NCBI RefSeq assembly: GCF_014174215.1
Contig: NZ_JABEQL010000006.1
Location: 1-64,000 of the forward strand
Length of the DNA stretch: 64,000 nucleotides
Reading direction: 5' to 3'
Source of the DNA: Gluconacetobacter tumulicola
GTDB lineage: Bacteria > Pseudomonadota > Alphaproteobacteria > Acetobacterales > Acetobacteraceae
Within the stretch, counting starts at the first letter, position 1. Each line of letters opens with the position of its first letter. Shown here piece by piece: positions 1 through 64,000 of this stretch. A program made the translations under genes and the position numbers. The notes below the pieces were generated by a model, which was not told the origin of the DNA, did no database searches, and saw only the letters and a list, made by a program, of their open reading frames with translations.

Positions 1-27
1 CGCCCGCCAGGCAAAAATACGACGCAG

Positions 28-852
28 TCAGCTTGCAGGACAAACACATGCACAAGAAAACTTATTCGAAACAGTCATATAGACAGATGGGTGTTGTGAA
101 GCAGGATTGTAATGGGCGATCCATCCGGCAAGCCCGGCCCGCAGTTCCGATCCTGTCTCGAACGCGTGCAAATAGACGCATTCGTATTTCAGGGATCGCC
201 ACAGGCGTTCAATGAACACGTGGTAGGGCCAGCGACCTCGCCCGTCCATGCTGATTCGGATCTGGCGCTGTTCCAGCACGTCGGTGAAGCGGGGTGTCGT
301 GAACTGCGATCCCTGATCGGTATTGAAGATCTCCGGGCTGCCATAGCGCACCAGCGCATCCCGGAGCGCCTCAATGCAGAACTCCGCATCCATCGTGTTC
401 GACAGGCGCCACGACAGTACCCTGCGCGTCGCCCAGTCCATGATCGCCACGAGGTAGAGAAAGCCCCGTCTCATGGGAAGATACGTGATGTCGGCACACC
501 AGACCTGGTTGGGCCGGTCGATGACCAGGTCCCGCAGCAGATACGGATATTTCCGATGCTCCGGATGGGGCACACTCGTGCGCGGCTTCTGGTAGATCGC
601 CCGCAGCCCCATCATCGCCATGAGCCGGCGAACCCGCTTGCGGCCGACATCATGACCGAGACGGCGCAGATGCCACGTCATCTGCCGTGAGCCATAATAC
701 GGCGTTTCCAGGAACTGCTCGTCGATCAGGCGCATCAACGCCAGATTGGCCTCGCTCTGTGGTACAGGCCGATAATAGACGCCCGACCGGTTGAGGTGCA
801 GCAGCGTGCATTGTCGCACGACCGAAAGCCGGGGCCGTTTCAGGTCAATCAT
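28..852 (-). pseudogene. IS3-family transposase OrfB, C-terminus replaced
   Basis: This is the integrase-like catalytic half of an IS3-family transposase. The DDE triad is visible: D121 in WCADITY, D179 in NTDQGSQF and E215 in FIERLWRSLKYE. Homology runs to the motif AHYN at residues 246-249. The frame then continues for about 25 unrelated residues instead of the expected RPHSALG-type tail, so the gene was cut at about position 105. It overlaps orfA by 4 bp; in this family OrfAB is usually made by a -1 frameshift. It is probably inactive because the conserved tail and the downstream inverted repeat are lost. Confidence 0.8.
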
Positions 853-1224
853 TTGCCGCCTCTGATCACGCCCAACCGAGCAGAGGCATCCCGCAAAAAA
901 TCCCGTTCCACCAGCAACTGGCCGATCTTGGCATGCAGCTTCTCAACGTCGGCCGGACTGACTGCGGGCTCAGCCATCGCCTTCCCGGAGAAAGTCGCTT
1001 CCATCCCCTCGATCGCTTGCCGTTTCCACTGGGCGATCATCGTCTGATGCACCCCATGTTTCGATGCCAGCTCCGCCAGCGTTAGGTCCCCACGGATCGC
1101 TTCCCGCGCAACCCGTGATTTGAACTCCGCCGCATACCTCTTGCGCGTAACTTTGCCCATAAAACCCGTCCTCTCTCAGGTCGGATTATAGCTTAACCAC
1201 CTGTCCGAAAAACGGGGGCCACCT
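105..1224 (-). mobile_element. IS3-family insertion sequence, 3'-truncated
   Basis: Two overlapping minus-strand reading frames (orfA 849-1160, orfB 28-852, joined by ATGA) have the organisation of an IS3-family element of the IS2/IS51 type. The 5' end probably lies near 1200-1224, where the GC-rich run ggcccccgtttttcgg looks like a terminal repeat. The other end is missing: homology in orfB stops at about 105, before the usual C-terminal ~30 residues, and no matching inverted repeat is visible between there and the window edge. Without both ends the copy should be immobile by itself. Boundaries are estimates. Confidence 0.75.
849..1160 (-). CDS. IS3-family transposase OrfA (helix-turn-helix)
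   Basis: This 103-residue protein is an OrfA of the IS3 family. It binds the element's ends through an N-terminal helix-turn-helix (about residues 20-50, containing ELASKHGVHQTMIAQWKRQ). A C-terminal leucine-zipper-like segment (KLHAKIGQLLVERDFL) is used for multimerisation with OrfB. The 3' end overlaps orfB by 4 bp. The frame looks intact although its partner is truncated. Confidence 0.85.
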   Translation of the reverse strand: MGKVTRKRYAAEFKSRVAREAIRGDLTLAELASKHGVHQTMIAQWKRQAIEGMEATFSGKAMAEPAVSPADVEKLHAKIGQLLVERDFLRDASARLGVIRGGK

Positions 1225-1262
1225 CTGTTCAACGTCAAACCAGGGGGCGTAGGCAGCAATAG

Positions 1263-1501
1263 CCCACGATACCTGATCCCAATGACGTCTCACAACCTGA
1301 CACCACCCATCCGCGCTTTGCCTATGTGGAACGCGCTCCGGCCGAAAACCTGCATGGCCTCGCCGGGCGGCTGTGCTGGACATCCGGGGAGCCCGGGCGG
1401 TCCCCATCCATGCGGGCACCGACATCATTGTCGTCGAGAATGGTCGCATCGCGGCGCTCTATCTGTTCTTCGATCCGCTGCCTGTGAAAGACGTAGCCTG
1501 A
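1263..1501 (+). pseudogene. SnoaL/NTF2-like protein, 3' remnant with frameshift
   Basis: Two plus-strand segments in different frames together resemble the C-terminal half of a SnoaL/NTF2-like (nuclear transport factor 2 fold) protein. The first segment (about 1263-1395) reads HPRFAYVERAPAENLHG and GRLCWTSGEPG. The second (about 1390-1501) reads AVPIHAGTDIIVVENGRIAALY in pieces and ends in TGA at 1501. The frame switch falls in a G-rich run near 1386-1400. The 5' half is missing, with the IS3 remnant sitting where it should be, so the gene was probably broken by that insertion and then decayed. The family call rests on motif resemblance only. Confidence 0.5.
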
Positions 1502-1784
1502 AATTGACAGCGGAAGCCGAAGTCTCAGAAGGGCAGGTTCATATTCTGCCGCACATGGCAATGCCTGGACGCGGTCATTCTCAAATTGACGTTCGACGAG
1601 CGGGCAGATTATCGTGCATCTCGTTCCGAAGTCGGCACAAAAATGGTTCGGAGTCGATCGGATATGTCAGTGTCCTGGCGGATGGCTGGGGGGGACACGG
1701 CGTTGCCCTTTGACGAGGATGGACCAGCGGTGCCGGGCGGCGTGAGGAGGGCAGCAGGGATGTTGGGTCCGAGCTCTGGGGATT

Positions 1785-2048
1785 ATGATGTCCGCATTGT
1801 TTGCCCACGATCAGCTTCATGCCTGGGGATGGCGGATACCGTTTCTGCCAGGCCTGTCCGTCGTACCGTTCGGATTTTTCCTGAGACGGGAAATGCAGGC
1901 GGTTTCCCTCATCATCTTCCGAGATCCTCGACCGGGTGAATATCTTCCTGATCTGACGCTCATGTCCGGCACCATTATGACCTATGTCCGGATCTTGGGC
2001 GTCAGCTACACGATTTCGGTGCTGCACCTGTCCCCCTCCAAAACCTGA
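1785..2048 (+). pseudogene. MHS-family MFS transporter, internal fragment
   Basis: An 87-codon open stretch carries HAWGWRIPFLPGL, FFLRREMQ and, after a gap, SGTIMTYVRILGVSYTISVL. These resemble consecutive parts of metabolite:H+ symporters of the major facilitator superfamily: the end of TM6, the basic RRxM loop, and a later helix. The intervening loop is shorter than in intact proteins. The helices on both sides are missing, so this is a relic. The preceding 1502-1784 shows no gene I can recognise. Confidence 0.4.
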
Positions 2049-2063
2049 CATAGGAAGGCCCCC

Positions 2064-3230
2064 ATGGTTTCTCTGCGAGACATCAATCCCTATCTCGACG
2101 AACTGACGGCGTTGCGCCACGACCTGCATGCCCATCCCGAAATCGGCATGGAGGAACATCGTACAGCCGACCTCGTGGCGCGGGAGCTTGAACGCCTGGG
2201 CATCGAAGTGCATCGCGGCGTCGGCCGGACGGGAGTGGTGGGCGTCCTGCGCGTCGGCAACGGTGAGGGGGCGATCGGGCTACGTGCGGACATGGACGCG
2301 CTGGCGATGGCGGAGGCGAACGATCTGCCCTATCGCAGCACCATTCCCGGGATGATGCATGCATGCGGCCATGACGGGCATACGACGATGCTGCTGGGCG
2401 CTGCCCGTTATCTGGTGGAAACACGCCGGTTCAACGGGACGGTCAACCTGATCTTCCAGCCGGGGGAGGAGGGGGCCGGGGGCGCCGAGGCCATGATCGC
2501 CGATGGATTGTTCGAACGGTTTCCGTGCGATTCGGTCTTCGGAATGCATAACAGGCCGGGGCTGGATGTCGGGCAGTACCGGATCACGCCGGGGCCCGCG
2601 ATGGCGGGTGGTGCGTTTTTTACCGTGACGGTCGAGGGGCGCGGCGCGCACGGTGCACGCCCCGAGGACAGCATCGATCCAGTGCCGGCCGTGGCGCAGA
2701 TCACCCTGGCCCTGCAGACCATCGTGTCGCGCAACATGCCGCCCGAAGAGCGCGCCGTGGTCAGCATCACGCGTTTGAGCGGCGGGGACGCATTCAATGT
2801 GATTCCCCAGACCGCATCGCTGGGCGGCACGATCCGCTGCTTCAGCCGCGCGCTGATGGAGAAGATCCGCGAGCGGATCGAGACGGTGGCGGCGCACACG
2901 GCGGAGGCGTACGGTGCGCGGGCGACCGTCTCGTTCAGGCCGATCTTCGCGCCCCTGATCAATGACAAGGAACAGGCGGCGCTCTATGCCGACGCCGCCG
3001 CCGAACTGGTCGGCGAAGGGGCTGTGGACCGCCATGGTGCGGCCGTCATGGGATCGGAGGATTTCAGCTTCATGACGGAGCGGGTGCCCGGCGCCTACAT
3101 CCATGTGGGGGCGGGTCCGGGGCGTACGCTGCATCACGAACTGTATGATTTCAACGATGCGGTCATTCCATACGGGGTGGCGCTCTATGTGAGCGTCGTC
3201 GAACGCAAGCTGGCCCCGGAGGCGTTCTGA
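2064..3230 (+). CDS. M20-family amidohydrolase (hippurate/N-acyl-amino-acid hydrolase type)
   Basis: This 388-residue cytoplasmic enzyme belongs to the M20D/amidohydrolase group, which hydrolyses N-acyl amino acids using a two-metal centre. Visible motifs are the N-terminal LRHDLHAHPEIG, the metal-ligand motif GLRADMDAL, MHACGHDGH at about residues 97-105, the catalytic EEG segment FQPGEEG, and a C-terminal MGSEDFSF followed by LHHELYDFND. The length fits the family. The ATG at 2064 is preceded by AGGAAG. The gene stands alone on the plus strand between the relics upstream and a convergent dehydrogenase. The exact acyl or amino-acid preference cannot be read from sequence. Confidence 0.88.
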   Translation: MVSLRDINPYLDELTALRHDLHAHPEIGMEEHRTADLVARELERLGIEVHRGVGRTGVVGVLRVGNGEGAIGLRADMDALAMAEANDLPYRSTIPGMMHACGHDGHTTMLLGAARYLVETRRFNGTVNLIFQPGEEGAGGAEAMIADGLFERFPCDSVFGMHNRPGLDVGQYRITPGPAMAGGAFFTVTVEGRGAHGARPEDSIDPVPAVAQITLALQTIVSRNMPPEERAVVSITRLSGGDAFNVIPQTASLGGTIRCFSRALMEKIRERIETVAAHTAEAYGARATVSFRPIFAPLINDKEQAALYADAAAELVGEGAVDRHGAAVMGSEDFSFMTERVPGAYIHVGAGPGRTLHHELYDFNDAVIPYGVALYVSVVERKLAPEAF

Positions 3231-3260
3231 CGGCATTTTTCGTCAATCCGCCACCGCGCC

Positions 3261-4550
3261 TCAGGTCGCGACATTGAGGACGCCCAAACGTTGCCGGTCG
3301 AAGCGGCCGGGATCGTAAGGCATCGGGTCGATGAAGGGTGCCTCGCCCGCGATCAGTTCGGCGCAGAGCCGGCCGGTGACGGGGCCGAGCGTGAAACCCT
3401 GATGGGCGTGACCGAAATTCAGCCACAGGCCGGGATGCCGCGCGCACGGGCCGAGGGCGGGCAGCATGTCCGGCAGGCATGGGCGCGCGCCACGCCAGGG
3501 GGCTGCGTCGAGCGGCTTGCCGATGGGTAGCAGGGTGCGGGCGATCGCGATGCTTCGCGTGATTTGCCGGGTCGCGGCGGGGGCCTCGCGCCGTGCGAAT
3601 TCGGCCCCCGTGGCGATCCGCAATCCGGATGGCGTCGGAATCATGGTCACACCCTGTTCGGTCAGCAGCATGGGCGTCGCAAGGGCGCCGTCCAGCGCGA
3701 CATGCATATGGTAGCCACGCTTGACGAACAGCGGAAAGCGATATCCCAGCGGGCGCAGGACCATGTCGCTCCACGGACCGAGGCAGATGACGGCGGTTTC
3801 GGCATCCAGGTCGCCGTCCTCGCCCGTCACGCGCCAGCCGGCGCCGTGGGGCCTGAGGGTCTGCGCATCCCCCGTGGCCAGCGTGCCCCCGGCAGCTTCG
3901 AACCCCCGGGCATAGGCTTTGACCAGGCCGCCGGGATCGGAGACGGCAAACGGCGATGTCCAGTGGATGGCACCGGCAAGCTGCCGCTGCAAGGTGGGTT
4001 CTTCCCGCGCAAGCGTGGCGCCGTCCAGGACGGTGTGGGGGACGCCGAAGCGTTCCGCGACCTCCTTTGCGTGGTGCAGGGCCGTCTTCATGGCGGCCTG
4101 GGATTGGAATATCTGCTTCCAGCCGCCGGCCCGCATCATTCCCGTGGCATTGGCCTGCGCCGCCATGGCCTGGTGTTCGGCCAGGCAATGGCGGACCATG
4201 CGTTCATAGGCCATGCAGATAGGATCGTACCGGCCGGGAAGGGAATTCCAGAAATACCGGGCGAGCATCGGGGCCAGCGTCGGTAGATCGCGGGCGCGCC
4301 ATGCGGTATCGTTGCCCATGCCGAACGCGATGCGGGCCAGCCGTCCGGCATCCATCGGAAACGCGTACGGCATGACGGCTTCGCGCTGGATCAGGCCCGC
4401 ATTCCCGAACGATGTCTCGTTCCCCGGCACGCGGCGGTCGACGAGCACGACATCGAAGCCACGCTGGCGCAGATGCCAGGCGGTCGCCGTTCCCACCATG
4501 CCCGCGCCGAGAACGATCGCGCTGCGGCCTTTTGCCTGCCCATGGACCAT
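3261..4550 (-). CDS. FAD-dependent D-amino-acid dehydrogenase (DadA-like)
   Basis: This protein belongs to the DadA branch of the DAO superfamily, which oxidises D-amino acids to keto acids and passes electrons to the respiratory chain. The N-terminal dinucleotide-binding motif is VLGAGMVGTATAWHLRQRG. FGNAGLI and the C-terminal NFGHAHQGFTLGP are typical of DadA proteins. I chose the ATG at 4550 because AAGGAAC lies 7 nt upstream; an in-frame ATG ten codons earlier has no such site. It lies 78 bp downstream of an Lrp gene on the same strand, so joint expression or Lrp control is plausible. The substrate could also be a secondary amine or D-proline-like compound. Confidence 0.82.
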   Translation of the reverse strand: MVHGQAKGRSAIVLGAGMVGTATAWHLRQRGFDVVLVDRRVPGNETSFGNAGLIQREAVMPYAFPMDAGRLARIAFGMGNDTAWRARDLPTLAPMLARYFWNSLPGRYDPICMAYERMVRHCLAEHQAMAAQANATGMMRAGGWKQIFQSQAAMKTALHHAKEVAERFGVPHTVLDGATLAREEPTLQRQLAGAIHWTSPFAVSDPGGLVKAYARGFEAAGGTLATGDAQTLRPHGAGWRVTGEDGDLDAETAVICLGPWSDMVLRPLGYRFPLFVKRGYHMHVALDGALATPMLLTEQGVTMIPTPSGLRIATGAEFARREAPAATRQITRSIAIARTLLPIGKPLDAAPWRGARPCLPDMLPALGPCARHPGLWLNFGHAHQGFTLGPVTGRLCAELIAGEAPFIDPMPYDPGRFDRQRLGVLNVAT

Positions 4551-4628
4551 TGATGCTTGTTCCTTGAAAAGAGGTGTCAACGAAAGCAGGGTTGCGAACG
4601 GGTGCCGATATGTCCCTGGTGGAAACGG

Positions 4629-5093
4629 TCAGATGGCGAGCGGACGGTTATCCACCACTTCCTTCATGACGAAGAAGGTCCGGGTCTGGAGCACGCAGGG
4701 CAGCGCGATCAGTTCCGACGCGTGAAGCCGGCTGAAATCGTGGATGTCGCGGACGCGGATCTTCACGAAGAAATCGAAATCTCCCGCCACCAGATAGCAG
4801 TCGAGGATCGCCGGCATGGCACGGGCGGCCGTTTCGAACGCGGCGAAACTGTCCGGTGTCGAACGGTCCAGCACCACGCCGACGATCGCCAGCGTCGCCA
4901 GATCGACGGCTTCCGGCGCGACCTGCGCCCGCACGCTGCGGATGAAACCGTCCTCGAACAGGCGTTGCGTCCGGCGGTAGCAGGTCGCCGGGCTGAGATT
5001 GGCCTGACGCGCGAGGTCGGCATTCGATGTCCGGCCATCCTGCTGCAGCAGGCGCAACAGCTTGCGGTCGATTCGGTCCAGCGTTTTGTCCAT
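4629..5093 (-). CDS. acdR: Lrp/AsnC-family transcriptional regulator, probable ACC deaminase regulator
   Basis: This 154-residue protein is a leucine-responsive (Lrp/AsnC) regulator. The N-terminal winged helix-turn-helix spans about residues 5-60 (DRKLLRLLQQDGR, NADLARQANLSPATCYRR) and the RAM effector-binding domain follows (YLVAGDFDFFVKIRVRD). It is transcribed away from acdS with 156 bp between the start codons. Divergent lrp-acdS pairs are the known arrangement in plant-associated bacteria, where AcdR activates acdS when ACC is present. It may also act on the DadA-like gene immediately downstream. The start at 5093 gives the canonical family N-terminus. Confidence 0.85.
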   Translation of the reverse strand: MDKTLDRIDRKLLRLLQQDGRTSNADLARQANLSPATCYRRTQRLFEDGFIRSVRAQVAPEAVDLATLAIVGVVLDRSTPDSFAAFETAARAMPAILDCYLVAGDFDFFVKIRVRDIHDFSRLHASELIALPCVLQTRTFFVMKEVVDNRPLAI

Positions 5094-5249
5094 GAAAGGA
5101 TCTTTCAGAGATGGCGCAATATTTGGACAGATAATCGGGAAACCTGAAAAAATACAGGAAAGGGATGTCGTCAAGGGTGGAAGTTCGAAAGCCCATTTCA
5201 TTCCTTTTATGGCACGATTGGGATCGTTCTTCCGGTCAAGGGGCTTGAA
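5094..5249 (+). promoter_or_regulatory. lrp-acdS divergent control region
   Basis: The 156 bp between the divergent starts must hold both promoters. It is AT-richer than its surroundings and contains the near-palindromic stretch aacctgaaaaaatacaggaa, a plausible Lrp-type site. An AAGGGG ribosome site precedes the acdS ATG. No promoter elements were assigned with certainty. Confidence 0.45.
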
Positions 5250-6266
5250 ATGCTTAATTTTTCCCGCTTCGCGCGCTATCCGCTCACCTTCGGGCCGACG
5301 CCCATCGAATTCCTGCCGCGCCTGAGCGAGAGCCTGGGCGGCGACGTGCAGATCTACGCCAAGCGCGAGGACTGCAATTCCGGCTTGGCCATGGGCGGCA
5401 ACAAGCTGCGCAAGCTGGAATATATCGTTCCCGACGCCCTGGCGTCCGGCGCGGACACGCTGGTTTCGATCGGCGGTGTGCAGTCCAACCATACGCGCCT
5501 GGTTGCCGCCGTCGCGGCCAAGATCGGCATGAAATGCCATGTGATCCAGGAAAGCTGGGTGCCCCATGACGACGCGGTGTACGATCGCGTGGGCAATATC
5601 CTGATGACCCGCCTGATGGGCGCGGACTCCCGGCTGGTCGATGAGGGCTTCGATGTCGGGATCCGCGATAGCTGGCTGCAGGCGCTGGAGGAAGTGAAGG
5701 CGAAGGGTGGCAAGCCCTATGCCATTCCCGCCGGCGCGTCGGTGCACAAGTTCGGCGGGCTGGGCTATGTCGGTTTCGCCGAGGAGGTTCGGGCCCAGGA
5801 AGCGGAACTGGGCTTCAAGTTCGATTTCATCATCGTCTGCACGGTGACCGGTTCGACCCATGCCGGCATGCTGGTCGGCTTCGCCGACGACGGACGGGCG
5901 CGGCAGGTGATCGGAATCGACGCGTCCTTCACCCCGAAACAGGTGAAGGCGCAGGTGCTCGATATCGCGCAGAAGACCTCGGCCTTGGTCGACGGGCCGG
6001 AAATCGCCGGCGATGACGTGGTGCTGGTCGAGGATTATGCCTATCCCGCCTATGGCGTGCCATCGAAGGAAACGGTGGAGGCGATGCGCCTGGCGGCGCG
6101 GACCGAGGCGATGATTACCGACCCGGTCTACGAGGGGAAATCGATGCAGGGCCTGATCGACCTTGTCCGCAAGGGCTTCTTCCCGAAGGGGTCGAAAATC
6201 CTCTATGCGCATCTGGGCGGCGTGCCCGCGATCAATGGCTACAGCTACACGTTCCGCAACGGCTGA
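5250..6266 (+). CDS. acdS: 1-aminocyclopropane-1-carboxylate (ACC) deaminase
   Basis: AcdS opens the ring of ACC, the plant ethylene precursor, giving 2-oxobutanoate and ammonia; plant-associated bacteria use it to lower host ethylene and as a nitrogen source. The 338-residue length matches the family exactly. The PLP lysine is K52 in [10 protein letters not shown] and the catalytic serine is S79 in VQSNHTR. The two residues that separate true ACC deaminases from D-cysteine desulfhydrases are both present: E295 in YEGKSMQG and L322 in AHLGGVPA. The N-terminus [13 protein letters not shown] is also diagnostic. It is divergent from an Lrp regulator and convergent with an mlrC gene. Confidence 0.95.
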
Positions 6267-6292
6267 ACGGTTCGGGCGGTTCGCGGACGCCA

Positions 6293-6316
6293 CGCGCGGC
6301 GGATGGCCGCCGCGCG
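6293..6316. terminator. GC hairpin between convergent acdS and mlrC
   Basis: A perfect 10-bp inverted repeat (cgcgcggcgg, loop atgg, ccgccgcgcg) lies 26 bp after the acdS stop and 26 bp before the stop of the convergent mlrC gene. It has no T-run, so it may act as a strong pause, a Rho-assisted terminator or an mRNA 3'-end stabiliser for both units. Confidence 0.5.
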
Positions 6317-6342
6317 ATCGTCCGCCTCGGGGGCGGAGGGCG

Positions 6343-7824
6343 TTACGCCTCCACCGCATGCGGGTTCTCGACAATCGGCCAGATCGGGCGGCTGAGTTTG
6401 CGATAGCGGGTGCGGCGGGCGTCCGACGGATAATGCGTTCCGGCATCGACATAGAAGATCTCGTCCGCCACGGGCTGGAATGCCGCGTAGAAATGGTTGG
6501 TCGATTTCACCACCAGGTATTTCTTTTCGGCGATGTCGATGCCCAGGCCGGAAAAGATGTCCGGGTCGAATGTCTGGGCGCGGTTCGTGTTCAGGATGAC
6601 GTCGACCCGCGTGCCGGCAATCCGGACCACGGAAGAAGCCCCCAGGGGCACGCGGCTGGCGCCGAAACTCTCCCAGGCCTCGGTGACCGCCTGCAGGACC
6701 GTGACGGTGGCATCGATCGGATCGCCCGCGCCGGGGCCGCTCTTGCCGCCGAAGCGCAGCGCGAGGGTCGCCCCTTCGCCTGCGGCCAGGCAGAACGTGA
6801 CCGCCATCGGATCCCAGATCGTGGCCACGCCGACATCGTCCAGGCCCGCATCCAGCATGGCCCGCAGGATCAGGGTGCCGTCGCCGGCCACGCCGCCGCC
6901 GGGATTGTCCCATGTGTCGGCCAGGACGACGGGCCGGGTCGCGCCCGCCGCGACGCGGGCGGCCGCCAGATGCAGGGCCTCGTCCACTCCATGCTGGGTC
7001 ATGCGGGTGGCGCCGCGCAGGGCAAACAGGTCCATCCCCTTTTCGCGGGCAAGGCGCGCGCCGCGTTCCGGGTCGTTGTCGGTGACGACCACCATGCGCG
7101 CGCCGAGTTCGGGCACGTCGCCGGCCAGGAAACCGTGGATCAGCGAGATGCTGAGCACCGTATCCTGCCCTTCCAGTGCGCCCAGGCTGTCGATGAAGCC
7201 GCGCATCGGATGCTGGCTGGTCGGCAGGACGTCGATCATCCGGCAATCGAAGACCGAGATCACCGGACGGATTTCGCCACGCACCGCGCGCAGGGTCAGA
7301 TCGACGACCTGTTCGGCGCGCACGACGAAGTCAGTATGGGGAAATTCCAGGAAGGCGTTGAGGATATCGAGATTTTCGACACGCTTCGGCGTCAGGTGGC
7401 TATGCGGGTCGAACGTCGCGCCGATTACGGTGTCCGGCCCGGCCAGCGCGCGGACGCGCGCCAGAAGGTCGCCCTCGCAATCGTCATATCCCTGCGCGAC
7501 CATGGCGCCATGCAGTCCCAGCACGACGGCATCGACGGGCAGGGCGGCGCGAAGCTGGTCCAGGATTTCGTCGCGCAATGCCTCGTAAGTCTGGCGCTGG
7601 ACCAGGCCTCCGGGGTCGGCCCAGGTGGCGGTGCCCTCGACCAGTTCGAACCCCTCGCGGCTTGCCCGGCTGCGCAGGGACGGAAACACGGCGGAGCACA
7701 GTGTCGGCGTCGCCGGGTGCCGGCCCGGAGGGGCGTAGAACGCGGCGAGGAAGTTCGCGCGATCGGTGGGAACGGGCGAGAATGTATTGGTTTCCGTGGC
7801 GAGGGAGGCGACGAATACCTTCAT
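6343..7824 (-). CDS. MlrC-family (M81) metallopeptidase, first copy
   Basis: This 493-residue protein belongs to the M81 family named for MlrC, the enzyme that finishes degradation of linearised microcystin. The N-terminal DUF1485-type domain is marked by LATETNTFSP, GLHGAMVAQGYDDCEGD and DPHSHLT. The C-terminal MlrC domain carries LADTWDNPGGGVAGDGT and STNHFYAAF. The RidA gene lies just upstream (33 bp) on the same strand, and M81 genes are often found beside RidA and amino-acid genes. The natural substrate outside cyanotoxin degraders is unknown; a short peptide or N-substituted amino acid is my inference. A paralogue occurs at 23650-25113. Confidence 0.85.
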   Translation of the reverse strand: MKVFVASLATETNTFSPVPTDRANFLAAFYAPPGRHPATPTLCSAVFPSLRSRASREGFELVEGTATWADPGGLVQRQTYEALRDEILDQLRAALPVDAVVLGLHGAMVAQGYDDCEGDLLARVRALAGPDTVIGATFDPHSHLTPKRVENLDILNAFLEFPHTDFVVRAEQVVDLTLRAVRGEIRPVISVFDCRMIDVLPTSQHPMRGFIDSLGALEGQDTVLSISLIHGFLAGDVPELGARMVVVTDNDPERGARLAREKGMDLFALRGATRMTQHGVDEALHLAAARVAAGATRPVVLADTWDNPGGGVAGDGTLILRAMLDAGLDDVGVATIWDPMAVTFCLAAGEGATLALRFGGKSGPGAGDPIDATVTVLQAVTEAWESFGASRVPLGASSVVRIAGTRVDVILNTNRAQTFDPDIFSGLGIDIAEKKYLVVKSTNHFYAAFQPVADEIFYVDAGTHYPSDARRTRYRKLSRPIWPIVENPHAVEA

Positions 7825-7857
7825 GATCGGATTGTCCTGTTCGGCGGCGGGCGGAGG

Positions 7858-8220
7858 CTAGAGCGGTTTGTAGGCGATTGCCTCGATCTCGATCGTGATG
7901 TCGATCATCAATCCGGCCTCGACCGTCGTGCGCGCCGGGGGGGCGGAGGGGAAGAAGGTCGCATAGACCGCGTTGAAGGCGCCGAAATCCTTCCGGTCCG
8001 TCAGGATGACAAAGGTCTTGACGACGTCGGAAAGGTCGCAGCCCACAAGTTTCAGCGCGGCGGCGACATTGTCCATGACGACCCGGGTCTGTACGCCGAC
8101 ATCGCCCGCGACCACCTGGCCGTCGCGCACCGGCACCTGGCCCGAGACATAAACGAAATCCCCCGCGCGCACGGCGGGGGAGAGCGGGACATGTGACTGA
8201 CCGAAAACCGTCTTCATCAT
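7858..8220 (-). CDS. RidA-family enamine/imine deaminase
   Basis: This 120-residue protein is of the RidA (YjgF/YER057c/UK114) family, which hydrolyses reactive enamines and imines such as 2-aminoacrylate released by PLP enzymes. Features are FVYVSGQVPV near residue 30, TRVVMDNVAAALKLVG in the middle, and the C-terminal IDITIEIEAIAYKPL. The family arginine that binds the substrate carboxylate is not obvious near position 105 (SAPPARTTVEAG holds an arginine at about 101), so this may be an Rid subfamily rather than archetypal RidA. It is co-oriented between the aldolase-like gene and mlrC. The first of two tandem ATGs is favoured because AAAGGA lies 6 nt upstream. Confidence 0.85.
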   Translation of the reverse strand: MMKTVFGQSHVPLSPAVRAGDFVYVSGQVPVRDGQVVAGDVGVQTRVVMDNVAAALKLVGCDLSDVVKTFVILTDRKDFGAFNAVYATFFPSAPPARTTVEAGLMIDITIEIEAIAYKPL

Positions 8221-8250
8221 GAATGATCCTTTCAGGGGAAACGCCGGGGA

Positions 8251-9297
8251 TTACGACACGCGTCCGCGCGCGGCGACGGGAATGCAATCCAGTACCCGGT
8301 CGCCGGAGACGAGATAGACATGGTCGAACATGTTGCTGACCACGCAGGCATGATTGGGCACGATGCGCAGGCGCGCGCCGATCTCGGGCAGGCCGTGTTC
8401 GGCGCGCAGGATGCCGTGTTCCTCGCTCAGGCCGCTCACGATCGCCTGCGGGCAGGCGGGAACATGGCCGAATCCTTCCATGCCCAGCAGGTCGCTGGTC
8501 AGGCTCTTGGTCCCGGCATCGATGATCGCCCGGTCGGGGCGCGGCTTGCTGACCACGGTCGCCAGCACGGTCAGGGCACAATCCGCCATCGTGGCGGCAC
8601 CGGCGGCGACCTGTGAGCGGTCCATGTAGACGTAGGTGCCGGGCCGGTATTCCGTCAGTCCCGGAGTGGTGTGTGCCCGCCACAGGTCCGGCGTGCCGCC
8701 AGCCGAAACCGTGCCCACCGGTACCGAGGCGGCACTGAACACCGCAAGCGCGCGGTCGATCCATGCGGCCATCTCGGCGGTCTTGCCGGCTGCGGGATAG
8801 GTCATCAGGCCCGCGAAGCGCGCGCCCCCGCCCAGCGTGGCGGCAAGCGTCAGCGCGTCTTCCGGCGTCTGCACGCCGCAGCGGCCGCCACCGGTGTCGC
8901 ATTCGATCAGCACGTCGAACGACACATCCGCTGCGCGCGCGATGTCGTTGTAGCCCGCGACGGTGTACGGGCTGTCGGCGGCGACGGTCAGGCGCACCCG
9001 GCGCGCCAGCGCCGCCAGCCGCGTCAGCTTGTCGATGCCCACCAGGTTGTAGCTGATCAGGATGTCGTCCAGCCCCGCGTCGGCCATCACCTCGGCCTCG
9101 CCCAGCTTCTGGCAGGTGATGCCCCGGGCCCCGGCTTCGACCTGCAGGCGCGCGAAGGCCGGGATCTTGTGGGTCTTGATATGGGGGCGCAGGGCGAAGC
9201 CGTGCGTGTTCGCATAGGTCTGGGCGCGGCCGATATTGGCCTTCACCCGGTCGATGTCGACCAGGACGCAGGGGGTGGACAGCGTGTCGATATGCAT
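8251..9297 (-). CDS. D-threonine aldolase / D-3-hydroxyaspartate aldolase-type PLP enzyme
   Basis: This is a fold-type III PLP enzyme of the alanine-racemase N-terminal/DSD1-like group that acts on D-beta-hydroxy amino acids (D-threonine aldolase, D-hydroxyaspartate aldolase, D-serine dehydratase). The PLP lysine is K41 in LRPHIKTHK. The glycine-rich phosphate-binding region is VSAGGTPDLW. The C-terminal metal-binding His-x-Cys pair is H316/C318 in PNHACVVSNMFDHV. The 348-residue length is slightly under typical D-threonine aldolases. Aldol cleavage would give glycine plus an aldehyde; dehydratase activity would give an enamine, fitting the adjacent RidA gene. The start at 9297 is chosen because it begins with the family's short MHIDTL leader. 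Confidence 0.82.
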   Translation of the reverse strand: MHIDTLSTPCVLVDIDRVKANIGRAQTYANTHGFALRPHIKTHKIPAFARLQVEAGARGITCQKLGEAEVMADAGLDDILISYNLVGIDKLTRLAALARRVRLTVAADSPYTVAGYNDIARAADVSFDVLIECDTGGGRCGVQTPEDALTLAATLGGGARFAGLMTYPAAGKTAEMAAWIDRALAVFSAASVPVGTVSAGGTPDLWRAHTTPGLTEYRPGTYVYMDRSQVAAGAATMADCALTVLATVVSKPRPDRAIIDAGTKSLTSDLLGMEGFGHVPACPQAIVSGLSEEHGILRAEHGLPEIGARLRIVPNHACVVSNMFDHVYLVSGDRVLDCIPVAARGRVS

Positions 9298-9320
9298 GGC
9301 GTGACCTCGTGCGGAATGCG

Positions 9321-10667
9321 TTAGAAGAGCTGATAACAGAGCTGGAAGAGCACGGCGCCCGTCAGGGCCAGGACCGAGATGGCGGTTTCGATGACCGACC
9401 ATGTGACCAGCGTCTGGCCGACGCTCAGCCCCAGATATTCCTTGATCTGCCAGAAGACGGGATCGGTCACCGGCCCGAATGCGACCGATCCGGCGCCCGT
9501 GGCCAGCACCAGTGCCTCGGGCGTCACTAGCCCCGTCTGGGCGGCGAGGGGGGCGAGCATGGATGCCGCCGTGCTCATTGCGACGGTCGCCGAACCGGTG
9601 GCCAGCCGGACGATGGCCGCCAGGCCCCAGGCCAGCAGCAGGACCGGCATCCGCCACGAGACGGCCAGGTCGGTCAGCGCGTGCGAGACGCCGGCATCGA
9701 TCAGCGCGCGACCGAACCCGCCGCCCGCGCCGACCAGAAGCACGACGAAGGCTGTCGGTGCCAGGCAATCCTGCAGGCGGCGCGACAGAGTGGCCCATGG
9801 CGTGCCGCGCGCGATCCCCAGCGCCAGTCCGGCGAATAATGTCGCGATGACCAGCGCCATGTCGGTCGAGCCGAGCAACCCGGCGGCCCACTCCCCGGTG
9901 GCGCCGGGCAGAAGCACGCGCGCGACCTGTGCCGCCAGGATGATCAGGACGGGCGACAGCACCGCCAGCGCGCTGAGCCAGAAGGGGGGCAGCGGGCGGG
10001 CGACGTCGCGTTCGAGGAACTGGGCCTCCAGCGCGCTGATGCCGCGTACGTGCAGGCGCGGGACGATGAACCGCGCGAAGACCGGCCCCGCCAGCACGGC
10101 CGTCGGCACCATGACCGCCGTACCCAGCAGCAGCATGATGGGTACGCTGGCACCATAGGCCTGGATCGCGATTATGATCGCCGGATGCGGCGGCATCAGC
10201 GCGTGCGCCACCGACAGGCTGGAGGCCAGCGGCAGCGCCGCGAGCAGTAGAGGCTGCCCGGCCGCGCGCGCCGCGACGAAGGCCAGCGGCGCCAGCAGCA
10301 CGAAACCCACATCGAAGAATACCGGCAATCCCACCAGCAGGCCGATGGTCATCATTGCCCAATGGATGTTGCGCGGCCCGAAGCGGTCGATCAGGGTATC
10401 CGCGATGCGCTCGGCAGCGCCGCTTTCGGTCACGATGCGCCCCAGCATGGTGCCGAAGGCAATGATGAAGGCGATGTGCCCCAGCGCGTGGCCGGCGCCG
10501 TTTTCGAACGAGGCGACCGCGTCGGTCGGGGCGCGGCCGGTCGCCAGCCCCACCAGCACTGCGACGACGAACAGGGTCAGGATCGGTTCGCAGCGGAAAC
10601 GCGCAATCAGGACCATTACGGCCAGGATCGCAGCCGCGCCGACGACGATGACGAGGGGAAAGATCAT
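9321..10667 (-). CDS. GntP-family permease (gluconate or D-serine type)
   Basis: This 448-residue inner-membrane transporter belongs to the GntP family, whose members carry gluconate or, in the DsdX branch, D-serine by proton symport. About 12 to 13 hydrophobic segments are visible. The family signatures GTMLGRIVTESG, FFDVGFVLLAPL and ALMPPHPAIIIA fit. It lies 23 bp upstream of the D-threonine-aldolase-type gene in the same unit, so a D-hydroxyamino-acid substrate is more likely than gluconate; that is inference from context. The ATG at 10667 begins directly at the first membrane helix; 24 extra in-frame upstream codons are basic and probably not translated. Confidence 0.83.
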   Translation of the reverse strand: MIFPLVIVVGAAAILAVMVLIARFRCEPILTLFVVAVLVGLATGRAPTDAVASFENGAGHALGHIAFIIAFGTMLGRIVTESGAAERIADTLIDRFGPRNIHWAMMTIGLLVGLPVFFDVGFVLLAPLAFVAARAAGQPLLLAALPLASSLSVAHALMPPHPAIIIAIQAYGASVPIMLLLGTAVMVPTAVLAGPVFARFIVPRLHVRGISALEAQFLERDVARPLPPFWLSALAVLSPVLIILAAQVARVLLPGATGEWAAGLLGSTDMALVIATLFAGLALGIARGTPWATLSRRLQDCLAPTAFVVLLVGAGGGFGRALIDAGVSHALTDLAVSWRMPVLLLAWGLAAIVRLATGSATVAMSTAASMLAPLAAQTGLVTPEALVLATGAGSVAFGPVTDPVFWQIKEYLGLSVGQTLVTWSVIETAISVLALTGAVLFQLCYQLF

Positions 10668-10677
10668 GGACGGGGTA

Positions 10678-12105
10678 TCAGGCCGCGTCCGGGCGCCCGC
10701 GCACCGGCGGTTCGACCGAATCCGGCAGCGGACAGACATAGGGCGTGACGGCCATCTTCGCCGCGTGTTCGGCTTTGGCCCGGGTCAGCAGGTCGCCGTC
10801 CGTCAGGGCGTTCAGGGCGGTGGCGGCCATGATCTTGGCCGTATGCACCATCCCCTTGTGCGCGTGCCCGGTCTTGCCCTGGCCCGTCATCTGCCAGGAA
10901 TGCAACTGCGTGCCGATGGCGCAGGTCGCGCCGCGGGCCTGCACGGTCGGCACCACCCAGCTGACGTCGCCGACATCGGTGGAACCGGACGCGCCGTCGC
11001 CTTCGGCGCAGGGGGGCGCGATCAGGTCGCACAGCACAGCGTCCGGATCGTAGGGAACGCCCATGCGGTTATAGGCGGCCAGCCGGTCCTGGGGGCTGAG
11101 GGTCGCCGCGAACGCGGCCGCCACCTCGCGATCCGCCTCGTCGAACTGCGGGGGGCCGAGACGTTCGAACTGGCGGTGCATCGCCTGCTCCAGCGGGGTA
11201 TTGCCGACCAGGTTGGAGACGGCGCTGACGATTTGTTCGGAGACCCTGGTTTCCGTCATCATCGCGGCGCCGGCGGCGATCCGGCGCACGCGGTCGGCCA
11301 GGTCGCGCAGTTCCGGCAGCGTTTCGGAGCGGATCAGGTAGCGGATCGTGACGCGCGACTGCACCACATTCGGCGCGGTCCCTCCGGCGTCGATATAGGC
11401 GTAATGCAGTCGCGCGCCCTGGGGCATGTGCTCGCGCAGATAGTTTGCCCCCACATTCATCAGTTCCGCCGCGTCGAGCGCCGAGCGGCCCAGATGCGGG
11501 CTGGCGGCGGCATGCGACGCCCGGCCGATAAAGGTGAAGTCGATGCGCATGTTGGCGAGCGAGCGCGGAGCGTTGACGCCCGAAAAGGATGACGGATGCC
11601 AGGAAATCGCGATATCGACGTCGCTGAACGCACCCGCGCGCACCATGAAGGTCTTGGCTGCGCCCCCTTCCTCGGCGGGGCAGCCGTAATAGCGTACCCG
11701 CCCCTTGATGCCGTGTGCCTTCAGGTAATCCTTGACGGCGGTGGCGGCCAGCAGGGCGGAGGCGCCCAGCAGGTTGTGGCCACAGCCATGGCCGGCGCCA
11801 GAGCCCGGCATGGCGGCGGGGCTGGTGACGCCCGCCTGCTGGCTCAGGCCCGGCAAGGCGTCATATTCGCCCAGGATCGCGATCACGGGACCGTCCTCGC
11901 CGAATTCGCCCATCACCGCCGTCGGGATTCCCGCCACGGCCCGGGTCACCCGGAAGCCCTGGTTTTCCAGCGCCGCCGTGTGTTCGGCTACGGCGGCGAA
12001 TTCGTCATAGGCCAGTTCGGGCTGATCCCAGATCCGGTCCGAAAGGGCACGGAATTCGGGGACATGGTCGTCGACCAGGCCCCAGATTTCATCGCTGTTG
12101 CGCAT
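10678..12105 (-). CDS. M20-family amidohydrolase, AbgB-like
   Basis: This 475-residue enzyme resembles the B subunit of p-aminobenzoyl-glutamate hydrolase and related M20D aminoacyl hydrolases. The family's modified metal motif GAGHGCGHNLLGA takes the place of the usual HACGHDGH. YGCPAEEGGAAK gives the catalytic glutamates and FIGRASHAAASPH the dimerisation-domain histidine. STDVGDVSWVVP near the C-terminus is characteristic of AbgB-like proteins. No AbgA partner is adjacent, so p-aminobenzoyl-glutamate is not assured. AAGGAAG precedes the ATG. It lies 10 bp from the permease and 31 bp from the amidase, consistent with one operon. Confidence 0.85.
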   Translation of the reverse strand: MRNSDEIWGLVDDHVPEFRALSDRIWDQPELAYDEFAAVAEHTAALENQGFRVTRAVAGIPTAVMGEFGEDGPVIAILGEYDALPGLSQQAGVTSPAAMPGSGAGHGCGHNLLGASALLAATAVKDYLKAHGIKGRVRYYGCPAEEGGAAKTFMVRAGAFSDVDIAISWHPSSFSGVNAPRSLANMRIDFTFIGRASHAAASPHLGRSALDAAELMNVGANYLREHMPQGARLHYAYIDAGGTAPNVVQSRVTIRYLIRSETLPELRDLADRVRRIAAGAAMMTETRVSEQIVSAVSNLVGNTPLEQAMHRQFERLGPPQFDEADREVAAAFAATLSPQDRLAAYNRMGVPYDPDAVLCDLIAPPCAEGDGASGSTDVGDVSWVVPTVQARGATCAIGTQLHSWQMTGQGKTGHAHKGMVHTAKIMAATALNALTDGDLLTRAKAEHAAKMAVTPYVCPLPDSVEPPVRGRPDAA

Positions 12106-12136
12106 GATGGATCTTCCTTATGCGGCGAAACGGGAT

Positions 12137-13642
12137 TCAGGCATGCGCGCCCACCGGCGGCATGAAGCCGGGGCGCGAGGCGATGGCCGGCATGACCGCC
12201 AGCGCTTCGATGTCCGGGACAGGCCGGGACAGGCCGGGATGTCCGGCGAGAGCGGATTCGATAGCGGTGGCCACGCGCAGGACGAAGGCGTCGCCGCCAC
12301 GCGGACCGACGACCTGCAATCCGAATGGCAGGCCGCGTTCGTCCACGCCGATGGGGATGCTGATGCAGGGATGGCCGGACAGCGTCACCAGATAGGCCAG
12401 CGATAGCCAGTGGAAATAGCTGCAGGTCGGAACTTCGTCGATTTCCGCCGGATAGGGCTCGATCCATGGGCGTGGGCTGACCGTGATCGCCGGGCTGATC
12501 AGGACGTCGTGGGATTCGAAGAATTTCTGGTAGGTGCGATAGATTTTCGTCTGCCGGTCCGACGCCCAGGCATGGTCGGCCAGCGAGTATGTCGCCGCTT
12601 CCTCGACATTGGCGCGGATATTCGGGCCCAGAAGGTCGTAATGCGTCTTGTATCGCGCGCCATGCGTCGCCTGGAACAGGGCCGCGCGCAGGATCGCGAA
12701 GACTTCGTGCCCGCCGGAACAGTCGGGGGCGGCGTCCGCGCTGGAAGCGAAAAGGGCCGCGATGGCCGGGCATTTTGCACGAAACGCCCGGCGGACGATG
12801 CCTTCGGTCGGCGCGATGCCGAAATCCTCGGTCATCGCCAGGCGCAGGGTGGACAGGTCGATCGGGGTCGGGGGGAAATAACGATTGGACAGGCCGCGCA
12901 CGGGGGTGTCGGGCAGTGTATAGGACAGGGGGTCGAAGCACGAATCAGCGGCGACGACCGACAGCATCAGCGCGGTGTCCGCCGCGGTCCTGGCCATCGG
13001 CCCGTCCACGGACAGGCAGGACCAGCCGAGTACCCGGCGCTCGCTGGGGATCAGGCCGGATGACGGGCGCATGCCGACCACGCCGTTGAAGGCCGCCGGG
13101 TTGCGCAGAGACCCGCCGGTATCCGACCCGGTGCACAGCGTCGCCATGCCGCAGGCGAGCGCAGCCCCCGACCCGCCGGACGATCCGGCCGCATTGAGGG
13201 CTGGATCGAACGGATTGCCGGTCGCGCCATAGACGGGATTGCGGCTGTTCGCGCCTGCTGCCCACTCCGGCACGTTGGTCTTGCCGGTGATCACCGCGCC
13301 GGCGGCCCGCAGGGTGGCGACAAAATGCTGGTCGTGTTCGGGTACCCAGTCCCGGTATTGCGGGCTGCCGAAAGTGGTACGCAGCCCGCCCGTTACATGC
13401 GTGTCCTTGACGGCCAGCGGCACGCCGCACAGGGGGCCGGTCGGCTCGCCACGCCGCCATGCGGCTTCGGCGGCGCGCGCGGCCGCCTGGGCCGCGTCGC
13501 GATCCTCGCACACGATGGCGTTGATCGCCGGATTGACCTTGTCGGTACGGTCGTGGCAGGCGCGCAGCGCCTCGACGGGCGATGCCTTGCCCGTACGGAA
13601 CAGGTCGAGCAGTTCGATCGCGGTCGCGTCACACAATTCCAT
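12137..13642 (-). CDS. Amidase-signature family amidase
   Basis: This 501-residue enzyme uses the Ser-cisSer-Lys triad to hydrolyse amides. The lysine is K79 in LAVKDTH. The cis-serine lies in AAGSSGGSGAALA (residues 151-163). The nucleophile is S178 in CTGSDTGGSLRNPAAF. The length is right for the family (450-520). Relatives include aryl-acylamidases and enantiomer-selective amidases, and the precise substrate cannot be told apart here. Its start overlaps the end of the MFS gene by 14 bp, so it is translated from the same transcript. It has no signal peptide and is probably cytoplasmic, receiving a substrate imported by one of the two adjacent carriers. Confidence 0.88.
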   Translation of the reverse strand: MELCDATAIELLDLFRTGKASPVEALRACHDRTDKVNPAINAIVCEDRDAAQAAARAAEAAWRRGEPTGPLCGVPLAVKDTHVTGGLRTTFGSPQYRDWVPEHDQHFVATLRAAGAVITGKTNVPEWAAGANSRNPVYGATGNPFDPALNAAGSSGGSGAALACGMATLCTGSDTGGSLRNPAAFNGVVGMRPSSGLIPSERRVLGWSCLSVDGPMARTAADTALMLSVVAADSCFDPLSYTLPDTPVRGLSNRYFPPTPIDLSTLRLAMTEDFGIAPTEGIVRRAFRAKCPAIAALFASSADAAPDCSGGHEVFAILRAALFQATHGARYKTHYDLLGPNIRANVEEAATYSLADHAWASDRQTKIYRTYQKFFESHDVLISPAITVSPRPWIEPYPAEIDEVPTCSYFHWLSLAYLVTLSGHPCISIPIGVDERGLPFGLQVVGPRGGDAFVLRVATAIESALAGHPGLSRPVPDIEALAVMPAIASRPGFMPPVGAHA

Positions 13643-14864
13643 GATTGTCGGCTCCGACTGTCGGGGTGGAGGATTCTTGCGTCTGTCCGAAACGGCCCAG
13701 CGTGATGTTCAGCACCAGCGCGAGCATCCCTGCGACCAGCAGGCTGAGGAATGCGGTGGGATAGCTGCCGGACGCGGACAGGACGGCGCCGATGACCGGC
13801 GGTGCCACGAAGCCCGCGATCTGGCCGCCGAAATTGATCAGGCCGTAGCCCGTGCCGGCGATGTCCTGCGGCAGGATGCGGCCGGGCAGGCAGAGCACCG
13901 CCGCAAAGACCAGCGTCTTGAAGAAATAGAGCACGGTTTCCGCGCCGATGATCGCGATGACCGCGTTGCACCACGCCATCGCCACCAGGGCCACGCAGGA
14001 AATCACCATGCTGATGGAGATGAAATGGTCCTCGCGCCCAGCGAACCAGCGGGTCATGACCCAGCCGCCGATCAGGGCGGCCACCGTCGCGGCAAGATAG
14101 GGGATGGTCAGCAGGATACCGGCCGCCTTCAGCGACACGCCCCGCGCATGCAGCAGATAGGTCGGCATCCAGCTTTCCAGGGCCTTGTTGATGAAGCTGA
14201 CGAAGAACCAGGTCGCCATCAGCCGGTCGATCCCCGGCAGGCGCAGGACCCGCAGCATCGCATTCCCTCCGATCAGGGCAGGGGAGGGTGCCGCGGGCCG
14301 TCCGGGAGCCAGGGCCAGGAACAGCAGGGCCGACAGGACTCCGATTGCGCTCATGACGTAGAATGTCGACCGCCAGCCGAACCAGGCCAGCAGGGGCAGC
14401 AGCACCGTGGGGGCGATCAGATAGCCGAAATAGTTCGAGGACATCAGCGCCGACGGCGCCTTGTCGCGTGCGCTGGCCGGCACGGTGTCGTACAGGGCCC
14501 GCAGGCTGGCTGCGGGAAAAATGCCTTCGCCGATCCCGAACAGCAGACGCATGCACAGCAGGGCCGCCGCCGACTGCACAAGTCCGGTCCCCAGCGTGAA
14601 GGCCGACCACCCCACCAGGCCCGCGATGACGACGCGCTTCGCACCGAACCGGTCCGCCAGCCATCCGCCGGGTGCCTGCATGAACGCGTAGCTCAGATAG
14701 AAACACCCCAGCGCGAAGCCCTGCTGCACCGGCGACATGTGGATGTCGCGGATCATCGCGGGGGCCGCGAAAGGAACGGCCGCGCGGTCCAGGTAACATA
14801 CGCACCAGGCAAGATAGAGCAGCCCGAAGGTCAGGCGGGCGTCGCGGTCGGGGCGGGAGGTCAT
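13629..14864 (-). CDS. MFS transporter, ACS-like (organic anion:H+ symporter)
   Basis: This 411-residue, roughly 12-helix inner-membrane carrier is of the major facilitator superfamily. The loop 2-3 signature GGWLADRFGAKRV and the start CVCYLDRAAVPFAAPAMIRD are typical of the anion:cation symporter (ACS) group, which imports glucarate, phthalate, pantothenate and similar carboxylates. I chose the ATG at 14864; a 13-codon upstream extension is basic and overlaps the preceding gene. It is a paralogue of the next carrier upstream, from which it is separated by 7 bp. The pair could serve different enantiomers or substituents of a compound; that is inference. Confidence 0.83.
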   Translation of the reverse strand: MTSRPDRDARLTFGLLYLAWCVCYLDRAAVPFAAPAMIRDIHMSPVQQGFALGCFYLSYAFMQAPGGWLADRFGAKRVVIAGLVGWSAFTLGTGLVQSAAALLCMRLLFGIGEGIFPAASLRALYDTVPASARDKAPSALMSSNYFGYLIAPTVLLPLLAWFGWRSTFYVMSAIGVLSALLFLALAPGRPAAPSPALIGGNAMLRVLRLPGIDRLMATWFFVSFINKALESWMPTYLLHARGVSLKAAGILLTIPYLAATVAALIGGWVMTRWFAGREDHFISISMVISCVALVAMAWCNAVIAIIGAETVLYFFKTLVFAAVLCLPGRILPQDIAGTGYGLINFGGQIAGFVAPPVIGAVLSASGSYPTAFLSLLVAGMLALVLNITLGRFGQTQESSTPTVGADNHGIV

Positions 14865-14871
14865 CGACGGC

Positions 14872-16209
14872 TTATTCCGGCGGCATCTGGTCGGTGTTCG
14901 CAAGACGGCCTTTCGGGATTGCGAACATCAGAATCACGCCGCCCAGCGCCACGACCACGCTCATGCACAGGACGCCGGCGTTGACATTGCCCGTCAACTG
15001 CGTGACCCGGCCGATGAGAATCGGGCTGAAGAAACCGCCCATCAGTGCGATGGAGTTGATCAGCGCGTAGCCGCCCACCGCGCCGGGTCCGCGCAGGAAT
15101 TGCGACGGCACGGACAGGAAGATCAGATAGGCGGAATACAGGCACATCGCGGTGACGCTCAGTGCCAGCATCGTGGCGGGCAGGCTGCCGCCCGTCGTCG
15201 CGATGGCGGCCAGTCCGGCGGCCGCCAGCAGGGTCGGCCCAGCGCAATGCCAGCGCCGTTCGCCCCGCCGGTCGGATCGTCGTCCCCATCCCACGATTGC
15301 CGCGCCACCGCAGAAAAATGGAATGGCCGTCAGCAGACCGACTTGCAGATCGCCGTGCGCCCCGGCCTGCCGCAGGACGGAGGGCGCCCAGAAGCTGAGC
15401 GTGTAGATGCCGGCAATGATGCAGAAATATCCGGTGGCGAGAACGTAGAGGATCGGATCGCGCAGCACGGAGGCGAAACCGTGATGGCTGGCCCCGACGG
15501 ACGAGGCATTGTTTTCCACGATGCGGCGTTCGGCCGGGGTCAGCCAGCGCGCATCGGCCGGCCTGTCAGGCAGGAAGATCAGGACCACGAACGCCATCAG
15601 GATCGTGGGAAGGCCTTCGATGACGAACATCCAGCGCCAGCCGTCAAGACCGCCCACGTGATCCATCCCTTGCAGAAGCATGCCCGAGAGCGGGCCGGCG
15701 ACGACGCCCGAGAGGGGGGCGGCGATCTGCTGGATCGAGATTGCCGTCGCCATGCGACCGGGGGGGTACCACGATGTCATGTAGTACATCGCCGCGGGCG
15801 CGAAGCCGGCTTCGAACACGCCCAGCAGGAAACGCAGGACATAGAAGGCGTAACGGCTGCTGATCAGCCCCATGCATGCCGAAGTCAGGCCCCACAGCAC
15901 CATGATGCGGAAGAAGGTGCGTCTGGCGCCGACCTTTGGCAGCAGGAGGTTGGAGGGAATTTCGCACAGCACGTAGCCGACGAAGAAGATGCCGGCCGCG
16001 AAGCCGTAATCCTGTGGCGTAAGGCCGATCCGTTCTGAAATCTGCCGCTGCGCGAAGCCGATATTCAGCCGGTCCATGGTATCGAGCAGGTAGGAGACCG
16101 CCAGGAGCGTTGCGACGCGCAGGTCGATGCGCCGATAGAGTGCGTTCAGCGACGATTGAGGCGTCGCGAGGGGGAGATCAGGAATTGGAACGGTCCCGGC
16201 TGGGGTCAT
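14872..16209 (-). CDS. MFS transporter, ACS family, second carrier
   Basis: This 445-residue, roughly 12-helix inner-membrane symporter begins its membrane domain with DTMDRLNIGFAQRQI, a clear ACS-family signature, and carries SNLLLPKVGARR in the 2-3 loop. RVLRFLLGVFEAGFAPA-type residues are visible in TM4-5. The ATG at 16209 has AAGGAG 7 nt upstream, so it is preferred over an in-frame start 21 codons earlier. It is the first gene after a 212-bp AT-rich gap and probably heads the unit MFS-MFS-amidase-AbgB-GntP-aldolase-RidA-MlrC. Confidence 0.85.
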   Translation of the reverse strand: MTPAGTVPIPDLPLATPQSSLNALYRRIDLRVATLLAVSYLLDTMDRLNIGFAQRQISERIGLTPQDYGFAAGIFFVGYVLCEIPSNLLLPKVGARRTFFRIMVLWGLTSACMGLISSRYAFYVLRFLLGVFEAGFAPAAMYYMTSWYPPGRMATAISIQQIAAPLSGVVAGPLSGMLLQGMDHVGGLDGWRWMFVIEGLPTILMAFVVLIFLPDRPADARWLTPAERRIVENNASSVGASHHGFASVLRDPILYVLATGYFCIIAGIYTLSFWAPSVLRQAGAHGDLQVGLLTAIPFFCGGAAIVGWGRRSDRRGERRWHCAGPTLLAAAGLAAIATTGGSLPATMLALSVTAMCLYSAYLIFLSVPSQFLRGPGAVGGYALINSIALMGGFFSPILIGRVTQLTGNVNAGVLCMSVVVALGGVILMFAIPKGRLANTDQMPPE

Positions 16210-16421
16210 GACTGGGCTCCTTGGCGATACGCGGAGGCGATACGCGCGGGGCGTCTGGGTCGAAACGTCCAAGTTCAGGCGCGAAGGGGATTGACCGGTC
16301 CCGGAAACAGAAGGTCAATCTTCCATATTATTACGAATAAGATACGAAATATCCGTGGAAAGATCCATAAAAACCGTTTTAGTTTGCAAGGAGCGTTCCC
16401 GCTCCGGCTGTGTCGCGGGCA
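16210..16421 (-). promoter_or_regulatory. AT-rich promoter/operator gap with inverted repeat
   Basis: This 212-bp gap separates the N-carbamoylase gene from the long unit that starts at 16209. Its central part (about 16310-16385) is conspicuously AT-rich for this genome. A 7-bp inverted repeat, attgacc (16290-16296) and ggtcaat (16313-16319), is spaced 16 nt apart, a layout common for dimeric regulators. A promoter for the unit is likely; individual -35/-10 boxes are not clear. Confidence 0.4.
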
Positions 16422-17336
16422 TCATGTCGCGCTCAGCAGCGGATACATCGCCGGGCGGCGGTTCCTGGCGAAGTTGAACACGTGCTCCCTGATCTCGGCA
16501 CAGCGATCCAGGTCGCAGACGGCGACGATGACTTCGTCGCCGACCGTGCCGGCCATTGCCACGATCTCGCCGGTCGGGGCGACGATGCAGCTCTGCCCCA
16601 GCAGGGCGCAGCCTTCCTCGACGCCGGTCTTGCCGACGCCCACCACCCACATGCCGTTCTGATAGGCCCCGGCCTGCATGCAAAGATGGTTATGGAACGA
16701 TTGCAGGTGGTCATGGTCCGGCATCTGCGCGTAATGCAGGGGGGTGTTGTAGCCGATCGTCGCCACCTCGGCGCCGCGCAACGCCATTTCCCGATAGGTC
16801 TCGGGCCAGCGGCGATCGTTGCAGATAGCCATCGAAAAGCGCCCTCCCAGCAGAGGCACGGTCTCGAAGAATGCCTCGCCGGGTTCGAAATAACGTTTTT
16901 CCAGATGCTGGAAGGCACGCCAGGGTTCGTGTTCGGCATGGCCGGGAAGATGGATCTTCCGATAGCGCGCCACGATCTCTCCCGCCGCATCGACCATGAT
17001 CGACGTGTTGAAGCGCCGGATACGTCCGTCCTCGATCCGCTTTTCCGCGAAGCCGAACGTGAAGGAGATGCCCAGGGCGCGAGCCCGCGCGAAGAGCGGA
17101 GCCACGGCCTCGTTCGGCATGGCCGTTTCGAAGAAGATGTCGATCTCCTGCTGATCCGCCATGAACCAGCGCGGAAAGAAGGTCGTCAGCGCCAGTTCGG
17201 GAAAGACGACCATCTGCGCGCCGAGACGCGCGGCCTTGTCCAGCAGCGCAACCATGCGCGCGACGGCGGATGCCCGGGACTCATTGCGCGCGATCGGTCC
17301 CATCTGCGCGCCGGCAATGATGATTTCGCGGCTCAA
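16422..17336 (-). CDS. N-carbamoyl-D-amino-acid hydrolase (nitrilase superfamily)
   Basis: This 304-residue cytoplasmic enzyme hydrolyses N-carbamoyl-D-amino acids to D-amino acid, CO2 and ammonia. The catalytic triad falls at exactly the numbers known for Agrobacterium D-carbamoylase: E47 in VVFPELALT, K127 in YRKIHLPG and C172 in AICNDRRWPET. Family-specific stretches are LTTFFPRWF, HLEKRYFEPGE and YQNGMWVVGVGK. It overlaps the HyuC-like gene upstream by 4 bp and is translated with it. No hydantoinase gene accompanies it in this window, so the carbamoyl substrate must come from elsewhere. Confidence 0.93.
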   Translation of the reverse strand: MSREIIIAGAQMGPIARNESRASAVARMVALLDKAARLGAQMVVFPELALTTFFPRWFMADQQEIDIFFETAMPNEAVAPLFARARALGISFTFGFAEKRIEDGRIRRFNTSIMVDAAGEIVARYRKIHLPGHAEHEPWRAFQHLEKRYFEPGEAFFETVPLLGGRFSMAICNDRRWPETYREMALRGAEVATIGYNTPLHYAQMPDHDHLQSFHNHLCMQAGAYQNGMWVVGVGKTGVEEGCALLGQSCIVAPTGEIVAMAGTVGDEVIVAVCDLDRCAEIREHVFNFARNRRPAMYPLLSAT

Positions 17337-18631
17337 GCTCTGACTCCGTTCTGCGCCCCATCCAGGGAAGGACAGGACCAGTGAAGGACAAGGTGATTCA
17401 GGATTTCGGTCCCGCGCGCCAGGTCGTCGGGCGCCGTATATTCTTCGACATTGTGGCTGACGCCGCCCGTGCTGGGCACGAAGATCATCGCGGACGGGGC
17501 GATCCGGGCCAGCATCTGGGCATCGTGGCCGGCGCCGGAATGCATGCGGCGGGTCGTATGGCCCAGGCCCGTCGCCACTCGTTCGACTTCCGCCACCAGG
17601 GCGGGATCGAACGAGACGGGTGCGAAGCGCGCGAGCGAGCGGTGTTCGAGCTGCACGTCGGCCTCGGCGGCGGCGGTGCGGGCGATGGCCAGCAGGGCCG
17701 TCTCGGCGTCGCGCAGCGCATCGTCGTCGGGGTTACGCAGGTCGATCGTCAGGTTCGCTTCCTGCGGCACGACATTGACCAGGCCGGGCGTAAAGCGCAG
17801 TGACCCGCAGGTGACCAGTTGGTCCGCCCCCATGCGTGCGCCCATCTCGTATGCACCGTGGACGATGCGCGCGGCGGCCATGCCCGCGTCGCGGCGCATT
17901 GCCCGGGGCGTGGTGCCGGCATGGGCCGAACGGCCGGTCAGCCGGAACGCATGCCAGGAAATGCCCTGGATGCCCGAGACGACGCCGATCTGGATTCCTT
18001 CACGCTCCAGGACGGGGCCCTGCTCGATATGCAGTTCGAAATAGGCGGCGATGTTTTCGGGACCTGTCGCATCGCCGGCATAGCCGATGCGCCGCAACTC
18101 GTCGCCCAGCACCGCGCCGTCCGCGTCCCGCGTCGCCAGCGCGTCCGCAAGCGGCAGGCCGCCGGCGAAGACCAGGCTGCCCAGCATGTCCGGCTGGAAT
18201 CGGGAACCTTCCTCGTTGGTGAACGCGGCAACGGTGATGGGCCGTTCGGTTTCGATCGCGGCATCGTTCAGCGCCGCGACGATTTCCAGTCCCGCCAGGA
18301 CGCCGAACGTGCCGTCATAGAGGCCACCGGTCGAGACCGTGTCGATATGCGATCCGATCATGACCGTGCCGGCCGCCCCGTCGGGCGCCCGCGCCGGCCG
18401 CGTGCCGAAGATGTTGCCGATCGCATCGATGTCCACGACGAGGCCGAGCATCGTCATGCGGTGCGTCAGTTCGTCGCGGGCCGCCTTGTCGGCGTCGCTC
18501 AGCGCCAGGCGGCAGACGCCGCCGCCCAGAAGCGCGCCGATCCGGCCGAACGAGCGGATGGCCTCTTCAAGACGCCGCGCGTCGATCCGCGGGATGGCTG
18601 ATGCGGTGCGGGGCGGGCCGTCAGCGGGCAT
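17333..18631 (-). CDS. Zn-dependent amidohydrolase, N-carbamoyl-L-amino-acid / allantoate amidohydrolase type (HyuC/AllC)
   Basis: This 432-residue M20C-like enzyme removes carbamoyl groups from L-amino acids, ureidopropionate or allantoate. Metal-site motifs are MIGSHIDTVSTGGLYDGT, TNEEGSRF and ELHIEQGPVLE. The dimerisation-domain signature is GRSAHAGTTP, and the C-terminal ligand histidine is in HNVEEYT. Its 3' end overlaps the D-carbamoylase by 4 bp and its start overlaps the diaminopropionate lyase by 11 bp, a tight three-gene operon. Carbamoylases of both apparent stereochemistries are thus adjacent. Assignment to allantoate rather than N-carbamoyl-L-amino acids cannot be excluded. Confidence 0.87.
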   Translation of the reverse strand: MPADGPPRTASAIPRIDARRLEEAIRSFGRIGALLGGGVCRLALSDADKAARDELTHRMTMLGLVVDIDAIGNIFGTRPARAPDGAAGTVMIGSHIDTVSTGGLYDGTFGVLAGLEIVAALNDAAIETERPITVAAFTNEEGSRFQPDMLGSLVFAGGLPLADALATRDADGAVLGDELRRIGYAGDATGPENIAAYFELHIEQGPVLEREGIQIGVVSGIQGISWHAFRLTGRSAHAGTTPRAMRRDAGMAAARIVHGAYEMGARMGADQLVTCGSLRFTPGLVNVVPQEANLTIDLRNPDDDALRDAETALLAIARTAAAEADVQLEHRSLARFAPVSFDPALVAEVERVATGLGHTTRRMHSGAGHDAQMLARIAPSAMIFVPSTGGVSHNVEEYTAPDDLARGTEILNHLVLHWSCPSLDGAQNGVRA

Positions 18632-19826
18632 CGGCCGCGACCTCTTCCGGTGTCCGCCCGACGATGGCGTGATACAGCGCGGCGTCCGTCGCCCCTTCGG
18701 TCCCGATCGCAACGACGATCGACGTGGCATCCAGGCCGAGCGTGTCCGCGATCTCCGGACGACCCATGACCTCCCGCAGGCCGGCAAGGCCGGCCGCGCC
18801 GCTTTCGCCGGCCACCACCGGACCGTCGCCGTCCACCCCGGCGGCCAGCAGGCGCATCGTCTCGCGGACGCTCTCGTCGTCGATGGCAAGATAGGCGTCG
18901 GCCAGGGCATGGATCGCCGGCCATGCGATTTCCGACGGCTCTCCGCAGGCCAGGCCGGCCATGATCGTGTCCAGCTCGCCGCCGACCGTGACGCGGGCGC
19001 CCGCCTGCGCGCTGGCGAGCAGGCTGGCGGCGTGATCTGGTTCGACGACGATGAAGCGTGGCGGGGCCTCGGCATAGGCCTGCGCCATGCTGGACATGAT
19101 GGCCGCCGCGAAGCCGCCCACGCCCGCCTGGAGGAAGACATGGGTCGGGCGGACATCGCCGAGCTGCGCACGGATCTCCTCGGCGATCACGCTGTACCCC
19201 TGCATGATCCAGCCCGGTATTTCTGCATATCCCGGATAGGACGTGTCGGACACCACGTGCCAGCCATGGATGGCGGCGTCCTGCTGCGCGAAGCGCACCG
19301 CGTCGTCGTAATTGCCGGGCAGGCGCCGGACGGTCGCCCCCAGTGCCGCGATGGCGTCGGCCCGGGCCTGCGACACCGCCTGATGGATGTAGATGACGCA
19401 CTGGCAGCCGAACTGCGCCGCGCCCCAGGCTACGGAACGCCCGTGATTGCCGTCCGTCGCGCAGCACACGGTCACGGACCCGGCGATGACGGCATGGCGT
19501 CCCGAAAACAGATCCTGACTGTCTGGCACCTGGCCGGTCCGCTGGGCGACGATCGCGGCCAGGACGCGCTGCACGGCGTAGGCGCCGCCCAGCGCCTTGA
19601 AACTGCCCAGGCCGAAGCGGGGGGCTTCCTGCTTGTAATGGATCGCGCCGCACCCCAGCGACCGAGCCAGGCCGGGCAGCGCCAGCAATGGGGTGCGCGC
19701 ATAATGCGGCCAGTCCGCGATCGTCCGCAGCACCTGCACGGCGGCGTCCGGCCCAGCCGGAAAGGCGAAGGAATCCGCCGTGGGCGCGGGGCGGGCGATC
19801 GGGTTGAGACAGGTCTTGGTGAGCAT
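18621..19826 (-). CDS. dpaL: 2,3-diaminopropionate ammonia-lyase
   Basis: DpaL is a PLP enzyme that converts D- or L-2,3-diaminopropionate to pyruvate and two ammonia through a 2-aminoacrylate intermediate. The PLP lysine is K77 in FGLGSFKALGG, the same number as in the E. coli enzyme. D125 (ATDGNHGRS) and D194 (VVSDTSYPGY) sit where the family places its two substrate-handling aspartates. The glycine loop AGVGGFAAA is present. The 401-residue length is typical. It heads the operon dpaL-hyuC-D-carbamoylase and is divergent from an M20 gene. Its enamine product would be a substrate for the RidA encoded at 7858-8220. Confidence 0.9.
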   Translation of the reverse strand: MLTKTCLNPIARPAPTADSFAFPAGPDAAVQVLRTIADWPHYARTPLLALPGLARSLGCGAIHYKQEAPRFGLGSFKALGGAYAVQRVLAAIVAQRTGQVPDSQDLFSGRHAVIAGSVTVCCATDGNHGRSVAWGAAQFGCQCVIYIHQAVSQARADAIAALGATVRRLPGNYDDAVRFAQQDAAIHGWHVVSDTSYPGYAEIPGWIMQGYSVIAEEIRAQLGDVRPTHVFLQAGVGGFAAAIMSSMAQAYAEAPPRFIVVEPDHAASLLASAQAGARVTVGGELDTIMAGLACGEPSEIAWPAIHALADAYLAIDDESVRETMRLLAAGVDGDGPVVAGESGAAGLAGLREVMGRPEIADTLGLDATSIVVAIGTEGATDAALYHAIVGRTPEEVAADAR

Positions 19827-20009
19827 TGGCGAACCCAGCGCGAGCGGAGGAGCGACGCCTCATCAAGGCGCGGGCGGTGGTTTCCTGTCAAGAACGGAAT
19901 GAAAATAGTTTTTCGTGTTGTGATCGGAATGATAAACTTGTTACATGTCCCGCGTGACCGGGCGCGCCGGACGAGCCCGTGACCATTCCCCCGGATATCG
20001 AGGAACGCC
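19827..20009. promoter_or_regulatory. Divergent dpaL / M20 control region with direct repeats
   Basis: The intergenic region between the divergent starts contains an AT-rich stretch (about 19890-19945). In it the octamer cggaatga occurs twice (19895-19902 and 19925-19932), exactly 30 bp apart, or three helical turns. That spacing would place two bound regulator molecules on one DNA face. The binding protein is not known. Confidence 0.4.
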
Positions 20010-21167
20010 ATGGCTCTCGACGGTTCTGTTCTGGAACGCATGGTCGCGATCCGCCGCGACCTTCACAAACATCCCGAGCTTGCCTTCGCCGAATTCCGCA
20101 CGGCGGAATGTGTCGCGCGCGAACTGGCGGCGTGCGGCCTTTCGGTCCGGACCGGCATTGGCGGGACGGGGGTCGTCGGTACCCTGGCCAGGGGCGACGG
20201 GCCCGCCATCGGGCTGCGGGCCGACATGGATGCGCTCCCGATTACCGAGGAGACGCAGCTTCCCTATCGTTCCGCACGTCCCGGAATCATGCATGCGTGC
20301 GGCCATGACGGCCATGTGGCGATGCTGCTGGCGGCGGCGTATCACCTCGCGGCCATGGACGATCTTCGCGGCACCGTTCATTTCATCTTCCAGCCTGCGG
20401 AGGAATGCGAGGGTGGCGGCCGCGCGATGGTCGCCGACGGGCTGTTCCGCGATCATCCCTGCGACAGCGTCTGGGGACTGCATATCTGGCCAGGCCTGCC
20501 GGTCGGGCGCTTCGCGACCCGGGCGGGTGCGATCATGGCCTCGTTCGACACGTTCGAGATTGTCGTGCAGGGATCCGGCACCCATGCGGCGATGCCCGAA
20601 CGCGGCAATGATCCATTCATGGTCACCGCCGAACTGGTGATGGCCCTGCAGACGATCGTCAGCCGCAGGCTGAATCCGCTCTGCCCCGCTGTCGTCAGCG
20701 TGACCCAGATTCATGGCGGCGACGCCTGGAACGTCATTCCCGAACGCGTAACCATTCGCGGGACGGTACGCTGCCTGGACGAAGCGGCCCGCGGGCGGAT
20801 CGAGACGCTGATCGCCGAGATCGGGACCGGGGTAGCGGTGGCGCATGGTTGCCGGGCGGAGGTCCGCTATATTCATGGCTATCCATCGACGGTGAACACG
20901 GCCGACTCCGTGCCCTGGGTGGCACGGGCAGCCTCGCGCGCGGCCGGGGAGGGGGCATGCGACAGCGATGTCGCGCCCTCGATGGCGTCGGAGGATTTCG
21001 CCTTCATGCTGCAGGCGGCGCCCGGCGCCTATGCCTGGATCGGGGCGGACGGGGCGGTTCCCTCGCGCCCGCTGCACAATCCGGGCTTCGATTTCAACGA
21101 CGCGGCGCTGCCGTTGGGCGCGGCCTACTGGACCGCCCTGGCGCGGGACCTGACGGCGCGCGGCTGA
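20010..21167 (+). CDS. M20-family amidohydrolase (hippurate hydrolase type)
   Basis: This 385-residue enzyme is related to the one at 2064-3230 and shares its architecture. Visible motifs are IRRDLHKHPELAF at the N-terminus, GLRADMDALP, MHACGHDGHVAM, FQPAEECEGGGRAM, the dimerisation-domain GSGTHAAMPERG, the C-terminal MASEDFAFM and LHNPGFDFND. It should hydrolyse N-acyl or N-aroyl amino acids. It is the first gene of a plus-strand unit with a dehydrogenase and an aldehyde dehydrogenase, which suggests that the released product is further oxidised. An ATG start preceded by a GAGGAAC-like site is plausible. Confidence 0.88.
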   Translation: MALDGSVLERMVAIRRDLHKHPELAFAEFRTAECVARELAACGLSVRTGIGGTGVVGTLARGDGPAIGLRADMDALPITEETQLPYRSARPGIMHACGHDGHVAMLLAAAYHLAAMDDLRGTVHFIFQPAEECEGGGRAMVADGLFRDHPCDSVWGLHIWPGLPVGRFATRAGAIMASFDTFEIVVQGSGTHAAMPERGNDPFMVTAELVMALQTIVSRRLNPLCPAVVSVTQIHGGDAWNVIPERVTIRGTVRCLDEAARGRIETLIAEIGTGVAVAHGCRAEVRYIHGYPSTVNTADSVPWVARAASRAAGEGACDSDVAPSMASEDFAFMLQAAPGAYAWIGADGAVPSRPLHNPGFDFNDAALPLGAAYWTALARDLTARG

Positions 21168-21218
21168 CCGCTTCCCGACGCAGGGCGGAATCGTGACGTT
21201 TTTTGCAAGGATGGCCGG

Positions 21219-22109
21219 ATGTCGGGAATGATCGAAACTGTCGGTGTGATCGGGCTGGGCAATATGGGCCTGGCGATGGCCACCCGGCTGGCCGCCAGGG
21301 GCTTTGCCGTGCTGGGCCATGATATCGGCGCCCCGCGCCGGCAACTGGCCGCCGAGGCCGGCATTTCCGTCGCCGACGAGCTGGCCCCGGTGCTGCGCGC
21401 CGCGGATGCCATGGTCTTCTCCCTTCCCCTGGCCCGCGATGTCGAGGCGGTGGTGACCGCCCCGGGCGGCCTGCTGGCGCGGCGGGACCGCAAGGTCGTG
21501 GTGATCGACAGTTCGACCTCCGACCCCGGCACCACGCGGCGTCTGGCGCGGCAGCTTGCTCTGGCCGGGCACGGGCTGCTGGATGCGCCGGTCAGCGGTG
21601 GTCCGTCGGGTGCCGCCGCCGGGACGCTGACGATGATGGTCGGCGGCAGCGGGGAAGATTACGCCCAGGCGCGGCCGGTGCTCGACGCGCTGTCGGCGCG
21701 GGCGCCGCATGTGGGGCCGCCCGGCGCCGGCAATATCGTGAAGCTGGTGAATAATCTTCTCGTCGCCGCCCACCTGGTGACGACGGGTGAGGCGATGCGT
21801 CTGGCCGAAGCCGCCCGCCTGTCGGCGGGCGAGGCCATCGCGGTGGTCAACAGCGCGACGGGGCGCAGCGCGGTCAGCGAGACGATGTATCCGCGCTGGA
21901 TCCTGCCCGGCACCTTCGACAGCGGCTTTTCGGCCGGGCTAATGCGCAAGGATGTGCGGCTTGCCCTGGAACTGGCCGGCGAAACCGGGCTCGACCTGCC
22001 GCTCTCCGCCCATGTCGGGCGCCTGTGGCAGGGCGCCGCCATCGTCGACGGCGACGATTTCACCCGCATGGCCGATTTCCGCATGCCGGGAGAAACGCGC
22101 AATGTCTGA
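21219..22109 (+). CDS. NAD(P)-dependent beta-hydroxyacid dehydrogenase (3-hydroxyisobutyrate/tartronate-semialdehyde type)
   Basis: This 296-residue oxidoreductase interconverts a beta-hydroxy acid and its semialdehyde. The N-terminal Rossmann motif is VIGLGNMGLAMATRL. The substrate-binding DAPVSGGPSGAAAGTL and the catalytic lysine in NIVKLVNNLLVA are the family hallmarks. It overlaps the following aldehyde dehydrogenase by 8 bp, so the two are translationally coupled. The pair could oxidise a hydroxyacid to a semialdehyde and then to an acid. AAGGA lies 8 nt before the ATG. The exact hydroxyacid is unknown. Confidence 0.87.
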   Translation: MSGMIETVGVIGLGNMGLAMATRLAARGFAVLGHDIGAPRRQLAAEAGISVADELAPVLRAADAMVFSLPLARDVEAVVTAPGGLLARRDRKVVVIDSSTSDPGTTRRLARQLALAGHGLLDAPVSGGPSGAAAGTLTMMVGGSGEDYAQARPVLDALSARAPHVGPPGAGNIVKLVNNLLVAAHLVTTGEAMRLAEAARLSAGEAIAVVNSATGRSAVSETMYPRWILPGTFDSGFSAGLMRKDVRLALELAGETGLDLPLSAHVGRLWQGAAIVDGDDFTRMADFRMPGETRNV

Positions 22110-23640
22110 AAGACCTTTTTCCGATGCCGCCGCGCGGATTTCGGCGCTGCTGCGCATCTTCCTGCCTGGCGGGGTGGTGGGTAGCGTGGTTGCCGGCGAG
22201 ATCCTGCCTGGCACCGGGGCGGCGCTGGAGCTGGTGAACCCGGCCGACGGGCGGCCTTTCCTGTCGTTCGCCGACGCCGGCATCCCGGTGGTCGAGGCGG
22301 CCATGGCCGCGGCCGGGGCGGCGCAGCGCCACTGGTGGGGCATGACCGCGGCGGCCCGCGGTCGGGCGATGTGGGCGGTGGCGGCGCTGGTGCGCCATCA
22401 TGCCGACGCGCTTGCCGAGCTTGAGACGCTTTCGGCCGGCAAGCCGATCCGCGATACGCGCGGCGAGGTGGCGAAGGTCGCCGAGATGTTCGAATATTAT
22501 GCCGGCTGGTGCGACAAGCTGCATGGCGCGGTCATCCCCGTTCCCACCACCCATCTGAACTACACGCGCCACGAACCGTTCGGCACGGTCGTGCAGATCA
22601 CGCCGTGGAACGCGCCGGTCTTCACGGCGGGCTGGCAGATCGCGCCCGCCATCTGCGCGGGCAATGCGGTGGTGCTGAAACCGTCGGAACTGACGCCGCT
22701 GACCTCGCTCGCGCTCGGCATGCTGTGCGACCGGGCCGAGGGGATGCCGCGCGGGCTGGTCAATGTCCTGGCCGGCGCGGGGCTGACGACCGGCGCGGCG
22801 GCGGTGGCGCACCGCGTCACGCGGCTGGTGGTTTTTGTCGGTTCGGCAGAGGCGGGTGGGCAGATCGCCGCGGCCGCCGCGCGCAACATCGTGCCGAGCA
22901 TCCTGGAACTGGGCGGCAAGTCGGCGAACATCGTGTTTGCGGATGCCGACATGGATCAGGCCATCCTTGGTGCACAGGCGGCGATTTTCGGCGGGGCCGG
23001 GCAAAGCTGCGTCGCCGGGTCGCGCCTCTTGGTCCAGCGTGCCTGCCACCAGGCGATCATGGAGCGGCTGGTGGTCGCAGCGGGCCGGATTCCGGTCGGG
23101 TCGCCCATGGACCCGGCGACCCAGATCGGCCCGATCAACAACCGGCGCCAGCATGGCAGGATCGCCGCCATGGTGGCGGCGGCCGTCGAGGCCGGCGGGC
23201 ATCTGGCGGCCGGCGGTGCCTGCCCGGATGGCCTGCGCGACAGCGGCGGCTTCTATTACGCGCCGACCATCATCGACGCCGTGCCGCCCGATGCCCCGAT
23301 CGCGTGCGCGGAAGTGTTCGGTCCGGTACTGACGGTCCTGCCGTTCGACACGGAGGAGGAGGCGATCGCGCTGGCCAACGCCACGCCCTACGGCCTGGCC
23401 GGCGCGGTCTGGACGCGCGATGTCGGCCGCGCCCATCGCGTCGCGGCGGCCGTGCGCGCGGGCACGTTCTGGATCAATGGCTACAAGACCATCAACGTCG
23501 CCTCGCCGTTCGGGGGCTTTGGCCATTCGGGCTTCGGCCGCTCCTCGGGCAGCGAGGCGTTGCGCGCCTATACCCAGACCAAGAGCGTCTGGGTCGAGAC
23601 GGCCGCGCGGCCGGGCATGCCCTTCGGCTATGTCGGATGA
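22102..23640 (+). CDS. NAD(P)-dependent aldehyde dehydrogenase
   Basis: This 512-residue enzyme is of the ALDH superfamily. The cofactor motif is VQITPWNAPVF. The general base glutamate is in LELGGKSANIVFADAD, the catalytic cysteine in GGAGQSCVAGSRLL, and the C-terminal signature is ASPFGGFGHSGFGRSSG. It resembles the aminoaldehyde/betaine-aldehyde and related clades. The ATG lies inside the end of the preceding dehydrogenase gene. It converges on an mlrC gene whose stop is 9 bp away. The role inferred from context is oxidising the semialdehyde made by its partner. Confidence 0.88.
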   Translation: MSERPFSDAAARISALLRIFLPGGVVGSVVAGEILPGTGAALELVNPADGRPFLSFADAGIPVVEAAMAAAGAAQRHWWGMTAAARGRAMWAVAALVRHHADALAELETLSAGKPIRDTRGEVAKVAEMFEYYAGWCDKLHGAVIPVPTTHLNYTRHEPFGTVVQITPWNAPVFTAGWQIAPAICAGNAVVLKPSELTPLTSLALGMLCDRAEGMPRGLVNVLAGAGLTTGAAAVAHRVTRLVVFVGSAEAGGQIAAAAARNIVPSILELGGKSANIVFADADMDQAILGAQAAIFGGAGQSCVAGSRLLVQRACHQAIMERLVVAAGRIPVGSPMDPATQIGPINNRRQHGRIAAMVAAAVEAGGHLAAGGACPDGLRDSGGFYYAPTIIDAVPPDAPIACAEVFGPVLTVLPFDTEEEAIALANATPYGLAGAVWTRDVGRAHRVAAAVRAGTFWINGYKTINVASPFGGFGHSGFGRSSGSEALRAYTQTKSVWVETAARPGMPFGYVG

Positions 23641-23649
23641 TGCCGGGGG

Positions 23650-25113
23650 TCAGGCGGCGAAGGGATCCTCCACCTGGGGCCAGAGGGGACGGCCCGCCCG
23701 TTTCAGGTCCAGGCCGCGCATGTCCGGCTGCACGCAGCCCGGGGCCGCGACGAAGAGAACCTGTGATGCCAGTCCGGCGAAACGGTTGTAGAAATGCTGG
23801 GCGGATTTCACCACGATGCCCCGCCGGGCGGCGAGGTCGATACCCAGGTTGGTAAAGGCTTCGGGCGAGAAGGTCTGCTGCCGACGCGACATGACGACGA
23901 CGTCCAGGCCATCGATCCGCAGCCATGCCGCCGGCCCCAGCGAGGATGTGCCGCCCCCCAGCCCGACCTGTCGAAGGTCGTCGGTGACCCCCTGGACGGT
24001 CGCGACCACGTCGAGGGGATCGCCGGAAGTCGGGCCGCATTTGCCCCCCAGCCTCAGCGGCAGCGTCTCGCCCGCCCCGACTTCGCGGCACAAGGCGACG
24101 ACCATCGGGTCCCAGAAGCAGCCCACCGCGACGTCGCGCACCCCGCGCGCGATCAGGCGCCGCAGGATCTCGGTATTATCGGACGGCGCGCCGCCGCCCG
24201 CGTTATCGGACACGTCGGCCAGGACGACCGGGGCGCCCGTTTCCGCCAGGACGCGGTCGATCGCCTCGTCTGGCGTGAAATAGCGCGTAGTGTTATCGCC
24301 GCGCATCGCCCAGACTTCCTCCCCCAGAGCGGTGGCCAGTGACTGGGCCTTGCTCGGGTCGCCATCGGCGATGACGAGCATCTTGGCACCGACATCGGGC
24401 ACGTCGGCCCAGGGAAAGCCATGGGCGAACGAGACGGAGAGAATGCCGTCCCGCCCCTCCAGGGCCTGCATCCGGTCCACGAACGCGCGCGCCGGCGCCT
24501 CTGGCGTGCGCCAGATCGACAGCATGCGGCAATCATGCGCGGCCATGACCGGGCGGATCGCGCCACGGGCCGTGTCGGCGGCCAGCCGGTAGAGTTCCGT
24601 CGCGCGCGGGGCGATATCGTCGTGCGGATATTCCTTGTAGGTGACGATCAGGTCCGCCTGCGCCATCATGGCGGGGGTCAGGTGGCAATGCAGGTCCAGC
24701 ACTGTCCCGATGACGGTATCCGGCCCGGCCACCGCGCGCAGGTGCGTCAGCATGTCGCCCTCGCAATCGTCATAGCCGACGGCGACCATCGCGCCGTGCA
24801 TCGATATCAGGATGACGTCGACCGGCAGGGCCGCGCGCAGATCCTCGATCACGTAGCCGCGCAGTTCCTCATAGACGCGCCGCAGGGTCGGTCCGGCCGG
24901 CTGGGCGAATGAACACACGCTCTCGACGATGTCGTGCCCTTCCTGTTCCGCGAGCGCCCGCCAGGTCTTCAGTGGCAGGTTCGCCATGGTGGTGGGATGG
25001 TCTGTCGCGCCGCTGCGGAACCAGTCGCGTTCGCCCATGAAGGCGCCGCGCCCCGTCATGATGGGCGAGAACGTGTTGGTCTCGGTCCCCAATGTCGCGA
25101 TGAAGATTTTCAT
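23650..25113 (-). CDS. MlrC-family (M81) metallopeptidase, second copy
   Basis: This 487-residue paralogue of the protein at 6343-7824 shares LGTETNTFSP at the N-terminus, SMHGAMVAVGYDDCEGDML, DLHCHLTP, LADVSDNAGGGAPSDNT and VKSAQHFYNRFAGLA. The family takes its name from microcystin-degrading MlrC, but here peptides or N-substituted amino acids are the more likely substrates. It overlaps the CobW-type gene by 4 bp and is the last gene of the co-oriented set RpiR-TonB receptor-CapA-deacylase-CobW-MlrC. Whether the two MlrC copies differ in specificity cannot be told from sequence. Confidence 0.85.
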   Translation of the reverse strand: MKIFIATLGTETNTFSPIMTGRGAFMGERDWFRSGATDHPTTMANLPLKTWRALAEQEGHDIVESVCSFAQPAGPTLRRVYEELRGYVIEDLRAALPVDVILISMHGAMVAVGYDDCEGDMLTHLRAVAGPDTVIGTVLDLHCHLTPAMMAQADLIVTYKEYPHDDIAPRATELYRLAADTARGAIRPVMAAHDCRMLSIWRTPEAPARAFVDRMQALEGRDGILSVSFAHGFPWADVPDVGAKMLVIADGDPSKAQSLATALGEEVWAMRGDNTTRYFTPDEAIDRVLAETGAPVVLADVSDNAGGGAPSDNTEILRRLIARGVRDVAVGCFWDPMVVALCREVGAGETLPLRLGGKCGPTSGDPLDVVATVQGVTDDLRQVGLGGGTSSLGPAAWLRIDGLDVVVMSRRQQTFSPEAFTNLGIDLAARRGIVVKSAQHFYNRFAGLASQVLFVAAPGCVQPDMRGLDLKRAGRPLWPQVEDPFAA

Positions 25114-26090
25114 TTCAGAATCCTTGTCGTTCGCAATGGTGCCGGGAGCGCGTCGAGGTCGCGCAGCAGGGAGGCGGGGTCGAAGGTGCCCCGGCGGCCG
25201 ATGAACACGATCCGGGTCGAACGGTCGGCCAGCGCGCGTTCGGGGGCCGGGCCGACGGTGGCGCGCATGCCCACCATCTGCAGCAACATTCCGCGATACG
25301 GGGCCGAGGCGGCGTACAGAATGCCCTTGGCCCGCAGCAGGCCCGGCGCGTGACGCTCCAGCACCGTGCGGAACGACATCACGTCGATGGGCGCGTCCGA
25401 CCGCCAGGCCAGGCTGGCGAACTCCGGGTCCGCCGCTACTTCTCCCGCCGACGCGCGCAGGGCGCGAACGCGGGGGGCAAGTGCCGCTGCCGCCCGCAGG
25501 GCCGGATGGGCCAGGAGCCTCGCCCCGTCGCGCGCGATCGCGACGCCGGGGCGGATCGCGTGCAGGGCGTGTTCGGCCCGGTCGACAGCCTCTGCCTCCA
25601 GCCGATCGGCGTGCGACAGCACGATCAGATCGGCCGCGTGGATCTGTTCGAGGAAGAGCGGATCGCGCGTCACCGGCCCGGCCTCGGCCAGCGCCTCGGC
25701 GTCGGTCACGCACACGATGCCTTCGAAGGACACATGCGCCCAGATGACCGGGTCCAGCAGGGCCCGGCGCATGTCGTCGAGCCGCGACACACCGCTGCAT
25801 TCGACGAAGATCCCCTCCGGCGGTGGGTCGCGCGCCAGCAGCCGGCGCAGCATTCCCAGCAGGTCGCCCTGCAGCGAACAGCAGATACAGCCGTTGCGCA
25901 GCGCCAGCACGTCTTCCCCGCGCCGGGCGATCAGTTCGCCATCGATGTCGATCGCGCCGAAATCGTTCACGATCACGGCCAGGCGGCGCGCCGCCTGCGC
26001 AGTCACGATCCGGTTGAGCAGGGTGGTCTTTCCGGCGCCCAGGAACCCGCCGATGATGGTGATGGGAACGGCAGCGGCCGTGCCGGTCAC
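25110..26090 (-). CDS. CobW/COG0523-family metal-chaperone GTPase
   Basis: This 326-residue G3E GTPase is of the CobW/YjiA/ZagA group, which delivers Zn or Co to metalloenzymes. The P-loop is [14 protein letters not shown]. The metal-binding CxCC motif is in GCICCSLQGD. VNDFGAIDIDGELI and SHADRLEAE supply the switch and base-recognition regions. The C-terminal CobW_C domain is short, and no His-rich tail is visible. GTG at 26090 overlaps the deacylase stop (GTGA), fixing the start by coupling. Its place between two metalloamidohydrolase genes suggests it loads one or both; that is inference. Confidence 0.85.
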   Translation of the reverse strand: MTGTAAAVPITIIGGFLGAGKTTLLNRIVTAQAARRLAVIVNDFGAIDIDGELIARRGEDVLALRNGCICCSLQGDLLGMLRRLLARDPPPEGIFVECSGVSRLDDMRRALLDPVIWAHVSFEGIVCVTDAEALAEAGPVTRDPLFLEQIHAADLIVLSHADRLEAEAVDRAEHALHAIRPGVAIARDGARLLAHPALRAAAALAPRVRALRASAGEVAADPEFASLAWRSDAPIDVMSFRTVLERHAPGLLRAKGILYAASAPYRGMLLQMVGMRATVGPAPERALADRSTRIVFIGRRGTFDPASLLRDLDALPAPLRTTRILK

Positions 26091-27577
26091 GAACCGGTCC
26101 CGCGTCCACGGATCGGCTGGCCGGGAAAGGCGTCCGTGACCAGCTGCCCGTCGGCGATGACGCGGCTGCCGTTGACGAACAGGTGCCGCACGCCCTCGGC
26201 ATGGCGGTTCATCGCCATGAATTCGGCGCGGTCGGTGATCGTTTCCACATCGAAGACGACCAGATCCGCGTCGCATCCTTCCTGCACGCGGCCCTTGCGG
26301 CGCATGGCGGGCACGCTGGCCTCCAGAATCCCGGCGGGGCCCAGCGAGCAGCGCCGCATGGCTTCGCGCAGCGAGACCTTGCCACGTTCGCGCAGATATT
26401 CGCGCAGGAAGCGCGTGAACGTGCCGGACGAGCGCGGATGCGATGCGGCTTGCTCGGGCAGCGGCCAGGCGTCGCCTTCATAGATCGTCCCGTCCGGCAT
26501 GGTCCACGGCATGGCGTCCGAGGCAATGATCCCACCGGGATAAAGAACGGAAAGATCCAGGAGTTCCCGCGCCTCGGGATCGGTTTCGGTATCCAGGAAA
26601 TGCCACAGCACCAGAGATTCCGGCCGCGCCTGGCCTGCCGCGAGCAGTTCGTCGCGGTCCCTGATACGGTGTCCGCCGTCGACGAACTGGATGGCGGTGT
26701 ACGGGTTGCCCGTGCGCTCGGTAAAGGCCGGATCGGCGAAGAAGGGCGCGCCGACCACCGTGGAGCCTGTGCCGTAGGGATAGGCCTCGACCGTGATCGG
26801 CAGGCCCTGGGCCTGGGCCTTGGCGACGATTTCGGCCGCGCGGCGCACGTCGCGCAGGCTGGTGCTGTTGAAATGGCAGATATGCATATGCGCGCCGGTT
26901 GCCCCTGCATAGCCTATCAGCCGCGTGTAGGCATCGATCGAACTGCGCGGATCGATATTCGAGGAGTAGGCGATGTGCGTGTAGGTCGGCACGTCGTGCC
27001 GGGCGGCGAGCGCACAGAGTTCCACGATCTCCTTGGCACCGGCGCCGGGCAGGTAGGCATGCGGGATGCCGATGCCGATCCCGCCTTCGGCCAGCCCGGA
27101 CTCGACCATCGCGAGGATCGCGGCAAGATCGCGGTCAGTCGCCGTTTCCTGGCTCCAGCGCGGATCGTCGAAGCAGCGCCCCATGAAGGACAGCGACGGT
27201 TCCAGCGGACGGCCGATCATCACGGCGATCCGCGCGAATGCCCACGCCACCGACGCTCCGTAATTGAGTACCCGGCGCGCGGCCTTCTGCCGATCGTACC
27301 ACGCGCCGATCGGCAGGATGCCGACTTCGAGTTCCAGGCTGCTGGTAACGCCGTCGAAGGCCTGCATGCGGTCGGCCGCCAGAGACTGGCCATGGGCGTG
27401 AATGTCGATGAAGCCCGGCGCCACCACCAGCCCCCGCGCGTCGATCTCCACCGCCGCGTCGCCCGTCACATGGCCGACGCGTTCGATCACGCCGGAACGG
27501 ATCGCGAGATCGCCGGGGGATTCGAGCCCGGTTTCCGGATCGACGAGCAGCCCGCCCCGAATGATCGTGTCATACAT
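26087..27577 (-). CDS. N-acyl-D-amino-acid deacylase (D-aminoacylase) family amidohydrolase
   Basis: This 496-residue member of the amidohydrolase superfamily (amidohydro_3) releases D-amino acids from N-acyl-D-amino acids in characterised relatives. The N-terminal beta-sandwich opens with YDTIIRGGLLVDPETG. The metal motif is APGFIDIHAHG, where typical D-aminoacylases have HxHxD. ICHFNS and IIASDAMPWTMP sit at positions of later metal or catalytic residues. The C-terminal GCDADLVVFD and NGSRVI are typical. The HAHGQS variation and low motif match leave room for a different N-acyl or cyclic amide substrate. AAAGGAAC precedes the ATG, and the gene overlaps its neighbours on both sides. Confidence 0.78.
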   Translation of the reverse strand: MYDTIIRGGLLVDPETGLESPGDLAIRSGVIERVGHVTGDAAVEIDARGLVVAPGFIDIHAHGQSLAADRMQAFDGVTSSLELEVGILPIGAWYDRQKAARRVLNYGASVAWAFARIAVMIGRPLEPSLSFMGRCFDDPRWSQETATDRDLAAILAMVESGLAEGGIGIGIPHAYLPGAGAKEIVELCALAARHDVPTYTHIAYSSNIDPRSSIDAYTRLIGYAGATGAHMHICHFNSTSLRDVRRAAEIVAKAQAQGLPITVEAYPYGTGSTVVGAPFFADPAFTERTGNPYTAIQFVDGGHRIRDRDELLAAGQARPESLVLWHFLDTETDPEARELLDLSVLYPGGIIASDAMPWTMPDGTIYEGDAWPLPEQAASHPRSSGTFTRFLREYLRERGKVSLREAMRRCSLGPAGILEASVPAMRRKGRVQEGCDADLVVFDVETITDRAEFMAMNRHAEGVRHLFVNGSRVIADGQLVTDAFPGQPIRGRGTGS

Positions 27578-28907
27578 GCTCTGTTCCTTTTGCGATCTGC
27601 CAACGCAGCGTATCGCCTTCCTGCTCGAAATGTGTGCCGAACGACCGGGACAGCGCCTGAAGCCGCCCGAGGATCGACGATGCGTGCTCGCCCGTTGCCA
27701 GGCGCGGCACGCCACGTCGGTGCGGCGGGCCGCCCAATCCCAGTTCCACCGGATGGATGGTCATGGAGGTCACGCCGCCCGGCCCGAACTCGCAGACCGG
27801 CATTACCGTTTCCCAGAACCGGCTTTCCGCCGGGAAGCCCTTTGTGTCGGCCTCGGTCCGCAGGCGGTAGACATGGGCGGGCGTCAGGTCCGGGCTTGCG
27901 CGGAAACGGCGGTAGGAATCGGCCGGCAGGCGCGGGACGAGTTCGTTCTGGCCGATGAAATTGCCAAGGCTGTAGAAAATCGGCCGCTCCCTGTAGATCT
28001 CGATGCCACGCAGGAGATGCGGCCCGTGCCCTGCTACCAGGTCGGCCCCTGCGTCGATCGCCGCATGGGCGAATTCCACCAGGAACTCGGCAGGGATTTC
28101 GGGGTCCATTTCTCCGACGGCGTTGTAGCCGACCTCATGGGCATGCAGGCTGACCACCACCAGGTCCGAGACCAGCCGTGCCTCCTTCACCCAGCGGGCG
28201 ATGTCCGCCATGTCCTCGGCGTTGGCGGTGGTCCTGATCCTGGGCGCCGGGGCGGCGCGGAAATTCATCCCGCCGAGCGGCAGGATGTCTTCCGACGCGG
28301 GCGGGAAGCCGAAGCCGAGCCGGATCGTCGTCTTGCGGATCGATTCCAGGCCCAGTTGCTCCGCGATTTCCCGCAGAGTCGCCATCTGCGGCGGCGTCAC
28401 CTCGTACACGGCTGCGTGTCGCAGGGGGTTCGGCCCTGGCCGCCCCTGCATCGCGTCCGTCTGTGCCGCCGCCTCCTGCCCGGTGGAGAAAGTTGCGGTG
28501 CAGGACAGCAACGACACGGTGCCTTCGGGACGTGTGCAGTAGACGGGCATGCGTGCCCGCGTCAGGGTTTCGCCGATCCCGGCATAGAGGATTTGCCGTG
28601 CGTCCAGCGCCGCGATCGCCTTGCGCAGTCCCGAGATGCTGTAGTCGAGGCTGTGGTTGGTCGCCGTGGCGAACAGGTCGAACCCCGCCTCGGCGAGTTC
28701 GTCGATCACCCAGGACGGCGCCCCGAAATGCGAGCCGCCGCTCTCGAGGGCCGGATCTCCTTCGAAATCGTTCGGCAGAACCTCCAGATTGGTAAAGGCG
28801 ATGTCCGAACTGCGGATCAGGTCGAACAGGGGGCTGATCGCGGGATCGGTCATGCTGTTGAGGCGGCGGAGTAGGATGCTGTCGCCGGTCAGGGCCAGGG
28901 TGGGCAT
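27570..28907 (-). CDS. CapA/PgsA-like metallophosphatase-fold protein
   Basis: This 445-residue protein is of the PGA_cap family (calcineurin-like fold), named for CapA of poly-gamma-glutamate capsule systems. Diagnostic segments are LALTGDSILLRRL at the N-terminus, FTNLEV, FATATNHSLDYSISGLR, VVVSLHAHEVGYN and a HGPHLLRG / YSLGNF pair. CapA proteins are usually membrane-anchored, but no signal peptide or membrane helix is visible from the ATG at 28907, so this one looks cytoplasmic. Capsule synthetase genes (capB, capC) are absent. It overlaps the deacylase gene by 8 bp and is therefore more likely a catabolic phosphoesterase or hydrolase than a capsule gene. Confidence 0.8.
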   Translation of the reverse strand: MPTLALTGDSILLRRLNSMTDPAISPLFDLIRSSDIAFTNLEVLPNDFEGDPALESGGSHFGAPSWVIDELAEAGFDLFATATNHSLDYSISGLRKAIAALDARQILYAGIGETLTRARMPVYCTRPEGTVSLLSCTATFSTGQEAAAQTDAMQGRPGPNPLRHAAVYEVTPPQMATLREIAEQLGLESIRKTTIRLGFGFPPASEDILPLGGMNFRAAPAPRIRTTANAEDMADIARWVKEARLVSDLVVVSLHAHEVGYNAVGEMDPEIPAEFLVEFAHAAIDAGADLVAGHGPHLLRGIEIYRERPIFYSLGNFIGQNELVPRLPADSYRRFRASPDLTPAHVYRLRTEADTKGFPAESRFWETVMPVCEFGPGGVTSMTIHPVELGLGGPPHRRGVPRLATGEHASSILGRLQALSRSFGTHFEQEGDTLRWQIAKGTEHV

Positions 28908-28950
28908 GGGGTATTCCGCTTTCGTGATCCGGTTCCGTGGTCGACCGCCG

Positions 28951-31350
28951 TCAGAAATCGATGCCGAAGCGCCCACCGACGAAGCGGGGTTCGCCGGAGA
29001 TGCCCGTCAGCACCGTCGTCGCGGCCACGCTCACCACGTCGATGTAATGGCGGTTCGTCAGGTTCGAGGCATAGGCAGTCACGAACCAGCGACTGTTGAC
29101 GGGCTTGAAGGTGACGCTCGCACCCAGCAGGAAATACGGAGGAACGACGTAGACGCCTGTCCCGCGTGGCTGCAGGCTGTCCTGCATGGTGCGATAGGAA
29201 TAATCCACCTCGAAATTCATCATGTAATGGCCCCAGAATGGCCTCGTGTCATAGGACGCCATGCCGCTGAGCGTCAGCTTCGGCAGGCCCATGTCGGCGC
29301 CGCCATAATCGGTATAGACCGGCGTATAGACCCCGGTGACCGCGTAGCCGGCGGACACCGCAGCGCTGTTGACCTGCTGATAATCCGTGTATTTGCTGCG
29401 TAGATAACCGAAGTTCTGCGACAGGCTGAAGCCCCTGAGCGGATGGGCCTCGAGCTGGAACTCGGTTCCCCAGATCTCCGAATGGGGGATATTGACGTAG
29501 GAGCCATAGGTTCCCGGCGTCGGGCCCGTATAGGATTTCGGGTTGCCCGGGATCACGACGGTACCCAGGATCTGCTTGTCGTGGTAATCGTCATAGAATG
29601 CGGCCCAGTTCAGGCGCAGCCTGTGGTCGAAGAACTCCGTCTTCAGCCCTACCTCGTAGGCCAGCACCCATTCCGGTTTGAACGGCTTGATCTGGACGTC
29701 GGAGACGGTGGTGTTCGTCGTGAACCCGCCCGGCTTCACGCCCCGGGAGATGGTGAAATAAGCGAGGACATTGCGCGTGGCCTGGTAATTGATGCCGGTC
29801 TTGCCGGAAAGCTGGTTGGTGAGCGCTCCGTGCGTCCCGAAGGCATGCGACGTCCAGCATGACGGCGCGCCGCCGCACTGCGAGGCCGTGGTGCCGTAGT
29901 AATATTGCCTGATGTCATCGCCAACGAGCTGGCGGTCGTCGGTCTGGTGGCTCAGGCTGAAGGAGAGTTTCAGCTTGCGGGTTATGTCGTAGCCAAGGGT
30001 CGCGAACTGGCTGAAATTCTGCTCCGGCTGCTGATGCGTGCTGTCGCGGATCAGGCCGATATAGTCGGAAAGGTCAAACCAGTTCGATCCGTAGTTGCGG
30101 ATCCGGTTGTAGTACGTCCCAACCACCCAGTGGAACCGGTCGTGGAACAGCGGCCGGCCCTGAAGGCCCAGTTCCTGCGAGAACATGTTCGTCTGGGACA
30201 CGAAATAGGTGTCGCCCGAGCGGAATGTCAGGGCGTCGCGGTCGATATATTCGTGGCGCTGCTGCTGGGCGAAGGATGTGATGCCGTACAGCTTGGCAAA
30301 GCCGAAATCATGCTCGCCCTTCAACGTGATGTTCCAGTTCACGTCGTTGTTCGATGGGACGCTGTTGGGCGAGATGCCGAGCACTTTCGCATAGACCGGA
30401 TTGAGGCTCCAGCCGGTGGCGTAGATATTGGTGTCGCGCGGGGCGTTGCTGAGTTTCGAGAAATCCTGCAGCACGAAGCTCGTCGTCGCCTCCGAGCGAT
30501 CCAGGGACCAGTTGGCGATCAGGTCGATGTTGGTCTTCTCGTCCGGCTGCCAGGCCAGGCGCCCGCGGATCGCGCCGAAATTGGCATTGCCGATCTTCTG
30601 GCCGGTGGCGCGATTGAAGCGGAAGGCGCCACCTTCCATGTTCTCGCCCGCGATGCGGTACTGGAGCTTGTCCGTAATCGGACCGGATACGTAGACGACG
30701 GTCTTGCTCCGGTCCCGCGTGGCGATGTCCTCGGTGGCGCCGTAATGAAGCTGCTTCGTCGGCGCGTTGCTCTCGATACGGACCTCGCCGCCGGTGTCCC
30801 CCAGACCGTGGGTGAAGCCGACTGGTCCCGGCTCGGCGGCGACGCTCTGGACGTCGAACATCATGCCGCTGCTCATGGACGCGATCGGGAACGGAACACC
30901 GTCGAAATAGGTCAAGACGGACGGCATGTTGTTCTGTGTGTAGTCCTGGAGCCCGATTCCGCGAAGATAGAATGATGGCGCCGTACTGCCCCCTTCGGAC
31001 TGGACAGTAAGGTTCGGCACCACGCGGCCAAGGTCCATGACCGTATTGATATGGCGTTCGGCCAGGACCTGAGCGTCGAGATAGGTGGTCGAGGTCGCCT
31101 CGTGCTGCTGGGCGGTGAATTTGAAGGCGCGTCGCTGGGCCGTCACCGCGACCGTCTCGGCAGCGGAGTGAACGGCGGCGTTCCTTACCTTCGCGTGGGC
31201 TGGCTGGCTGGGGACGGCCCCGGCGGTCGCGACGGGCTTGGCCATATGCCGGGATCGGGCTGGCACCGTCTGCGCGTCAGCCGCGCAGACGGTGCCCAGG
31301 GCTGTGGCCAGGGAGAACGCCGCTTTCAGGCTCAGTCGAAAATCCCTCAT
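28951..31350 (-). CDS. TonB-dependent outer-membrane receptor
   Basis: This 799-residue outer-membrane protein has a Sec signal peptide (about residues 1-26, ending ADAQ). A TonB-box-like stretch ETVAVTAQRR lies near residue 68. The plug domain includes VVPNLTVQSEGG, FYLRGIGLQDY and RIESNA. The long beta-barrel ends in the typical terminal aromatic, GRFGIDF. It should carry a ligand too large or too scarce for porins into the periplasm, powered by TonB-ExbBD. It is the first catabolic gene after the RpiR regulator and is followed 43 bp later by the CapA-like gene, suggesting import of the compound the island degrades. GGAG lies 7 nt before the ATG. Confidence 0.88.
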   Translation of the reverse strand: MRDFRLSLKAAFSLATALGTVCAADAQTVPARSRHMAKPVATAGAVPSQPAHAKVRNAAVHSAAETVAVTAQRRAFKFTAQQHEATSTTYLDAQVLAERHINTVMDLGRVVPNLTVQSEGGSTAPSFYLRGIGLQDYTQNNMPSVLTYFDGVPFPIASMSSGMMFDVQSVAAEPGPVGFTHGLGDTGGEVRIESNAPTKQLHYGATEDIATRDRSKTVVYVSGPITDKLQYRIAGENMEGGAFRFNRATGQKIGNANFGAIRGRLAWQPDEKTNIDLIANWSLDRSEATTSFVLQDFSKLSNAPRDTNIYATGWSLNPVYAKVLGISPNSVPSNNDVNWNITLKGEHDFGFAKLYGITSFAQQQRHEYIDRDALTFRSGDTYFVSQTNMFSQELGLQGRPLFHDRFHWVVGTYYNRIRNYGSNWFDLSDYIGLIRDSTHQQPEQNFSQFATLGYDITRKLKLSFSLSHQTDDRQLVGDDIRQYYYGTTASQCGGAPSCWTSHAFGTHGALTNQLSGKTGINYQATRNVLAYFTISRGVKPGGFTTNTTVSDVQIKPFKPEWVLAYEVGLKTEFFDHRLRLNWAAFYDDYHDKQILGTVVIPGNPKSYTGPTPGTYGSYVNIPHSEIWGTEFQLEAHPLRGFSLSQNFGYLRSKYTDYQQVNSAAVSAGYAVTGVYTPVYTDYGGADMGLPKLTLSGMASYDTRPFWGHYMMNFEVDYSYRTMQDSLQPRGTGVYVVPPYFLLGASVTFKPVNSRWFVTAYASNLTNRHYIDVVSVAATTVLTGISGEPRFVGGRFGIDF

Positions 31351-31436
31351 TTCTAACTCCGTTGTTTGGAAGTGAAATATGTTGCTAAATCGAAACGTAT
31401 TCCGTACGGAGAGAGCCCTTGGGGGGACCTGATGCC

Positions 31437-32297
31437 TCAGGTCCCCGTGGCGATGCCGTCCACCTCGTCCAGCAGGCGTTCCACCTCGCTCAGGCGCTGC
31501 ACGGCGGCGCTGCCGATCGACTCTTCCAGCAGTGAGGCGAGGCAGTTCACCAACGTGATCGCGCAGCCGTAATTGTCGAAGATCCCCAACCCTTCGACCG
31601 AACAGCGCAGCGTCAGGACCGACGCGTCGGGGCTCGGTGGCTGGCCGGGATCCGTGATCTGCAGTGCTCTGGCACCCTGCTTTCTGGCTTCGCGAAGGAT
31701 ACGCGAGAGGATCGCGGGCCGGCGCCGGAACGCAAGCAGGACAACCAGATCGTCCTTGCCCATGTTCACGAGTTCCTCGCTGAGCGTCATTCCGGCCCTC
31801 GGTGCCAATGAGGCGCCGTCGCGCAGCAGGGAGAGCACGGCATGGAGATAGATCGCCACGACCGTGGAGTTCCGGTATCCCACAATCCAGATCCGGCGCG
31901 AGGTCTTTAGCAGCCGGACGGCTTCCGCCAGATCAGCGGGCGCGATATCCATCGCCGTGCGCCGCAGGTTCTGTGCCTCGTGCTCCGCGTAGGGCGCGAA
32001 GTCGAAGGACGCGGAATCGCGCCGGCTCTTTTTCCGCAAGGCGGTGAGCGGTGATCCCGCCGAGGCCCTGTCCCGCGCCTGGTTGTGGGCCTGCTGGTAG
32101 TTTGCATAACCCAGGCGGCGGAAGAACCGCGCCGCGGTCGGGTTGGAGACATCCGCCCGTGCCGCAAGCTCGCCGGCCGTGAATCCGGAGAAATTGCCGT
32201 TCATCTCCAGAAGCACGGCCGCCAGCTTCCGTTCGCCCGGAGAAAGCTCACCATGAACCCGCATGATCCTTACCTCTATGGGGGTGTCGTCTTCCAT
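31437..32297 (-). CDS. RpiR-family transcriptional regulator (HTH + SIS)
   Basis: This 286-residue regulator has an N-terminal RpiR helix-turn-helix (FTAGELAARADVSNPTAARFF at about residues 35-60 in two helices). A SIS domain follows (RRIWIVGYRNSTVVAIYLHA), which in relatives binds sugar phosphates or amino-sugar phosphates. It lies 86 bp upstream of the TonB receptor gene on the same strand and probably controls it and the genes beyond. I use the ATG at 32297; an in-frame GTG six codons earlier is the alternative. Short palindromes upstream are candidate self-regulation sites. Confidence 0.83.
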   Translation of the reverse strand: MEDDTPIEVRIMRVHGELSPGERKLAAVLLEMNGNFSGFTAGELAARADVSNPTAARFFRRLGYANYQQAHNQARDRASAGSPLTALRKKSRRDSASFDFAPYAEHEAQNLRRTAMDIAPADLAEAVRLLKTSRRIWIVGYRNSTVVAIYLHAVLSLLRDGASLAPRAGMTLSEELVNMGKDDLVVLLAFRRRPAILSRILREARKQGARALQITDPGQPPSPDASVLTLRCSVEGLGIFDNYGCAITLVNCLASLLEESIGSAAVQRLSEVERLLDEVDGIATGT

Positions 32298-32320
32298 CAC
32301 TGTCCGCTTATGCACTTTCT

Positions 32321-32356
32321 ATGAAACATGGTTTCCGTTCCGAATACAACATGAAA
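32321..32356. promoter_or_regulatory. Candidate RpiR operator palindromes upstream of rpiR
   Basis: Two adjacent A/T-framed palindromes lie 26-60 bp before the regulator's start: gaaacatggtttc (32323-32335, perfect 5+5 arms) and gaaaatgttttttc (about 32353-32366). A related half-site, gaaatatgttgc, lies before the TonB receptor gene (about 31374). RpiR proteins commonly bind GAAA/TTTC-type repeats. Autoregulation and control of the receptor are inferred. Confidence 0.4.
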
Positions 32357-32366
32357 ATGTTTTTTC

Positions 32367-32950
32367 TTTGAATCTTTCTCCTGTCGTTTTTGCTGGCGCT
32401 AGGGGCGAAACCCGGCAACGGTAGGGCAGGTAAGAAAATTGCCTGAACCTCCCAAAAGAACGACACGCCTTGAAAGGCGATGGCACTGTCGACTTGTGCT
32501 GAGGTCCGACCCGGAATTTTCATCGAGCACTGACCCAACTGGGGGATTGTTTCCCGTGTTGCCTGGGAGGGGTCAAGCTGTTGTTTGGGCCCCTTCTGGT
32601 TTTCGGTGAGGCGGAACTGGCCCGGAAGTGGCAGCGCCACTCAAGGACCCGCAGACCGGGATGGTTGGCCCGGCCCAATCTGCCCGAAAGCTGGATACGG
32701 ACCGAGATGTCGGATTGCGGATCGTGAGCGACGCGCTCTGGCAGACAGTGCAAGTGCGTCAGGACGAAATCGGGAGCCGTAGCCGGGCGATTGCCGAGGG
32801 TGTTGGATCGCCGCGAAGGCAAGGGAAATGGGACTCCTGTCGATATCCTCCGGGTTGTGTCGCCTGCTGGTCTGCTGGCTCTGCGCCGATCCGGAGCATA
32901 TGAGATAGAGGTGCTGCGCCCTGGGGGGGGCCGCAATCATGAATCACATC
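32367..32950. other. 584-bp stretch with no recognisable gene
   Basis: No frame in this interval gives a family motif, a good ribosome site or the GC3 pattern of the neighbouring genes. Several short open frames exist on both strands but look random. The sequence is patchy in composition and may be old mobile-element or gene debris separating the catabolic island from the hydrogenase locus. No transposase, tRNA or inverted terminal repeat was recognised. Confidence 0.5.
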
Positions 32951-32985
32951 AAAAACCCACGAAACCAGCAGGTTCGTGGGTTTTT
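32951..32985. terminator. Bidirectional intrinsic terminator upstream of hupT
   Basis: A 13-bp perfect inverted repeat (aaaaacccacgaa ... ttcgtgggttttt) encloses a short loop that can pair further. A-run and T-run flanks let it end transcripts from either strand. It insulates the hydrogenase locus from upstream transcription. Confidence 0.8.
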
Positions 32986-32989
32986 CGTG

Positions 32990-33020
32990 TTCGCACGCCA
33001 AGTCGGCCATAAAATATAAT
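32990..33020 (+). promoter_or_regulatory. Candidate sigma-70 promoter for hupT
   Basis: A perfect TATAAT (33015-33020) lies in an AT-rich patch immediately after the terminator and 120 bp before hupT. A weak -35 match (TTCGCA, 32990-32995) is 19 bp upstream of it. It is the best promoter candidate for hupTUV-hypF. Confidence 0.35.
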
Positions 33021-33140
33021 ACAATCAATCTCTTCGTAGGTCCAATCGGGTCTGAAGCTCCCCTTGGGGTAAACCCATCGAGTATATTCCATCCGGTTAT
33101 GGTATCCTTTCAGGGTCATGCTGATCTGAGGAAAGCGATC

Positions 33141-34499
33141 ATGACTGATGCGGTGCAGCCTACCGCTTCCAGGCCACTGGTTGATGACGACCAACTATGG
33201 CTGAGCGTCATGAACAAGATGGACGAGACCTGGGCCGAGCTGGTCGGGCAGCAGGTCGAGCTTGAACGCAAGAACGCCGAGCTTGAGGGCGCGCATGCCT
33301 TCATGGCCGGTGTGTTCGATTCCATGTCCGACGTGCTGGTGGCTTGCGATACTGCGCTGCGCGTTGTGCGTACCAACCAGGCGGCCGAGCGGCTGTTTCC
33401 CGGCGGTGCGGACGGGCTGGTGGGACGCCTGCTGACGGAGCTGGTCGATCCGCACTCTCCCACCACGGTAGCGGACGTCGCGAACACCATCGTCCGGAGG
33501 CAGCGTCTGGAGGACCGGGAATTTATCCTAGCGGCGGCGGGGGGGGCGATGCCTTTCGCGGTCAACGGCACCGTGTTATACGACGGGCGGGGGCGCCCGT
33601 CAGGCGTGGTTCTGGCGGCACGGCCGCTGGGCGAGCTGCGCCGCGCCTATACCGAACTGGACCGTGCGCATCGCAGTCTGAAAGACGCACAGGCCCAGTT
33701 GGTGCAGGCCGAAAAGATGGCGTCGCTGGGGCGGCTGGTGGCCGGGGTGGCGCATGAACTGAACAACCCGATTTCCTTCGTCTATGGCAACGCGCATACG
33801 CTGCGCCGTTTCACCAGGCGGCTGGAAGCCTATCTGGCGGCGGTCCATGCCGATCCGCGTGCGGCGGATTTCGCGCGGCAGCGCCAGGACCTGCGCATCG
33901 ACATGGTGCTGTCGGAGCTGGACGGGGCCCTGTCCGGTATCGTCGATGGCGCCGAGCGCGTGCGCGATATCGTGGCCGATCTGCGGCGCTTTTCCTCGGA
34001 CCGGCGCACGCCCGGCACGATATTCGACCTGGCGGACGTGGCGCGCACGGCGCTGGACTGGATCCTAGCCACCTGCGGGCGCCCGGTGACCGTCCATGCC
34101 GACCTCGACGGCGCCCTGGATGTCGATGGCCATGCCGGGCAGATGCAGCAGGTCATCATGAATCTGGTGCAGAATGCCGTGGACGCCATGGAGGGGAGCG
34201 ACAGCCCGACCCTCGACATCGCCGGCACCCGGCGGGGCGGGCGCGTGTGCCTGACCATCCGCGACAACGGCCCCGGTATCGCGCCCGAGATCATGGACCG
34301 GATCTTCGACCCGTTCTTCACCACCAAGCCGGTCGGCAAGGGCACCGGGCTGGGGCTTGCGATCTGCTATCGCATGGTGACCGAGCACGGGGGCATGCTG
34401 GCAGCGTCGCGTCATCCTGCGGGCGGGACGACGATGACACTGGACCTGCCGGCCTTCATGCCCGATGACGGACCGGGTAACAGCGGAGCGGAGGCCTGA
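33141..34499 (+). CDS. hupT: HupT sensor histidine kinase
   Basis: HupT is the soluble kinase that relays the H2 signal from HupUV to HupR. The 452-residue protein has a PAS domain (about 55-160, [19 protein letters not shown]), a HisKA segment with phospho-acceptor H205 in [18 protein letters not shown], and an HATPase domain with N-box [12 protein letters not shown]1 box DNGPGIAP and G2 box [10 protein letters not shown]. There are no membrane helices. The ATG at 33141 has GAGGAAAG just upstream. hupU begins 2 bp after the stop. In Rhodobacter capsulatus HupT phosphorylates HupR and so represses hydrogenase when H2 is absent. Confidence 0.92.
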
Positions 34500-34501
34500 G
34501 C

Positions 34502-35503
34502 GTGGCGTTTACGGTGCTATGGCTGCAATCGGGCGGATGCGGGGGGTGCACCATGTCCCTGCTGTGCACGGAATCGCCCGACCTGCTGACCACGCTGCGG
34601 GGGGCAGGGATCGAACTTCTGTGGCACCCTAGCCTGTCCGAACGTACGGGGGCCGAGGCGCGGGACCTGTTCGATGACATTCTGTGCGGCCGCCAGGCGC
34701 TGGATGCCCTGTGCGTCGAGGGGGCGATGCTGCGTGGGCCGGAGGGCACGGGCCGCTTTCACGTCCTGGCCGGGACGGAGCGCCCTGTGATCGACTGGGT
34801 GCGCGACCTGGCGGTGGTGGCGCGGCATGTGGTGGCGGTCGGCACCTGCGCGGCCTATGGCGGGGTGACGGCGGCCTCACCGAACATTCTGGACGCCTGC
34901 GGGCTGCAATTCGACGGATACTATCCAGGCGGCGCGCTGGGCACCGATTTCCGCGCGCGCGGCGGCCTGCCGGTGGTCAATGTCGCGGGCTGTCCCACCC
35001 ATCCGGACTGGGTGACCGAAACGCTGATGCTTCTGGCGCAGGGGGCGTTGGACGGTGACGGGTTGGATGCGTTCGGGCGCCCGCGTTTCTACGCCGACCA
35101 GCTTGTGCATCATGGCTGCACCCGCAACGAGTTCTATGAATACAAGGCCAGTGCCCTTCATCCCTCGGAACAGGGCTGCATGATGGAGCATATGGGCTGC
35201 ATCGGCACCCAGGCGCATGGCGATTGCAATACGCGGCTGTGGAACGGCGGCGGGTCGTGCACGCGCGGCGGCTATGCCTGCATCAACTGCACCGCCCCGG
35301 AATTCGAGGAACCCGGCCACCCCTTTGCCCGCACGCCCAAGATCGCGGGCATTCCCGTCGGCCTGCCCACCGACATGCCCAAGGCGTGGTTCGTGGCGCT
35401 GTCGTCGCTGGCCAAGGCGGCCACGCCGGATCGCCTGGCCCGCAATGCTGTCAGCGATCATCAGGTCGTCTCGCCGCCCTGCCGTACGCCGAAACGGCGG
35501 TGA
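34502..35503 (+). CDS. hupU: HupU, small subunit of the H2-sensing regulatory hydrogenase
   Basis: This is the electron-transfer subunit of the cytoplasmic sensor hydrogenase (group 2b). The 333-residue protein has the proximal-cluster motif SGGCGGCTMSLL at the very N-terminus and no Tat signal, as expected for a sensor that stays in the cytoplasm. Further cluster cysteines are in VGTCAAYGG, NVAGCPTHPDW and the C-terminal HHGC, GCMMEHMGC, CTRGGYACINC series. The GTG start directly follows hupT. About 200 bp separates it from hupV, filled mostly by a hairpin-rich repeat. It resembles HupS but lacks that protein's export signal and membrane tail. Confidence 0.92.
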   Translation: MAFTVLWLQSGGCGGCTMSLLCTESPDLLTTLRGAGIELLWHPSLSERTGAEARDLFDDILCGRQALDALCVEGAMLRGPEGTGRFHVLAGTERPVIDWVRDLAVVARHVVAVGTCAAYGGVTAASPNILDACGLQFDGYYPGGALGTDFRARGGLPVVNVAGCPTHPDWVTETLMLLAQGALDGDGLDAFGRPRFYADQLVHHGCTRNEFYEYKASALHPSEQGCMMEHMGCIGTQAHGDCNTRLWNGGGSCTRGGYACINCTAPEFEEPGHPFARTPKIAGIPVGLPTDMPKAWFVALSSLAKAATPDRLARNAVSDHQVVSPPCRTPKRR

Positions 35504-35590
35504 GGATGAGAGCGGATGAGAACGGATCGGGCATTGCCCGAACCCACCAGGGCCTGAGGCACTGGACCCCGATCATGAATGAAACGACCG

Positions 35591-35695
35591 GGTTTCCAAA
35601 GGGCGCGGCCCTTTGGCGGGTTTCAGGGCGGAGTTGGCCAAGGTTCCCTCGGCCGGAACGGCCGAGGGAAAGCCAACGGAGGGGGAGCCCTGAGG
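35591..35695 (+). repeat. Palindromic intergenic repeat, long form
   Basis: The hupU-hupV gap holds a repeat whose outer parts match the hypC-hypD gap (50699-50750): ggtttccaaagggc, ctttggcgggtttcagg and gccctgagg. The left part forms the hairpin aaagggc-gcg-gccctttg. An extra ~53-bp segment in the middle forms a second, stronger hairpin (ttccctcggcc / ggccgaggaa-type arms at 35644-35654 and 35660-35670, within outer gttggc/gccaac arms). It looks like a dispersed genomic repeat family. Confidence 0.75.
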
Positions 35696-35705
35696 CGTGC
35701 CCGGC

Positions 35706-37181
35706 ATGACCGAACAAGGCGCCACGCGGCTGGTGGTCGGGCCGTTCAATCGTGTCGAGGGCGATCTGGAGGTGCGGCTGGACATTGCGGACGGGCAGGT
35801 GCGCGCGGCCCAGGTCAACGCCACGCTGTTTCGCGGGATCGAGCGGATTCTGGAAGGGCGCGACCCGATGGATGCGCTGGCAATCGCGCCCCGGATCTGC
35901 GGCATCTGTTCGGTCTCGCAATCGCACGCTGCGGCGCTGGCGCTGGCCGGGGTGATGGGGATTGGCCCTGCCGCGAATGGGCAGGTGGCGACGAACCTGA
36001 TTCTGGCGACGGAGAATCTGGCTGATCATCTGACGCATTTCCATCTGTTCTTCATGCCGGATTTCGCGCGGGCGGATTATGAGGGGCGGCCGTGGTTCGT
36101 GCGGACGCATGCGCGCTTCGCGGCCATGCGCGGGACGGCGGTGCGGTCGATCCTGCAGACGCGCGCCCTGCTGCTGCATGTCATGGGGGTACTGGCCGGG
36201 CACTGGCCGCATACGCTGGCGATCCAGCCGGGGGGCGTATCGCGCGGGGTGGGCATGCAGGAGTGCGTGCGGTTGGGCAGCATTCTGGCGGGCGTGCGCG
36301 CGGCGCTGGAGGAAAATCTGTTCGGGACCGGGCTGGAAGAGGTGGCCGCCCTGGCCGATGTGGCGGCGCTGGAGACGTGGCGCGCCCAGGGGCCGCAGGG
36401 TGATTTTCGCCTGTTTCTGGAAATCGCGGCCGACCTCGAGCTGGAGCAGTCGGGGCGGGCTTATGACCGGTTCCTCAGCTATGGGGCCTATCCCGGCGGG
36501 CTGGTGGCCGGGAGGGCGGCGCAGCTGTGGCCCGGCGGCCTGTTCGTGGACGGCGCGACGCGGACGCTGGAGATCGCGGCGGTGACCGAGGATCACGCGG
36601 CCAGCCATATGGATGATCACGACCATCCGCATCCGCCCTTCGCCGGGTCCACCATTCCGCGCCTGCGCGACGGGGCGGCCTATAGCTGGTGCAAGGCGCC
36701 GCGCCTGTCCGGCCTGCCGTATGAGACCGGCGCACTGGCGCGGCAGCTTGTCGCGGGTCAGCCTCTGGCGCGGGATCTGATGGCGCGCGGTGGCGGCAAT
36801 GTCCTCTCCCGTGTTGTGGCGCGCCTGGTCGAGAGTGCGCGCCTGCTGATTGCGATGGAGGGATGGGTGCGGATGCTTCGCCCCGGCGCCCCGTGGTGCC
36901 ATGTGCAGGGGGCGGTACCCGATGGGCGCGCCGTCGGCATGACCGAGGCAGCGCGCGGCGCGCTGGGGCACTGGCTGCGCGTCGAGGGCGGGCGGATCGC
37001 CGGATACCAGATCATCGCGCCGACGACGTGGAATTTCTCGCCGCGCGATGGGTCGGGCACGCCCGGCCCGTTGGAGCGGGCGCTGGTGGGCGCGCCGGTC
37101 CGACCCGGAGAGCGCGCGCCATTGTCAGTACAGCATATCGTGCGCTCCTTCGATCCCTGCATGGCCTGCACGGTGCATTGA
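35706..37181 (+). CDS. hupV: HupV, large subunit of the H2-sensing regulatory hydrogenase
   Basis: This is the [NiFe]-bearing subunit of the sensor hydrogenase. The L1 motif RICGICSVSQSH and the C-terminal L2 motif DPCMACTVH supply the four nickel-binding cysteines. The protein ends at that histidine, with no cleavable extension; this marks regulatory HupV/HoxB-HoxC-type subunits, which need no maturation protease. It has no signal peptide. I chose the ATG at 35706 (491 aa); a GTG three codons earlier is equally possible. It overlaps the region where hypF begins by a TTGA junction. Confidence 0.92.
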   Translation: MTEQGATRLVVGPFNRVEGDLEVRLDIADGQVRAAQVNATLFRGIERILEGRDPMDALAIAPRICGICSVSQSHAAALALAGVMGIGPAANGQVATNLILATENLADHLTHFHLFFMPDFARADYEGRPWFVRTHARFAAMRGTAVRSILQTRALLLHVMGVLAGHWPHTLAIQPGGVSRGVGMQECVRLGSILAGVRAALEENLFGTGLEEVAALADVAALETWRAQGPQGDFRLFLEIAADLELEQSGRAYDRFLSYGAYPGGLVAGRAAQLWPGGLFVDGATRTLEIAAVTEDHAASHMDDHDHPHPPFAGSTIPRLRDGAAYSWCKAPRLSGLPYETGALARQLVAGQPLARDLMARGGGNVLSRVVARLVESARLLIAMEGWVRMLRPGAPWCHVQGAVPDGRAVGMTEAARGALGHWLRVEGGRIAGYQIIAPTTWNFSPRDGSGTPGPLERALVGAPVRPGERAPLSVQHIVRSFDPCMACTVH

Positions 37182-37183
37182 CG

Positions 37184-39514
37184 GTGCCGGATAGGCCTGT
37201 GGAACTCGCCGCCGAGCGGATCGTGGTCAGCGGTCTGGTGCAGGCGGTGGGCTTTCGTCCTTTCGTCTGGCGCGTGGCGCGGCGGCTGGGTCTGCGGGGC
37301 ACGGTGTGCAATCTGGGCGACAGGGTCGAAATCCTGGTGACGGGGCCTGAGGCGGCGCGTGACGCACTGGTCGCGGCGCTGTGGTCCGGGCCGCCGCGCG
37401 CGCGGGTCCTGGCCGTGGCGCGCCAGCCGGACCTGTATGACGGAGGGCCGGGTTTCGAGATCGTGCCCAGCGTGGCGGGCGGCGTCAGCGCCGGGATCGT
37501 GGCCGATCTGGCGACCTGCCCGGCCTGCCTGGAGGAAATCCGTTCTCCTGCGGCGCGGCGCCATGGATATGCTTTTACCAACTGCGTCGATTGCGGGCCG
37601 CGTTTTTCCATCGTGTCCGGCTTTCCCTACGACCGCGCGCGCACGACGATGGCGGGGTTCGCCCTGTGCGCTTCCTGCCGCGCGGAATATGACGACCCCA
37701 CCGATCGGCGTTTTCATGCGCAGCCGATTGCCTGCCCCGCATGCGGTCCGCGCCTGCGCTTCGTTGGGCCGGGGGCCGGGTCGGAAGGGGAGGCGGCATT
37801 GACGGCTGCCGCCTCCCTCCTGCTTTCCGGCGGGATCGTCGCGGTGAAGGGCATTGGCGGCTATCACCTGGCCTGCCTTGCCACGTCCGATGCGGCAGTT
37901 GCCCTGCTGCGCGCGCGCAAGGGGCGGCTGGCCAAGCCGCTGGCGGTGATGATGCGCGACGCGGCCATGCTGGAAGCGTTCTGCCGCCCCAGTGCGGCCG
38001 AGCGGCAGCTTCTGGCCGATCCGGCCGCCCCGGTGGTGCCGGTGGCGACGCGAGCCGACGCGCCGCTGTCCGCCGGGCTGGCGCCGGGGCTGGACCGGCT
38101 GGGGGTCATGCTGGCCTATACGCCGCTGCATGCGCTGCTGCTGGCGCGTGTGGGGGCACCGCTGGTGATGAGCAGCGGCAATCTGTCCGGCTGCCCGCAG
38201 GTGACGGACGATGCGGCGGCGTTGCGCGATCTGGCAGGCATCGCCGATGGCTGGCTGATGCATGACCGCCCGATCGCGCGGCGGCTGGATGACAGCGTGA
38301 TGGCTGTGGTGGACGGGCAGCCGCGCGTCCTGCGGCGGGGGCGCGGGCTGGCGCCCGAACCGCTGACTCTGCCCCCCGGTTTCGCGGCGGCTCCGCCGGT
38401 GCTGGCGATGGGGGCGGACCTGAAAGCCGCCTTCTGCCTGACGCGGAACGGGCAGGCCCTGCTGTCGCACCATATGGGCAATCTGGACGATGCCGGCGTT
38501 GCGGACGCGCTGCTGGCGGCCCTGGCCGATTACCGCGCCCTGTTCGCGCAGGCGCCGGCCGTGGTGGCGGTGGACGCCCATCCGGATTATCGCAGCCATG
38601 CGCTGGGCCGCCGTCTGGCGGCGGAGGCGGGGCTGCGGGTCGAGACCGTGTGGCACCACCACGCCCATGTCGCAGCCTGCATGGCCGAGCATGGCCTGCC
38701 CGCCGACGGCAGGGCGGTGGTGGGGCTGGCGCTGGATGGGGCCGGGCTGGGCCAGGACGGCACGGTCTGGGGGGGCGAGGTGCTGGTCTGCGACTATCGT
38801 GCCGCGCGACGGGTGGGGCGGCTTGCGCCCGTGGCGATGCCCGGCGGCGATGTGGCGGCGCGCGAACCGTGGCGCATGCTGCTGGCGCATCTGGACGCGA
38901 CGCTTGAGCCGGACGGCACCGATGCGGCGGTGGCGCGGGGGCTGGCGCCCGCGCTGGCCGGCCGTCCGCTGCCGGTTCTGCGCGCCATGATCCGCGCGGG
39001 TGTCAACGCGCCGGCGTGCAGTTCCGCCGGGCGGCTGTTCGACGCCATGGCGGCGCTGCTGGATGTCGCGCCCGCGCGGATGTCTTATGAAGGCGAGGCC
39101 GCGATGCGGCTGGAAGCCCTGGCGCGCGGGGCGGACCAGGCGGCTGACTCCGCGCCGTTCGGCTTGCGGACGCGCGATGGGCTGGCGGAGATCGACCCGG
39201 CGGCGATGTGGCGCGCCGCCCTGAGGGACAGGGGGGACGGCGTGGCCCCGGCCCGGATCTCGGCGTCGTTCCATGCCGGTCTGGCCGGCGCCTTCGCCGA
39301 GTTGGCGCGTCGCACCGCCCAGGTCGAAGGGCTGGACACCGTCGCGCTGTCCGGCGGGGCCATGCACAACGCCGTGCTGGCCGAAACGTTGGCGGTGCGG
39401 CTGCGCGCGGCGGGGCTGCGCGTGCTGCTGCCGGTGCGGGCGCCGGCCGGCGATGGTGGACTGGCGCTGGGGCAGGCGGCGGTGGCGGCGGCCCGGATGC
39501 TGGAAGGCGTCTGA
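37184..39514 (+). CDS. hypF: HypF carbamoyltransferase, hydrogenase maturation
   Basis: HypF makes the thiocarboxamide on HypE from carbamoyl phosphate, the source of the CN ligands of the active-site iron. The roughly 776-residue protein has all four modules: an N-terminal acylphosphatase domain (VQAVGFRPFVWR), two Cys4 zinc fingers (CPACLEE, CVDCGPRFS, CASCRAEYDD, CPACGPRL), a YrdC-like domain (IVAVKGIGGYHLACLA) and a Kae1-like domain (HHHAHVAACMAEHG, LSGGAMHNAVLAE). The start is a GTG at 37184 or a TTG two codons earlier overlapping hupV. A sigma-54 promoter for hupS follows its stop. Confidence 0.92.
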   Translation: MPDRPVELAAERIVVSGLVQAVGFRPFVWRVARRLGLRGTVCNLGDRVEILVTGPEAARDALVAALWSGPPRARVLAVARQPDLYDGGPGFEIVPSVAGGVSAGIVADLATCPACLEEIRSPAARRHGYAFTNCVDCGPRFSIVSGFPYDRARTTMAGFALCASCRAEYDDPTDRRFHAQPIACPACGPRLRFVGPGAGSEGEAALTAAASLLLSGGIVAVKGIGGYHLACLATSDAAVALLRARKGRLAKPLAVMMRDAAMLEAFCRPSAAERQLLADPAAPVVPVATRADAPLSAGLAPGLDRLGVMLAYTPLHALLLARVGAPLVMSSGNLSGCPQVTDDAAALRDLAGIADGWLMHDRPIARRLDDSVMAVVDGQPRVLRRGRGLAPEPLTLPPGFAAAPPVLAMGADLKAAFCLTRNGQALLSHHMGNLDDAGVADALLAALADYRALFAQAPAVVAVDAHPDYRSHALGRRLAAEAGLRVETVWHHHAHVAACMAEHGLPADGRAVVGLALDGAGLGQDGTVWGGEVLVCDYRAARRVGRLAPVAMPGGDVAAREPWRMLLAHLDATLEPDGTDAAVARGLAPALAGRPLPVLRAMIRAGVNAPACSSAGRLFDAMAALLDVAPARMSYEGEAAMRLEALARGADQAADSAPFGLRTRDGLAEIDPAAMWRAALRDRGDGVAPARISASFHAGLAGAFAELARRTAQVEGLDTVALSGGAMHNAVLAETLAVRLRAAGLRVLLPVRAPAGDGGLALGQAAVAAARMLEGV

Positions 39515-39602
39515 TCGTCTGTCCGATCCGTCCGATCAGCCTGCTTCCACTTTCCTCTCGCGATCGGGCCGGCCCTTTCGCCGTTCGCGGTCCCTGCGGC
39601 AA

Positions 39603-39619
39603 TTGGTACGCTTTCTGCT
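39603..39619 (+). promoter_or_regulatory. Sigma-54 (-24/-12) promoter of hupSLC
   Basis: The sequence ttggtacgctttctgct fits the sigma-54 consensus TGGCAC-N5-TTGC: GG at 39605-39606 and GC at 39617-39618 with exactly 10 nt between. It lies 61 bp before the hupS ATG and is nearly identical to the element before hupD (43464-43480), including the following ctgcttcc. The NtrC-type activator HupR and RpoN are encoded in the same locus. Confidence 0.8.
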
Positions 39620-39679
39620 TCCTTCCTGATGTGATGCGGGTCCGGGGCGATCCGCAGCCGAGGGAGGAACTCTTCGCTG

Positions 39680-40759
39680 ATGGCTGTTCTCGAAACCTTC
39701 TATGACGTGATGCGGCGGCAGGGGATAACGCGCCGGTCGTTCGTCAAATATTGTTCGCTGACGGCGGCGGCGCTGGGGCTGGGGCCGGAGTTCGTGCCGC
39801 AGATCGCCCACGCCATGGAAACCAAGCCGCGCACGCCGGTCCTGTGGCTGCATGGGCTGGAATGCACCTGCTGCTCCGAAAGCTTCATCCGCGCCGCGCA
39901 TCCGCTGGTCAAGGATGTGATCCTGTCCATGATCTCGCTGGATTACGACGACACGCTGATGGCGTCGGCCGGTCATCAGGCCGAGGCCATTCTCGACGAG
40001 GTGATGGAGAAATATCACGGTAACTACATCCTGGCCGTCGAGGGCAATCCGCCGCTTAACGAGGACGGGATGTACTGTATCATCGGCGGCAAGCCCTTTG
40101 TGGAGCAGCTGAAGCGCGTGGCCTCGGGCGCCAAGGCGATCATCTCCTGGGGGTCGTGCGCGTCCTATGGCTGCGTGCAGGCCGCGCGGCCGAACCCGAC
40201 CCAGGCTACCCCGGTGCATAAGGTCATCCTGGACAAGCCGATCATCAAGGTGCCGGGCTGCCCGCCGATCGCCGAGGTCATGACCGGCGTCATCACCTAT
40301 ATGCAGACTTTCGACCGCCTGCCTGAACTCGACCGCCAGGGGCGGCCGAAGATGTTCTATTCGCAGCGCATCCACGACAAATGCTATCGCCGCCCGCATT
40401 TCGACGCCGGCCAGTACGTCGAGGCCTTCGACGACGAAGGCGCGCGCAAGGGCTATTGCCTCTACAAGGTCGGGTGCAAGGGGCCGACGACCTATAACGC
40501 GTGCTCCACCGTGCGCTGGAACGATGGCGTGTCCTTCCCCATCCAGTCGGGCCATGGCTGCATCGGCTGCTCCGAGGACGGGTTCTGGGACAAGGGGTCG
40601 TGGTACGCGCGGCTTCAGGATGTCAGCGGCTTCGGCATCGAGGCCAGCGCGGACAAGGTCGGCCTTGTCGCCGCGGGCGCCGTGGGCGCCGGACTTGCGG
40701 CGCATGCCGCCATCAGCGCGCTCAGCCGCGTCCGCTACAAGGGGGATGACGCTCAATGA
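39680..40759 (+). CDS. hupS: Uptake [NiFe]-hydrogenase small subunit
   Basis: HupS carries the Fe-S chain that takes electrons from H2 to cytochrome b. The 359-residue precursor begins with a Tat signal, [11 protein letters not shown] (twin arginines R18-R19), ending near QIAHA45. The proximal-cluster motif is LECTCCSES (C62/C65). Later cluster ligands include GSCASYG, VPGCPP, and the C-terminal [17 protein letters not shown]-terminal membrane helix (about 325-350) anchors the enzyme on the periplasmic side of the inner membrane. It overlaps hupL by 4 bp. AGGGAGGAA lies before the ATG, and a sigma-54 promoter is 61 bp upstream. Confidence 0.95.
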
Positions 40760-42573
40760 CCATCCAGACACCGAACGGCTTCAGCCTGGACAATGCCGGA
40801 CGGCGCATCGTGGTGGATCCGATCACCCGCATCGAGGGGCATATGCGCGTCGAGGTCAATGTCGACGCGCAGAACGTCATCCGCAACGCGGTGTCCACCG
40901 GCACGATGTGGCGCGGGCTGGAAGTGATCCTGAAGGGACGCGATCCGCGTGACGCCTGGGCCTTCGTGGAACGCATCTGCGGCGTCTGCACCGGCTGCCA
41001 CGCCCTGGCGTCGGTCCGCGCGGTGGAAGACGCGCTGGATATCCGCATCCCGACCAATGCCTTCCTGATCCGCCAGATCATGGCCAAGGTGCTGGCCTGG
41101 CACGATCACGTCGTGCATTTCTATCATCTGCACGCGCTGGACTGGGTCAATCCGGTCAACGCGCTGAAGGCCGATCCGCGCGCGACCTCGGCGTTGCAGC
41201 AATCAGTCTCGCCCGATCATCCCAAATCCTCGCCGGGTTATTTCCGCGACGTGCAGAACCGGCTGAAGAAGTTCGTGGAAAGCGGGCAACTGGGGATCTT
41301 CAAGAACGGATATTGGGACAACGCATCGTATCTGCTGCCGCCCGAGGCGGACCTGATGGCGGTGACCCATTATCTGGAGGCGCTCGATTTCCAGAAGGAA
41401 ATCGTCAAGATCCACACCATCCTGGGTGGCAAGAACCCGCACCCCAACTACATGGTCGGCGGTGTGCCCTGCGCGATCAATATCGATGGCGACATGGCGG
41501 CCGGCGCGCCGCTGAACATGGAGCGCCTGAACTTCATCCAGCAGAAGATCCAGGACGCGTTTGAGTTTTCGAAGAACGTGTATCTGCCCGACGTGCTGGC
41601 CATCGCCAGCTATTACAAGGGCTGGCTGTATGGTGGCGGGCTGGCGGCCAGCAATCTGATGGATTACGGCGACTACCCCACCGTGCAGGGCGACAAATCG
41701 ACCGACCGGCTGCCGGGCGGGGCGATCATCGGCGGCAACTGGAACGAGATCCACCCCGTCGATCCCCGCGACCCGCAGCAGGTGCAGGAATTCGTCACCC
41801 ATAGCTGGTACGAATACGGCAAGGGGCGCGAGGATGTGGGCCTGCACCCCTGGGACGGCGTGACCGACCCGCATTACGCGCTGGGCGCCGGCGCCAAGGG
41901 CACGCGTACCAACATCGTCGAGGTCGACGAGAACGCCAAATATTCGTGGGTGAAGGCGCCCCGCTGGCGCGGTCATGCGTGCGAGGTCGGGCCGCTGGCC
42001 CGCTATATCCTGGCCTATGCCAAGGGCGTGCCGTACGTGAAGGCACAGGTCGATGACGCGCTGGGCCGCTTCAACAGCCTGGCGGGCACGGCGCTGACGC
42101 CGCAGCAGGCCCTGCCGACGACCATCGGCCGCACCCTGGCCCGTGCGCTGGAGGCCCATTACTGCGCCCAGCAGCTTCTGGACGATTACGACGCGCTGAT
42201 CACCAACATCCGCAATGGCGACCTGGCGACCGCGAACGTGTCGAAATGGGACCCGTCCACCTGGCCGAAGGAAGCCAAGGGGGTTGGCATCGTCGCGGCA
42301 CCCCGGGGCGGCCTGGGGCACTGGATCCGCATCCGCGACGGCCGGATCGAGAATTACCAGTGCGTGGTGCCCAGCACCTGGAACGGTGGCCCGCGCGACG
42401 CCAGGGGCAATATCGGCGCGTTCGAGGCGTCGCTGCTGGGCACGCCGATGAGCAACCCGGAACAGCCGGTGGAAATCCTGCGCACGCTGCATTCCTTCGA
42501 CCCGTGCATGGCCTGTGCCACCCATGTGATGGCGCCCGACGGCGAGGAACTCGCCCGCGTCACCGTACGCTGA
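40756..42573 (+). CDS. hupL: Uptake [NiFe]-hydrogenase large subunit
   Basis: HupL holds the NiFe(CN)2CO centre that oxidises H2. The 605-residue protein has L1 [10 protein letters not shown] (C75, C78) and L2 DPCMACATH (C584, C587, H590). Fifteen residues follow H590 and would be removed by the HupD protease after nickel insertion. The length and motif set match group 1 membrane-bound hydrogenases. HupL has no signal of its own and is exported with HupS as a folded dimer. The start overlaps the hupS stop by 4 bp, giving equal translation. Confidence 0.96.
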
Positions 42574-42584
42574 GGGGGCGGAAC

Positions 42585-43346
42585 ATGAGCGCACCGGATT
42601 CCGCCATCCTGACGGATGGCGACCTGAAGGGCACCAATCTGGACGGGCTGAAGGCCCGTCCGCTGCGGGCGCGCCGGCTGACCACGGTCTATGTCTATGA
42701 GGCCCCGGTCCGGCTGTGGCACTGGATGACGGCGGCATCGATCGTGGTGCTGGCCGTGACGGGGTACCTGATCGGCTCTCCCCCGCCCAGCCTGTCGGGC
42801 GAGGCCAGCAGCCATTTCCAGATGGGCTGGATCCGCTATCTGCATTTCGCCGCCGCGTGGATCTTTGCCGTGGGGTTCGGGGGCCGGGTGGCCTGGGCCT
42901 TCATGGGCAACGTCTATGCGCGCGAACTGTTCTTCATCCCCTTCTGGAAGCTGGAATACTGGAAGGAACTGCTGGATGAGGTGCTGGTCTACGCTTTCGT
43001 CAAGAAGCATGCGAAGACGGTGGTGGGGCATAACGCGCTGGCCCGCACGGCGCTGTTCTTCTGCTTCACGCTGACGGGCCTGTTCATGATCGTGACGGGA
43101 TTCGCGCTCTATTCCGACGGCACAGGCATCGACAGCTGGGAGGGGCGCGTGTTCGGCTGGGTCATGCCCTGGCTGGGGGGGAACCTGTCGACGCATTTCC
43201 TGCACCACTGGGGCATGTGGGTGATCATCCTGTTCGTGATGATCCACGTCTATACGGTCTCGCGCGAGGATATCATGTCGCGTCAATCCCTGATCTCGGC
43301 AATGACCAACGGCTATCGCACCTTCCGGGACGATCGGCCTGACTGA
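42585..43346 (+). CDS. hupC: Hydrogenase cytochrome b subunit
   Basis: HupC is the di-haem cytochrome b that passes electrons from HupS to the quinone pool. The 253-residue protein has four membrane helices, with haem histidines in RLWHWMTAAS, IRYLHFAAAW and HHWGMWVIILFVMIHVY. The N-terminal ~35 residues are cytoplasmic, with YEAPVRLWHW starting the first helix. It begins 11 bp after hupL with a GGGGCGGAAC site. A perfect hairpin terminator lies about 45 bp after its stop, so hupSLC can be a separate transcript. Confidence 0.94.
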   Translation: MSAPDSAILTDGDLKGTNLDGLKARPLRARRLTTVYVYEAPVRLWHWMTAASIVVLAVTGYLIGSPPPSLSGEASSHFQMGWIRYLHFAAAWIFAVGFGGRVAWAFMGNVYARELFFIPFWKLEYWKELLDEVLVYAFVKKHAKTVVGHNALARTALFFCFTLTGLFMIVTGFALYSDGTGIDSWEGRVFGWVMPWLGGNLSTHFLHHWGMWVIILFVMIHVYTVSREDIMSRQSLISAMTNGYRTFRDDRPD

Positions 43347-43391
43347 TCGGGATCTATCCAGTTCGGCTAGAATTGGAAGTTTGGCTTCCAA

Positions 43392-43427
43392 AAAACCCGT
43401 CATCACGGTTCCGTGATGACGGGTTTT
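43392..43427. terminator. Terminator hairpin after hupSLC
   Basis: A perfect 17-bp inverted repeat (aaaacccgtcatcacgg, tt, ccgtgatgacgggtttt) ends in a short T-run. It separates hupC from the hupD promoter 37 bp further on. Structural genes can therefore be made at a different level from the maturation genes; partial read-through is likely. Confidence 0.85.
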
Positions 43428-43463
43428 GCTTTGGAAACGGTCATCGCATGACCAGCCTGGAAG

Positions 43464-43480
43464 TTGGCACGAAATCTGCT
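43464..43480 (+). promoter_or_regulatory. Sigma-54 (-24/-12) promoter of hupD and the maturation operon
   Basis: The sequence ttggcacgaaatctgct is an almost perfect sigma-54 promoter: TTGGCACG with GG at 43466-43467 and GC at 43478-43479, 10 nt apart. It is followed by tccc, as at the hupS site by ttcc. It lies 74 bp before the hupD ATG and directly after the terminator of hupSLC. Confidence 0.85.
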
Positions 43481-43553
43481 TCCCTTACTTTCCGTAAGGA
43501 TTTGCCGCGCTGCACAGGCGGCCGGCGGCAGGAACGAAGGCAGGAACATCCGG

Positions 43554-44204
43554 ATGACGGCCGAACAGGCAGCGGGACAGACGGGCGGCAGGGTGCTGGT
43601 GCTGGGAATCGGCAACATCCTGTGGGCGGACGAGGGGTTCGGGGTGCGCGTGGTGGAATATCTGGCCGCTCGCCACGATTTTCCTGCTCCGGTCGAACTG
43701 ATGGATGGGGGCACGCAGGGGTTGTACCTGCTGCCGCATCTCGAGGACCTGGCCGGTCTGGTGATCGTCGACGCCATCGATTTCGGCCTGCCGCCCGCGA
43801 CCCTGCACCAGGTGCATGGCGCGGACGTGCCCGCCACCATCGGCGCACGGAAGATGAGCCTGCACCAGACCGGGTTTCAGGAGGTTCTGGCGCTGCTGGA
43901 TTTGCGGGGCCATGCGCCGCGCCGGGTTTCGCTGATCGGGGTGCAGCCGGTGACGATGCAGGATTATGGCGGCGGCCTGACGGAACGGGTTGCCGCCCAG
44001 GTGGCGCCTGCCGCCCAGGCGGTGCTGGACCTGCTGGCGCGCGAATATGGAGTCCGGCCCCTGCCGCTGGCGGGGCCGGCCGACATGGGCGCCGGACTGA
44101 TGACCCCGGCGGTGGCCCGCGCGCCGTACGAGGCCGGCCGCCCCGACGAACAGGCGGCCTGCCGCCATGGCGACGAACGCCTGCTGGCGCGGCTGGGGGC
44201 GTAG
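43554..44204 (+). CDS. hupD: HupD, hydrogenase maturation endopeptidase
   Basis: HupD clips the C-terminal tail from HupL once nickel is in place. The 216-residue protein has the M52 family N-terminus VLGIGNILWADEGFGVRVVE, with the first nickel-binding acid (E in ADEGFG). VDAIDFG supplies the second, and LHQTGFQEVLAL the histidine region. The ATG at 43554 gives an ~18-residue leader before the domain; an in-frame start 30 codons earlier lies over the sigma-54 promoter and is rejected. It is the first gene of the long maturation operon. Confidence 0.93.
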   Translation: MTAEQAAGQTGGRVLVLGIGNILWADEGFGVRVVEYLAARHDFPAPVELMDGGTQGLYLLPHLEDLAGLVIVDAIDFGLPPATLHQVHGADVPATIGARKMSLHQTGFQEVLALLDLRGHAPRRVSLIGVQPVTMQDYGGGLTERVAAQVAPAAQAVLDLLAREYGVRPLPLAGPADMGAGLMTPAVARAPYEAGRPDEQAACRHGDERLLARLGA

Positions 44205-44208
44205 GCGC

Positions 44209-44571
44209 ATGTGCGTGGGGATTCCGATGACCGTGCGTGCGGTGCGCGGTGTCATGGCCGAGTGCGAGGCCGAACAGCCGGAGGGCCAGCCGGCACGCCG
44301 CGAGCAGGTGGATATCACGCTGGTGTCCGATGCGCGGCCCGGCGACGAACTGCTGGTGTTTCTGGGGCTGGCCCGCAGTCGGCTGGACGCGGAGGAAGCA
44401 AGCCGCATCCGCGCGGCGCTGGGGGCCCTGGCGGCGCTGGCCGCGCCCGGCCCGGATGCTGCCCGCGTGCAGGATGTGGTGGCGCGCGGCTTTGCCGACC
44501 TGTGCGACGCGCCGCCGCGCCTGCCCCCGCATCTTGAAGCGGCGCTGGCCGCCGGTCTGGAGGAAGCCTGA
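44209..44571 (+). CDS. hupF: HupF, HypC-like hydrogenase chaperone
   Basis: HupF is a longer HypC homologue that binds the HupL precursor and, in Rhizobium, protects it at higher oxygen. The 120-residue protein starts MCVGIPMTV, with the essential Cys2, and has the HypC-like GDELLVFLGLARSRLDAEEA. Typical HypC is about 80-95 residues; the extra C-terminal region is characteristic of HupF. The gene overlaps hupG by one base (TGATG). HypC is encoded separately at 50393-50692. Confidence 0.88.
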   Translation: MCVGIPMTVRAVRGVMAECEAEQPEGQPARREQVDITLVSDARPGDELLVFLGLARSRLDAEEASRIRAALGALAALAAPGPDAARVQDVVARGFADLCDAPPRLPPHLEAALAAGLEEA

Positions 44572-44987
44572 TGTCTGTTCTGCAAGATTCGCCTCTGGTC
44601 GCGGGGCTGATCGACCGCCACGGCATGGCGCTGCTGCATGATGCGGCGGACGCGCCGCGCGGGCTGGTGCTGCTGTTCCTGCCCAGCCATGCGCGGCCGC
44701 ACCTGGAAACGCCGGATATCGCTGCCGTGCTGCCCGATTTGCTGCGGGCCTGCGCGGGGCTGCTACCTTCGGGCGCCGGGCCTGTGGGCGCGGTGGCGGA
44801 TGCTGTGCTGGAAGCGGCCCTGCGCGCTGAAATCGAGGATCTGTCCCTTCCGGCACTGGTGCTGCTGCATGACGGCCGGCCGGCGGGCGCCATTTCGCGC
44901 ATGCGTGACTGGGACGAATATGGCCGTCGCCTGACGGCCTTGCTGGCCCCCTTTGCCCACTCCACCTTGACGGATCAACCGGCATGA
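44571..44987 (+). CDS. hupG: HupG, HyaE-family hydrogenase chaperone
   Basis: This 138-residue protein is of the HupG/HyaE family, which has a thioredoxin-like fold without redox cysteines and binds the HupS precursor's Tat signal before export. Matching features are a PLVAGLIDRHG-like N-terminus, VLLFLPSHARPHLETPDIAAVLP, and ALVLLHDGRPAGAISRMRDW near the C-terminus. No CxxC is present, as expected. The start overlaps the hupF stop and the end overlaps hupH by 4 bp. Confidence 0.88.
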   Translation: MSVLQDSPLVAGLIDRHGMALLHDAADAPRGLVLLFLPSHARPHLETPDIAAVLPDLLRACAGLLPSGAGPVGAVADAVLEAALRAEIEDLSLPALVLLHDGRPAGAISRMRDWDEYGRRLTALLAPFAHSTLTDQPA

Positions 44988-45856
44988 GCGCGTCCTTTGC
45001 CCACCCCCCCATCGGCTTCGGCCCCGGCTCCGCCCCGCCCGAGGGCGAGGACGGGCTGCAATATCTGGCCATGCCGTCCGGGGTCAGCGTCTATGCCGCC
45101 CATCTGCCCGAGATCGACGACCCCGAGCGGGTGCGCCCGGCCCTGGCCTTTCTGGAGGGGTTGCGCGACATGGCGGGCCAGTGGGGGCCCGGCCGGTCCC
45201 TGCTGCTGAAGCGCGACGGGCTGGACGCGGCCAGCCGCGCTGTGGTGGATGATGCGCTGGGCGAGGGGGAGGTGTCGGTGCTGCTGGATGATGCGGCAGG
45301 ACGGATCGAGGTGCAGGAAACGGTGTTCGCGGGCATCTGGACCCTGCGGGCCCTGTCGCCGGATGCTGCCCAGCCAGCGCGGGAGCAGATGGAAATCGGC
45401 GCCTTTCCCCGCGCCGTGCTGGCACGGGCCTTTCCGGCCCGGCCCGCCCCCGTGCCGGATATCGCTACGCTGGCGACCGGGGGCGTGGTGAACGCGCTCG
45501 CCATCCTGACCGAGCTTCTGGACCGCAGCGCGGCATGGCGGCCCGGTTGCGCCGCGCATGTCGTCAATCTCAGCCTGCTGCCCCATACGCCTGAGGATCT
45601 GGAACTGATCGCCAGCGTGCTGGGCCGGGGTGGCGTGACGATCCTGTCGCGCGGCTACGGCAATTGCCGGATCGAGGCGACGGCCACGCCGCATGTCTGG
45701 CGCGTGCGCTATTTCAATTCGATGGACACGCTGATCCTGGATACGATCGAGGTCGCCGAGGTGCCCGAGATCGCCTGCGCGGCCCCCGAAGACATCACGG
45801 ATTCTGCCGCGCGTCTGGCCGAGATCTGTGCGGCCCTGGCCGGAGGCGACGCATGA
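44984..45856 (+). CDS. hupH: HupH hydrogenase expression/formation protein
   Basis: HupH takes part in HupS maturation, probably with HupF, HupG, HupI and HupJ (HyaF family). The 290-residue protein has the family segment IGFGPGSAPPEGEDGLQYL near the N-terminus and, in the C-terminal half, TELLDRSAAW, HVVNLSLLPHTPEDLELI, GRGGVTILSRGYGNCRI and RVRYFNSMDTLILDTIEV. No metal-binding motif is evident. It overlaps both neighbours by 4 bp. Confidence 0.88.
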   Translation: MSASFAHPPIGFGPGSAPPEGEDGLQYLAMPSGVSVYAAHLPEIDDPERVRPALAFLEGLRDMAGQWGPGRSLLLKRDGLDAASRAVVDDALGEGEVSVLLDDAAGRIEVQETVFAGIWTLRALSPDAAQPAREQMEIGAFPRAVLARAFPARPAPVPDIATLATGGVVNALAILTELLDRSAAWRPGCAAHVVNLSLLPHTPEDLELIASVLGRGGVTILSRGYGNCRIEATATPHVWRVRYFNSMDTLILDTIEVAEVPEIACAAPEDITDSAARLAEICAALAGGDA

Positions 45857-46665
45857 ACGGCGCGTTCCACGGTTTTGAAGGCTCGTATCTGGGCGATGCC
45901 GCGCGGCTGGCACCCGATGCGGTAATGGAATGCAAGATCTGCTGGTCGGTCTATGACCCGGCGCAGGGCTGCGAGACCTGGCAGGTGCCGCCGGGCACGC
46001 CCTTCGCGGCCCTGCCGGACCATTGGCGCTGCCCGACCTGCGACGGCGCGCGCGACCAGTTCATGGTCGTTCATGGCGCCGCCGCGTCCGGACCGGTCCG
46101 GCCCGTTGCCGCGCCCGCCACGCCGCCGCCCGAGGCCGGGCCGACGCCGGCCGCCCTGCTGGCGGCCCGGTTGGAGGAGGCATTTCGCGAGATCCATGTC
46201 GGGAAGATGCGGGGTATCCCCCTGCTGAACGAGGCCCTGGGCGTCCGGGCCGTGGGCTTTCGGGCCTATGATGGGCAGCTGCTGGGTGTGTTGGTCACGC
46301 CGTGGTTCATGAACCTGATCCTGGCGCCGGGCGCGGAGGATGACTGGTCGTCGTCGGCGTCGGGCGACAAGGAACTGATCGTCTTTCCGTCCGGCACTTA
46401 CGAATTCACCGCCGTCAACCGGACGGTCCAGGCGCAGGGGGTGGATCTGCCGCCCTACAAGGCATGCGCGCTGTTTTCGCCGATGTTCGAATTTTCCACG
46501 ATGTTGCAGGCTGTCGAGACGGCCGAGGCCACGTTACGCGGACTGCTGGACCCGACGCTGCACCCAGATTACGTGGCCCCGCCGCCCGTCGCTCCTGCGG
46601 CCGCGATGGGGCGGCGCGGATTGCTGTTCGGCACACCGCAGGAGGCGTCGCCGTCGGGCGCATGA
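45853..46665 (+). CDS. hupJ: HupI-HupJ fusion: rubredoxin plus HybE-family chaperone
   Basis: The 270-residue protein combines two functions that are separate genes (hupI, hupJ) in rhizobia. The N-terminal rubredoxin module has iron-binding C27/C30 (MECKIC) and C60/C63 (RCPTC). After a Pro/Ala-rich linker (about 78-103), the HybE/HupJ chaperone domain runs to the C-terminus (GKMRGIPLLNEALGVRAVGF, VLVTPWFMNLILAP, FPSGTYEF, CALFSPMFEF). HupI is thought to protect HupS Fe-S assembly in oxygen, and HupJ binds the HupS precursor. Physical linkage suggests the rubredoxin works directly on the HupJ-bound small subunit. Confidence 0.88.
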   Translation: MNGAFHGFEGSYLGDAARLAPDAVMECKICWSVYDPAQGCETWQVPPGTPFAALPDHWRCPTCDGARDQFMVVHGAAASGPVRPVAAPATPPPEAGPTPAALLAARLEEAFREIHVGKMRGIPLLNEALGVRAVGFRAYDGQLLGVLVTPWFMNLILAPGAEDDWSSSASGDKELIVFPSGTYEFTAVNRTVQAQGVDLPPYKACALFSPMFEFSTMLQAVETAEATLRGLLDPTLHPDYVAPPPVAPAAAMGRRGLLFGTPQEASPSGA

Positions 46666-47648
46666 TCGGTCACCTCACTCTTTCGGGCGGTGCCGGGGGA
46701 CGTCCCTGGCGGATTGCGCTCCAGGCGCCGGTCGCAGCCGGCCGGCTCTGCGTCGGCCTGACGCCCGCCGAGGCCATGGCCCGCGTGTCGGGGCTGTTCA
46801 GCCTGTGCGGTGCCGCGCATGGCATGGCCGCGGCCGGGGCGATGGGCCTGCGCGCCGGGGGAGGGGCCGCCGAGGCGGCAATGCGCGGGGAAATCCTGCG
46901 CGACCACGCCATTGCTCTGTTGCTGGACTGGCCCGGGCGGCTGGGCCTGCCGCCGGCGCGGGCGCTGCTGTCGCGCCTGATCGCGCGGCAGGAGGGGGAT
47001 GCGGCGGCGCTGCATCGCGAGCTGACCGGCACCGATGCTGAGATCGGTGCGCTGGACCTCGTCGGCTTGTGTGACTGGCTGGATCTGGGGCGGGACGCTG
47101 CGGCACCTGTCCTGCCGCGTGTCCTGGCACGGTTGCGGGATGTTGCGCCCGCCGGCTGGGGCCGTGCCGACCTGATGGCGCTTGCGGCCGCTGATATCGG
47201 GGCGGCGCTGGACGGCCGGATCGATGCCGCGCGGGACGCGGGAATCCTGGCGGATCATCTGGACCGTCCCGTCCTGCGCGCGCTGGTCGCGCGCGACGGG
47301 GTGTCGCTGTTCGCGCGGATGCTGGCGCGCGTGCTGGACCTGCTGGCGTGCCTGGGCGCGCCGGGGGCCGACCTGTTCGCCCGGTCGCGCCGCCTGGCCG
47401 CGTCGTGCGCGCCGGGTGTCGGCATCGCGCGGGCGGCGCGCGGCATCCTGGCGCATCGCGCCGTGGTGCGCGACGGACGGGTGGTGGAGTACACGGTCCT
47501 GTCGCCGACCGTCTGGCATGCCGCGCCCGGGGGGCTAATGGAGCGGATCGCGGCAGCCCTGCCGGTGGACCTGCGGCGGCCGGTGCTGACTTGCATGATG
47601 CTGTCCGCGGTCAACCCCTGTATCCCCGTGACGGTGGCGGAGGACTAG
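46662..47648 (+). CDS. hupK: HupK, degenerate large-subunit-like maturation scaffold
   Basis: HupK resembles a hydrogenase large subunit without the active-site ligands and is thought to be a scaffold in NiFe-cofactor assembly. The 328-residue protein has LFSLCGAAHGMAAAGA where L1 (RxCGxCxxxH) would be, with a single Cys and the His kept. Near the C-terminus it has SAVNPCIPVTVAED where L2 (DPCxxCxxH) would be. The GMEVVVL-like region before the end (HAAPGGLMERIAAALP) fits other HupK proteins. It overlaps the fusion gene by 4 bp, and hypA starts 5 bp after it. Confidence 0.85.
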   Translation: MIGHLTLSGGAGGRPWRIALQAPVAAGRLCVGLTPAEAMARVSGLFSLCGAAHGMAAAGAMGLRAGGGAAEAAMRGEILRDHAIALLLDWPGRLGLPPARALLSRLIARQEGDAAALHRELTGTDAEIGALDLVGLCDWLDLGRDAAAPVLPRVLARLRDVAPAGWGRADLMALAAADIGAALDGRIDAARDAGILADHLDRPVLRALVARDGVSLFARMLARVLDLLACLGAPGADLFARSRRLAASCAPGVGIARAARGILAHRAVVRDGRVVEYTVLSPTVWHAAPGGLMERIAAALPVDLRRPVLTCMMLSAVNPCIPVTVAED

Positions 47649-47653
47649 GCCGG

Positions 47654-47995
47654 ATGCACGAGATGTCGCTATGTGAAAGCCTTGTCGATGTGATCGAGGA
47701 TTCCGCCCGGCGAGAGCATTTCACCCGCGTACGGCGGGTACGGCTGGAAGTCGGGCGCTTTGCGGGGGTGGAACTGTCGGCCATGCGCTTCGGCTTCGAC
47801 GCCGTCACGCGCGGCACGGTGGCCGAGGGCGCGGAACTGGAGATCCTGGAGGTTCCGGGCGCGGCGTGGTGTTTCGACTGTTGCGACACCGTCAGCCTGG
47901 ACAACCGGCTGGACCCGTGCCCCCGCTGCGGCGGCGTGCGGCTTCAGCCCTCGGGCGGGATGGAAATCAGGATCAGGGATATGGAGGTAGTCTGA
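47654..47995 (+). CDS. hypA: HypA nickel-delivery metallochaperone
   Basis: HypA delivers nickel to the large subunit together with HypB. The 113-residue protein starts [16 protein letters not shown], where His2 and Glu3 bind nickel. The zinc-site cysteine pairs are in CFDCCDT and CPRCGG. The length is standard. Its stop overlaps the hypB start (TGATG). Confidence 0.95.
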
Positions 47996-48900
47996 TGTGC
48001 ACGACATGCGGATGCGCCGGCGACGGGGCCACGATCGACGCGGCCGACGGCCATAGCCACGACCATGCACACGACCATAGTCACGATCACGGACATGGGC
48101 ATGACCACGGCCATGCCCACGGGCACGCCGACGGTCTGCTGGATTACGGGGCCGGTCCGGCGCGTGCGCATGCGCCCGGCCTGTCGCAGGCCCGCATGGT
48201 CGAGATCGAACGCAGCATCCTGTCGAAGAATGACGGGTTTGCCGCCGCTAACCGCGCGCGCCTGGCGCGTGACGGCGTGCTGGCGCTGAACCTTCTGGCG
48301 GGGCCGGGCGCGGGCAAGACCACGCTGCTGGTGGAGACACTGCGCCGGATCGATGGCGCCATGCCCGCCGCGGTGATCGAAGGCGACCAGCAGACCAGCA
48401 ACGATGCCGAGCGCATCCGCGCGACCGGCGTGGCCGCCGTGCAGGTCAATACCGGCAAGGGCTGCCATCTGGACGCGCATATGGTCGGCCATGCGATGGA
48501 GCACCTGCACCTTGCGGCTGGCGGTGTGCTGTTCGTGGAGAATGTCGGCAATCTGGTGTGTCCCGCCGCGTTCGACCTGGGCGAGCACCACCGCGTCACG
48601 CTGCTGTCCGTGACCGAGGGCGAGGACAAGCCCCTTAAATATCCGGATATCTTCCAGGATGCCGACCTCGTCCTGCTGACCAAGACCGACCTTCTGCCCT
48701 ATCTGGATGTCGACATGGCAACCCTGGAGGCCAATGTGGCGCGTGTGGCACTCACCGCGCGGGTGCTGCGCGTTTCCACCCGTACCGGCGAAGGGATGGC
48801 GGACTGGCTGGACTGGCTGTCGGCACGGCGCCGTGCGTGGCTGGACGGCCTGGCCACCGAGGCCGAGGCTCGCGCGGCCCTGCTGCGCGCGGCGGAGTAG
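47995..48900 (+). CDS. hypB: HypB GTPase with histidine-rich nickel-storage stretch
   Basis: HypB is the GTPase that works with HypA to insert nickel. The 301-residue protein has the N-terminal CTTCGC metal motif. Between residues 20 and 44 it carries 13 histidines at every second position (patterns HSHDH and [11 protein letters not shown]), a nickel store as in Rhizobium HypB. The GTPase P-loop is GPGAGKTT (103-110); [13 protein letters not shown] and [10 protein letters not shown] give the remaining G-motifs. The metal-site Cys/His lie in [12 protein letters not shown]. It is followed 7 bp later by hupR. Confidence 0.95.
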
Positions 48901-48907
48901 CCGGGGC

Positions 48908-50380
48908 GTGAGCATTCCGCCGTCTATCCTCGTCATCGACGACGAACCGCGTTCGGTCGAGGTCATGGCTCGTATCCTGCGCGAGGAATTCGATGTCCAT
49001 GTCGCCTCGGGCGCGGCGGAGGCACGGGGCATTCTCGAAGCCAACTGGATCCAGGCAATCTTCTGCGACCAGCGGATGCCCGGCATGACGGGCGTGCAGT
49101 TTCTCTCCGAGGTTCGCGACCGTTGGCCCGATATCGTGCGGATGATCGTCACCGGCTATACCGAGCCTGACGACATGATCGACGCGATCAACGCGGCGGG
49201 CATCTATCAGTACATCACCAAGCCATGGCACCCGGACCAGTTGTTGCTGGCGGCGCGCAACGCCACGCATCTGTTCGCGATGCAGCGCGACTACGAACGC
49301 CTGTCGCTGGAACTGCGCCTGGCGCCTCCAGTGGCCGAGGGGCGGCTGGTGCGGCAGCGCGAACGCGTGCGCGGCAGTTATCATTTCGAATCCATCATCC
49401 GCACGCCGGCCAGTCCGCTGAACGAGACCTGCCGCCAGGCGGCCAAGGCGGCGGCGTTCGATATCCCCGTGCTGATCCAGGGGGAAACCGGCACCGGCAA
49501 GGAGTTGATGGCGCGCGCGCTGCATTACGCCAGCCAGCGCGACACCGGTGCGTTCGTCGCCGTCAATTGCGGCGCCATCCCGGACGAATTGCTGGAATCC
49601 GAGTTGTTCGGCCACAGGAAGGGGGCCTTTACCGGGGCGCATGCCAACCGGCGCGGACTGGTGGAGGAGGCCGATGGTGGGACGCTGTTCCTTGACGAGA
49701 TCGGCGACATCTCGCCCGCATTTCAGGTCAAACTGCTGCGTTTCCTGCAGGAAGGCGAATTCCGGTCGCTGGGCACCAACGAGACGACGCGGGTGGATGT
49801 GCGCGTCCTGGCTGCGACCCATCGCGACCTGCGCGAGGAGGTGCGGGCCGGGCGGTTCCGCGAGGATCTGTATTTCCGCCTGTCGGCCATGGTCCTGACG
49901 ATTCCGCCGCTGCGTGACCGGCCGGACGATGTGCGCGTGCTGGCCAACCATCTGCTGGATGGCGCCTGCCTGCGCCACGGCCGCCATGTCCGGGGCTTCA
50001 CGCCCGACACCATGGCCGCGCTGATCCACCATGACTGGCCCGGCAATGTCCGCGAATTGCAGAACGAGGTCCTGCGCATGCTGGTGCTGGCCGAACAGGA
50101 TACGCTGGGCGTGGCGTTGCTGTCGCCGGGCGTGCGCGCGACCGGAGCCGACGACGGCGTGCGGCAAGGCGCGGGGCAGATGGAGAGCATTCCGCACAGC
50201 GGCCCCCTGCAACAGCGCATGGAGGTGCTGGAAGCGCAGATCCTGATGGAAACCATCGTGCGCTGCGGCTGGAACAAGAGCCTGACCGCGCGCGAACTGG
50301 GTCTGTCGCGCGTCGGCCTGCGGGCGAAGCTGGATCGGTATGGAATCGTGCCGAATGCCGGACAACGGACAATACAGTAA
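48908..50380 (+). CDS. hupR: HupR/HoxA NtrC-type response regulator
   Basis: This is the activator of hydrogenase gene expression. The 490-residue protein has a receiver domain with D11/D12, phospho-acceptor D54 (FCDQRMPG, the same number as in R. capsulatus HupR) and K105 (YITKPWHP). The AAA+ domain has Walker A GETGTGKE (192-199) and the sigma-54-contact motif GAFTGA (239-244) intact. A Fis-type DNA-binding helix-turn-helix at the C-terminus reads NKSLTARELGLSRVGLRAK. The GTG start at 48908 follows hypB closely. HupR/HoxA proteins of this type often activate when not phosphorylated. Confidence 0.93.
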   Translation: MSIPPSILVIDDEPRSVEVMARILREEFDVHVASGAAEARGILEANWIQAIFCDQRMPGMTGVQFLSEVRDRWPDIVRMIVTGYTEPDDMIDAINAAGIYQYITKPWHPDQLLLAARNATHLFAMQRDYERLSLELRLAPPVAEGRLVRQRERVRGSYHFESIIRTPASPLNETCRQAAKAAAFDIPVLIQGETGTGKELMARALHYASQRDTGAFVAVNCGAIPDELLESELFGHRKGAFTGAHANRRGLVEEADGGTLFLDEIGDISPAFQVKLLRFLQEGEFRSLGTNETTRVDVRVLAATHRDLREEVRAGRFREDLYFRLSAMVLTIPPLRDRPDDVRVLANHLLDGACLRHGRHVRGFTPDTMAALIHHDWPGNVRELQNEVLRMLVLAEQDTLGVALLSPGVRATGADDGVRQGAGQMESIPHSGPLQQRMEVLEAQILMETIVRCGWNKSLTARELGLSRVGLRAKLDRYGIVPNAGQRTIQ

Positions 50381-50392
50381 GGGAATTACGCA

Positions 50393-50692
50393 ATGTGTCT
50401 GGGCATTCCCGGTCAGGTGACGGCCATTCTCGACGAGGAATCGGCGATGGCCGAGGTCGAGATCTCGGGCGTCAGGCGCGCGGTCAACGTCCTGTGCGTA
50501 GCCGAGACGGGGCATCCGCTGTCGTCATTGCTGGGGACATGGGTGCTGGTGCATGTCGGTTTCGCCATGAGCCGGATCGAGGAGGACGAAGCCCGCGAAA
50601 CGCTGCGCCTTCTGGCCGAAATCGGCGAACTGGACAGCGAGCTTGCGACAATGCGCGCCAGCGCCCAGGCTCCGACACGCGATCATGAATAA
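50393..50692 (+). CDS. hypC: HypC hydrogenase maturation chaperone
   Basis: HypC carries the Fe(CN)2CO unit with HypD and hands it to the large-subunit precursor. The 99-residue protein begins MCLGIPGQVTAI with the essential Cys2, and the conserved histidine is in VLVHVGFAMSRIEEDEA. It starts 12 bp after hupR. A short dispersed repeat fills the gap to hypD. Confidence 0.94.
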   Translation: MCLGIPGQVTAILDEESAMAEVEISGVRRAVNVLCVAETGHPLSSLLGTWVLVHVGFAMSRIEEDEARETLRLLAEIGELDSELATMRASAQAPTRDHE

Positions 50693-50698
50693 ACGCCT

Positions 50699-50750
50699 GG
50701 ATTTCCAGAGGGCGATGCGCTTTGGCGGGTTTCAGGACGGAGCCCTGAGG
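50699..50750 (+). repeat. Palindromic intergenic repeat, short form
   Basis: The 52-bp sequence between hypC and hypD matches the outer parts of the hupU-hupV gap repeat (35591-35695): ggatttccagagggc, ctttggcgggtttcagg, acgga and gccctgagg. The internal hairpin segment of the long form is absent. Two copies in one operon are consistent with a mobile or REP-like element of this genome. Confidence 0.75.
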
Positions 50751-50764
50751 GTCGGGAATAACCG

Positions 50765-51886
50765 ATGAGATTTGTCGACGAATTCCGCGATCCTGAACTG
50801 GCAGATCGCCTTTTTTCCGAAATCGCCCGTGTCGCCGAACGGATCGGCCGGACGCGAACGCGCCCGGTGACGGTCATGGAGGTCTGCGGCGGCCATACGC
50901 ATACGATCTTCCGCTACGCCCTGGAAACGCGGATGCCGGAGAACGTCGAATTCGCGCATGGCCCGGGCTGCCCGGTCTGCGTGCTGCCGATGGGGCGTAT
51001 AGACGACGCCATTGCGATCGCGCGGCGGCCCGAGGTGATCTTCACGACGTTCGGCGACGCGATGCGGGTGCCCGGCGCGCAGGGTACGCTGTTGCAGGCG
51101 CGCGCTGCCGGGGCGGATGTGCGGATGGTCTATTCGCCGCTGGACGCGCTGGCGCTGGCACGGGCCAATCCGGAGCGGCAGGTGGTGTTCTTCGCCCTGG
51201 GGTTCGAGACCACGGCACCGTCGACCGCGCTGACCGTGCTGCGCGCGGCGGCAGAGGGGATTGGGAATTTCTCGATCATGTGCCAGCATATCACCATCAT
51301 CCCGACGCTGCGTGCCCTGCTGTCGCAGGATGATTTCAGGGTGGACGGATTTATTGGCCCCGGCCACGTCTCGATGGTGATCGGTACCCGGCCCTACGAT
51401 TTCATTGCCTCAGAATTCCATCGTCCGCTGGTGGTGGCGGGGTTCGAGCCGCTGGATATCCTGCAATCGCTGCTGATGGTGCTGCGCCAGGTCGATGCCT
51501 GCACGGCGCGGATCGAAAACCAGTATGCCCGCGTGGTGTACGCAGACGGTAATCCGGCCGCGATGGCGGCGATCGACCGGGTCTATGAAACGCGGCCGGC
51601 CTGCGAGTGGCGGGGCCTGGGCACCATCGCGGGATCGGGGCTGAGCCTGCGGCCCGCATGGCGCGCCTTCGATGCCGAGCAGCGGTTCGCCGTCACACCG
51701 CATCATGTGGCCGATCCGGGGGCCTGCCGCTGCGGCGATGTGCTGACGGGGCGTATCCGCCCGACGCAGTGCCCGGCGTTCGGCACAAGCTGCACGCCGG
51801 ATTGTCCGTCCGGCGCGCTGATGGTTTCGTCCGAGGGCGCGTGCGCGGCCTATTATCAGTATCAGGGCCAGAAAGGCGCGGCATGA
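50765..51886 (+). CDS. hypD: HypD Fe-S maturation protein
   Basis: HypD is the [4Fe-4S] scaffold on which the Fe(CN)2CO group is built with HypC and HypE. The 373-residue protein carries the conserved motifs MEVCGGHTHTIFRYALE, HGPGCPVCVLP and ALGFETTAPSTA. The C-terminal cluster ligands are in CRCGDVLTG, PTQCPAFGTSCTPDCPSGALMV and EGACAAYYQY. It overlaps hypE by 4 bp. Confidence 0.95.
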   Translation: MRFVDEFRDPELADRLFSEIARVAERIGRTRTRPVTVMEVCGGHTHTIFRYALETRMPENVEFAHGPGCPVCVLPMGRIDDAIAIARRPEVIFTTFGDAMRVPGAQGTLLQARAAGADVRMVYSPLDALALARANPERQVVFFALGFETTAPSTALTVLRAAAEGIGNFSIMCQHITIIPTLRALLSQDDFRVDGFIGPGHVSMVIGTRPYDFIASEFHRPLVVAGFEPLDILQSLLMVLRQVDACTARIENQYARVVYADGNPAAMAAIDRVYETRPACEWRGLGTIAGSGLSLRPAWRAFDAEQRFAVTPHHVADPGACRCGDVLTGRIRPTQCPAFGTSCTPDCPSGALMVSSEGACAAYYQYQGQKGAA

Positions 51887-52941
51887 GCGACCATACTATT
51901 CCGGGCGTCGGCGCCGACGGGCGGATCACCCTGGCCCATGGCGGCGGCGGGACGGCGATGCGTGCATTGATCGACGGCGTGTTCCTGCGCGCCTTCTCGG
52001 ACAATCCCGCGGCACCGCAGGAAGATCAGGCACGCTTTGCCATGGCCGACCTGGCTGCGCTGGGTGACCGTCTGGCCTTCACGACCGATTCTTTCGTAGT
52101 CGATCCGCTGGAGTTTCCCGGCGGCGACATCGGGACGCTGGCGGTCTGCGGCACGGTGAACGACCTGGCGGTCGGCGGGGCACGGCCGGTGGCGCTGTCG
52201 GCGGCCTTCATCCTGGCCGAAGGGCTGGATCTGGCGGTGGTGCGACGTATTGCGGCCTCGATGGCGGCATGCGCCCGGGCGGCGGGGGTGCGGATCGTGA
52301 CCGGCGACACCAAGGTGGTACCGCGCGGCGCGTGCGACGGGTTGTTCGTCACCACGACCGGGATCGGGGTGATCCGGCCTGGATGCGCCATCAGCATCGC
52401 CTCCGGCCGCCCCGGCGATGTGGTGATCGTGAACGGTACGCTGGGCGATCATGGGGCCGCGATCCTGTGCGCGCGCGGCGACCTGGCGCTGGATGTCACC
52501 CTTGGCAGCGACTGCGCGCCCCTGAACGGGCTGACCGAGGCTCTGCTGGACGCGGTACCGGATGTGCGCTGCATGCGCGACGCCACCCGGGGCGGCCTGG
52601 CCGGGGTGCTGACCGAACTGGCCGAGGCCAGCCTTGTTACCGTACGGATCGACGAAGCCGCGTTGCCGGTCCGGCCCGAGGTCGCCGGCGTGTGCGAGAT
52701 CCTGGGCCTGGACCCGCTCTATCTGGCCAACGAGGGCAAGCTGGCTGCCGTGGTACCGGCCGCTGCCGCCGATGTTGCCCTGGCGGCAATGCGGGCGCAT
52801 CCGCTGGGGCGGGACGCCGCGGTCATCGGCCGCCTGGAGACCGCCGCGTCGGGACGGAGCGCGGTGCATCTGGCCAACCGGTTCGGCGGACAGCGCGTGG
52901 TGAGCATGCCATCGGGCGAACAATTGCCGCGAATCTGCTGA
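51883..52941 (+). CDS. hypE: HypE carbamoyl-dehydratase, hydrogenase maturation
   Basis: HypE dehydrates the carbamoyl group received from HypF to thiocyanate on its C-terminal cysteine. The 352-residue protein starts with the PurM-like AHGGGGTAMRALI. The ATP-binding FTTDSFVVDPLEFPGGDIG is in the middle in two parts, and the family signature MRDATRGGLAGVLTELAEAS is present. It ends with the required PRIC. The start at 51883 overlaps the hypD stop. Confidence 0.95.
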   Translation: MSDHTIPGVGADGRITLAHGGGGTAMRALIDGVFLRAFSDNPAAPQEDQARFAMADLAALGDRLAFTTDSFVVDPLEFPGGDIGTLAVCGTVNDLAVGGARPVALSAAFILAEGLDLAVVRRIAASMAACARAAGVRIVTGDTKVVPRGACDGLFVTTTGIGVIRPGCAISIASGRPGDVVIVNGTLGDHGAAILCARGDLALDVTLGSDCAPLNGLTEALLDAVPDVRCMRDATRGGLAGVLTELAEASLVTVRIDEAALPVRPEVAGVCEILGLDPLYLANEGKLAAVVPAAAADVALAAMRAHPLGRDAAVIGRLETAASGRSAVHLANRFGGQRVVSMPSGEQLPRIC

Positions 52942-52942
52942 T

Positions 52943-53989
52943 ATGGGATCTGCCGACATGAACGCCCGGCCGTCCGCCGTCGCGCCTGGGACGATGCGTG
53001 CGCTGCTGGTGGGGCTGGCCGTGGTCAATATCGCGGCCTGGAACTGGGCCGAGTACGCGCTGGGCGGCCAGCCCGTGCTGATGGCGTCGGCCCTGCTGGC
53101 ATGGTCGTTCGGCCTGCGTCATGCGATGGACGCGGATCATATCGCGGCTATCGACGTGGTGACGCGCAAGCTGATGACGCAGGGACGACGGCCGCTATGG
53201 GTGGGGTTGTCGTTCTCGCTGGGGCATTCCAGCGTCGTTGTCCTGGCGACGCTGCTGCTGGCGATCCTGCCGGCACGGGGGTGGCTGGACCGTTGGCACC
53301 TGATCGGCGGCATGGTGGGGTCGGTGGTCTCGATCGCCTTCCTGCTGGCCATGGCCCTGGTCAATACCGATGTGGCGCTGGCCCAGTGGCGGGTCTTGAG
53401 CGCGCGTGGCGTGGAGAGCGCTGGGCCGTCCGTGCCGGGCGGGATGCTGGCGCGGCTGTTCCATCCGGCCTTTCGCCTGGTCAACCGGGGGTGGCAGATG
53501 TACCCTCTGGGTTTCCTGTTCGGGCTGGGTTTCGACACCGCCACGGAAATCGGCCTGCTGGGATTGACGGCGACCCACGCCGCGCACGGGCTGGGCATAG
53601 CGGGCATCATGGTCTTTCCATTGCTGTTCACGGCGGGAATGGCGCTTGTGGACAGTATCGAGGCCATGCTGATGATCCGTGCCTTCGGGTGGAGCGCACG
53701 GTCCGGGCGGCGGCGCATGATCTATAACCTGGTCGTCACCATGGCCTCGGTCATGGCCGCCGTCGTCGTCGGGCTGGTCGAGGCCGTGCAGATGCTGGAT
53801 AACGACGAAGCCACCCCTGCCGGGCTTGCGGTGCGGGCGGCCCGGGCGCTTGGCGATCATTTTCCGGTGGTGGGGCTGGGCATTGCCGCCCTGTTCCTGG
53901 CGATCTGGGTGGTGTCCGCCGGGCTGGACCGGTTTGTCCCCGATCGCGCAGGGACCTTGCCGCCTCGGCCGACGGAACCGCGCCCGTGA
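52943..53989 (+). CDS. hupN: NiCoT-family nickel permease (HoxN/HupN type)
   Basis: This high-affinity inner-membrane permease supplies nickel for hydrogenase maturation. The 348-residue protein, with about eight membrane helices, has the metal-recognition motif RHAMDADHIAAID in TM2 (residues 59-71) and the other NiCoT signatures FSLGHSSVVV, LGFDTATEIGLLG and GMALVDSIEAMLM. It follows hypE by 1 bp and precedes rpoN by 13 bp, so it belongs to the hyp operon. Nickel rather than cobalt is inferred from this setting. An alternative start lies at 52958. Confidence 0.92.
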   Translation: MGSADMNARPSAVAPGTMRALLVGLAVVNIAAWNWAEYALGGQPVLMASALLAWSFGLRHAMDADHIAAIDVVTRKLMTQGRRPLWVGLSFSLGHSSVVVLATLLLAILPARGWLDRWHLIGGMVGSVVSIAFLLAMALVNTDVALAQWRVLSARGVESAGPSVPGGMLARLFHPAFRLVNRGWQMYPLGFLFGLGFDTATEIGLLGLTATHAAHGLGIAGIMVFPLLFTAGMALVDSIEAMLMIRAFGWSARSGRRRMIYNLVVTMASVMAAVVVGLVEAVQMLDNDEATPAGLAVRAARALGDHFPVVGLGIAALFLAIWVVSAGLDRFVPDRAGTLPPRPTEPRP

Positions 53990-54002
53990 AGGCCGTCCCC
54001 TC

Positions 54003-55397
54003 ATGTCCGTCGCGCTAGGCCAGAAAGTCGGCCAACGCCAGGGGCCGGCTCATGGGCTGGTGATGACGGCGCGCATGCGCGAAACCCTGCGTGTCCTGCA
54101 CATGTCGCAGGTCGATCTCGAACGCTTCATCGTTGCCCAGGTCGATGGCAACCCTCTGCTGGAACGCTTCGATCCGCCAGCCTTTGCGGCCGAAGGGCCG
54201 ATGCGCGCCGAGGCATGGGGGCCGGACGATGCCACACTGCGCGTACAGGCCGGCCCCATGAGCATCCGCGAACGGCTGCTGCGGCAAATGATGCGGGCGA
54301 TGCCCGATGGCACTGACCGGCGGATTGGCGCGACGCTGATCGACGAACTGGACGCATCGGGGCGGCTGACGGCCGACAGGGCGGATCTGGCCCGCCGCCT
54401 GGATGTCGCACAGGAGCGGATCGAGGCGGTCCGTCAGCGGTTGATGCGTTTCGACCCGGTCGGGGTGGCGGCGGTGTCGCTGGCGGAATGCTTCGCAGTG
54501 CAGTTGCAGGAGCAAAACAGGTTCGACCCCGCCATGGCGGCGCTGTTGGCGAACCTGGACATGCTGGCGCGGCGCGACATGACGCGGCTGCGCGCGGTAT
54601 GCGGCGTGGACGCGGACGACCTGGCAGACATGATCGCCGAATTGCGCGCGCTGAACCCGCGGCCATGGATCGAGGACCTGGCCGAGCCCGTCCGGACGCG
54701 CATCCCCGACCTGATCGTGCGCTATGGCGAGAACAGTACCTGGTGCCTGGTGGCGGGGCAGGATCCGTCCGATACGGTCGGCCTCAACATGTCCCTGGCG
54801 GAACGGCTGGGGGGGCTGCGCCGCGAGGACGAGCGCAGGCGTGTCGCGGGCTGGCTGTCCGGCGCACGCTGGCTGGTGCATGCACTGGCGCGGCGCCAGC
54901 GCAGCCTGATGGTGGTGGGCGAACATATCCTGTTCAGGCAGGCCGATTTCATGATGCGTGGGCCGGAGGCCTTGCGCCCGCTGACGATGCGGCGTGTCGC
55001 CGAGGATTTGCGCCTGCATGACAGTACGATCAGCCGGATCGTGGCCAACAAGCATGTCGCCACGCCGTTCGGTCTGTTTCCTCTCAAATTCTTTTTTTCG
55101 GCGGTCGTCGAAGGAACGAATAACGAAGTGCGTTCCGCCGAGGCAGCCCGAGCCCATATCCGTCGCCTGATTCGGAACGAAACCGCCGATCTGGTGATGT
55201 CGGACGAGCGGATCGTCCAGGCGCTCCATCGGCTCGGTTTCGTTCTGTCACGTCGGACGGTTGTCAAATACCGGGAGGGATTGGGGATCGGCTCGTCATT
55301 CGAACGGCGAAGAATATACCGGTCGGCAGAGAAAACCGGGACAGTTCGGCGGACTTCCCGCACGCCATCCGGTAGGGCGGTGCCGCTCCTCACCTGA
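54003..55397 (+). CDS. rpoN: RNA polymerase sigma-54 factor
   Basis: This sigma factor recognises -24/-12 promoters and requires an enhancer-bound AAA+ activator such as HupR. The 464-residue protein has an activator-interacting N-terminus (LRVLHMSQVDLERFIVAQVDG), a core-binding region, the HTH (MRRVAEDLRLHDSTISRIVANK) and a recognisable RpoN box (LSRRTVVKYREGLGI). About 25 residues follow the usual end of the family and overlap the convergent receiver gene by 8 bp. It is the last gene of the hydrogenase locus. A general rpoN is likely to exist elsewhere too, making this a dedicated copy; that is inference. Confidence 0.93.
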   Translation: MSVALGQKVGQRQGPAHGLVMTARMRETLRVLHMSQVDLERFIVAQVDGNPLLERFDPPAFAAEGPMRAEAWGPDDATLRVQAGPMSIRERLLRQMMRAMPDGTDRRIGATLIDELDASGRLTADRADLARRLDVAQERIEAVRQRLMRFDPVGVAAVSLAECFAVQLQEQNRFDPAMAALLANLDMLARRDMTRLRAVCGVDADDLADMIAELRALNPRPWIEDLAEPVRTRIPDLIVRYGENSTWCLVAGQDPSDTVGLNMSLAERLGGLRREDERRRVAGWLSGARWLVHALARRQRSLMVVGEHILFRQADFMMRGPEALRPLTMRRVAEDLRLHDSTISRIVANKHVATPFGLFPLKFFFSAVVEGTNNEVRSAEAARAHIRRLIRNETADLVMSDERIVQALHRLGFVLSRRTVVKYREGLGIGSSFERRRIYRSAEKTGTVRRTSRTPSGRAVPLLT

Positions 55398-55782
55398 TAT
55401 CGAGACGTGATCGCAAGGACTGGATAACGACCGTTATATCGACAGGTTTGAGAAATACGCCCGAGATTCCGAGTTCATGAAACCCGACCGCGCCCGTCAG
55501 TGCGTCGGACGCCGTACTGACGATGTAGAATGGTATCGTACTGCCCTGCGCACGCAGCCGTTCCCCCAACCGGCTCCCGGCATCGACGGTTTCCAGCATC
55601 AGGTCCGCCAGGATCGCGTCCGGCGCGATGCGCAGCGCAGTGCGTTCGCCCTCCTGACCGGTCGCGGCTTCGTCGACGCTGAAACCCGCTTCCTCCAGCG
55701 CGCTGCGCAGTGTGCCTCTGCCAAGCGGGTCTGAATCGACCAGGAGGATAGTCCGGCGAAGGGAGCCGAGGCCGATAGTCAT
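55390..55782 (-). CDS. Stand-alone response-regulator receiver protein
   Basis: This 130-residue single-domain receiver has acidic residues in LLVDSDPLG, phospho-acceptor D60 in AILADLMLE, a Ser/Thr in IVSTAS, and the conserved lysine in FLKPVD. It has no output domain, so it would act by protein contact. It is the last gene of the unit hoxH-remnant-hoxW-receiver, overlapping hoxW by 4 bp, and converges with rpoN. Its partner kinase is not apparent; HupT is a candidate by proximity only. Confidence 0.85.
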   Translation of the reverse strand: MTIGLGSLRRTILLVDSDPLGRGTLRSALEEAGFSVDEAATGQEGERTALRIAPDAILADLMLETVDAGSRLGERLRAQGSTIPFYIVSTASDALTGAVGFHELGISGVFLKPVDITVVIQSLRSRLDIR

Positions 55783-56231
55783 GGTTCCGTCCCCGTGTCT
55801 CGCAAGCGCCTGGTCAGCATCGCGAGGGCGTCCGCGAGGTTCTCCGCCGCCTGGGGTGTCAACGCTTCGGAAAATGCGAAATTGTAGCCCCGGATGGCCA
55901 AAAGGAAGGCGCGGTGCGTGCGACTGAAATAATCGCGCGCGATGCCCAGAACTGCGTGTGGAGACAGGACGTGGCTGGTAAAGCCGATTTCGGTCGCCGG
56001 ATGAATTTCGTCGACGGTATAAGGATCGATCCCGGACATCGTCGCGTCGACGAACCAGATGACGTCATGTTCGGCAATGTCCGCCGCGTCCTCGATCGCC
56101 AACTGGTAGGGATCGCTGGTGGTGACCGACGGAAGGGCCATCCGGGCGATCGCGGCCGCCGCCGCGGGGCCCAGACCGTCATCTCCACGACCCGGATTGC
56201 CGATGCCGAGGATCAGGATGCGGGCGGTCAA
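55779..56231 (-). CDS. hoxW: HoxW-type hydrogenase maturation endopeptidase
   Basis: This M52-family protease is of the group that processes bidirectional or soluble (group 3) hydrogenase large subunits. The 150-residue protein starts with ILILGIGNPGRGDDGLG. It has WFVDATMSGID as the second metal site and TSHVLSPHAVLGIA as the histidine motif. I chose the TTG at 56231, which overlaps the stop of the hydrogenase remnant by 4 bp; longer in-frame starts lie inside that coding region. Its substrate is now truncated, so it is probably an orphan. Confidence 0.82.
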   Translation of the reverse strand: MTARILILGIGNPGRGDDGLGPAAAAAIARMALPSVTTSDPYQLAIEDAADIAEHDVIWFVDATMSGIDPYTVDEIHPATEIGFTSHVLSPHAVLGIARDYFSRTHRAFLLAIRGYNFAFSEALTPQAAENLADALAMLTRRLRDTGTEP

Positions 56232-56726
56232 TGCCGGGTTCCGGTGGCAATGACCGTGCCCTCGGCGTCCTCCAGCGTCGCGATCAGCGGCATCTGTCCC
56301 AGCGCGTGAGTGGCACAGGACAGGCATGGATCATAGGCGCGGATCGCGACCTCGATATGGTTCAGAAGCTCTTCGGTAATCTCGCGGCCGGTCAGGTATT
56401 CCACGGCGACCTGGCGGATCGAGCGGTTGATGGCCTCGTTGTTGTGGGTGGTCGCCACGATCAGGTTGGCGCGCGTCACCCGATCGTCGTCATCGACCTC
56501 GTAATGATGGAACAGGCTGCCGCGCGGCGCTTCGAGGATCGAGATCCCCACGGGGCGGCGCGTTCCCGTGACGACCAGGTCCGTGCCCTGCAGGTCGTCG
56601 TCATATAGAAGGGCCCGGATCGTTTCGGTACAATGGATCATGCAGATCAGCCGTGCCCAGTGATAGGCAAGCGTTGCGTGGACCCGTCCGCCGCCGGCCT
56701 GCGCCATGAAATCCTGCCGTGCCTTC
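56228..56726 (-). pseudogene. hoxH: Group 3-type [NiFe]-hydrogenase large subunit (HoxH-like), C-terminal remnant
   Basis: Only the last ~165 codons survive. They carry the L2 motif DPCLSCATH followed by a 25-residue tail beginning ALGQMPL, which is the cleavage site expected for a HoxW protease. VEYLTGREITEELLNHIEVAIRAY precedes it in two pieces, and PRGSLFHHYEV and ANLIVATTHNN are typical of group 3 (NAD(P)-linked) enzymes. The 5' part, with L1 and any diaphorase subunits, is gone: an IS481 copy abuts the remnant. The remnant is in frame with the transposase. It is clearly different from HupL and HupV. Confidence 0.85.
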
Positions 56727-57715
56727 TTGTTTAGTCCCGGGATTTGATAGTGCGGATTTTGTATGAATCGTGATGGTTCTTTTTCCCACTGCTGGCAAAT
56801 GAATTCATATGGAGTGAGGCCTCGCAGCGTTTTGAGCCTTCGGGCGAAATTGTAGGCAGCGACGAAATCGGTGAGGTGCTGGCGCAACTGGTCATGCGTT
56901 TCGTAGTAGAAGCGCTTGACTGTTGCCTCCTTGATTGTGCGGTTCATGCGTTCGACCTGACCATTCGTCCATGGATGTCGAGGCTTTGTCAGACGATGCT
57001 CGATATTGAGATCAGCACAGGACAGTTCAAAAGAATGGCAACGGAACAGGACGCCGTCGGCCCGCATGGCCTTGATATCTTCCGGTGTCCATCCATTGCC
57101 AGCCGGATCGGTGAAATGTGTGCCGTTATCAGTCAGCACGGTGTGGATGCGATAGGGGACTGCAACGGCCAGGGCGCGCAGGAAGTCACCGGCGACGCGA
57201 CGTGTTGCTTTCTCGTGCAGTTGGGCGAAAGCAAATTTCGACGTCCGGTAGATCGCCACAAAGAGATAAAGGCGCCCCATTTCGGTGCGGACTTCAGCGA
57301 TATCGATATGAAAATAGCCGATCGGACAGGTCTTGAACTTCGATCGTTTCGGCTTGTCGCCTTCGGTATCGGGCAGGCGCGAGGTGCCGTGGCGCTGAAG
57401 GCAGCGATGCAGCGAAGAGCGCTTCAAATGCGGGATCGTCGCCTGTAGCGCGTAAAGGCAGTCGTCCAAGGGTAATAACGTATGGCGGCGGAACGCCAAG
57501 ACGATGGCTTCCTCCTCAATCGATAGGACCATCGAAAGAGGAGCCTTCGGGCCAGTGCGCCGATCCGCCGTATCGGGCCGCCCCTTCCATTTGGCGACCG
57601 TCTTCGGGTTGATCCCGTAGCGTTTCGCCAAAGCCCTCAGGCTCTCCTGACTATGTTGTATCGCTCGACGGACTGCCGCTGTCGTCGTCGCGCTCCCGTG
57701 GTGAACCTAGCCCAT
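56727..57715 (-). pseudogene. IS481-family transposase with amber codon 3
   Basis: The protein has the IS481 layout: an N-terminal helix-turn-helix (ALAKRYGINPKTVAKWKGR) and an rve catalytic core with HIDIAEVRTEMGRLYLFVAI, LTDNGTHFTD and NGQVERMNRTIKEAT giving the DDE residues. Reading back from the core, the sequence HGSATTTAAVRRAIQHSQES matches the usual N-terminus, but the start reads Met-Gly-stop: TAG at 57707-57709 sits where relatives have glutamine. A TTG at 57631 could still start a protein lacking ~28 residues. There is no stop inside the element; the frame runs into the hydrogenase remnant. Confidence 0.8.
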
Positions 57716-57771
57716 AGCGCTTCATGCCACTCTCGTGAAAATAATGCACCATCAAATCCCGGGACTAAACA
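56727..57771 (-). mobile_element. IS481-family insertion sequence
   Basis: A 1045-bp element with terminal inverted repeats beginning tgtttagtcccgggatttga at both ends (56727 on the plus strand, 57771 on the minus strand). About 30 positions match with a few differences. It carries one transposase. The flanks (ccttct on the left, tccgct on the right) show no target-site duplication, and the genes on either side are unrelated broken genes. The copy therefore probably marks an IS-mediated deletion or recombination rather than a simple insertion. Confidence 0.92.
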
Positions 57772-59218
57772 TCCGCTGAGATGCGGATCATGTCGACCAC
57801 ATCGAGCAGCGCATGGTGTTCGGCATCGAGGGCGCGCAGGTCGTCCGTGCTCAACCTGCCGCGTTGTCCGCGTCTCCGGATTGGTCCTTTCAACGCGCGC
57901 AAGGCATTCAGGATAACGGCTATGTCGATGGCTTCCTGGAGCAGCGCACCCTCTACCGGGACGATATAGCCGAAGGAGGCGGCGGCAATCATGGCGGCCG
58001 TCGACAGACCCATGCCGGCATAGACGCCCTGCAAGGCAATTGCCCGGGACCGGTGGGCGATACGGACCGCATTGACCAGACGGTCGAGGTGATCCACGAG
58101 GATGACGATGTCCGCGACTTCCGAGGATGCCGCAGCACCACGCGCGCCCATGGCGACGCCGAGGTCGGCCGCCGCCAATGCTGGCGCGTCGTTGACGCCA
58201 TCGCCTGTCATCAGCACGGGACCGTTGGTTTTTTCGGCCTCGACAATCGCGGTCTTGTCCTGCGGTTTCAAGCCGCTGATCACGGCATCGACTCCCAGGA
58301 AAACGGCAACGCTGGCTGCCAGATCGGCCCGGTCGCCCGGTGGCGAGTACGATGCGTCGTACCCCGGCGTCGCGCAATTGTCGCAAGACGGTACCGGCCT
58401 CGGGTCGAATCTGGTCTGCCAGCAGAAACGCCCCGGCGACATGCTCGTCGATCCCGACCACGACCGCGACCGTCCCGTCCCGTCGGATCCAGCTCTCGAT
58501 TTCGCCGGAGAAGGACGAGGCGTCCGTCCGGGTTTTCACGTAGTCCCAGCCACCGATAGCCATCGCGTGCCGGCCGACATGCCCCGTGACGCCAGCTCCG
58601 AATTGTTCTCGAACGTCCTGGGGTGTTTCAAGCAGTAGATCGCGTTCCCGCGTCGCCGCAACCAGGGCCTGGGCCACGACATGGTGCGAACTCTGGTCCA
58701 GGGATGCCGAGAGCCGCCGCAGTTCGAGCGGATCGAGACCCTTGGCCGATCTGGTTTCGAGAAGGCGCGCGCGGCCGTCGGTGATGGTGCCGGTCGCTGG
58801 TCAGGGCGGATTCATCCAGGACGGCCATGCCCTGGGTGACCACGCCATCCACGGGCACGATCTCGCCCCGGCGCACCAGAATCCTGTCTCCGGGCATCAG
58901 GTCGGCGAGGGGGACATCCCGAATCTGCCCGTCGGAATGTCGGGCGGCATTTCGCTGCATGCGGTCCAGCAGCGCCGTCATTTCGCGCCGCGCCCTTGTC
59001 TGGGCAAAATCCTCCAGCGCCTGACCGCCCGTAAACATCAGGGCGACGATGATGCCGGTCAGATGCGCGCCGAGAACAAGCGCCCCGGTCATGGCCAGGA
59101 CCGCCGTGGTTCCACCGATCCATAGCCATGCGGCTCCGCGCGGCTGACCGATTATCCGGGCGCCAATGCCTGCGACCAGAACGGTCAGGACTGTGAGCAG
59201 GAGGAGGGTTTTAAGGGA
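57772..59218 (-). pseudogene. Heavy-metal P-type ATPase, frameshifted and internally deleted
   Basis: Fragments in several frames line up with a Zn/Cd/Co-type P1B ATPase. The first (59218-58800) covers membrane helices and the actuator domain (ALMFTGGQALEDFA, VPVDGVV, VLDESALT). It jumps directly to GTITDGRARLLETRS (from about 58793), skipping ~130 residues that include the CPx helix and the phosphorylated Asp of DKTGT. A further frameshift near 58340 leads to MTGDGVNDAPAL and the C-terminal helices. The last codons run into the IS481 end, which supplies the stop. No start codon is available upstream (TAA at 59219-59221). It cannot pump metal. Confidence 0.88.
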
Positions 59219-59513
59219 TTACTCCCAAGACACGGGATGGCTCGTTCTTTGCGCCTGTGGGTTCATGGTCCGGACACTCCAGCCGCCCGGTCTTCAAGGG
59301 GACGGCAGACCGACATGGGGCGTGCTGCCGGTCCGTCCACCTCCTGTCCTTGTGACGCGGCGGCGTTTCCGGCCGGTTTCGAACCGACCGAAATTATTCC
59401 TCGCATGACCGACTTGTGGATGATCCACGATGTGCTCATGTCTTTTATGAAGCAGGCATTGCACTGGGGCGATCGGTGAATGAGCGTCGTGGGTTCGGCA
59501 AGGAGGCGGAATT
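59219..59513. other. 295-bp gap without a recognisable gene
   Basis: Short plus-strand frames exist but match nothing I know and lack good ribosome sites. The gap may hold the promoter of the small membrane protein that starts at 59514. Confidence 0.5.
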
Positions 59514-59858
59514 ATGGATGGCTATAGTATCGAGGGCGGTTCGGGCTGTGGCAGCGACCGCGAAAGACGGATCGAACTTCTGATCCGACGTCTGCCCCTG
59601 GCGCTGCAGCCGACCGTTCGCTGGTTGCGTCGGCCGGCCGCGCGTTGGGTGCGCATTCCCACGGGCATCCTGCTGATAGCGGGCAGTGTGCTTGCCCTGC
59701 TGCCGGTCTTTGGGCTCTGGATGCTGCCGCTCGGGCTGTTGTTTCTGGTCGAGGACCCGCCGCCCGTGCGTCGCCTCACCGGTCGGCTTCTATGCTGGAT
59801 CGAAGCGCGGCATCCCCAGTGGATGGGCCTTTCGCCCCCCCCATTGAACTCCTCGTGA
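59514..59858 (+). CDS. Small two-helix membrane protein, unknown function
   Basis: This 114-residue protein has a basic N-terminal half (RRLPLALQPTVRWLRRPAARWVR) and then a hydrophobic hairpin (IPTGILLIAGSVLALLPVFG, WMLPLGLLFLV). A short polar tail starting with EDPPPVRRLTGRLL follows. I recall similar proteins as conserved hypotheticals in alphaproteobacteria, where the motif LPVFGLWMLPLGLLL before EDxPP is the conserved core. GGAGG-type sequence precedes the ATG. No function is assigned. It stands alone. Confidence 0.65.
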   Translation: MDGYSIEGGSGCGSDRERRIELLIRRLPLALQPTVRWLRRPAARWVRIPTGILLIAGSVLALLPVFGLWMLPLGLLFLVEDPPPVRRLTGRLLCWIEARHPQWMGLSPPPLNSS

Positions 59859-60120
59859 TGTGCAACATGCTGCTCAGCCGTTCCGCCGCGATCCGTCCCG
59901 ACGGATCGACAGCCTTGGAGAGGAATATGGTCTCAGACATGCCGGACCGCCTCATATATTGGCCTTATTATCGGATCATGTGTGAGGCAACGTGCCTACG
60001 GCATGGATTCTGATTGGGTGTGTTCTGGCATCTTTATCCTTGTCATGTGCGAGGCGCGATATCTCGCGGGCCAGCAATTGCAAGTATCGTTGATTGTCTT
60101 GTCCGGCAACCATGGAATCC
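59859..60120. other. 262-bp gap, nothing recognised
   Basis: No coding or RNA signal is evident. The AT content rises toward the terminator at 60121. Confidence 0.4.
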
Positions 60121-60160
60121 AAAAAAGCCCGTTCTATTACGCAGAACTGGGCTTTCTTTT
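60121..60160. terminator. Intrinsic terminator
   Basis: An A-run followed by aagcccgttct, an 8-nt loop and agaactgggctt (one bulged T), then cttttgtttt. The flanks allow termination in either direction, so it can end the minus-strand transcript of the 59-residue membrane-protein gene as well as transcription from 59514. Confidence 0.7.
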
Positions 60161-60212
60161 GTTTTCGTGTTCCGTGATCTGATCAAATCAATCTCCGCTT
60201 CTTCCAGCGGGT

Positions 60213-60392
60213 TCATGGGCCGCCTGTGCCGCGGAAGAGCAGGAACAGCGCGATGATGATTACGATGATCGGCAACAGGCCTAGCCCGTTGAACCCCGTG
60301 CTTCGCGGGCCGCCATACCAGCCGGAGCGAATGCCGTAACCGCCGCCGCCGATGGCGAAGAGGATGAGGATGATCACGAGAAGGGTCAGCAT
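60213..60392 (-). CDS. 59-residue hydrophobic small protein
   Basis: A 59-codon frame encodes MLTLLVIILILFAIGGGGYG at the N-terminus, a Gly/Arg/Ser-rich centre (RSGWYGGPRSTGFNG) and a second helix (LLPIIVIIIALFLLFRG), ending GTGGP. The two-helix, glycine-linked design is that of small hydrophobic proteins often found near stress genes in alphaproteobacteria. The sequence before the ATG in its own direction is ggagtccccacg, a fair ribosome site. An intrinsic terminator lies 50 bp after the stop. Function unknown. Confidence 0.7.
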   Translation of the reverse strand: MLTLLVIILILFAIGGGGYGIRSGWYGGPRSTGFNGLGLLPIIVIIIALFLLFRGTGGP

Positions 60393-60569
60393 CGTGGGGA
60401 CTCCGGGAGTGGTTGTCCTGATAACGCTTCATGGTTCGGATTGTTCACGCGCCACATGAATGACTCTTCGGGCGCGCGCATGCGTGGTTTGGCCGTGAAA
60501 AACCTGATCGAGACCCAGAGCTTCAGACCCTGATGGGTTCGGGCAAAGTCCGATCTGTTTGGTTGCCCC

Positions 60570-61006
60570 TCAATTTGACGGGGGGTAGTGCCGTATCAAT
60601 CTCAATTGCCGTAGCCATGCGCGAAAGAGAGGAGCGATGCCGATTGGGATGTGGCCGGCAGCGCGCATCTCGGCCGCCAGCGCGAACAGGGTTTTCTGTT
60701 TGGCGAAGACGCCGCGATAGGCGGCCCGTAGGCTCAGCGTCGGGTCCCAGAATTCGATGGCTTCCGATCGGGCGCCGTTGATCTCGATAATCTGGAATTC
60801 TCCCCGACGCAGGGCGTCTTCGCTGCTGAAACGTACGTTCAGGCGGCCAAAATGGAAGCCGTTCATCGAATTTGCGATGGCCTCGACCTTCTGTTCGAGA
60901 TCCGGAGTGTTCAGTCGCATGGCGTTTTCATAACGCCTGCCGACGCGCAGGGAGGCGACCGTGCCGAGGACGACCCTTTCGCCGGATGCGGGGACGCCGA
61001 GGGGGC
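60570..61006 (-). pseudogene. ATP-grasp (D-Ala-D-Ala-ligase-like) protein, C-terminal remnant
   Basis: The frame opens after TAG at about 61007-61009 with no proper start. It reads GERVVLGTVASLRVG, then MNGFHFGRLNVRF, GEFQIIEINGARSEAIEFWDP and IPIGIAPLF in pieces. The F-x-GR-x-D/N-x-RF and EINGAxSEAI motifs are the metal- and ATP-binding end of ATP-grasp proteins annotated as D-alanine-D-alanine-ligase-like. Most of the N-terminal half is missing, so the gene is a relic unless translation begins at the ATG at 60920, which would leave only 116 residues. Confidence 0.6.
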
Positions 61007-61202
61007 CCTAATGCGGGAGCATTTCGGGTGGGGCTGACATAAGGGGCCCGTCCATCCTGGTGAAGCCGACGGCCAGGGGGGGGCCGCGTGGAAGGGTTGC
61101 CCGACCGCGCAGATTGAAGGTGGACTTCCATCCGGCCAACATACAATATCGTGATCGTAATTGATCTCTGTATGGAATGACTGACAAGCGCGGAGTTTTC
61201 GA

Positions 61203-62393
61203 ATGACGACGATGATCCCCAAGGAGGGCCGGGAAGATTTGCTGGAGCGCGGCTATTCCCGTCGCCAGTTCGGCCGGATCGCAGCCCTGCTTGGCATGCC
61301 GGTGGCTGCGGCGGCTGCACTGCCGCACCTGATGGGACAGGCGCGGGCTGTCGCTCCTGCAATTCCCGAGATGCATCGGCCCGATAAATCCGGCATGGTG
61401 CGTATTGCCTCCAACGAATGCTGGACCGGGCCGTTCCCGTCCGCCGCTGAAGCCGGTGCCGCGGTGATCAAGGAGGGAAACCGTTATGAGCCCTCGCATC
61501 TTCGAGACAATTTGATCGATACGGCGGCCAAGGTTGAGGGACTGCCCGCCACGCATATTTTGCCGTGGCCGGGGTCGAGCGATCCGCTTTCGCGTGTTGT
61601 CGTCACATTCTGCTCGCCCACGCGGGGATTGGTCACGGCCGATCCGACTTTTGAGGCGGCCTGGCGGACGGGGGCGTGGCTGAACGTCAAGGTGACCAAG
61701 GTGCCGCTGAGCGCGCGGAACAATTATGCTGCCGACGTGCGAGCCATGCTCAAGGCAGATCCGAATGCTGGCCTGTATTATATCTGCTCGCCCAATAACC
61801 CGACCGGCACGTTGACCCCGATCGAGGATATTGCGTGGCTGGTGGACAACAAACCAGCGGGTGCCGTGGTTGTTGTGGACGAAGCCTATCTGCACTTTGC
61901 GGGGACGAAGAGCGCGGCATATCTTGTGGCCCAAAACAAGGATGTTGTCGTTCTGCGCACATTCTCGAAGCTGTTCGGGATGGCGGGTCTGCGCCTGGGA
62001 TTCAGTTTCGCGCGGCCGGACCTGCATGCGCGCATGATGCGCTATGACGGGCAGAGCCAGAGCGGTACCCTGTCGATCGTCGCTCTGGCAATCGGTGCGT
62101 CGAGCCTGGCTCAGGCTGAAAATATCGTGGCACGCCGCAAGGAGATGGTTGCCGCGCGCGAAGAGACGTTCGATTATCTGCGCAAGCGCAAGATCGCGTT
62201 CATCCCCAGCAACGCCAACATGTTCATGGTGAACTGGAACCAGCCTGCCCACCATGTGAAGGAGCAGTACGCCGCGCAGGGGATCGATATCGGTCGCAGC
62301 TGGCCGATCTGGCCCAATATGTCGCGTATTACGGTCGGATCGGCTGATGAGATGAAGAAGTTCTGCGCGGCGACCGACAAGGTCTTCGCCTGA
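61203..62393 (+). CDS. Tat-exported PLP-dependent aminotransferase (class I/II, HisC-like)
   Basis: This 396-residue fold-type I aminotransferase resembles histidinol-phosphate aminotransferase in its core: IASNECWTGPFPSA, SPNNPTGTLTP, VVVDEAYLHFAG and the PLP lysine in LRTFSKLFGMAGLRLGF. It starts with a twin-arginine signal, YSRRQFGRIAALLGMP (R20-R21), ending near GQARAVA, so it should work in the periplasm already loaded with PLP. CGGAG lies 8 nt before the ATG. It converges on a cytochrome c and a FAD oxidoreductase gene and may share their pathway. The amino donor is unknown. Confidence 0.87.
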   Translation: MTTMIPKEGREDLLERGYSRRQFGRIAALLGMPVAAAAALPHLMGQARAVAPAIPEMHRPDKSGMVRIASNECWTGPFPSAAEAGAAVIKEGNRYEPSHLRDNLIDTAAKVEGLPATHILPWPGSSDPLSRVVVTFCSPTRGLVTADPTFEAAWRTGAWLNVKVTKVPLSARNNYAADVRAMLKADPNAGLYYICSPNNPTGTLTPIEDIAWLVDNKPAGAVVVVDEAYLHFAGTKSAAYLVAQNKDVVVLRTFSKLFGMAGLRLGFSFARPDLHARMMRYDGQSQSGTLSIVALAIGASSLAQAENIVARRKEMVAAREETFDYLRKRKIAFIPSNANMFMVNWNQPAHHVKEQYAAQGIDIGRSWPIWPNMSRITVGSADEMKKFCAATDKVFA

Positions 62394-62453
62394 TTATCAT
62401 CGGTTGAGACGTGGGCGAGGTGGGCCAATCCGGCCGCCTCGCCGGAATGTGGT

Positions 62454-62498
62454 GGGGCTGTATCCGTTCATGTGGGTTACGGATACAGCCCCGTTTTT
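62454..62498. terminator. Intrinsic terminator between aminotransferase and cytochrome c genes
   Basis: A perfect 13-bp stem (ggggctgtatccg / cggatacagcccc) with a 13-nt loop is followed by gttttt. It ends the aminotransferase transcript and may also stop the convergent one. Confidence 0.9.
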
Positions 62499-62507
62499 AT
62501 GCGTGGT

Positions 62508-62978
62508 CTATTTTGAGGGCGATGTGTCGGGCTGTATGGCCAATGCGGGAAATTTGAGGGATGCCTGACGTTTTTCCGTGACCGGCAATGCGGTCTTGGC
62601 TGGAGACGCGCCGTTTTCACGCATGAGAAACGCGACCAGGGCGGTGGCGTCTTCCGGCGACAGCGTGCCGGGGGCCATCAGTGGCATGGCACGCTGGATA
62701 TAGCCCGTCAGGCGAGAAAGGGGAGTTCCGGCCCAGCTTGCCACCAGCCGTCCTTTGAGGGACGGCGTCTGGAAATTTCCACTCAGATCGGCACCATGGC
62801 ACATGGTGCAGGCTCTCTGGTAGAGATCCGCTCCACTTTGCGCCTGCTCGGCGGTGAATGACGGAATCGAAGAGGCCACAGGCCTGGCGGCGTGAAGTGG
62901 GGAGGCGGAGGCGACGTACAGGGCCATTGCACCCAACGTGCCTAAAGGCATGAGGCGAAAAAAAAGCTTGCGGGGCAT
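62508..62978 (-). CDS. Periplasmic c-type cytochrome
   Basis: This 156-residue protein has a Sec signal (MPRKLFFRLMPLGTLGAMAL, cleaved near SPLHA). It contains one haem-binding CTMCH motif at about residues 57-61 and the distal methionine region MAPGTLSPEDATALVAFLM, a class I cytochrome c. It begins 3 bp after the FAD oxidoreductase stop on the same strand and probably accepts that enzyme's electrons and passes them to a terminal oxidase. This is a common arrangement in acetic-acid bacteria. Confidence 0.88.
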   Translation of the reverse strand: MPRKLFFRLMPLGTLGAMALYVASASPLHAARPVASSIPSFTAEQAQSGADLYQRACTMCHGADLSGNFQTPSLKGRLVASWAGTPLSRLTGYIQRAMPLMAPGTLSPEDATALVAFLMRENGASPAKTALPVTEKRQASLKFPALAIQPDTSPSK

Positions 62979-62981
62979 GAG

Positions 62982-64000
62982 TCAGCCTTCCGAAAGGGGC
63001 GAACGGGCGAACAGGTCTGCCAGAACCTTAATGGCCCGTTCCGATTCGGAGCGGTCTGGATGTTCGAAGGAATTTCCGACGCTGCCCATTTCGCCTTCGT
63101 TATTCAGGTCGTATGCCTGAACCATCAGCCCATCCGTCTTTGAGACTGCTGAGGCGCCCTGATAATGCAGGCCGTATGGAAGGTCCGGACGGGGGGGCAG
63201 CCAGGCGGTCTGTCCCCTTACGGGGATCAGGCTCTTGTCGTTCCACCAGTCGCGTGCCGCATAGCCGGGGCAATTGATGATCACCTTCTCCGGCAGGGAT
63301 GTCAGTTCGCTGGGGTCGTGGAATTCCCGGATCACGACATGGCCGCCCGCCTGGAAGAATTCCGACATCAGCAGATGCCCATAGGAGGCGAAATTGTAGA
63401 GCATGAGGGTGTTGCGCTTGGCATAGGGGGCGGCAAAGGGATTTTCCGACGGGTGCAGTTCTTCAGGCGCCGGCACGATATCCTTGATGCGATCCGAGTA
63501 GCGCGCGAACTCCGTGCCATGCTGGGGCATGCCGGTGGATGCATAATCGCCTGTGCGGCCATCCGGATTTTCCTCGTGGGGTGTGTTGAACGGCCGGTCG
63601 GACAGCACAAAATGTTCGATGAATTCGACAGGGTTACCGGGAAGGCCGAGATAGTCGCGATAGGTGGCCCATGATATCCGCGCCATCCTTTCCCACAGAT
63701 CGGCGAAGTCCGGCCCTGCGGGTGCCGTCAGGGAAATGCGGGAATCCGGTGTCCAGCTACCATTGGCGCGAACCGAGCGGGTCCGGGGCAGGAGGTCCTT
63801 GGTATAGATCGTGACGTCGAATCCGGCGCGTTGCGCCGTCAGGGCGGTGGTGAGGCCTATGATGCCGCAGCCGATCACCGCGACTTTGCGTTGCAGGGTG
63901 GTGGAGGCCTTTTCGACCACCAAGCTCGCCGATCCCTAGGAAAGGGACCACCCGCTGCCACCGTGCCCGTAATTATGGAAAACGAGTTTGCTCCCCACAT
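62982..64000 (-). pseudogene. FAD-dependent oxidoreductase (D-amino-acid-oxidase-like), in-frame amber stop, 5' end off window
   Basis: The main frame (62982-63935) encodes a FAD/NAD(P)-binding enzyme: VAVIGCGIIGLTTALTAQRAG, SVRANGSWTPDSRISL, PEKVIINCPGYAARDWW and IPVRGQTAWLPPRP. Further upstream the same frame reads FHNYGHGGSGWSLS and then TAG (63936-63938), followed by GSASLVVEKAS. Intact relatives read SLSWGSA here, so the stop replaces a tryptophan codon (TGG to TAG). No good start codon follows the stop except TTG or GTG at 63920-63923, so the enzyme is either dead or truncated. The true N-terminus, expected to be a Tat signal, lies beyond the window. The cytochrome c gene follows by 3 bp. 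Confidence 0.78.

Follow-up and report, generated by a model that had tools for sequence, protein, structure and literature searches.

We propose that the island described here is a mosaic, made up of at least three catabolic modules that are inherited separately and act on N-substituted amino acids, chiefly those of the D type, and we give this reading a probability of about 0.6. The island lies in a window of DNA that is 64 kb (64,000 nucleotides) long and that probably comes from an acetic-acid bacterium. Its gene families were identified by profile searches and by searches against solved structures, and most of its genes share a strand, on which they are closely packed in two runs (Table 1). 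The reading draws on the gene content of the modules, the overlaps between their genes, the neighbourhoods conserved in other genomes and the active-site residues that are kept; from these we infer the substrates and all pathway steps of the three modules.

Table 1. Genes of the island and its immediate neighbours, with positions in the 64-kb window.
Feature	Position	Strand	Evidence and remarks
FAD-dependent D-amino-acid-dehydrogenase-like protein (neighbour)	3261..4580	-	profile searches; start approximate
Lrp-family regulator (neighbour)	4629..5093	-	profile searches; start approximate
ACC deaminase (neighbour; kept beside the island in G011)	5250..6266	+	TIGR01274 549 bits, cut-off 392
M81/MlrC protein 1, MlrC1 (module 3)	6343..7824	-	376 bits to solved MlrC 7ylq
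RidA (module 3)	7858..8220	-	profile search
DTA, fold-type III PLP, D-threonine aldolase / D-hydroxyaspartate type (module 3)	8251..9297	-	best solved match 4v15, D-threonine aldolase, 171.7 bits; start approximate
GntP-family permease (module 3)	9321..10667	-	TIGR00791 368 bits, cut-off 292.75; start approximate
M20a, M20 amidohydrolase	10678..12105	-	TIGR01891 255.6 bits, cut-off 153.75
Amidase-signature hydrolase (module 3)	12137..13642	-	PF01425 301 bits
MFS transporter 1 (module 3)	13629..14867	-	profile searches; start approximate
MFS transporter 2 (module 3)	14872..16272	-	best model D-galactonate transporter subfamily, below cut-off
N-carbamoyl-D-amino-acid amidohydrolase, D-carbamoylase (module 1); predicted 2-ureido hydrolase	16422..17336	-	start not settled
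Carb, M20 hydantoinase/carbamoylase-family amidase (module 1); predicted 3-ureido hydrolase	17333..18631	-	TIGR01879 418.5 bits, cut-off 204
DpaL/YgeX-type diaminopropionate ammonia-lyase (module 1)	18621..19826	-	482.4 bits, cut-off 276
M20b, M20 amidohydrolase, first of a divergent three-gene unit	20010..21167	+	profile search
3-Hydroxyisobutyrate-dehydrogenase-like protein	21219..22109	+	profile searches
Aldehyde dehydrogenase	22195..23640	+	profile searches; start not settled
M81/MlrC protein 2, MlrC2 (module 2)	23650..25113	-	overlaps CobW gene by 4 nt
CobW/COG0523 GTPase (module 2)	25110..26090	-	PF02492 145 bits; GTG start read by eye
D-aminoacylase-like amidohydrolase, PRK09061 subfamily, D-acylase (module 2)	26087..27577	-	744 bits, cut-off 340; PF07969
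MslH-type calcineurin-fold epimerase homologue, 'CapA-like' (module 2)	27570..28907	-	363 bits to solved MslH 8gq9, residues 3-431
TonB-dependent receptor (module 2)	28951..31350	-	homologues in L100 (66%), L079 (51%)
MurR/RpiR-type regulator (module 2)	31437..32315	-	profile searches

The initial annotation had assigned the stretch 6343-28907 to the chemistry of D-, N-acyl- and N-carbamoyl-amino acids, and the enzyme families present do agree with that chemistry. Its two MlrC enzymes both belong to the M81/MlrC family by profile and structure searches, its M20 hydrolases are three M20-superfamily proteins (M20a, Carb and M20b), and its carbamoylases are the M20-family Carb and the D-carbamoylase; the amidase, the RidA, the D-threonine-aldolase type enzyme and the diaminopropionate lyase were likewise confirmed. 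Four classes of transporter or receptor had been claimed, of which we found three: GntP, MFS and TonB. The TonB receptor lies just beyond the end of the stretch, and the CobW/COG0523 GTPase, the 3-hydroxyisobutyrate-dehydrogenase-like protein, the aldehyde dehydrogenase and the RpiR regulator were missing from that list.

The same annotation had considered one undescribed pathway, and this idea does not agree with the distribution of the genes. Among 13 congeners, DpaL was found in one, the D-acylase in three, the MlrC1-RidA-DTA trio in four and the MslH-like protein in nine, in eight of which it stands apart from the D-acylase with other partners. One congener, G011, has the greater part of modules 2 and 3 adjacent to each other, at 46-84%, which speaks against a chance grouping, and its island is without DpaL, Carb and D-carbamoylase; since it has most of both modules without module 1, modules 2 and 3 may work together. 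That the whole island serves one compound, for instance a diaminopropionate-containing D-amino-acid peptide, siderophore or toxin, would suit the common strand, the two tight runs and the sister genome G003, which keeps the whole island at 91-100%. However, G003 is nearly identical to the window genome, so its intact island counts little, and with module 1 having a distribution and importers of its own we regard a single pathway as very improbable. Nor is such a peptide, siderophore or toxin needed to explain the DpaL genes, because the DpaL unit recurs with its own importers, twice beside uric-acid genes.

The diaminopropionate genes form a unit of their own, and a portable one. The genes for DpaL, Carb and the D-carbamoylase overlap one another, Carb (start codon read by eye) overlapping DpaL by 11 nt. 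Alignment shows that the window DpaL keeps the catalytic positions K77, D120 and D189 of the solved E. coli enzyme, and Carb matches solved carbamoylases and beta-ureidopropionases. D-Carbamoylase is a well-known industrial enzyme. The window protein is a clear member of the family of characterised N-carbamoyl-D-amino-acid amidohydrolases (1erz and others), with full-length similarity to 1erz (404 bits over 300 residues) and with E45, K125 and C170, the Glu/Lys/Cys catalytic triad, invariant in a four-row alignment; it differs from them in that its gene belongs to a set of overlapping genes with DpaL and an M20 carbamoylase.

The three genes stand in line in 27 of the 80 named D-carbamoylase loci (26 under a stricter gap rule) and in 19 of the 30 closest. 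The genera that have them include Halomonas, Vibrio, Thauera and Pleomorphomonas, and they are also found in Cupriavidus necator N-1. One orthologous TRAP importer is present at 14 of the 27 trio loci and one ABC importer at four. A hydantoinase, counted when at least 50% to the L122 protein, accompanies four trios (three of the four ABC loci and one short contig) and none of the 14 TRAP loci, and a hydantoinase-ABC-regulator set adjoins the trio in two plasmid loci. The window D-carbamoylase falls in a supported clade (100/99) of eight rows, all of them DpaL-linked. Neither DpaL nor Carb is adjacent in 29 of the 80 loci and DpaL linkage requires 13 changes on the D-carbamoylase tree, which argues that this family has other uses. 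In the stretches examined, no DpaL is annotated at the D-carbamoylase loci of Paracoccus yeei and Agrobacterium vitis, and the actinobacterial loci L170 and L171 have no DpaL or hydantoinase. Seen from the lyase, Carb or D-carbamoylase is present at only three of 14 DpaL loci from relatives (L086, L089, L099); the 10 loci that come from the same family have neither. A molybdenum enzyme beside the trio of Rhizobium ACO-34A was rejected as a conserved partner, its large subunit having matched 2 of 81 loci, weakly.

What module 1 could do is suggested by reductive uric-acid degradation, whose gene set, in the accessible text of one study (PMC12507026), comprises XdhD, YgfK/UacX, SsnA, HyuA, YgeW/UacY, YgeY and YgeX. 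In our best explanation, module 1 would be a hydrolytic diureidopropionate tail that stands in for YgeW/UacY and YgeY: the D-carbamoylase would remove the 2-ureido group of 2,3-diureidopropionate to give albizziin, Carb would remove the 3-ureido group of albizziin to give diaminopropionate, and DpaL would convert the latter to pyruvate and ammonia (for the underlying chemistry, see the accessible parts of PMC12507026 and PMC12990295). Module 1 shares with the uric-acid pathway a terminal lyase of the YgeX/DpaL family and an M20-superfamily hydrolase, and some of its relatives have homologues of YgfK, XdhD, SsnA and hydantoinase as neighbours; in place of YgeW/YgeY, however, the window unit holds the D-carbamoylase and the TIGR01879 enzyme of the hydantoinase/carbamoylase family, in a comparison made with YgeW and YgeY.

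In two Pleomorphomonas loci (L123, L124), which belong to the eight-row clade of the window D-carbamoylase itself, DpaL, Carb, D-carbamoylase, YgfK, XdhD and SsnA stand in a row, the last three as homologues by E. coli query at 25-39%. YgeW and YgeY were not found in that stretch, and in the E. coli control the same queries recover each of the eight genes. That YgfK stands beside these trios strengthens the hydrolytic-tail reading. An actinomycete MAG (L199) has a row of Carb, D-carbamoylase, a Se-type XDH, an SsnA-like protein (254.6 bits, below the cut-off of 444), an F420-dependent reductase, DpaL and a hydantoinase, with no YgeW or YgeY found in the stretch. A separate YgeY homologue is present in the trio loci L145 and L197 and in the Cupriavidus locus. 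In the uric-acid pathway, YgfK, XdhD and SsnA make up the head. YgeW, YgeY, HyuA, YgfK, SsnA, YgfM and XdhD are all absent from the 64-kb window, and the window genome has no SsnA over the cut-off (best 117.8 bits, cut-off 455.5) in a search that exceeded it in 1 of 14 control genomes; the substrate of module 1 is therefore probably taken up or otherwise made. The single D-hydantoinase over the cut-off in this genome is on contig C15, where it belongs to a uracil-type cluster that also has dihydropyrimidine-dehydrogenase-like proteins, and was rejected as a part of module 1.

In module 2, the genes for the RpiR regulator, the TonB receptor, the MslH-like protein, the D-acylase, CobW and MlrC2 form one unit, with overlaps of 8 nt between MslH-like and D-acylase and of 4 nt each at D-acylase/CobW and CobW/MlrC2. 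We propose that it would bring an amino acid in N-acyl or peptidyl form through the outer membrane, and that the MslH-type epimerase may invert the alpha-carbon of the imported compound so that stereospecific amide hydrolases can act. The D-acylase of the initial annotation is indeed a D-aminoacylase-like amidohydrolase, with the HxH and Ser-Asp motifs, but the Cys that is a metal ligand in characterised D-aminoacylases is missing at the aligned place. CobW, whose gene adjoins D-acylase homologues in other genomes too, would perhaps supply metal.

A PGA_cap protein is present where a CapA-like protein had been noted, but its identity is corrected here to MslH-like. According to the accessible text on MslH (PMC10406935), this enzyme is the epimerase of the C-terminal Trp of a lasso peptide, with metal ligands E44, N87, H259 and H261 and the dyads H88/D91 and H295/D11. 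The window protein is similar to it over nearly the full length and keeps 8 of 8 of these residues. Of 26 relatives, 21 have all eight as well; among the others, L020 and L219 are partial and L022, L028 and L220 have one change each, while L014, a near copy of L013, is excluded. At the place of H261, readable in 19 of 28 relatives after exclusion of L235, L236, L239, L245, L248, L249, L252, L254 and L256 (wrong-frame reading), His is found in ten relatives at 54-97% and Gly in eight at 26-30%, two of the eight being near copies; a ninth distant PGA_cap protein, at 32% identity, has His there. Unlike MslH, the window homologue sits in a catabolic unit with a TonB receptor and amide hydrolases; no lasso-peptide processing family was recognised among the scanned island proteins, and its 395.2 bits are under the NCBIfam MslH equivalog cut-off of 700.

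Module 3, with the MFS proteins, amidase, GntP, DTA, RidA and MlrC1, would first deacylate a 2-amino acid and then deaminate it, in the manner of the ong pathway. MlrC1, RidA and DTA recur together in other genomes, and 24 of 30 M81 loci have neither RidA nor DTA within 1.5 kb. As described in the accessible text of PMC9537276, the ong cluster (OngA-D, KdgK, OngR, OngOT) serves an oxidized chitin sugar acid and holds TonB receptors, an RpiR regulator, the D-aminoacylase-like OngB, the fold-III PLP enzyme OngC, the RidA protein OngD and a KDG kinase.

Other explanations have to be weighed for each module. Module 1 could serve plant albizziin, other N-carbamoyl amino acids or hydantoins generally instead of uric-acid-derived diureidopropionate. 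The lack of an SsnA over the cut-off in the window genome would fit this, as would the many D-carbamoylases without DpaL, the Acetobacteraceae-like DpaL loci that adjoin other M20 or amidase genes (e.g. L093, L096) and the scarcity of uric-acid head genes, seen in the examined stretch of only two of the 27 trios and lacking in 25. Yet two different ureido hydrolases together with DpaL best fit a doubly carbamoylated diaminopropionate, and in the clade to which the window enzyme belongs, homologues of YgfK, XdhD and SsnA come directly after the trio; we therefore hold a general ureido role unlikely. A similarly low probability applies to the MslH-like protein being an ordinary CapA-type or metallophosphatase-fold protein with no epimerase function. 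Its annotated relatives that we viewed are called CapA, its score is below the NCBIfam cut-off, and sugar-polymer settings exist for MslH-like genes, since a GDP-mannose-dehydratase-like gene lies upstream in L083 and a polysaccharide-deacetylase-family gene in L081. Against this, all eight MslH residues are kept. One of them is the metal His, whose place is taken by Gly in all 8 readable PGA_cap proteins at 26-30% identity. Many relatives, moreover, adjoin peptide importers or M20 genes. With the window's own three M20 proteins as queries, 7 of 25 loci have an M20 gene no more than 1.5 kb from the MslH-like gene, and one more has it in the far flanks; six of the seven were found by Carb in the window's own family and share one arrangement. 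With five queries the near count is 8 of 25, a figure favoured by the fact that two of the five queries were themselves neighbours of MslH-like genes.

For modules 2 and 3, an ong-like pathway for an N-acyl amino-sugar acid, such as N-acetyl-D-glucosaminate, is a serious but less probable contender, in which the D-acylase or an MlrC protein would deacylate and the DTA enzyme with RidA would deaminate. The island region has the RpiR-type regulator, TonB receptor, D-aminoacylase-like deacylase, fold-III PLP enzyme and RidA in common with the ong cluster (accessible text of PMC9537276). Sugar-acid transporter models are the best match for the GntP and MFS proteins (the MFS ones below cut-off), and M81-DTA-RidA-kinase sets with RpiR and TRAP occur in Paracoccus and Phaeobacter, and for their kinases KDG-kinase models give the best match (239 and 172 bits, where the cut-off is 400). 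On the other hand, the island adds M81 proteins, CobW and the MslH-like protein and has GntP and MFS where ong has SSS; no GH20 was recognised among the scanned island proteins, and no homologue of one Paracoccus kinase was found in the window genome, in a search without a positive control. The D-acylase moreover belongs to a different acylase subfamily, its scores with N-acyl-D-glutamate deacylase and D-aminoacylase being above its score with OngB, and without an aligned Cys it departs from the OngB-type subtype V Cys/His/His metal site. Degradation of a microcystin-type cyclic peptide by an mlr system is the least credible of all. The two MlrC homologues speak for it and belong to the M81 family of the microcystinase (7ylq), but they are far below the equivalog cut-off of 999 (MlrC1 395.2, MlrC2 335.9) and have other partners, M81 proteins are widespread in other settings, and the island proteins that were scanned include none recognised by family as MlrA-like or MlrB-like.

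To our knowledge, D-hydantoinase and D-carbamoylase are industrial enzymes with no settled natural role. We tentatively suggest, as a joint proposal that is less probable than the mosaic itself, that the two naturally work with an M20 carbamoylase and DpaL, and that many 'CapA family' proteins are catabolic MslH-type epimerases. The hydrolytic diureidopropionate pathway would then complete reductive uric-acid breakdown in some bacteria and harvest intermediates of the uric-acid route in many others, and the epimerases would invert residues in peptides or N-acyl amino acids that have been imported, so that stereospecific M20, D-acylase or M81 hydrolases can act. If so, D-carbamoylase would gain a natural substrate, the recently solved reductive uric-acid pathway a third, fully hydrolytic route for removing its two ureido groups, and a protein class named for capsule synthesis would become candidate catabolic epimerases. 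In the open-licence literature we found nothing that joins diaminopropionate ammonia-lyase with N-carbamoyl-D-amino acids, the M81 family with D-amino acids, a CapA family protein with an epimerase and a dipeptide, or COG0523 with aminoacylase. The urate study, in its accessible text, used commercial ureidomethyl-hydantoin and 5-ureidodihydrouracil and an albizziin standard (PMC12507026).

Regarding the remaining M20 genes, an open reading frame at 19941-21119 on the minus strand has no family match and was rejected, the true gene being M20b on the plus strand. M20a has no counterpart in the G011 island, and a 64% homologue of it in another genus (L083) overlaps an MslH-like gene by 4 nt.

We annotated about 3.2 to 32.3 kb of the window with Pfam, NCBIfam and solved-structure searches, and found three gene runs in this region of the window genome, G000 (4.29 Mb, 90 contigs). 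With starts as chosen, the widest gap in run 1 is 149 bp and several of its genes overlap. In run 3, as read from the sequence, the MslH-like ('CapA') and D-acylase-like genes overlap by 8 nt, and the D-acylase-like/CobW and CobW/MlrC2 pairs by 4 nt each. Run 2 is a divergent unit, and a similar dehydrogenase pair is located upstream of D-carbamoylase in Bradyrhizobium aeschynomenes (L186). An extra M20 amidohydrolase, 48% identical to M20b, is found just outside the island (2094-3197, plus strand). An ACC deaminase (549 bits, cut-off 392) with a divergent Lrp-type regulator occupies 4629-6266, and the same pair adjoins the shorter island of the congener G011.

Gene runs of the island, with positions in the window
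Run	Genes	Position	Strand
Run 1	DpaL, Carb, D-carbamoylase, two MFS proteins, amidase, M20a, GntP, DTA, RidA, MlrC1	19826 down to 6343	minus
Run 2	M20b, 3-hydroxyisobutyrate-dehydrogenase-like protein, aldehyde dehydrogenase	20010-23640	plus
Run 3	RpiR, TonB receptor, 'CapA' protein, D-acylase-like enzyme, CobW GTPase, MlrC2	32315-23650	minus

The initial annotation listed a gene set that was nearly right, and proposed that the 22-kb island (6343..28907) might be one undescribed pathway for D-, N-acyl- and N-carbamoyl-amino acids. We divide the genes into module 1 (the diaminopropionate ammonia-lyase DpaL, the M20 carbamoylase Carb and D-carbamoylase, here the trio), module 2 (run 3) and module 3 (the MFS proteins, amidase, GntP, the D-threonine-aldolase-type DTA, RidA and MlrC1). 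The sister genome G003 has all island genes in the same order at 91-100% identity, which shows little because the two genomes are so close. In G011, the genes for RpiR, TonB receptor, D-acylase, CobW and MlrC2 are divergent to those for MFS2, MFS1, amidase, GntP, DTA, RidA and MlrC1 (46-84% identity), and DpaL, Carb, D-carbamoylase, M20a, M20b and the MslH-like gene were not found in the island. Among 13 congeners, DpaL is present in one, the D-acylase in three and the MslH-like protein in nine, while MlrC1, RidA and DTA occur together in four and are contiguous in all four. Given the content of G011 and these distributions, modules 2 and 3 may cooperate, and module 1 and the MslH-like gene are separate arrivals in the island. 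The proposal of a single pathway thus fails for the diaminopropionate genes, and modules 2 and 3 could still act jointly.

The main yield of this study, as predicted from sequence, is a testable hydrolytic pathway for diureidopropionate, together with what is likely to be a catabolic clade of MslH-type epimerases. According to the available parts of two reports on reductive uric-acid breakdown (PMC12990295, PMC12507026), a hydantoinase produces 2,3-diureidopropionate, one ureido group is removed by YgeW or UacY and the other by YgeY, and YgeX (DpaL) then forms pyruvate; of the two versions published, one has albizziin as the intermediate. Module 1 differs in having D-carbamoylase and Carb where that pathway has YgeW/UacY and YgeY, and the former two most likely replace the latter. 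On chemical grounds, D-carbamoylase would be suited to the 2-ureido group of an acid in the D configuration, and Carb, a relative of beta-ureidopropionase, to the 3-ureido group of albizziin (2-amino-3-ureidopropionate). The solved-structure search identifies the carbon-nitrogen hydrolase of module 1 as a D-carbamoylase, with 404 bits to 1erz, and its residues E45, K125 and C170, which we take to be the catalytic triad, are invariant among four relatives.

To see how the trio is distributed, we surveyed D-carbamoylase loci of named genomes, using the best 80 of 567 related stretches. The full trio is found on one strand within 3.6 kb in 27 of these 80 loci (26 under a stricter gap rule) and in 19 of the closest 30; the others have Carb only (14), DpaL only (10) or neither (29). 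Cupriavidus necator N-1 carries the trio. Within the 27 trios of this set, orthologous TRAP importers accompany 14 and orthologous ABC importers four, and neither is found in nine, five of which lie on short contigs. A hydantoinase (at least 50% to the L122 protein) occurs in four of the 27, namely three of the four ABC loci and L121, which is on a short contig and shows no importer, and in none of the 14 TRAP loci. The 53 loci of the set without the trio have TRAP in seven, and a hydantoinase in three with the L122 query or in five with the Rhizobium daejeonense protein as query. Annotated examples of the ABC arrangement are found in R. daejeonense and Rhizobium ACO-34A. The importer types would fit two versions, one that takes up a cyclic hydantoin and one that takes up the ring-opened acid. 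Carb or D-carbamoylase was found in only three (L086, L089, L099) of 14 DpaL loci from relatives of the window, and in none of the ten among these 14 that belong to its own family. Since most of the relatives' DpaL loci are without these partners, DpaL is also active in other settings.

Genes for uric-acid breakdown were sought with E. coli K-12 proteins, which recovered the full set of eight in the E. coli control stretch. In two Pleomorphomonas loci (L123, L124), DpaL, Carb, D-carbamoylase and homologues of YgfK, XdhD and SsnA are consecutive (25-39% to the E. coli proteins); neither YgeW nor YgeY was found with these queries in the fetched stretches, and no hydantoinase was seen there. The XdhD homologue of L123 scores 885.5 bits, against a cut-off of 830 for Se-dependent XDH. 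In an actinomycete MAG (L199), Carb, D-carbamoylase, a Se-type XDH (846.6 bits, cut-off 830), an SsnA-like protein (254.6, under the cut-off of 444), an F420-dependent reductase, DpaL (318, cut-off 276) and a hydantoinase (476.8, cut-off 393) are consecutive, and here too the stretch contains no YgeW or YgeY. Two Acidimicrobiales loci that are near copies (L170, L171) both have homologues of Carb, D-carbamoylase, XDH, SsnA and the F420 reductase, with no DpaL or hydantoinase in their stretches, and the contig of L196 shows Carb, D-carbamoylase and XDH and then breaks off. Among the best 80 of 567 stretches, an SsnA homologue is present in five D-carbamoylase loci but in only two of the 27 trios. 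A separate YgeY homologue is present in the trios L145 and L197 and in the Cupriavidus locus. A tree of 81 D-carbamoylases places the window protein in a supported clade (100/99) of eight members, which include both Pleomorphomonas rows and are DpaL-linked without exception. On the tree as a whole, DpaL linkage requires 13 changes, compared with 27 on average for shuffled labels. A complete uric-acid pathway in the window genome is disfavoured, because a profile search of the genome gave no SsnA above the cut-off and the E. coli K-12 queries found no uric-acid head gene in the 64-kb window. Elsewhere in this genome (L222; contig C15, 40000-59999) there is a uracil-catabolism-like cluster with dihydropyrimidine-dehydrogenase-like proteins, a hydantoinase, a carbamoylase and its own TonB receptor.

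The 'CapA' protein matches MslH (8gq9) over nearly its full length (363 bits); within the blocks that were compared, 149 of the 306 columns are identical. The essential MslH residues, as reported in the accessible part of PMC10406935, are all kept in the window protein and in 21 of 26 relatives. His261 sets this group apart from most other readable PGA_cap proteins. An M20 gene is located within 1.5 kb of the MslH-like gene in 8 of 25 loci and in the far flanks, despite 3.7 times as many bases there, in one of 25. Because two of the M20 queries had been taken from beside MslH-like genes, we repeated the count with the window's M20 proteins alone and found seven of 25 near and one far; six of these seven have a common arrangement within the family of the window and are thus not independent. 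Peptide-type-related ABC importers, searched with queries derived from one of these loci, and TonB receptors are frequent around MslH-like genes. In Ruegeria and Sulfitobacter, the MslH-like gene comes after 'dapE' and genes of an ABC importer. Its surroundings include genes for a D-aminoacylase and an alanine-racemase-like protein in Haladaptatus, for Xaa-Pro peptidases and an importer of the dipeptide type on pNGR234a, and genes of sugar-polymer type in L083 and L081; in Roseomonas marmotae, a binding protein and a transposase are the sole neighbours. We suggest that a catabolic clade of MslH-type epimerases is likely. A congener (L079, 9568-10971 and neighbours) builds the same kind of uptake unit in another way, with MslH-like, MFS, M20 and TonB genes opposite a divergent LysR gene.

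The D-acylase-like enzyme of module 2 is a PRK09061-type protein, and in sequence comparison the position that aligns with the Cys metal ligand holds no Cys. CobW is its neighbour in all five stretches from other genera, in three more genomes and in all four plasmid loci viewed, one of the plasmids being probably the same as one among the three further genomes. A gene of the M81 family, to which MlrC1 and MlrC2 belong, adjoins D-acylase/CobW or is one gene off in three of the four plasmid loci and in none of the five stretches.

M81, DTA and RidA genes occur together with RpiR, TRAP and a kinase in Paracoccus and Phaeobacter, where the kinase best matches KDG kinase models, below cut-off, and in one locus with sugar-type ABC importers in Phyllobacterium and Nitratireductor; two other M81 plasmid loci viewed have no DTA annotated in the stretch. 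RidA and DTA are both within 1.5 kb of M81 in five of 30 M81 loci from relatives, these being the five closest, window included, and RidA alone in one further locus. The set is similar to the ong pathway, in which, according to the available part of PMC9537276, OngC is a deaminase acting on D-glucosaminate, D-serine and D-threonine, and OngD a RidA protein. From this resemblance, we predict that the M81 proteins are deacylases ahead of a fold-III PLP deaminase. Both an amino-sugar acid and a beta-hydroxy-D-amino acid are possible substrates of module 3.

Beyond the island, a PAS histidine kinase (32976-34499) is next to a [NiFe] hydrogenase region (34502-43346) that encodes two small subunits, two large subunits, HypF and a cytochrome b, and a sigma-54-type response regulator is found at 48707-50380. 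A single open frame at 56228-57631 encodes an integrase core followed by a match to the C-terminal end of a NiFe hydrogenase large subunit, and is perhaps the scar of an insertion.
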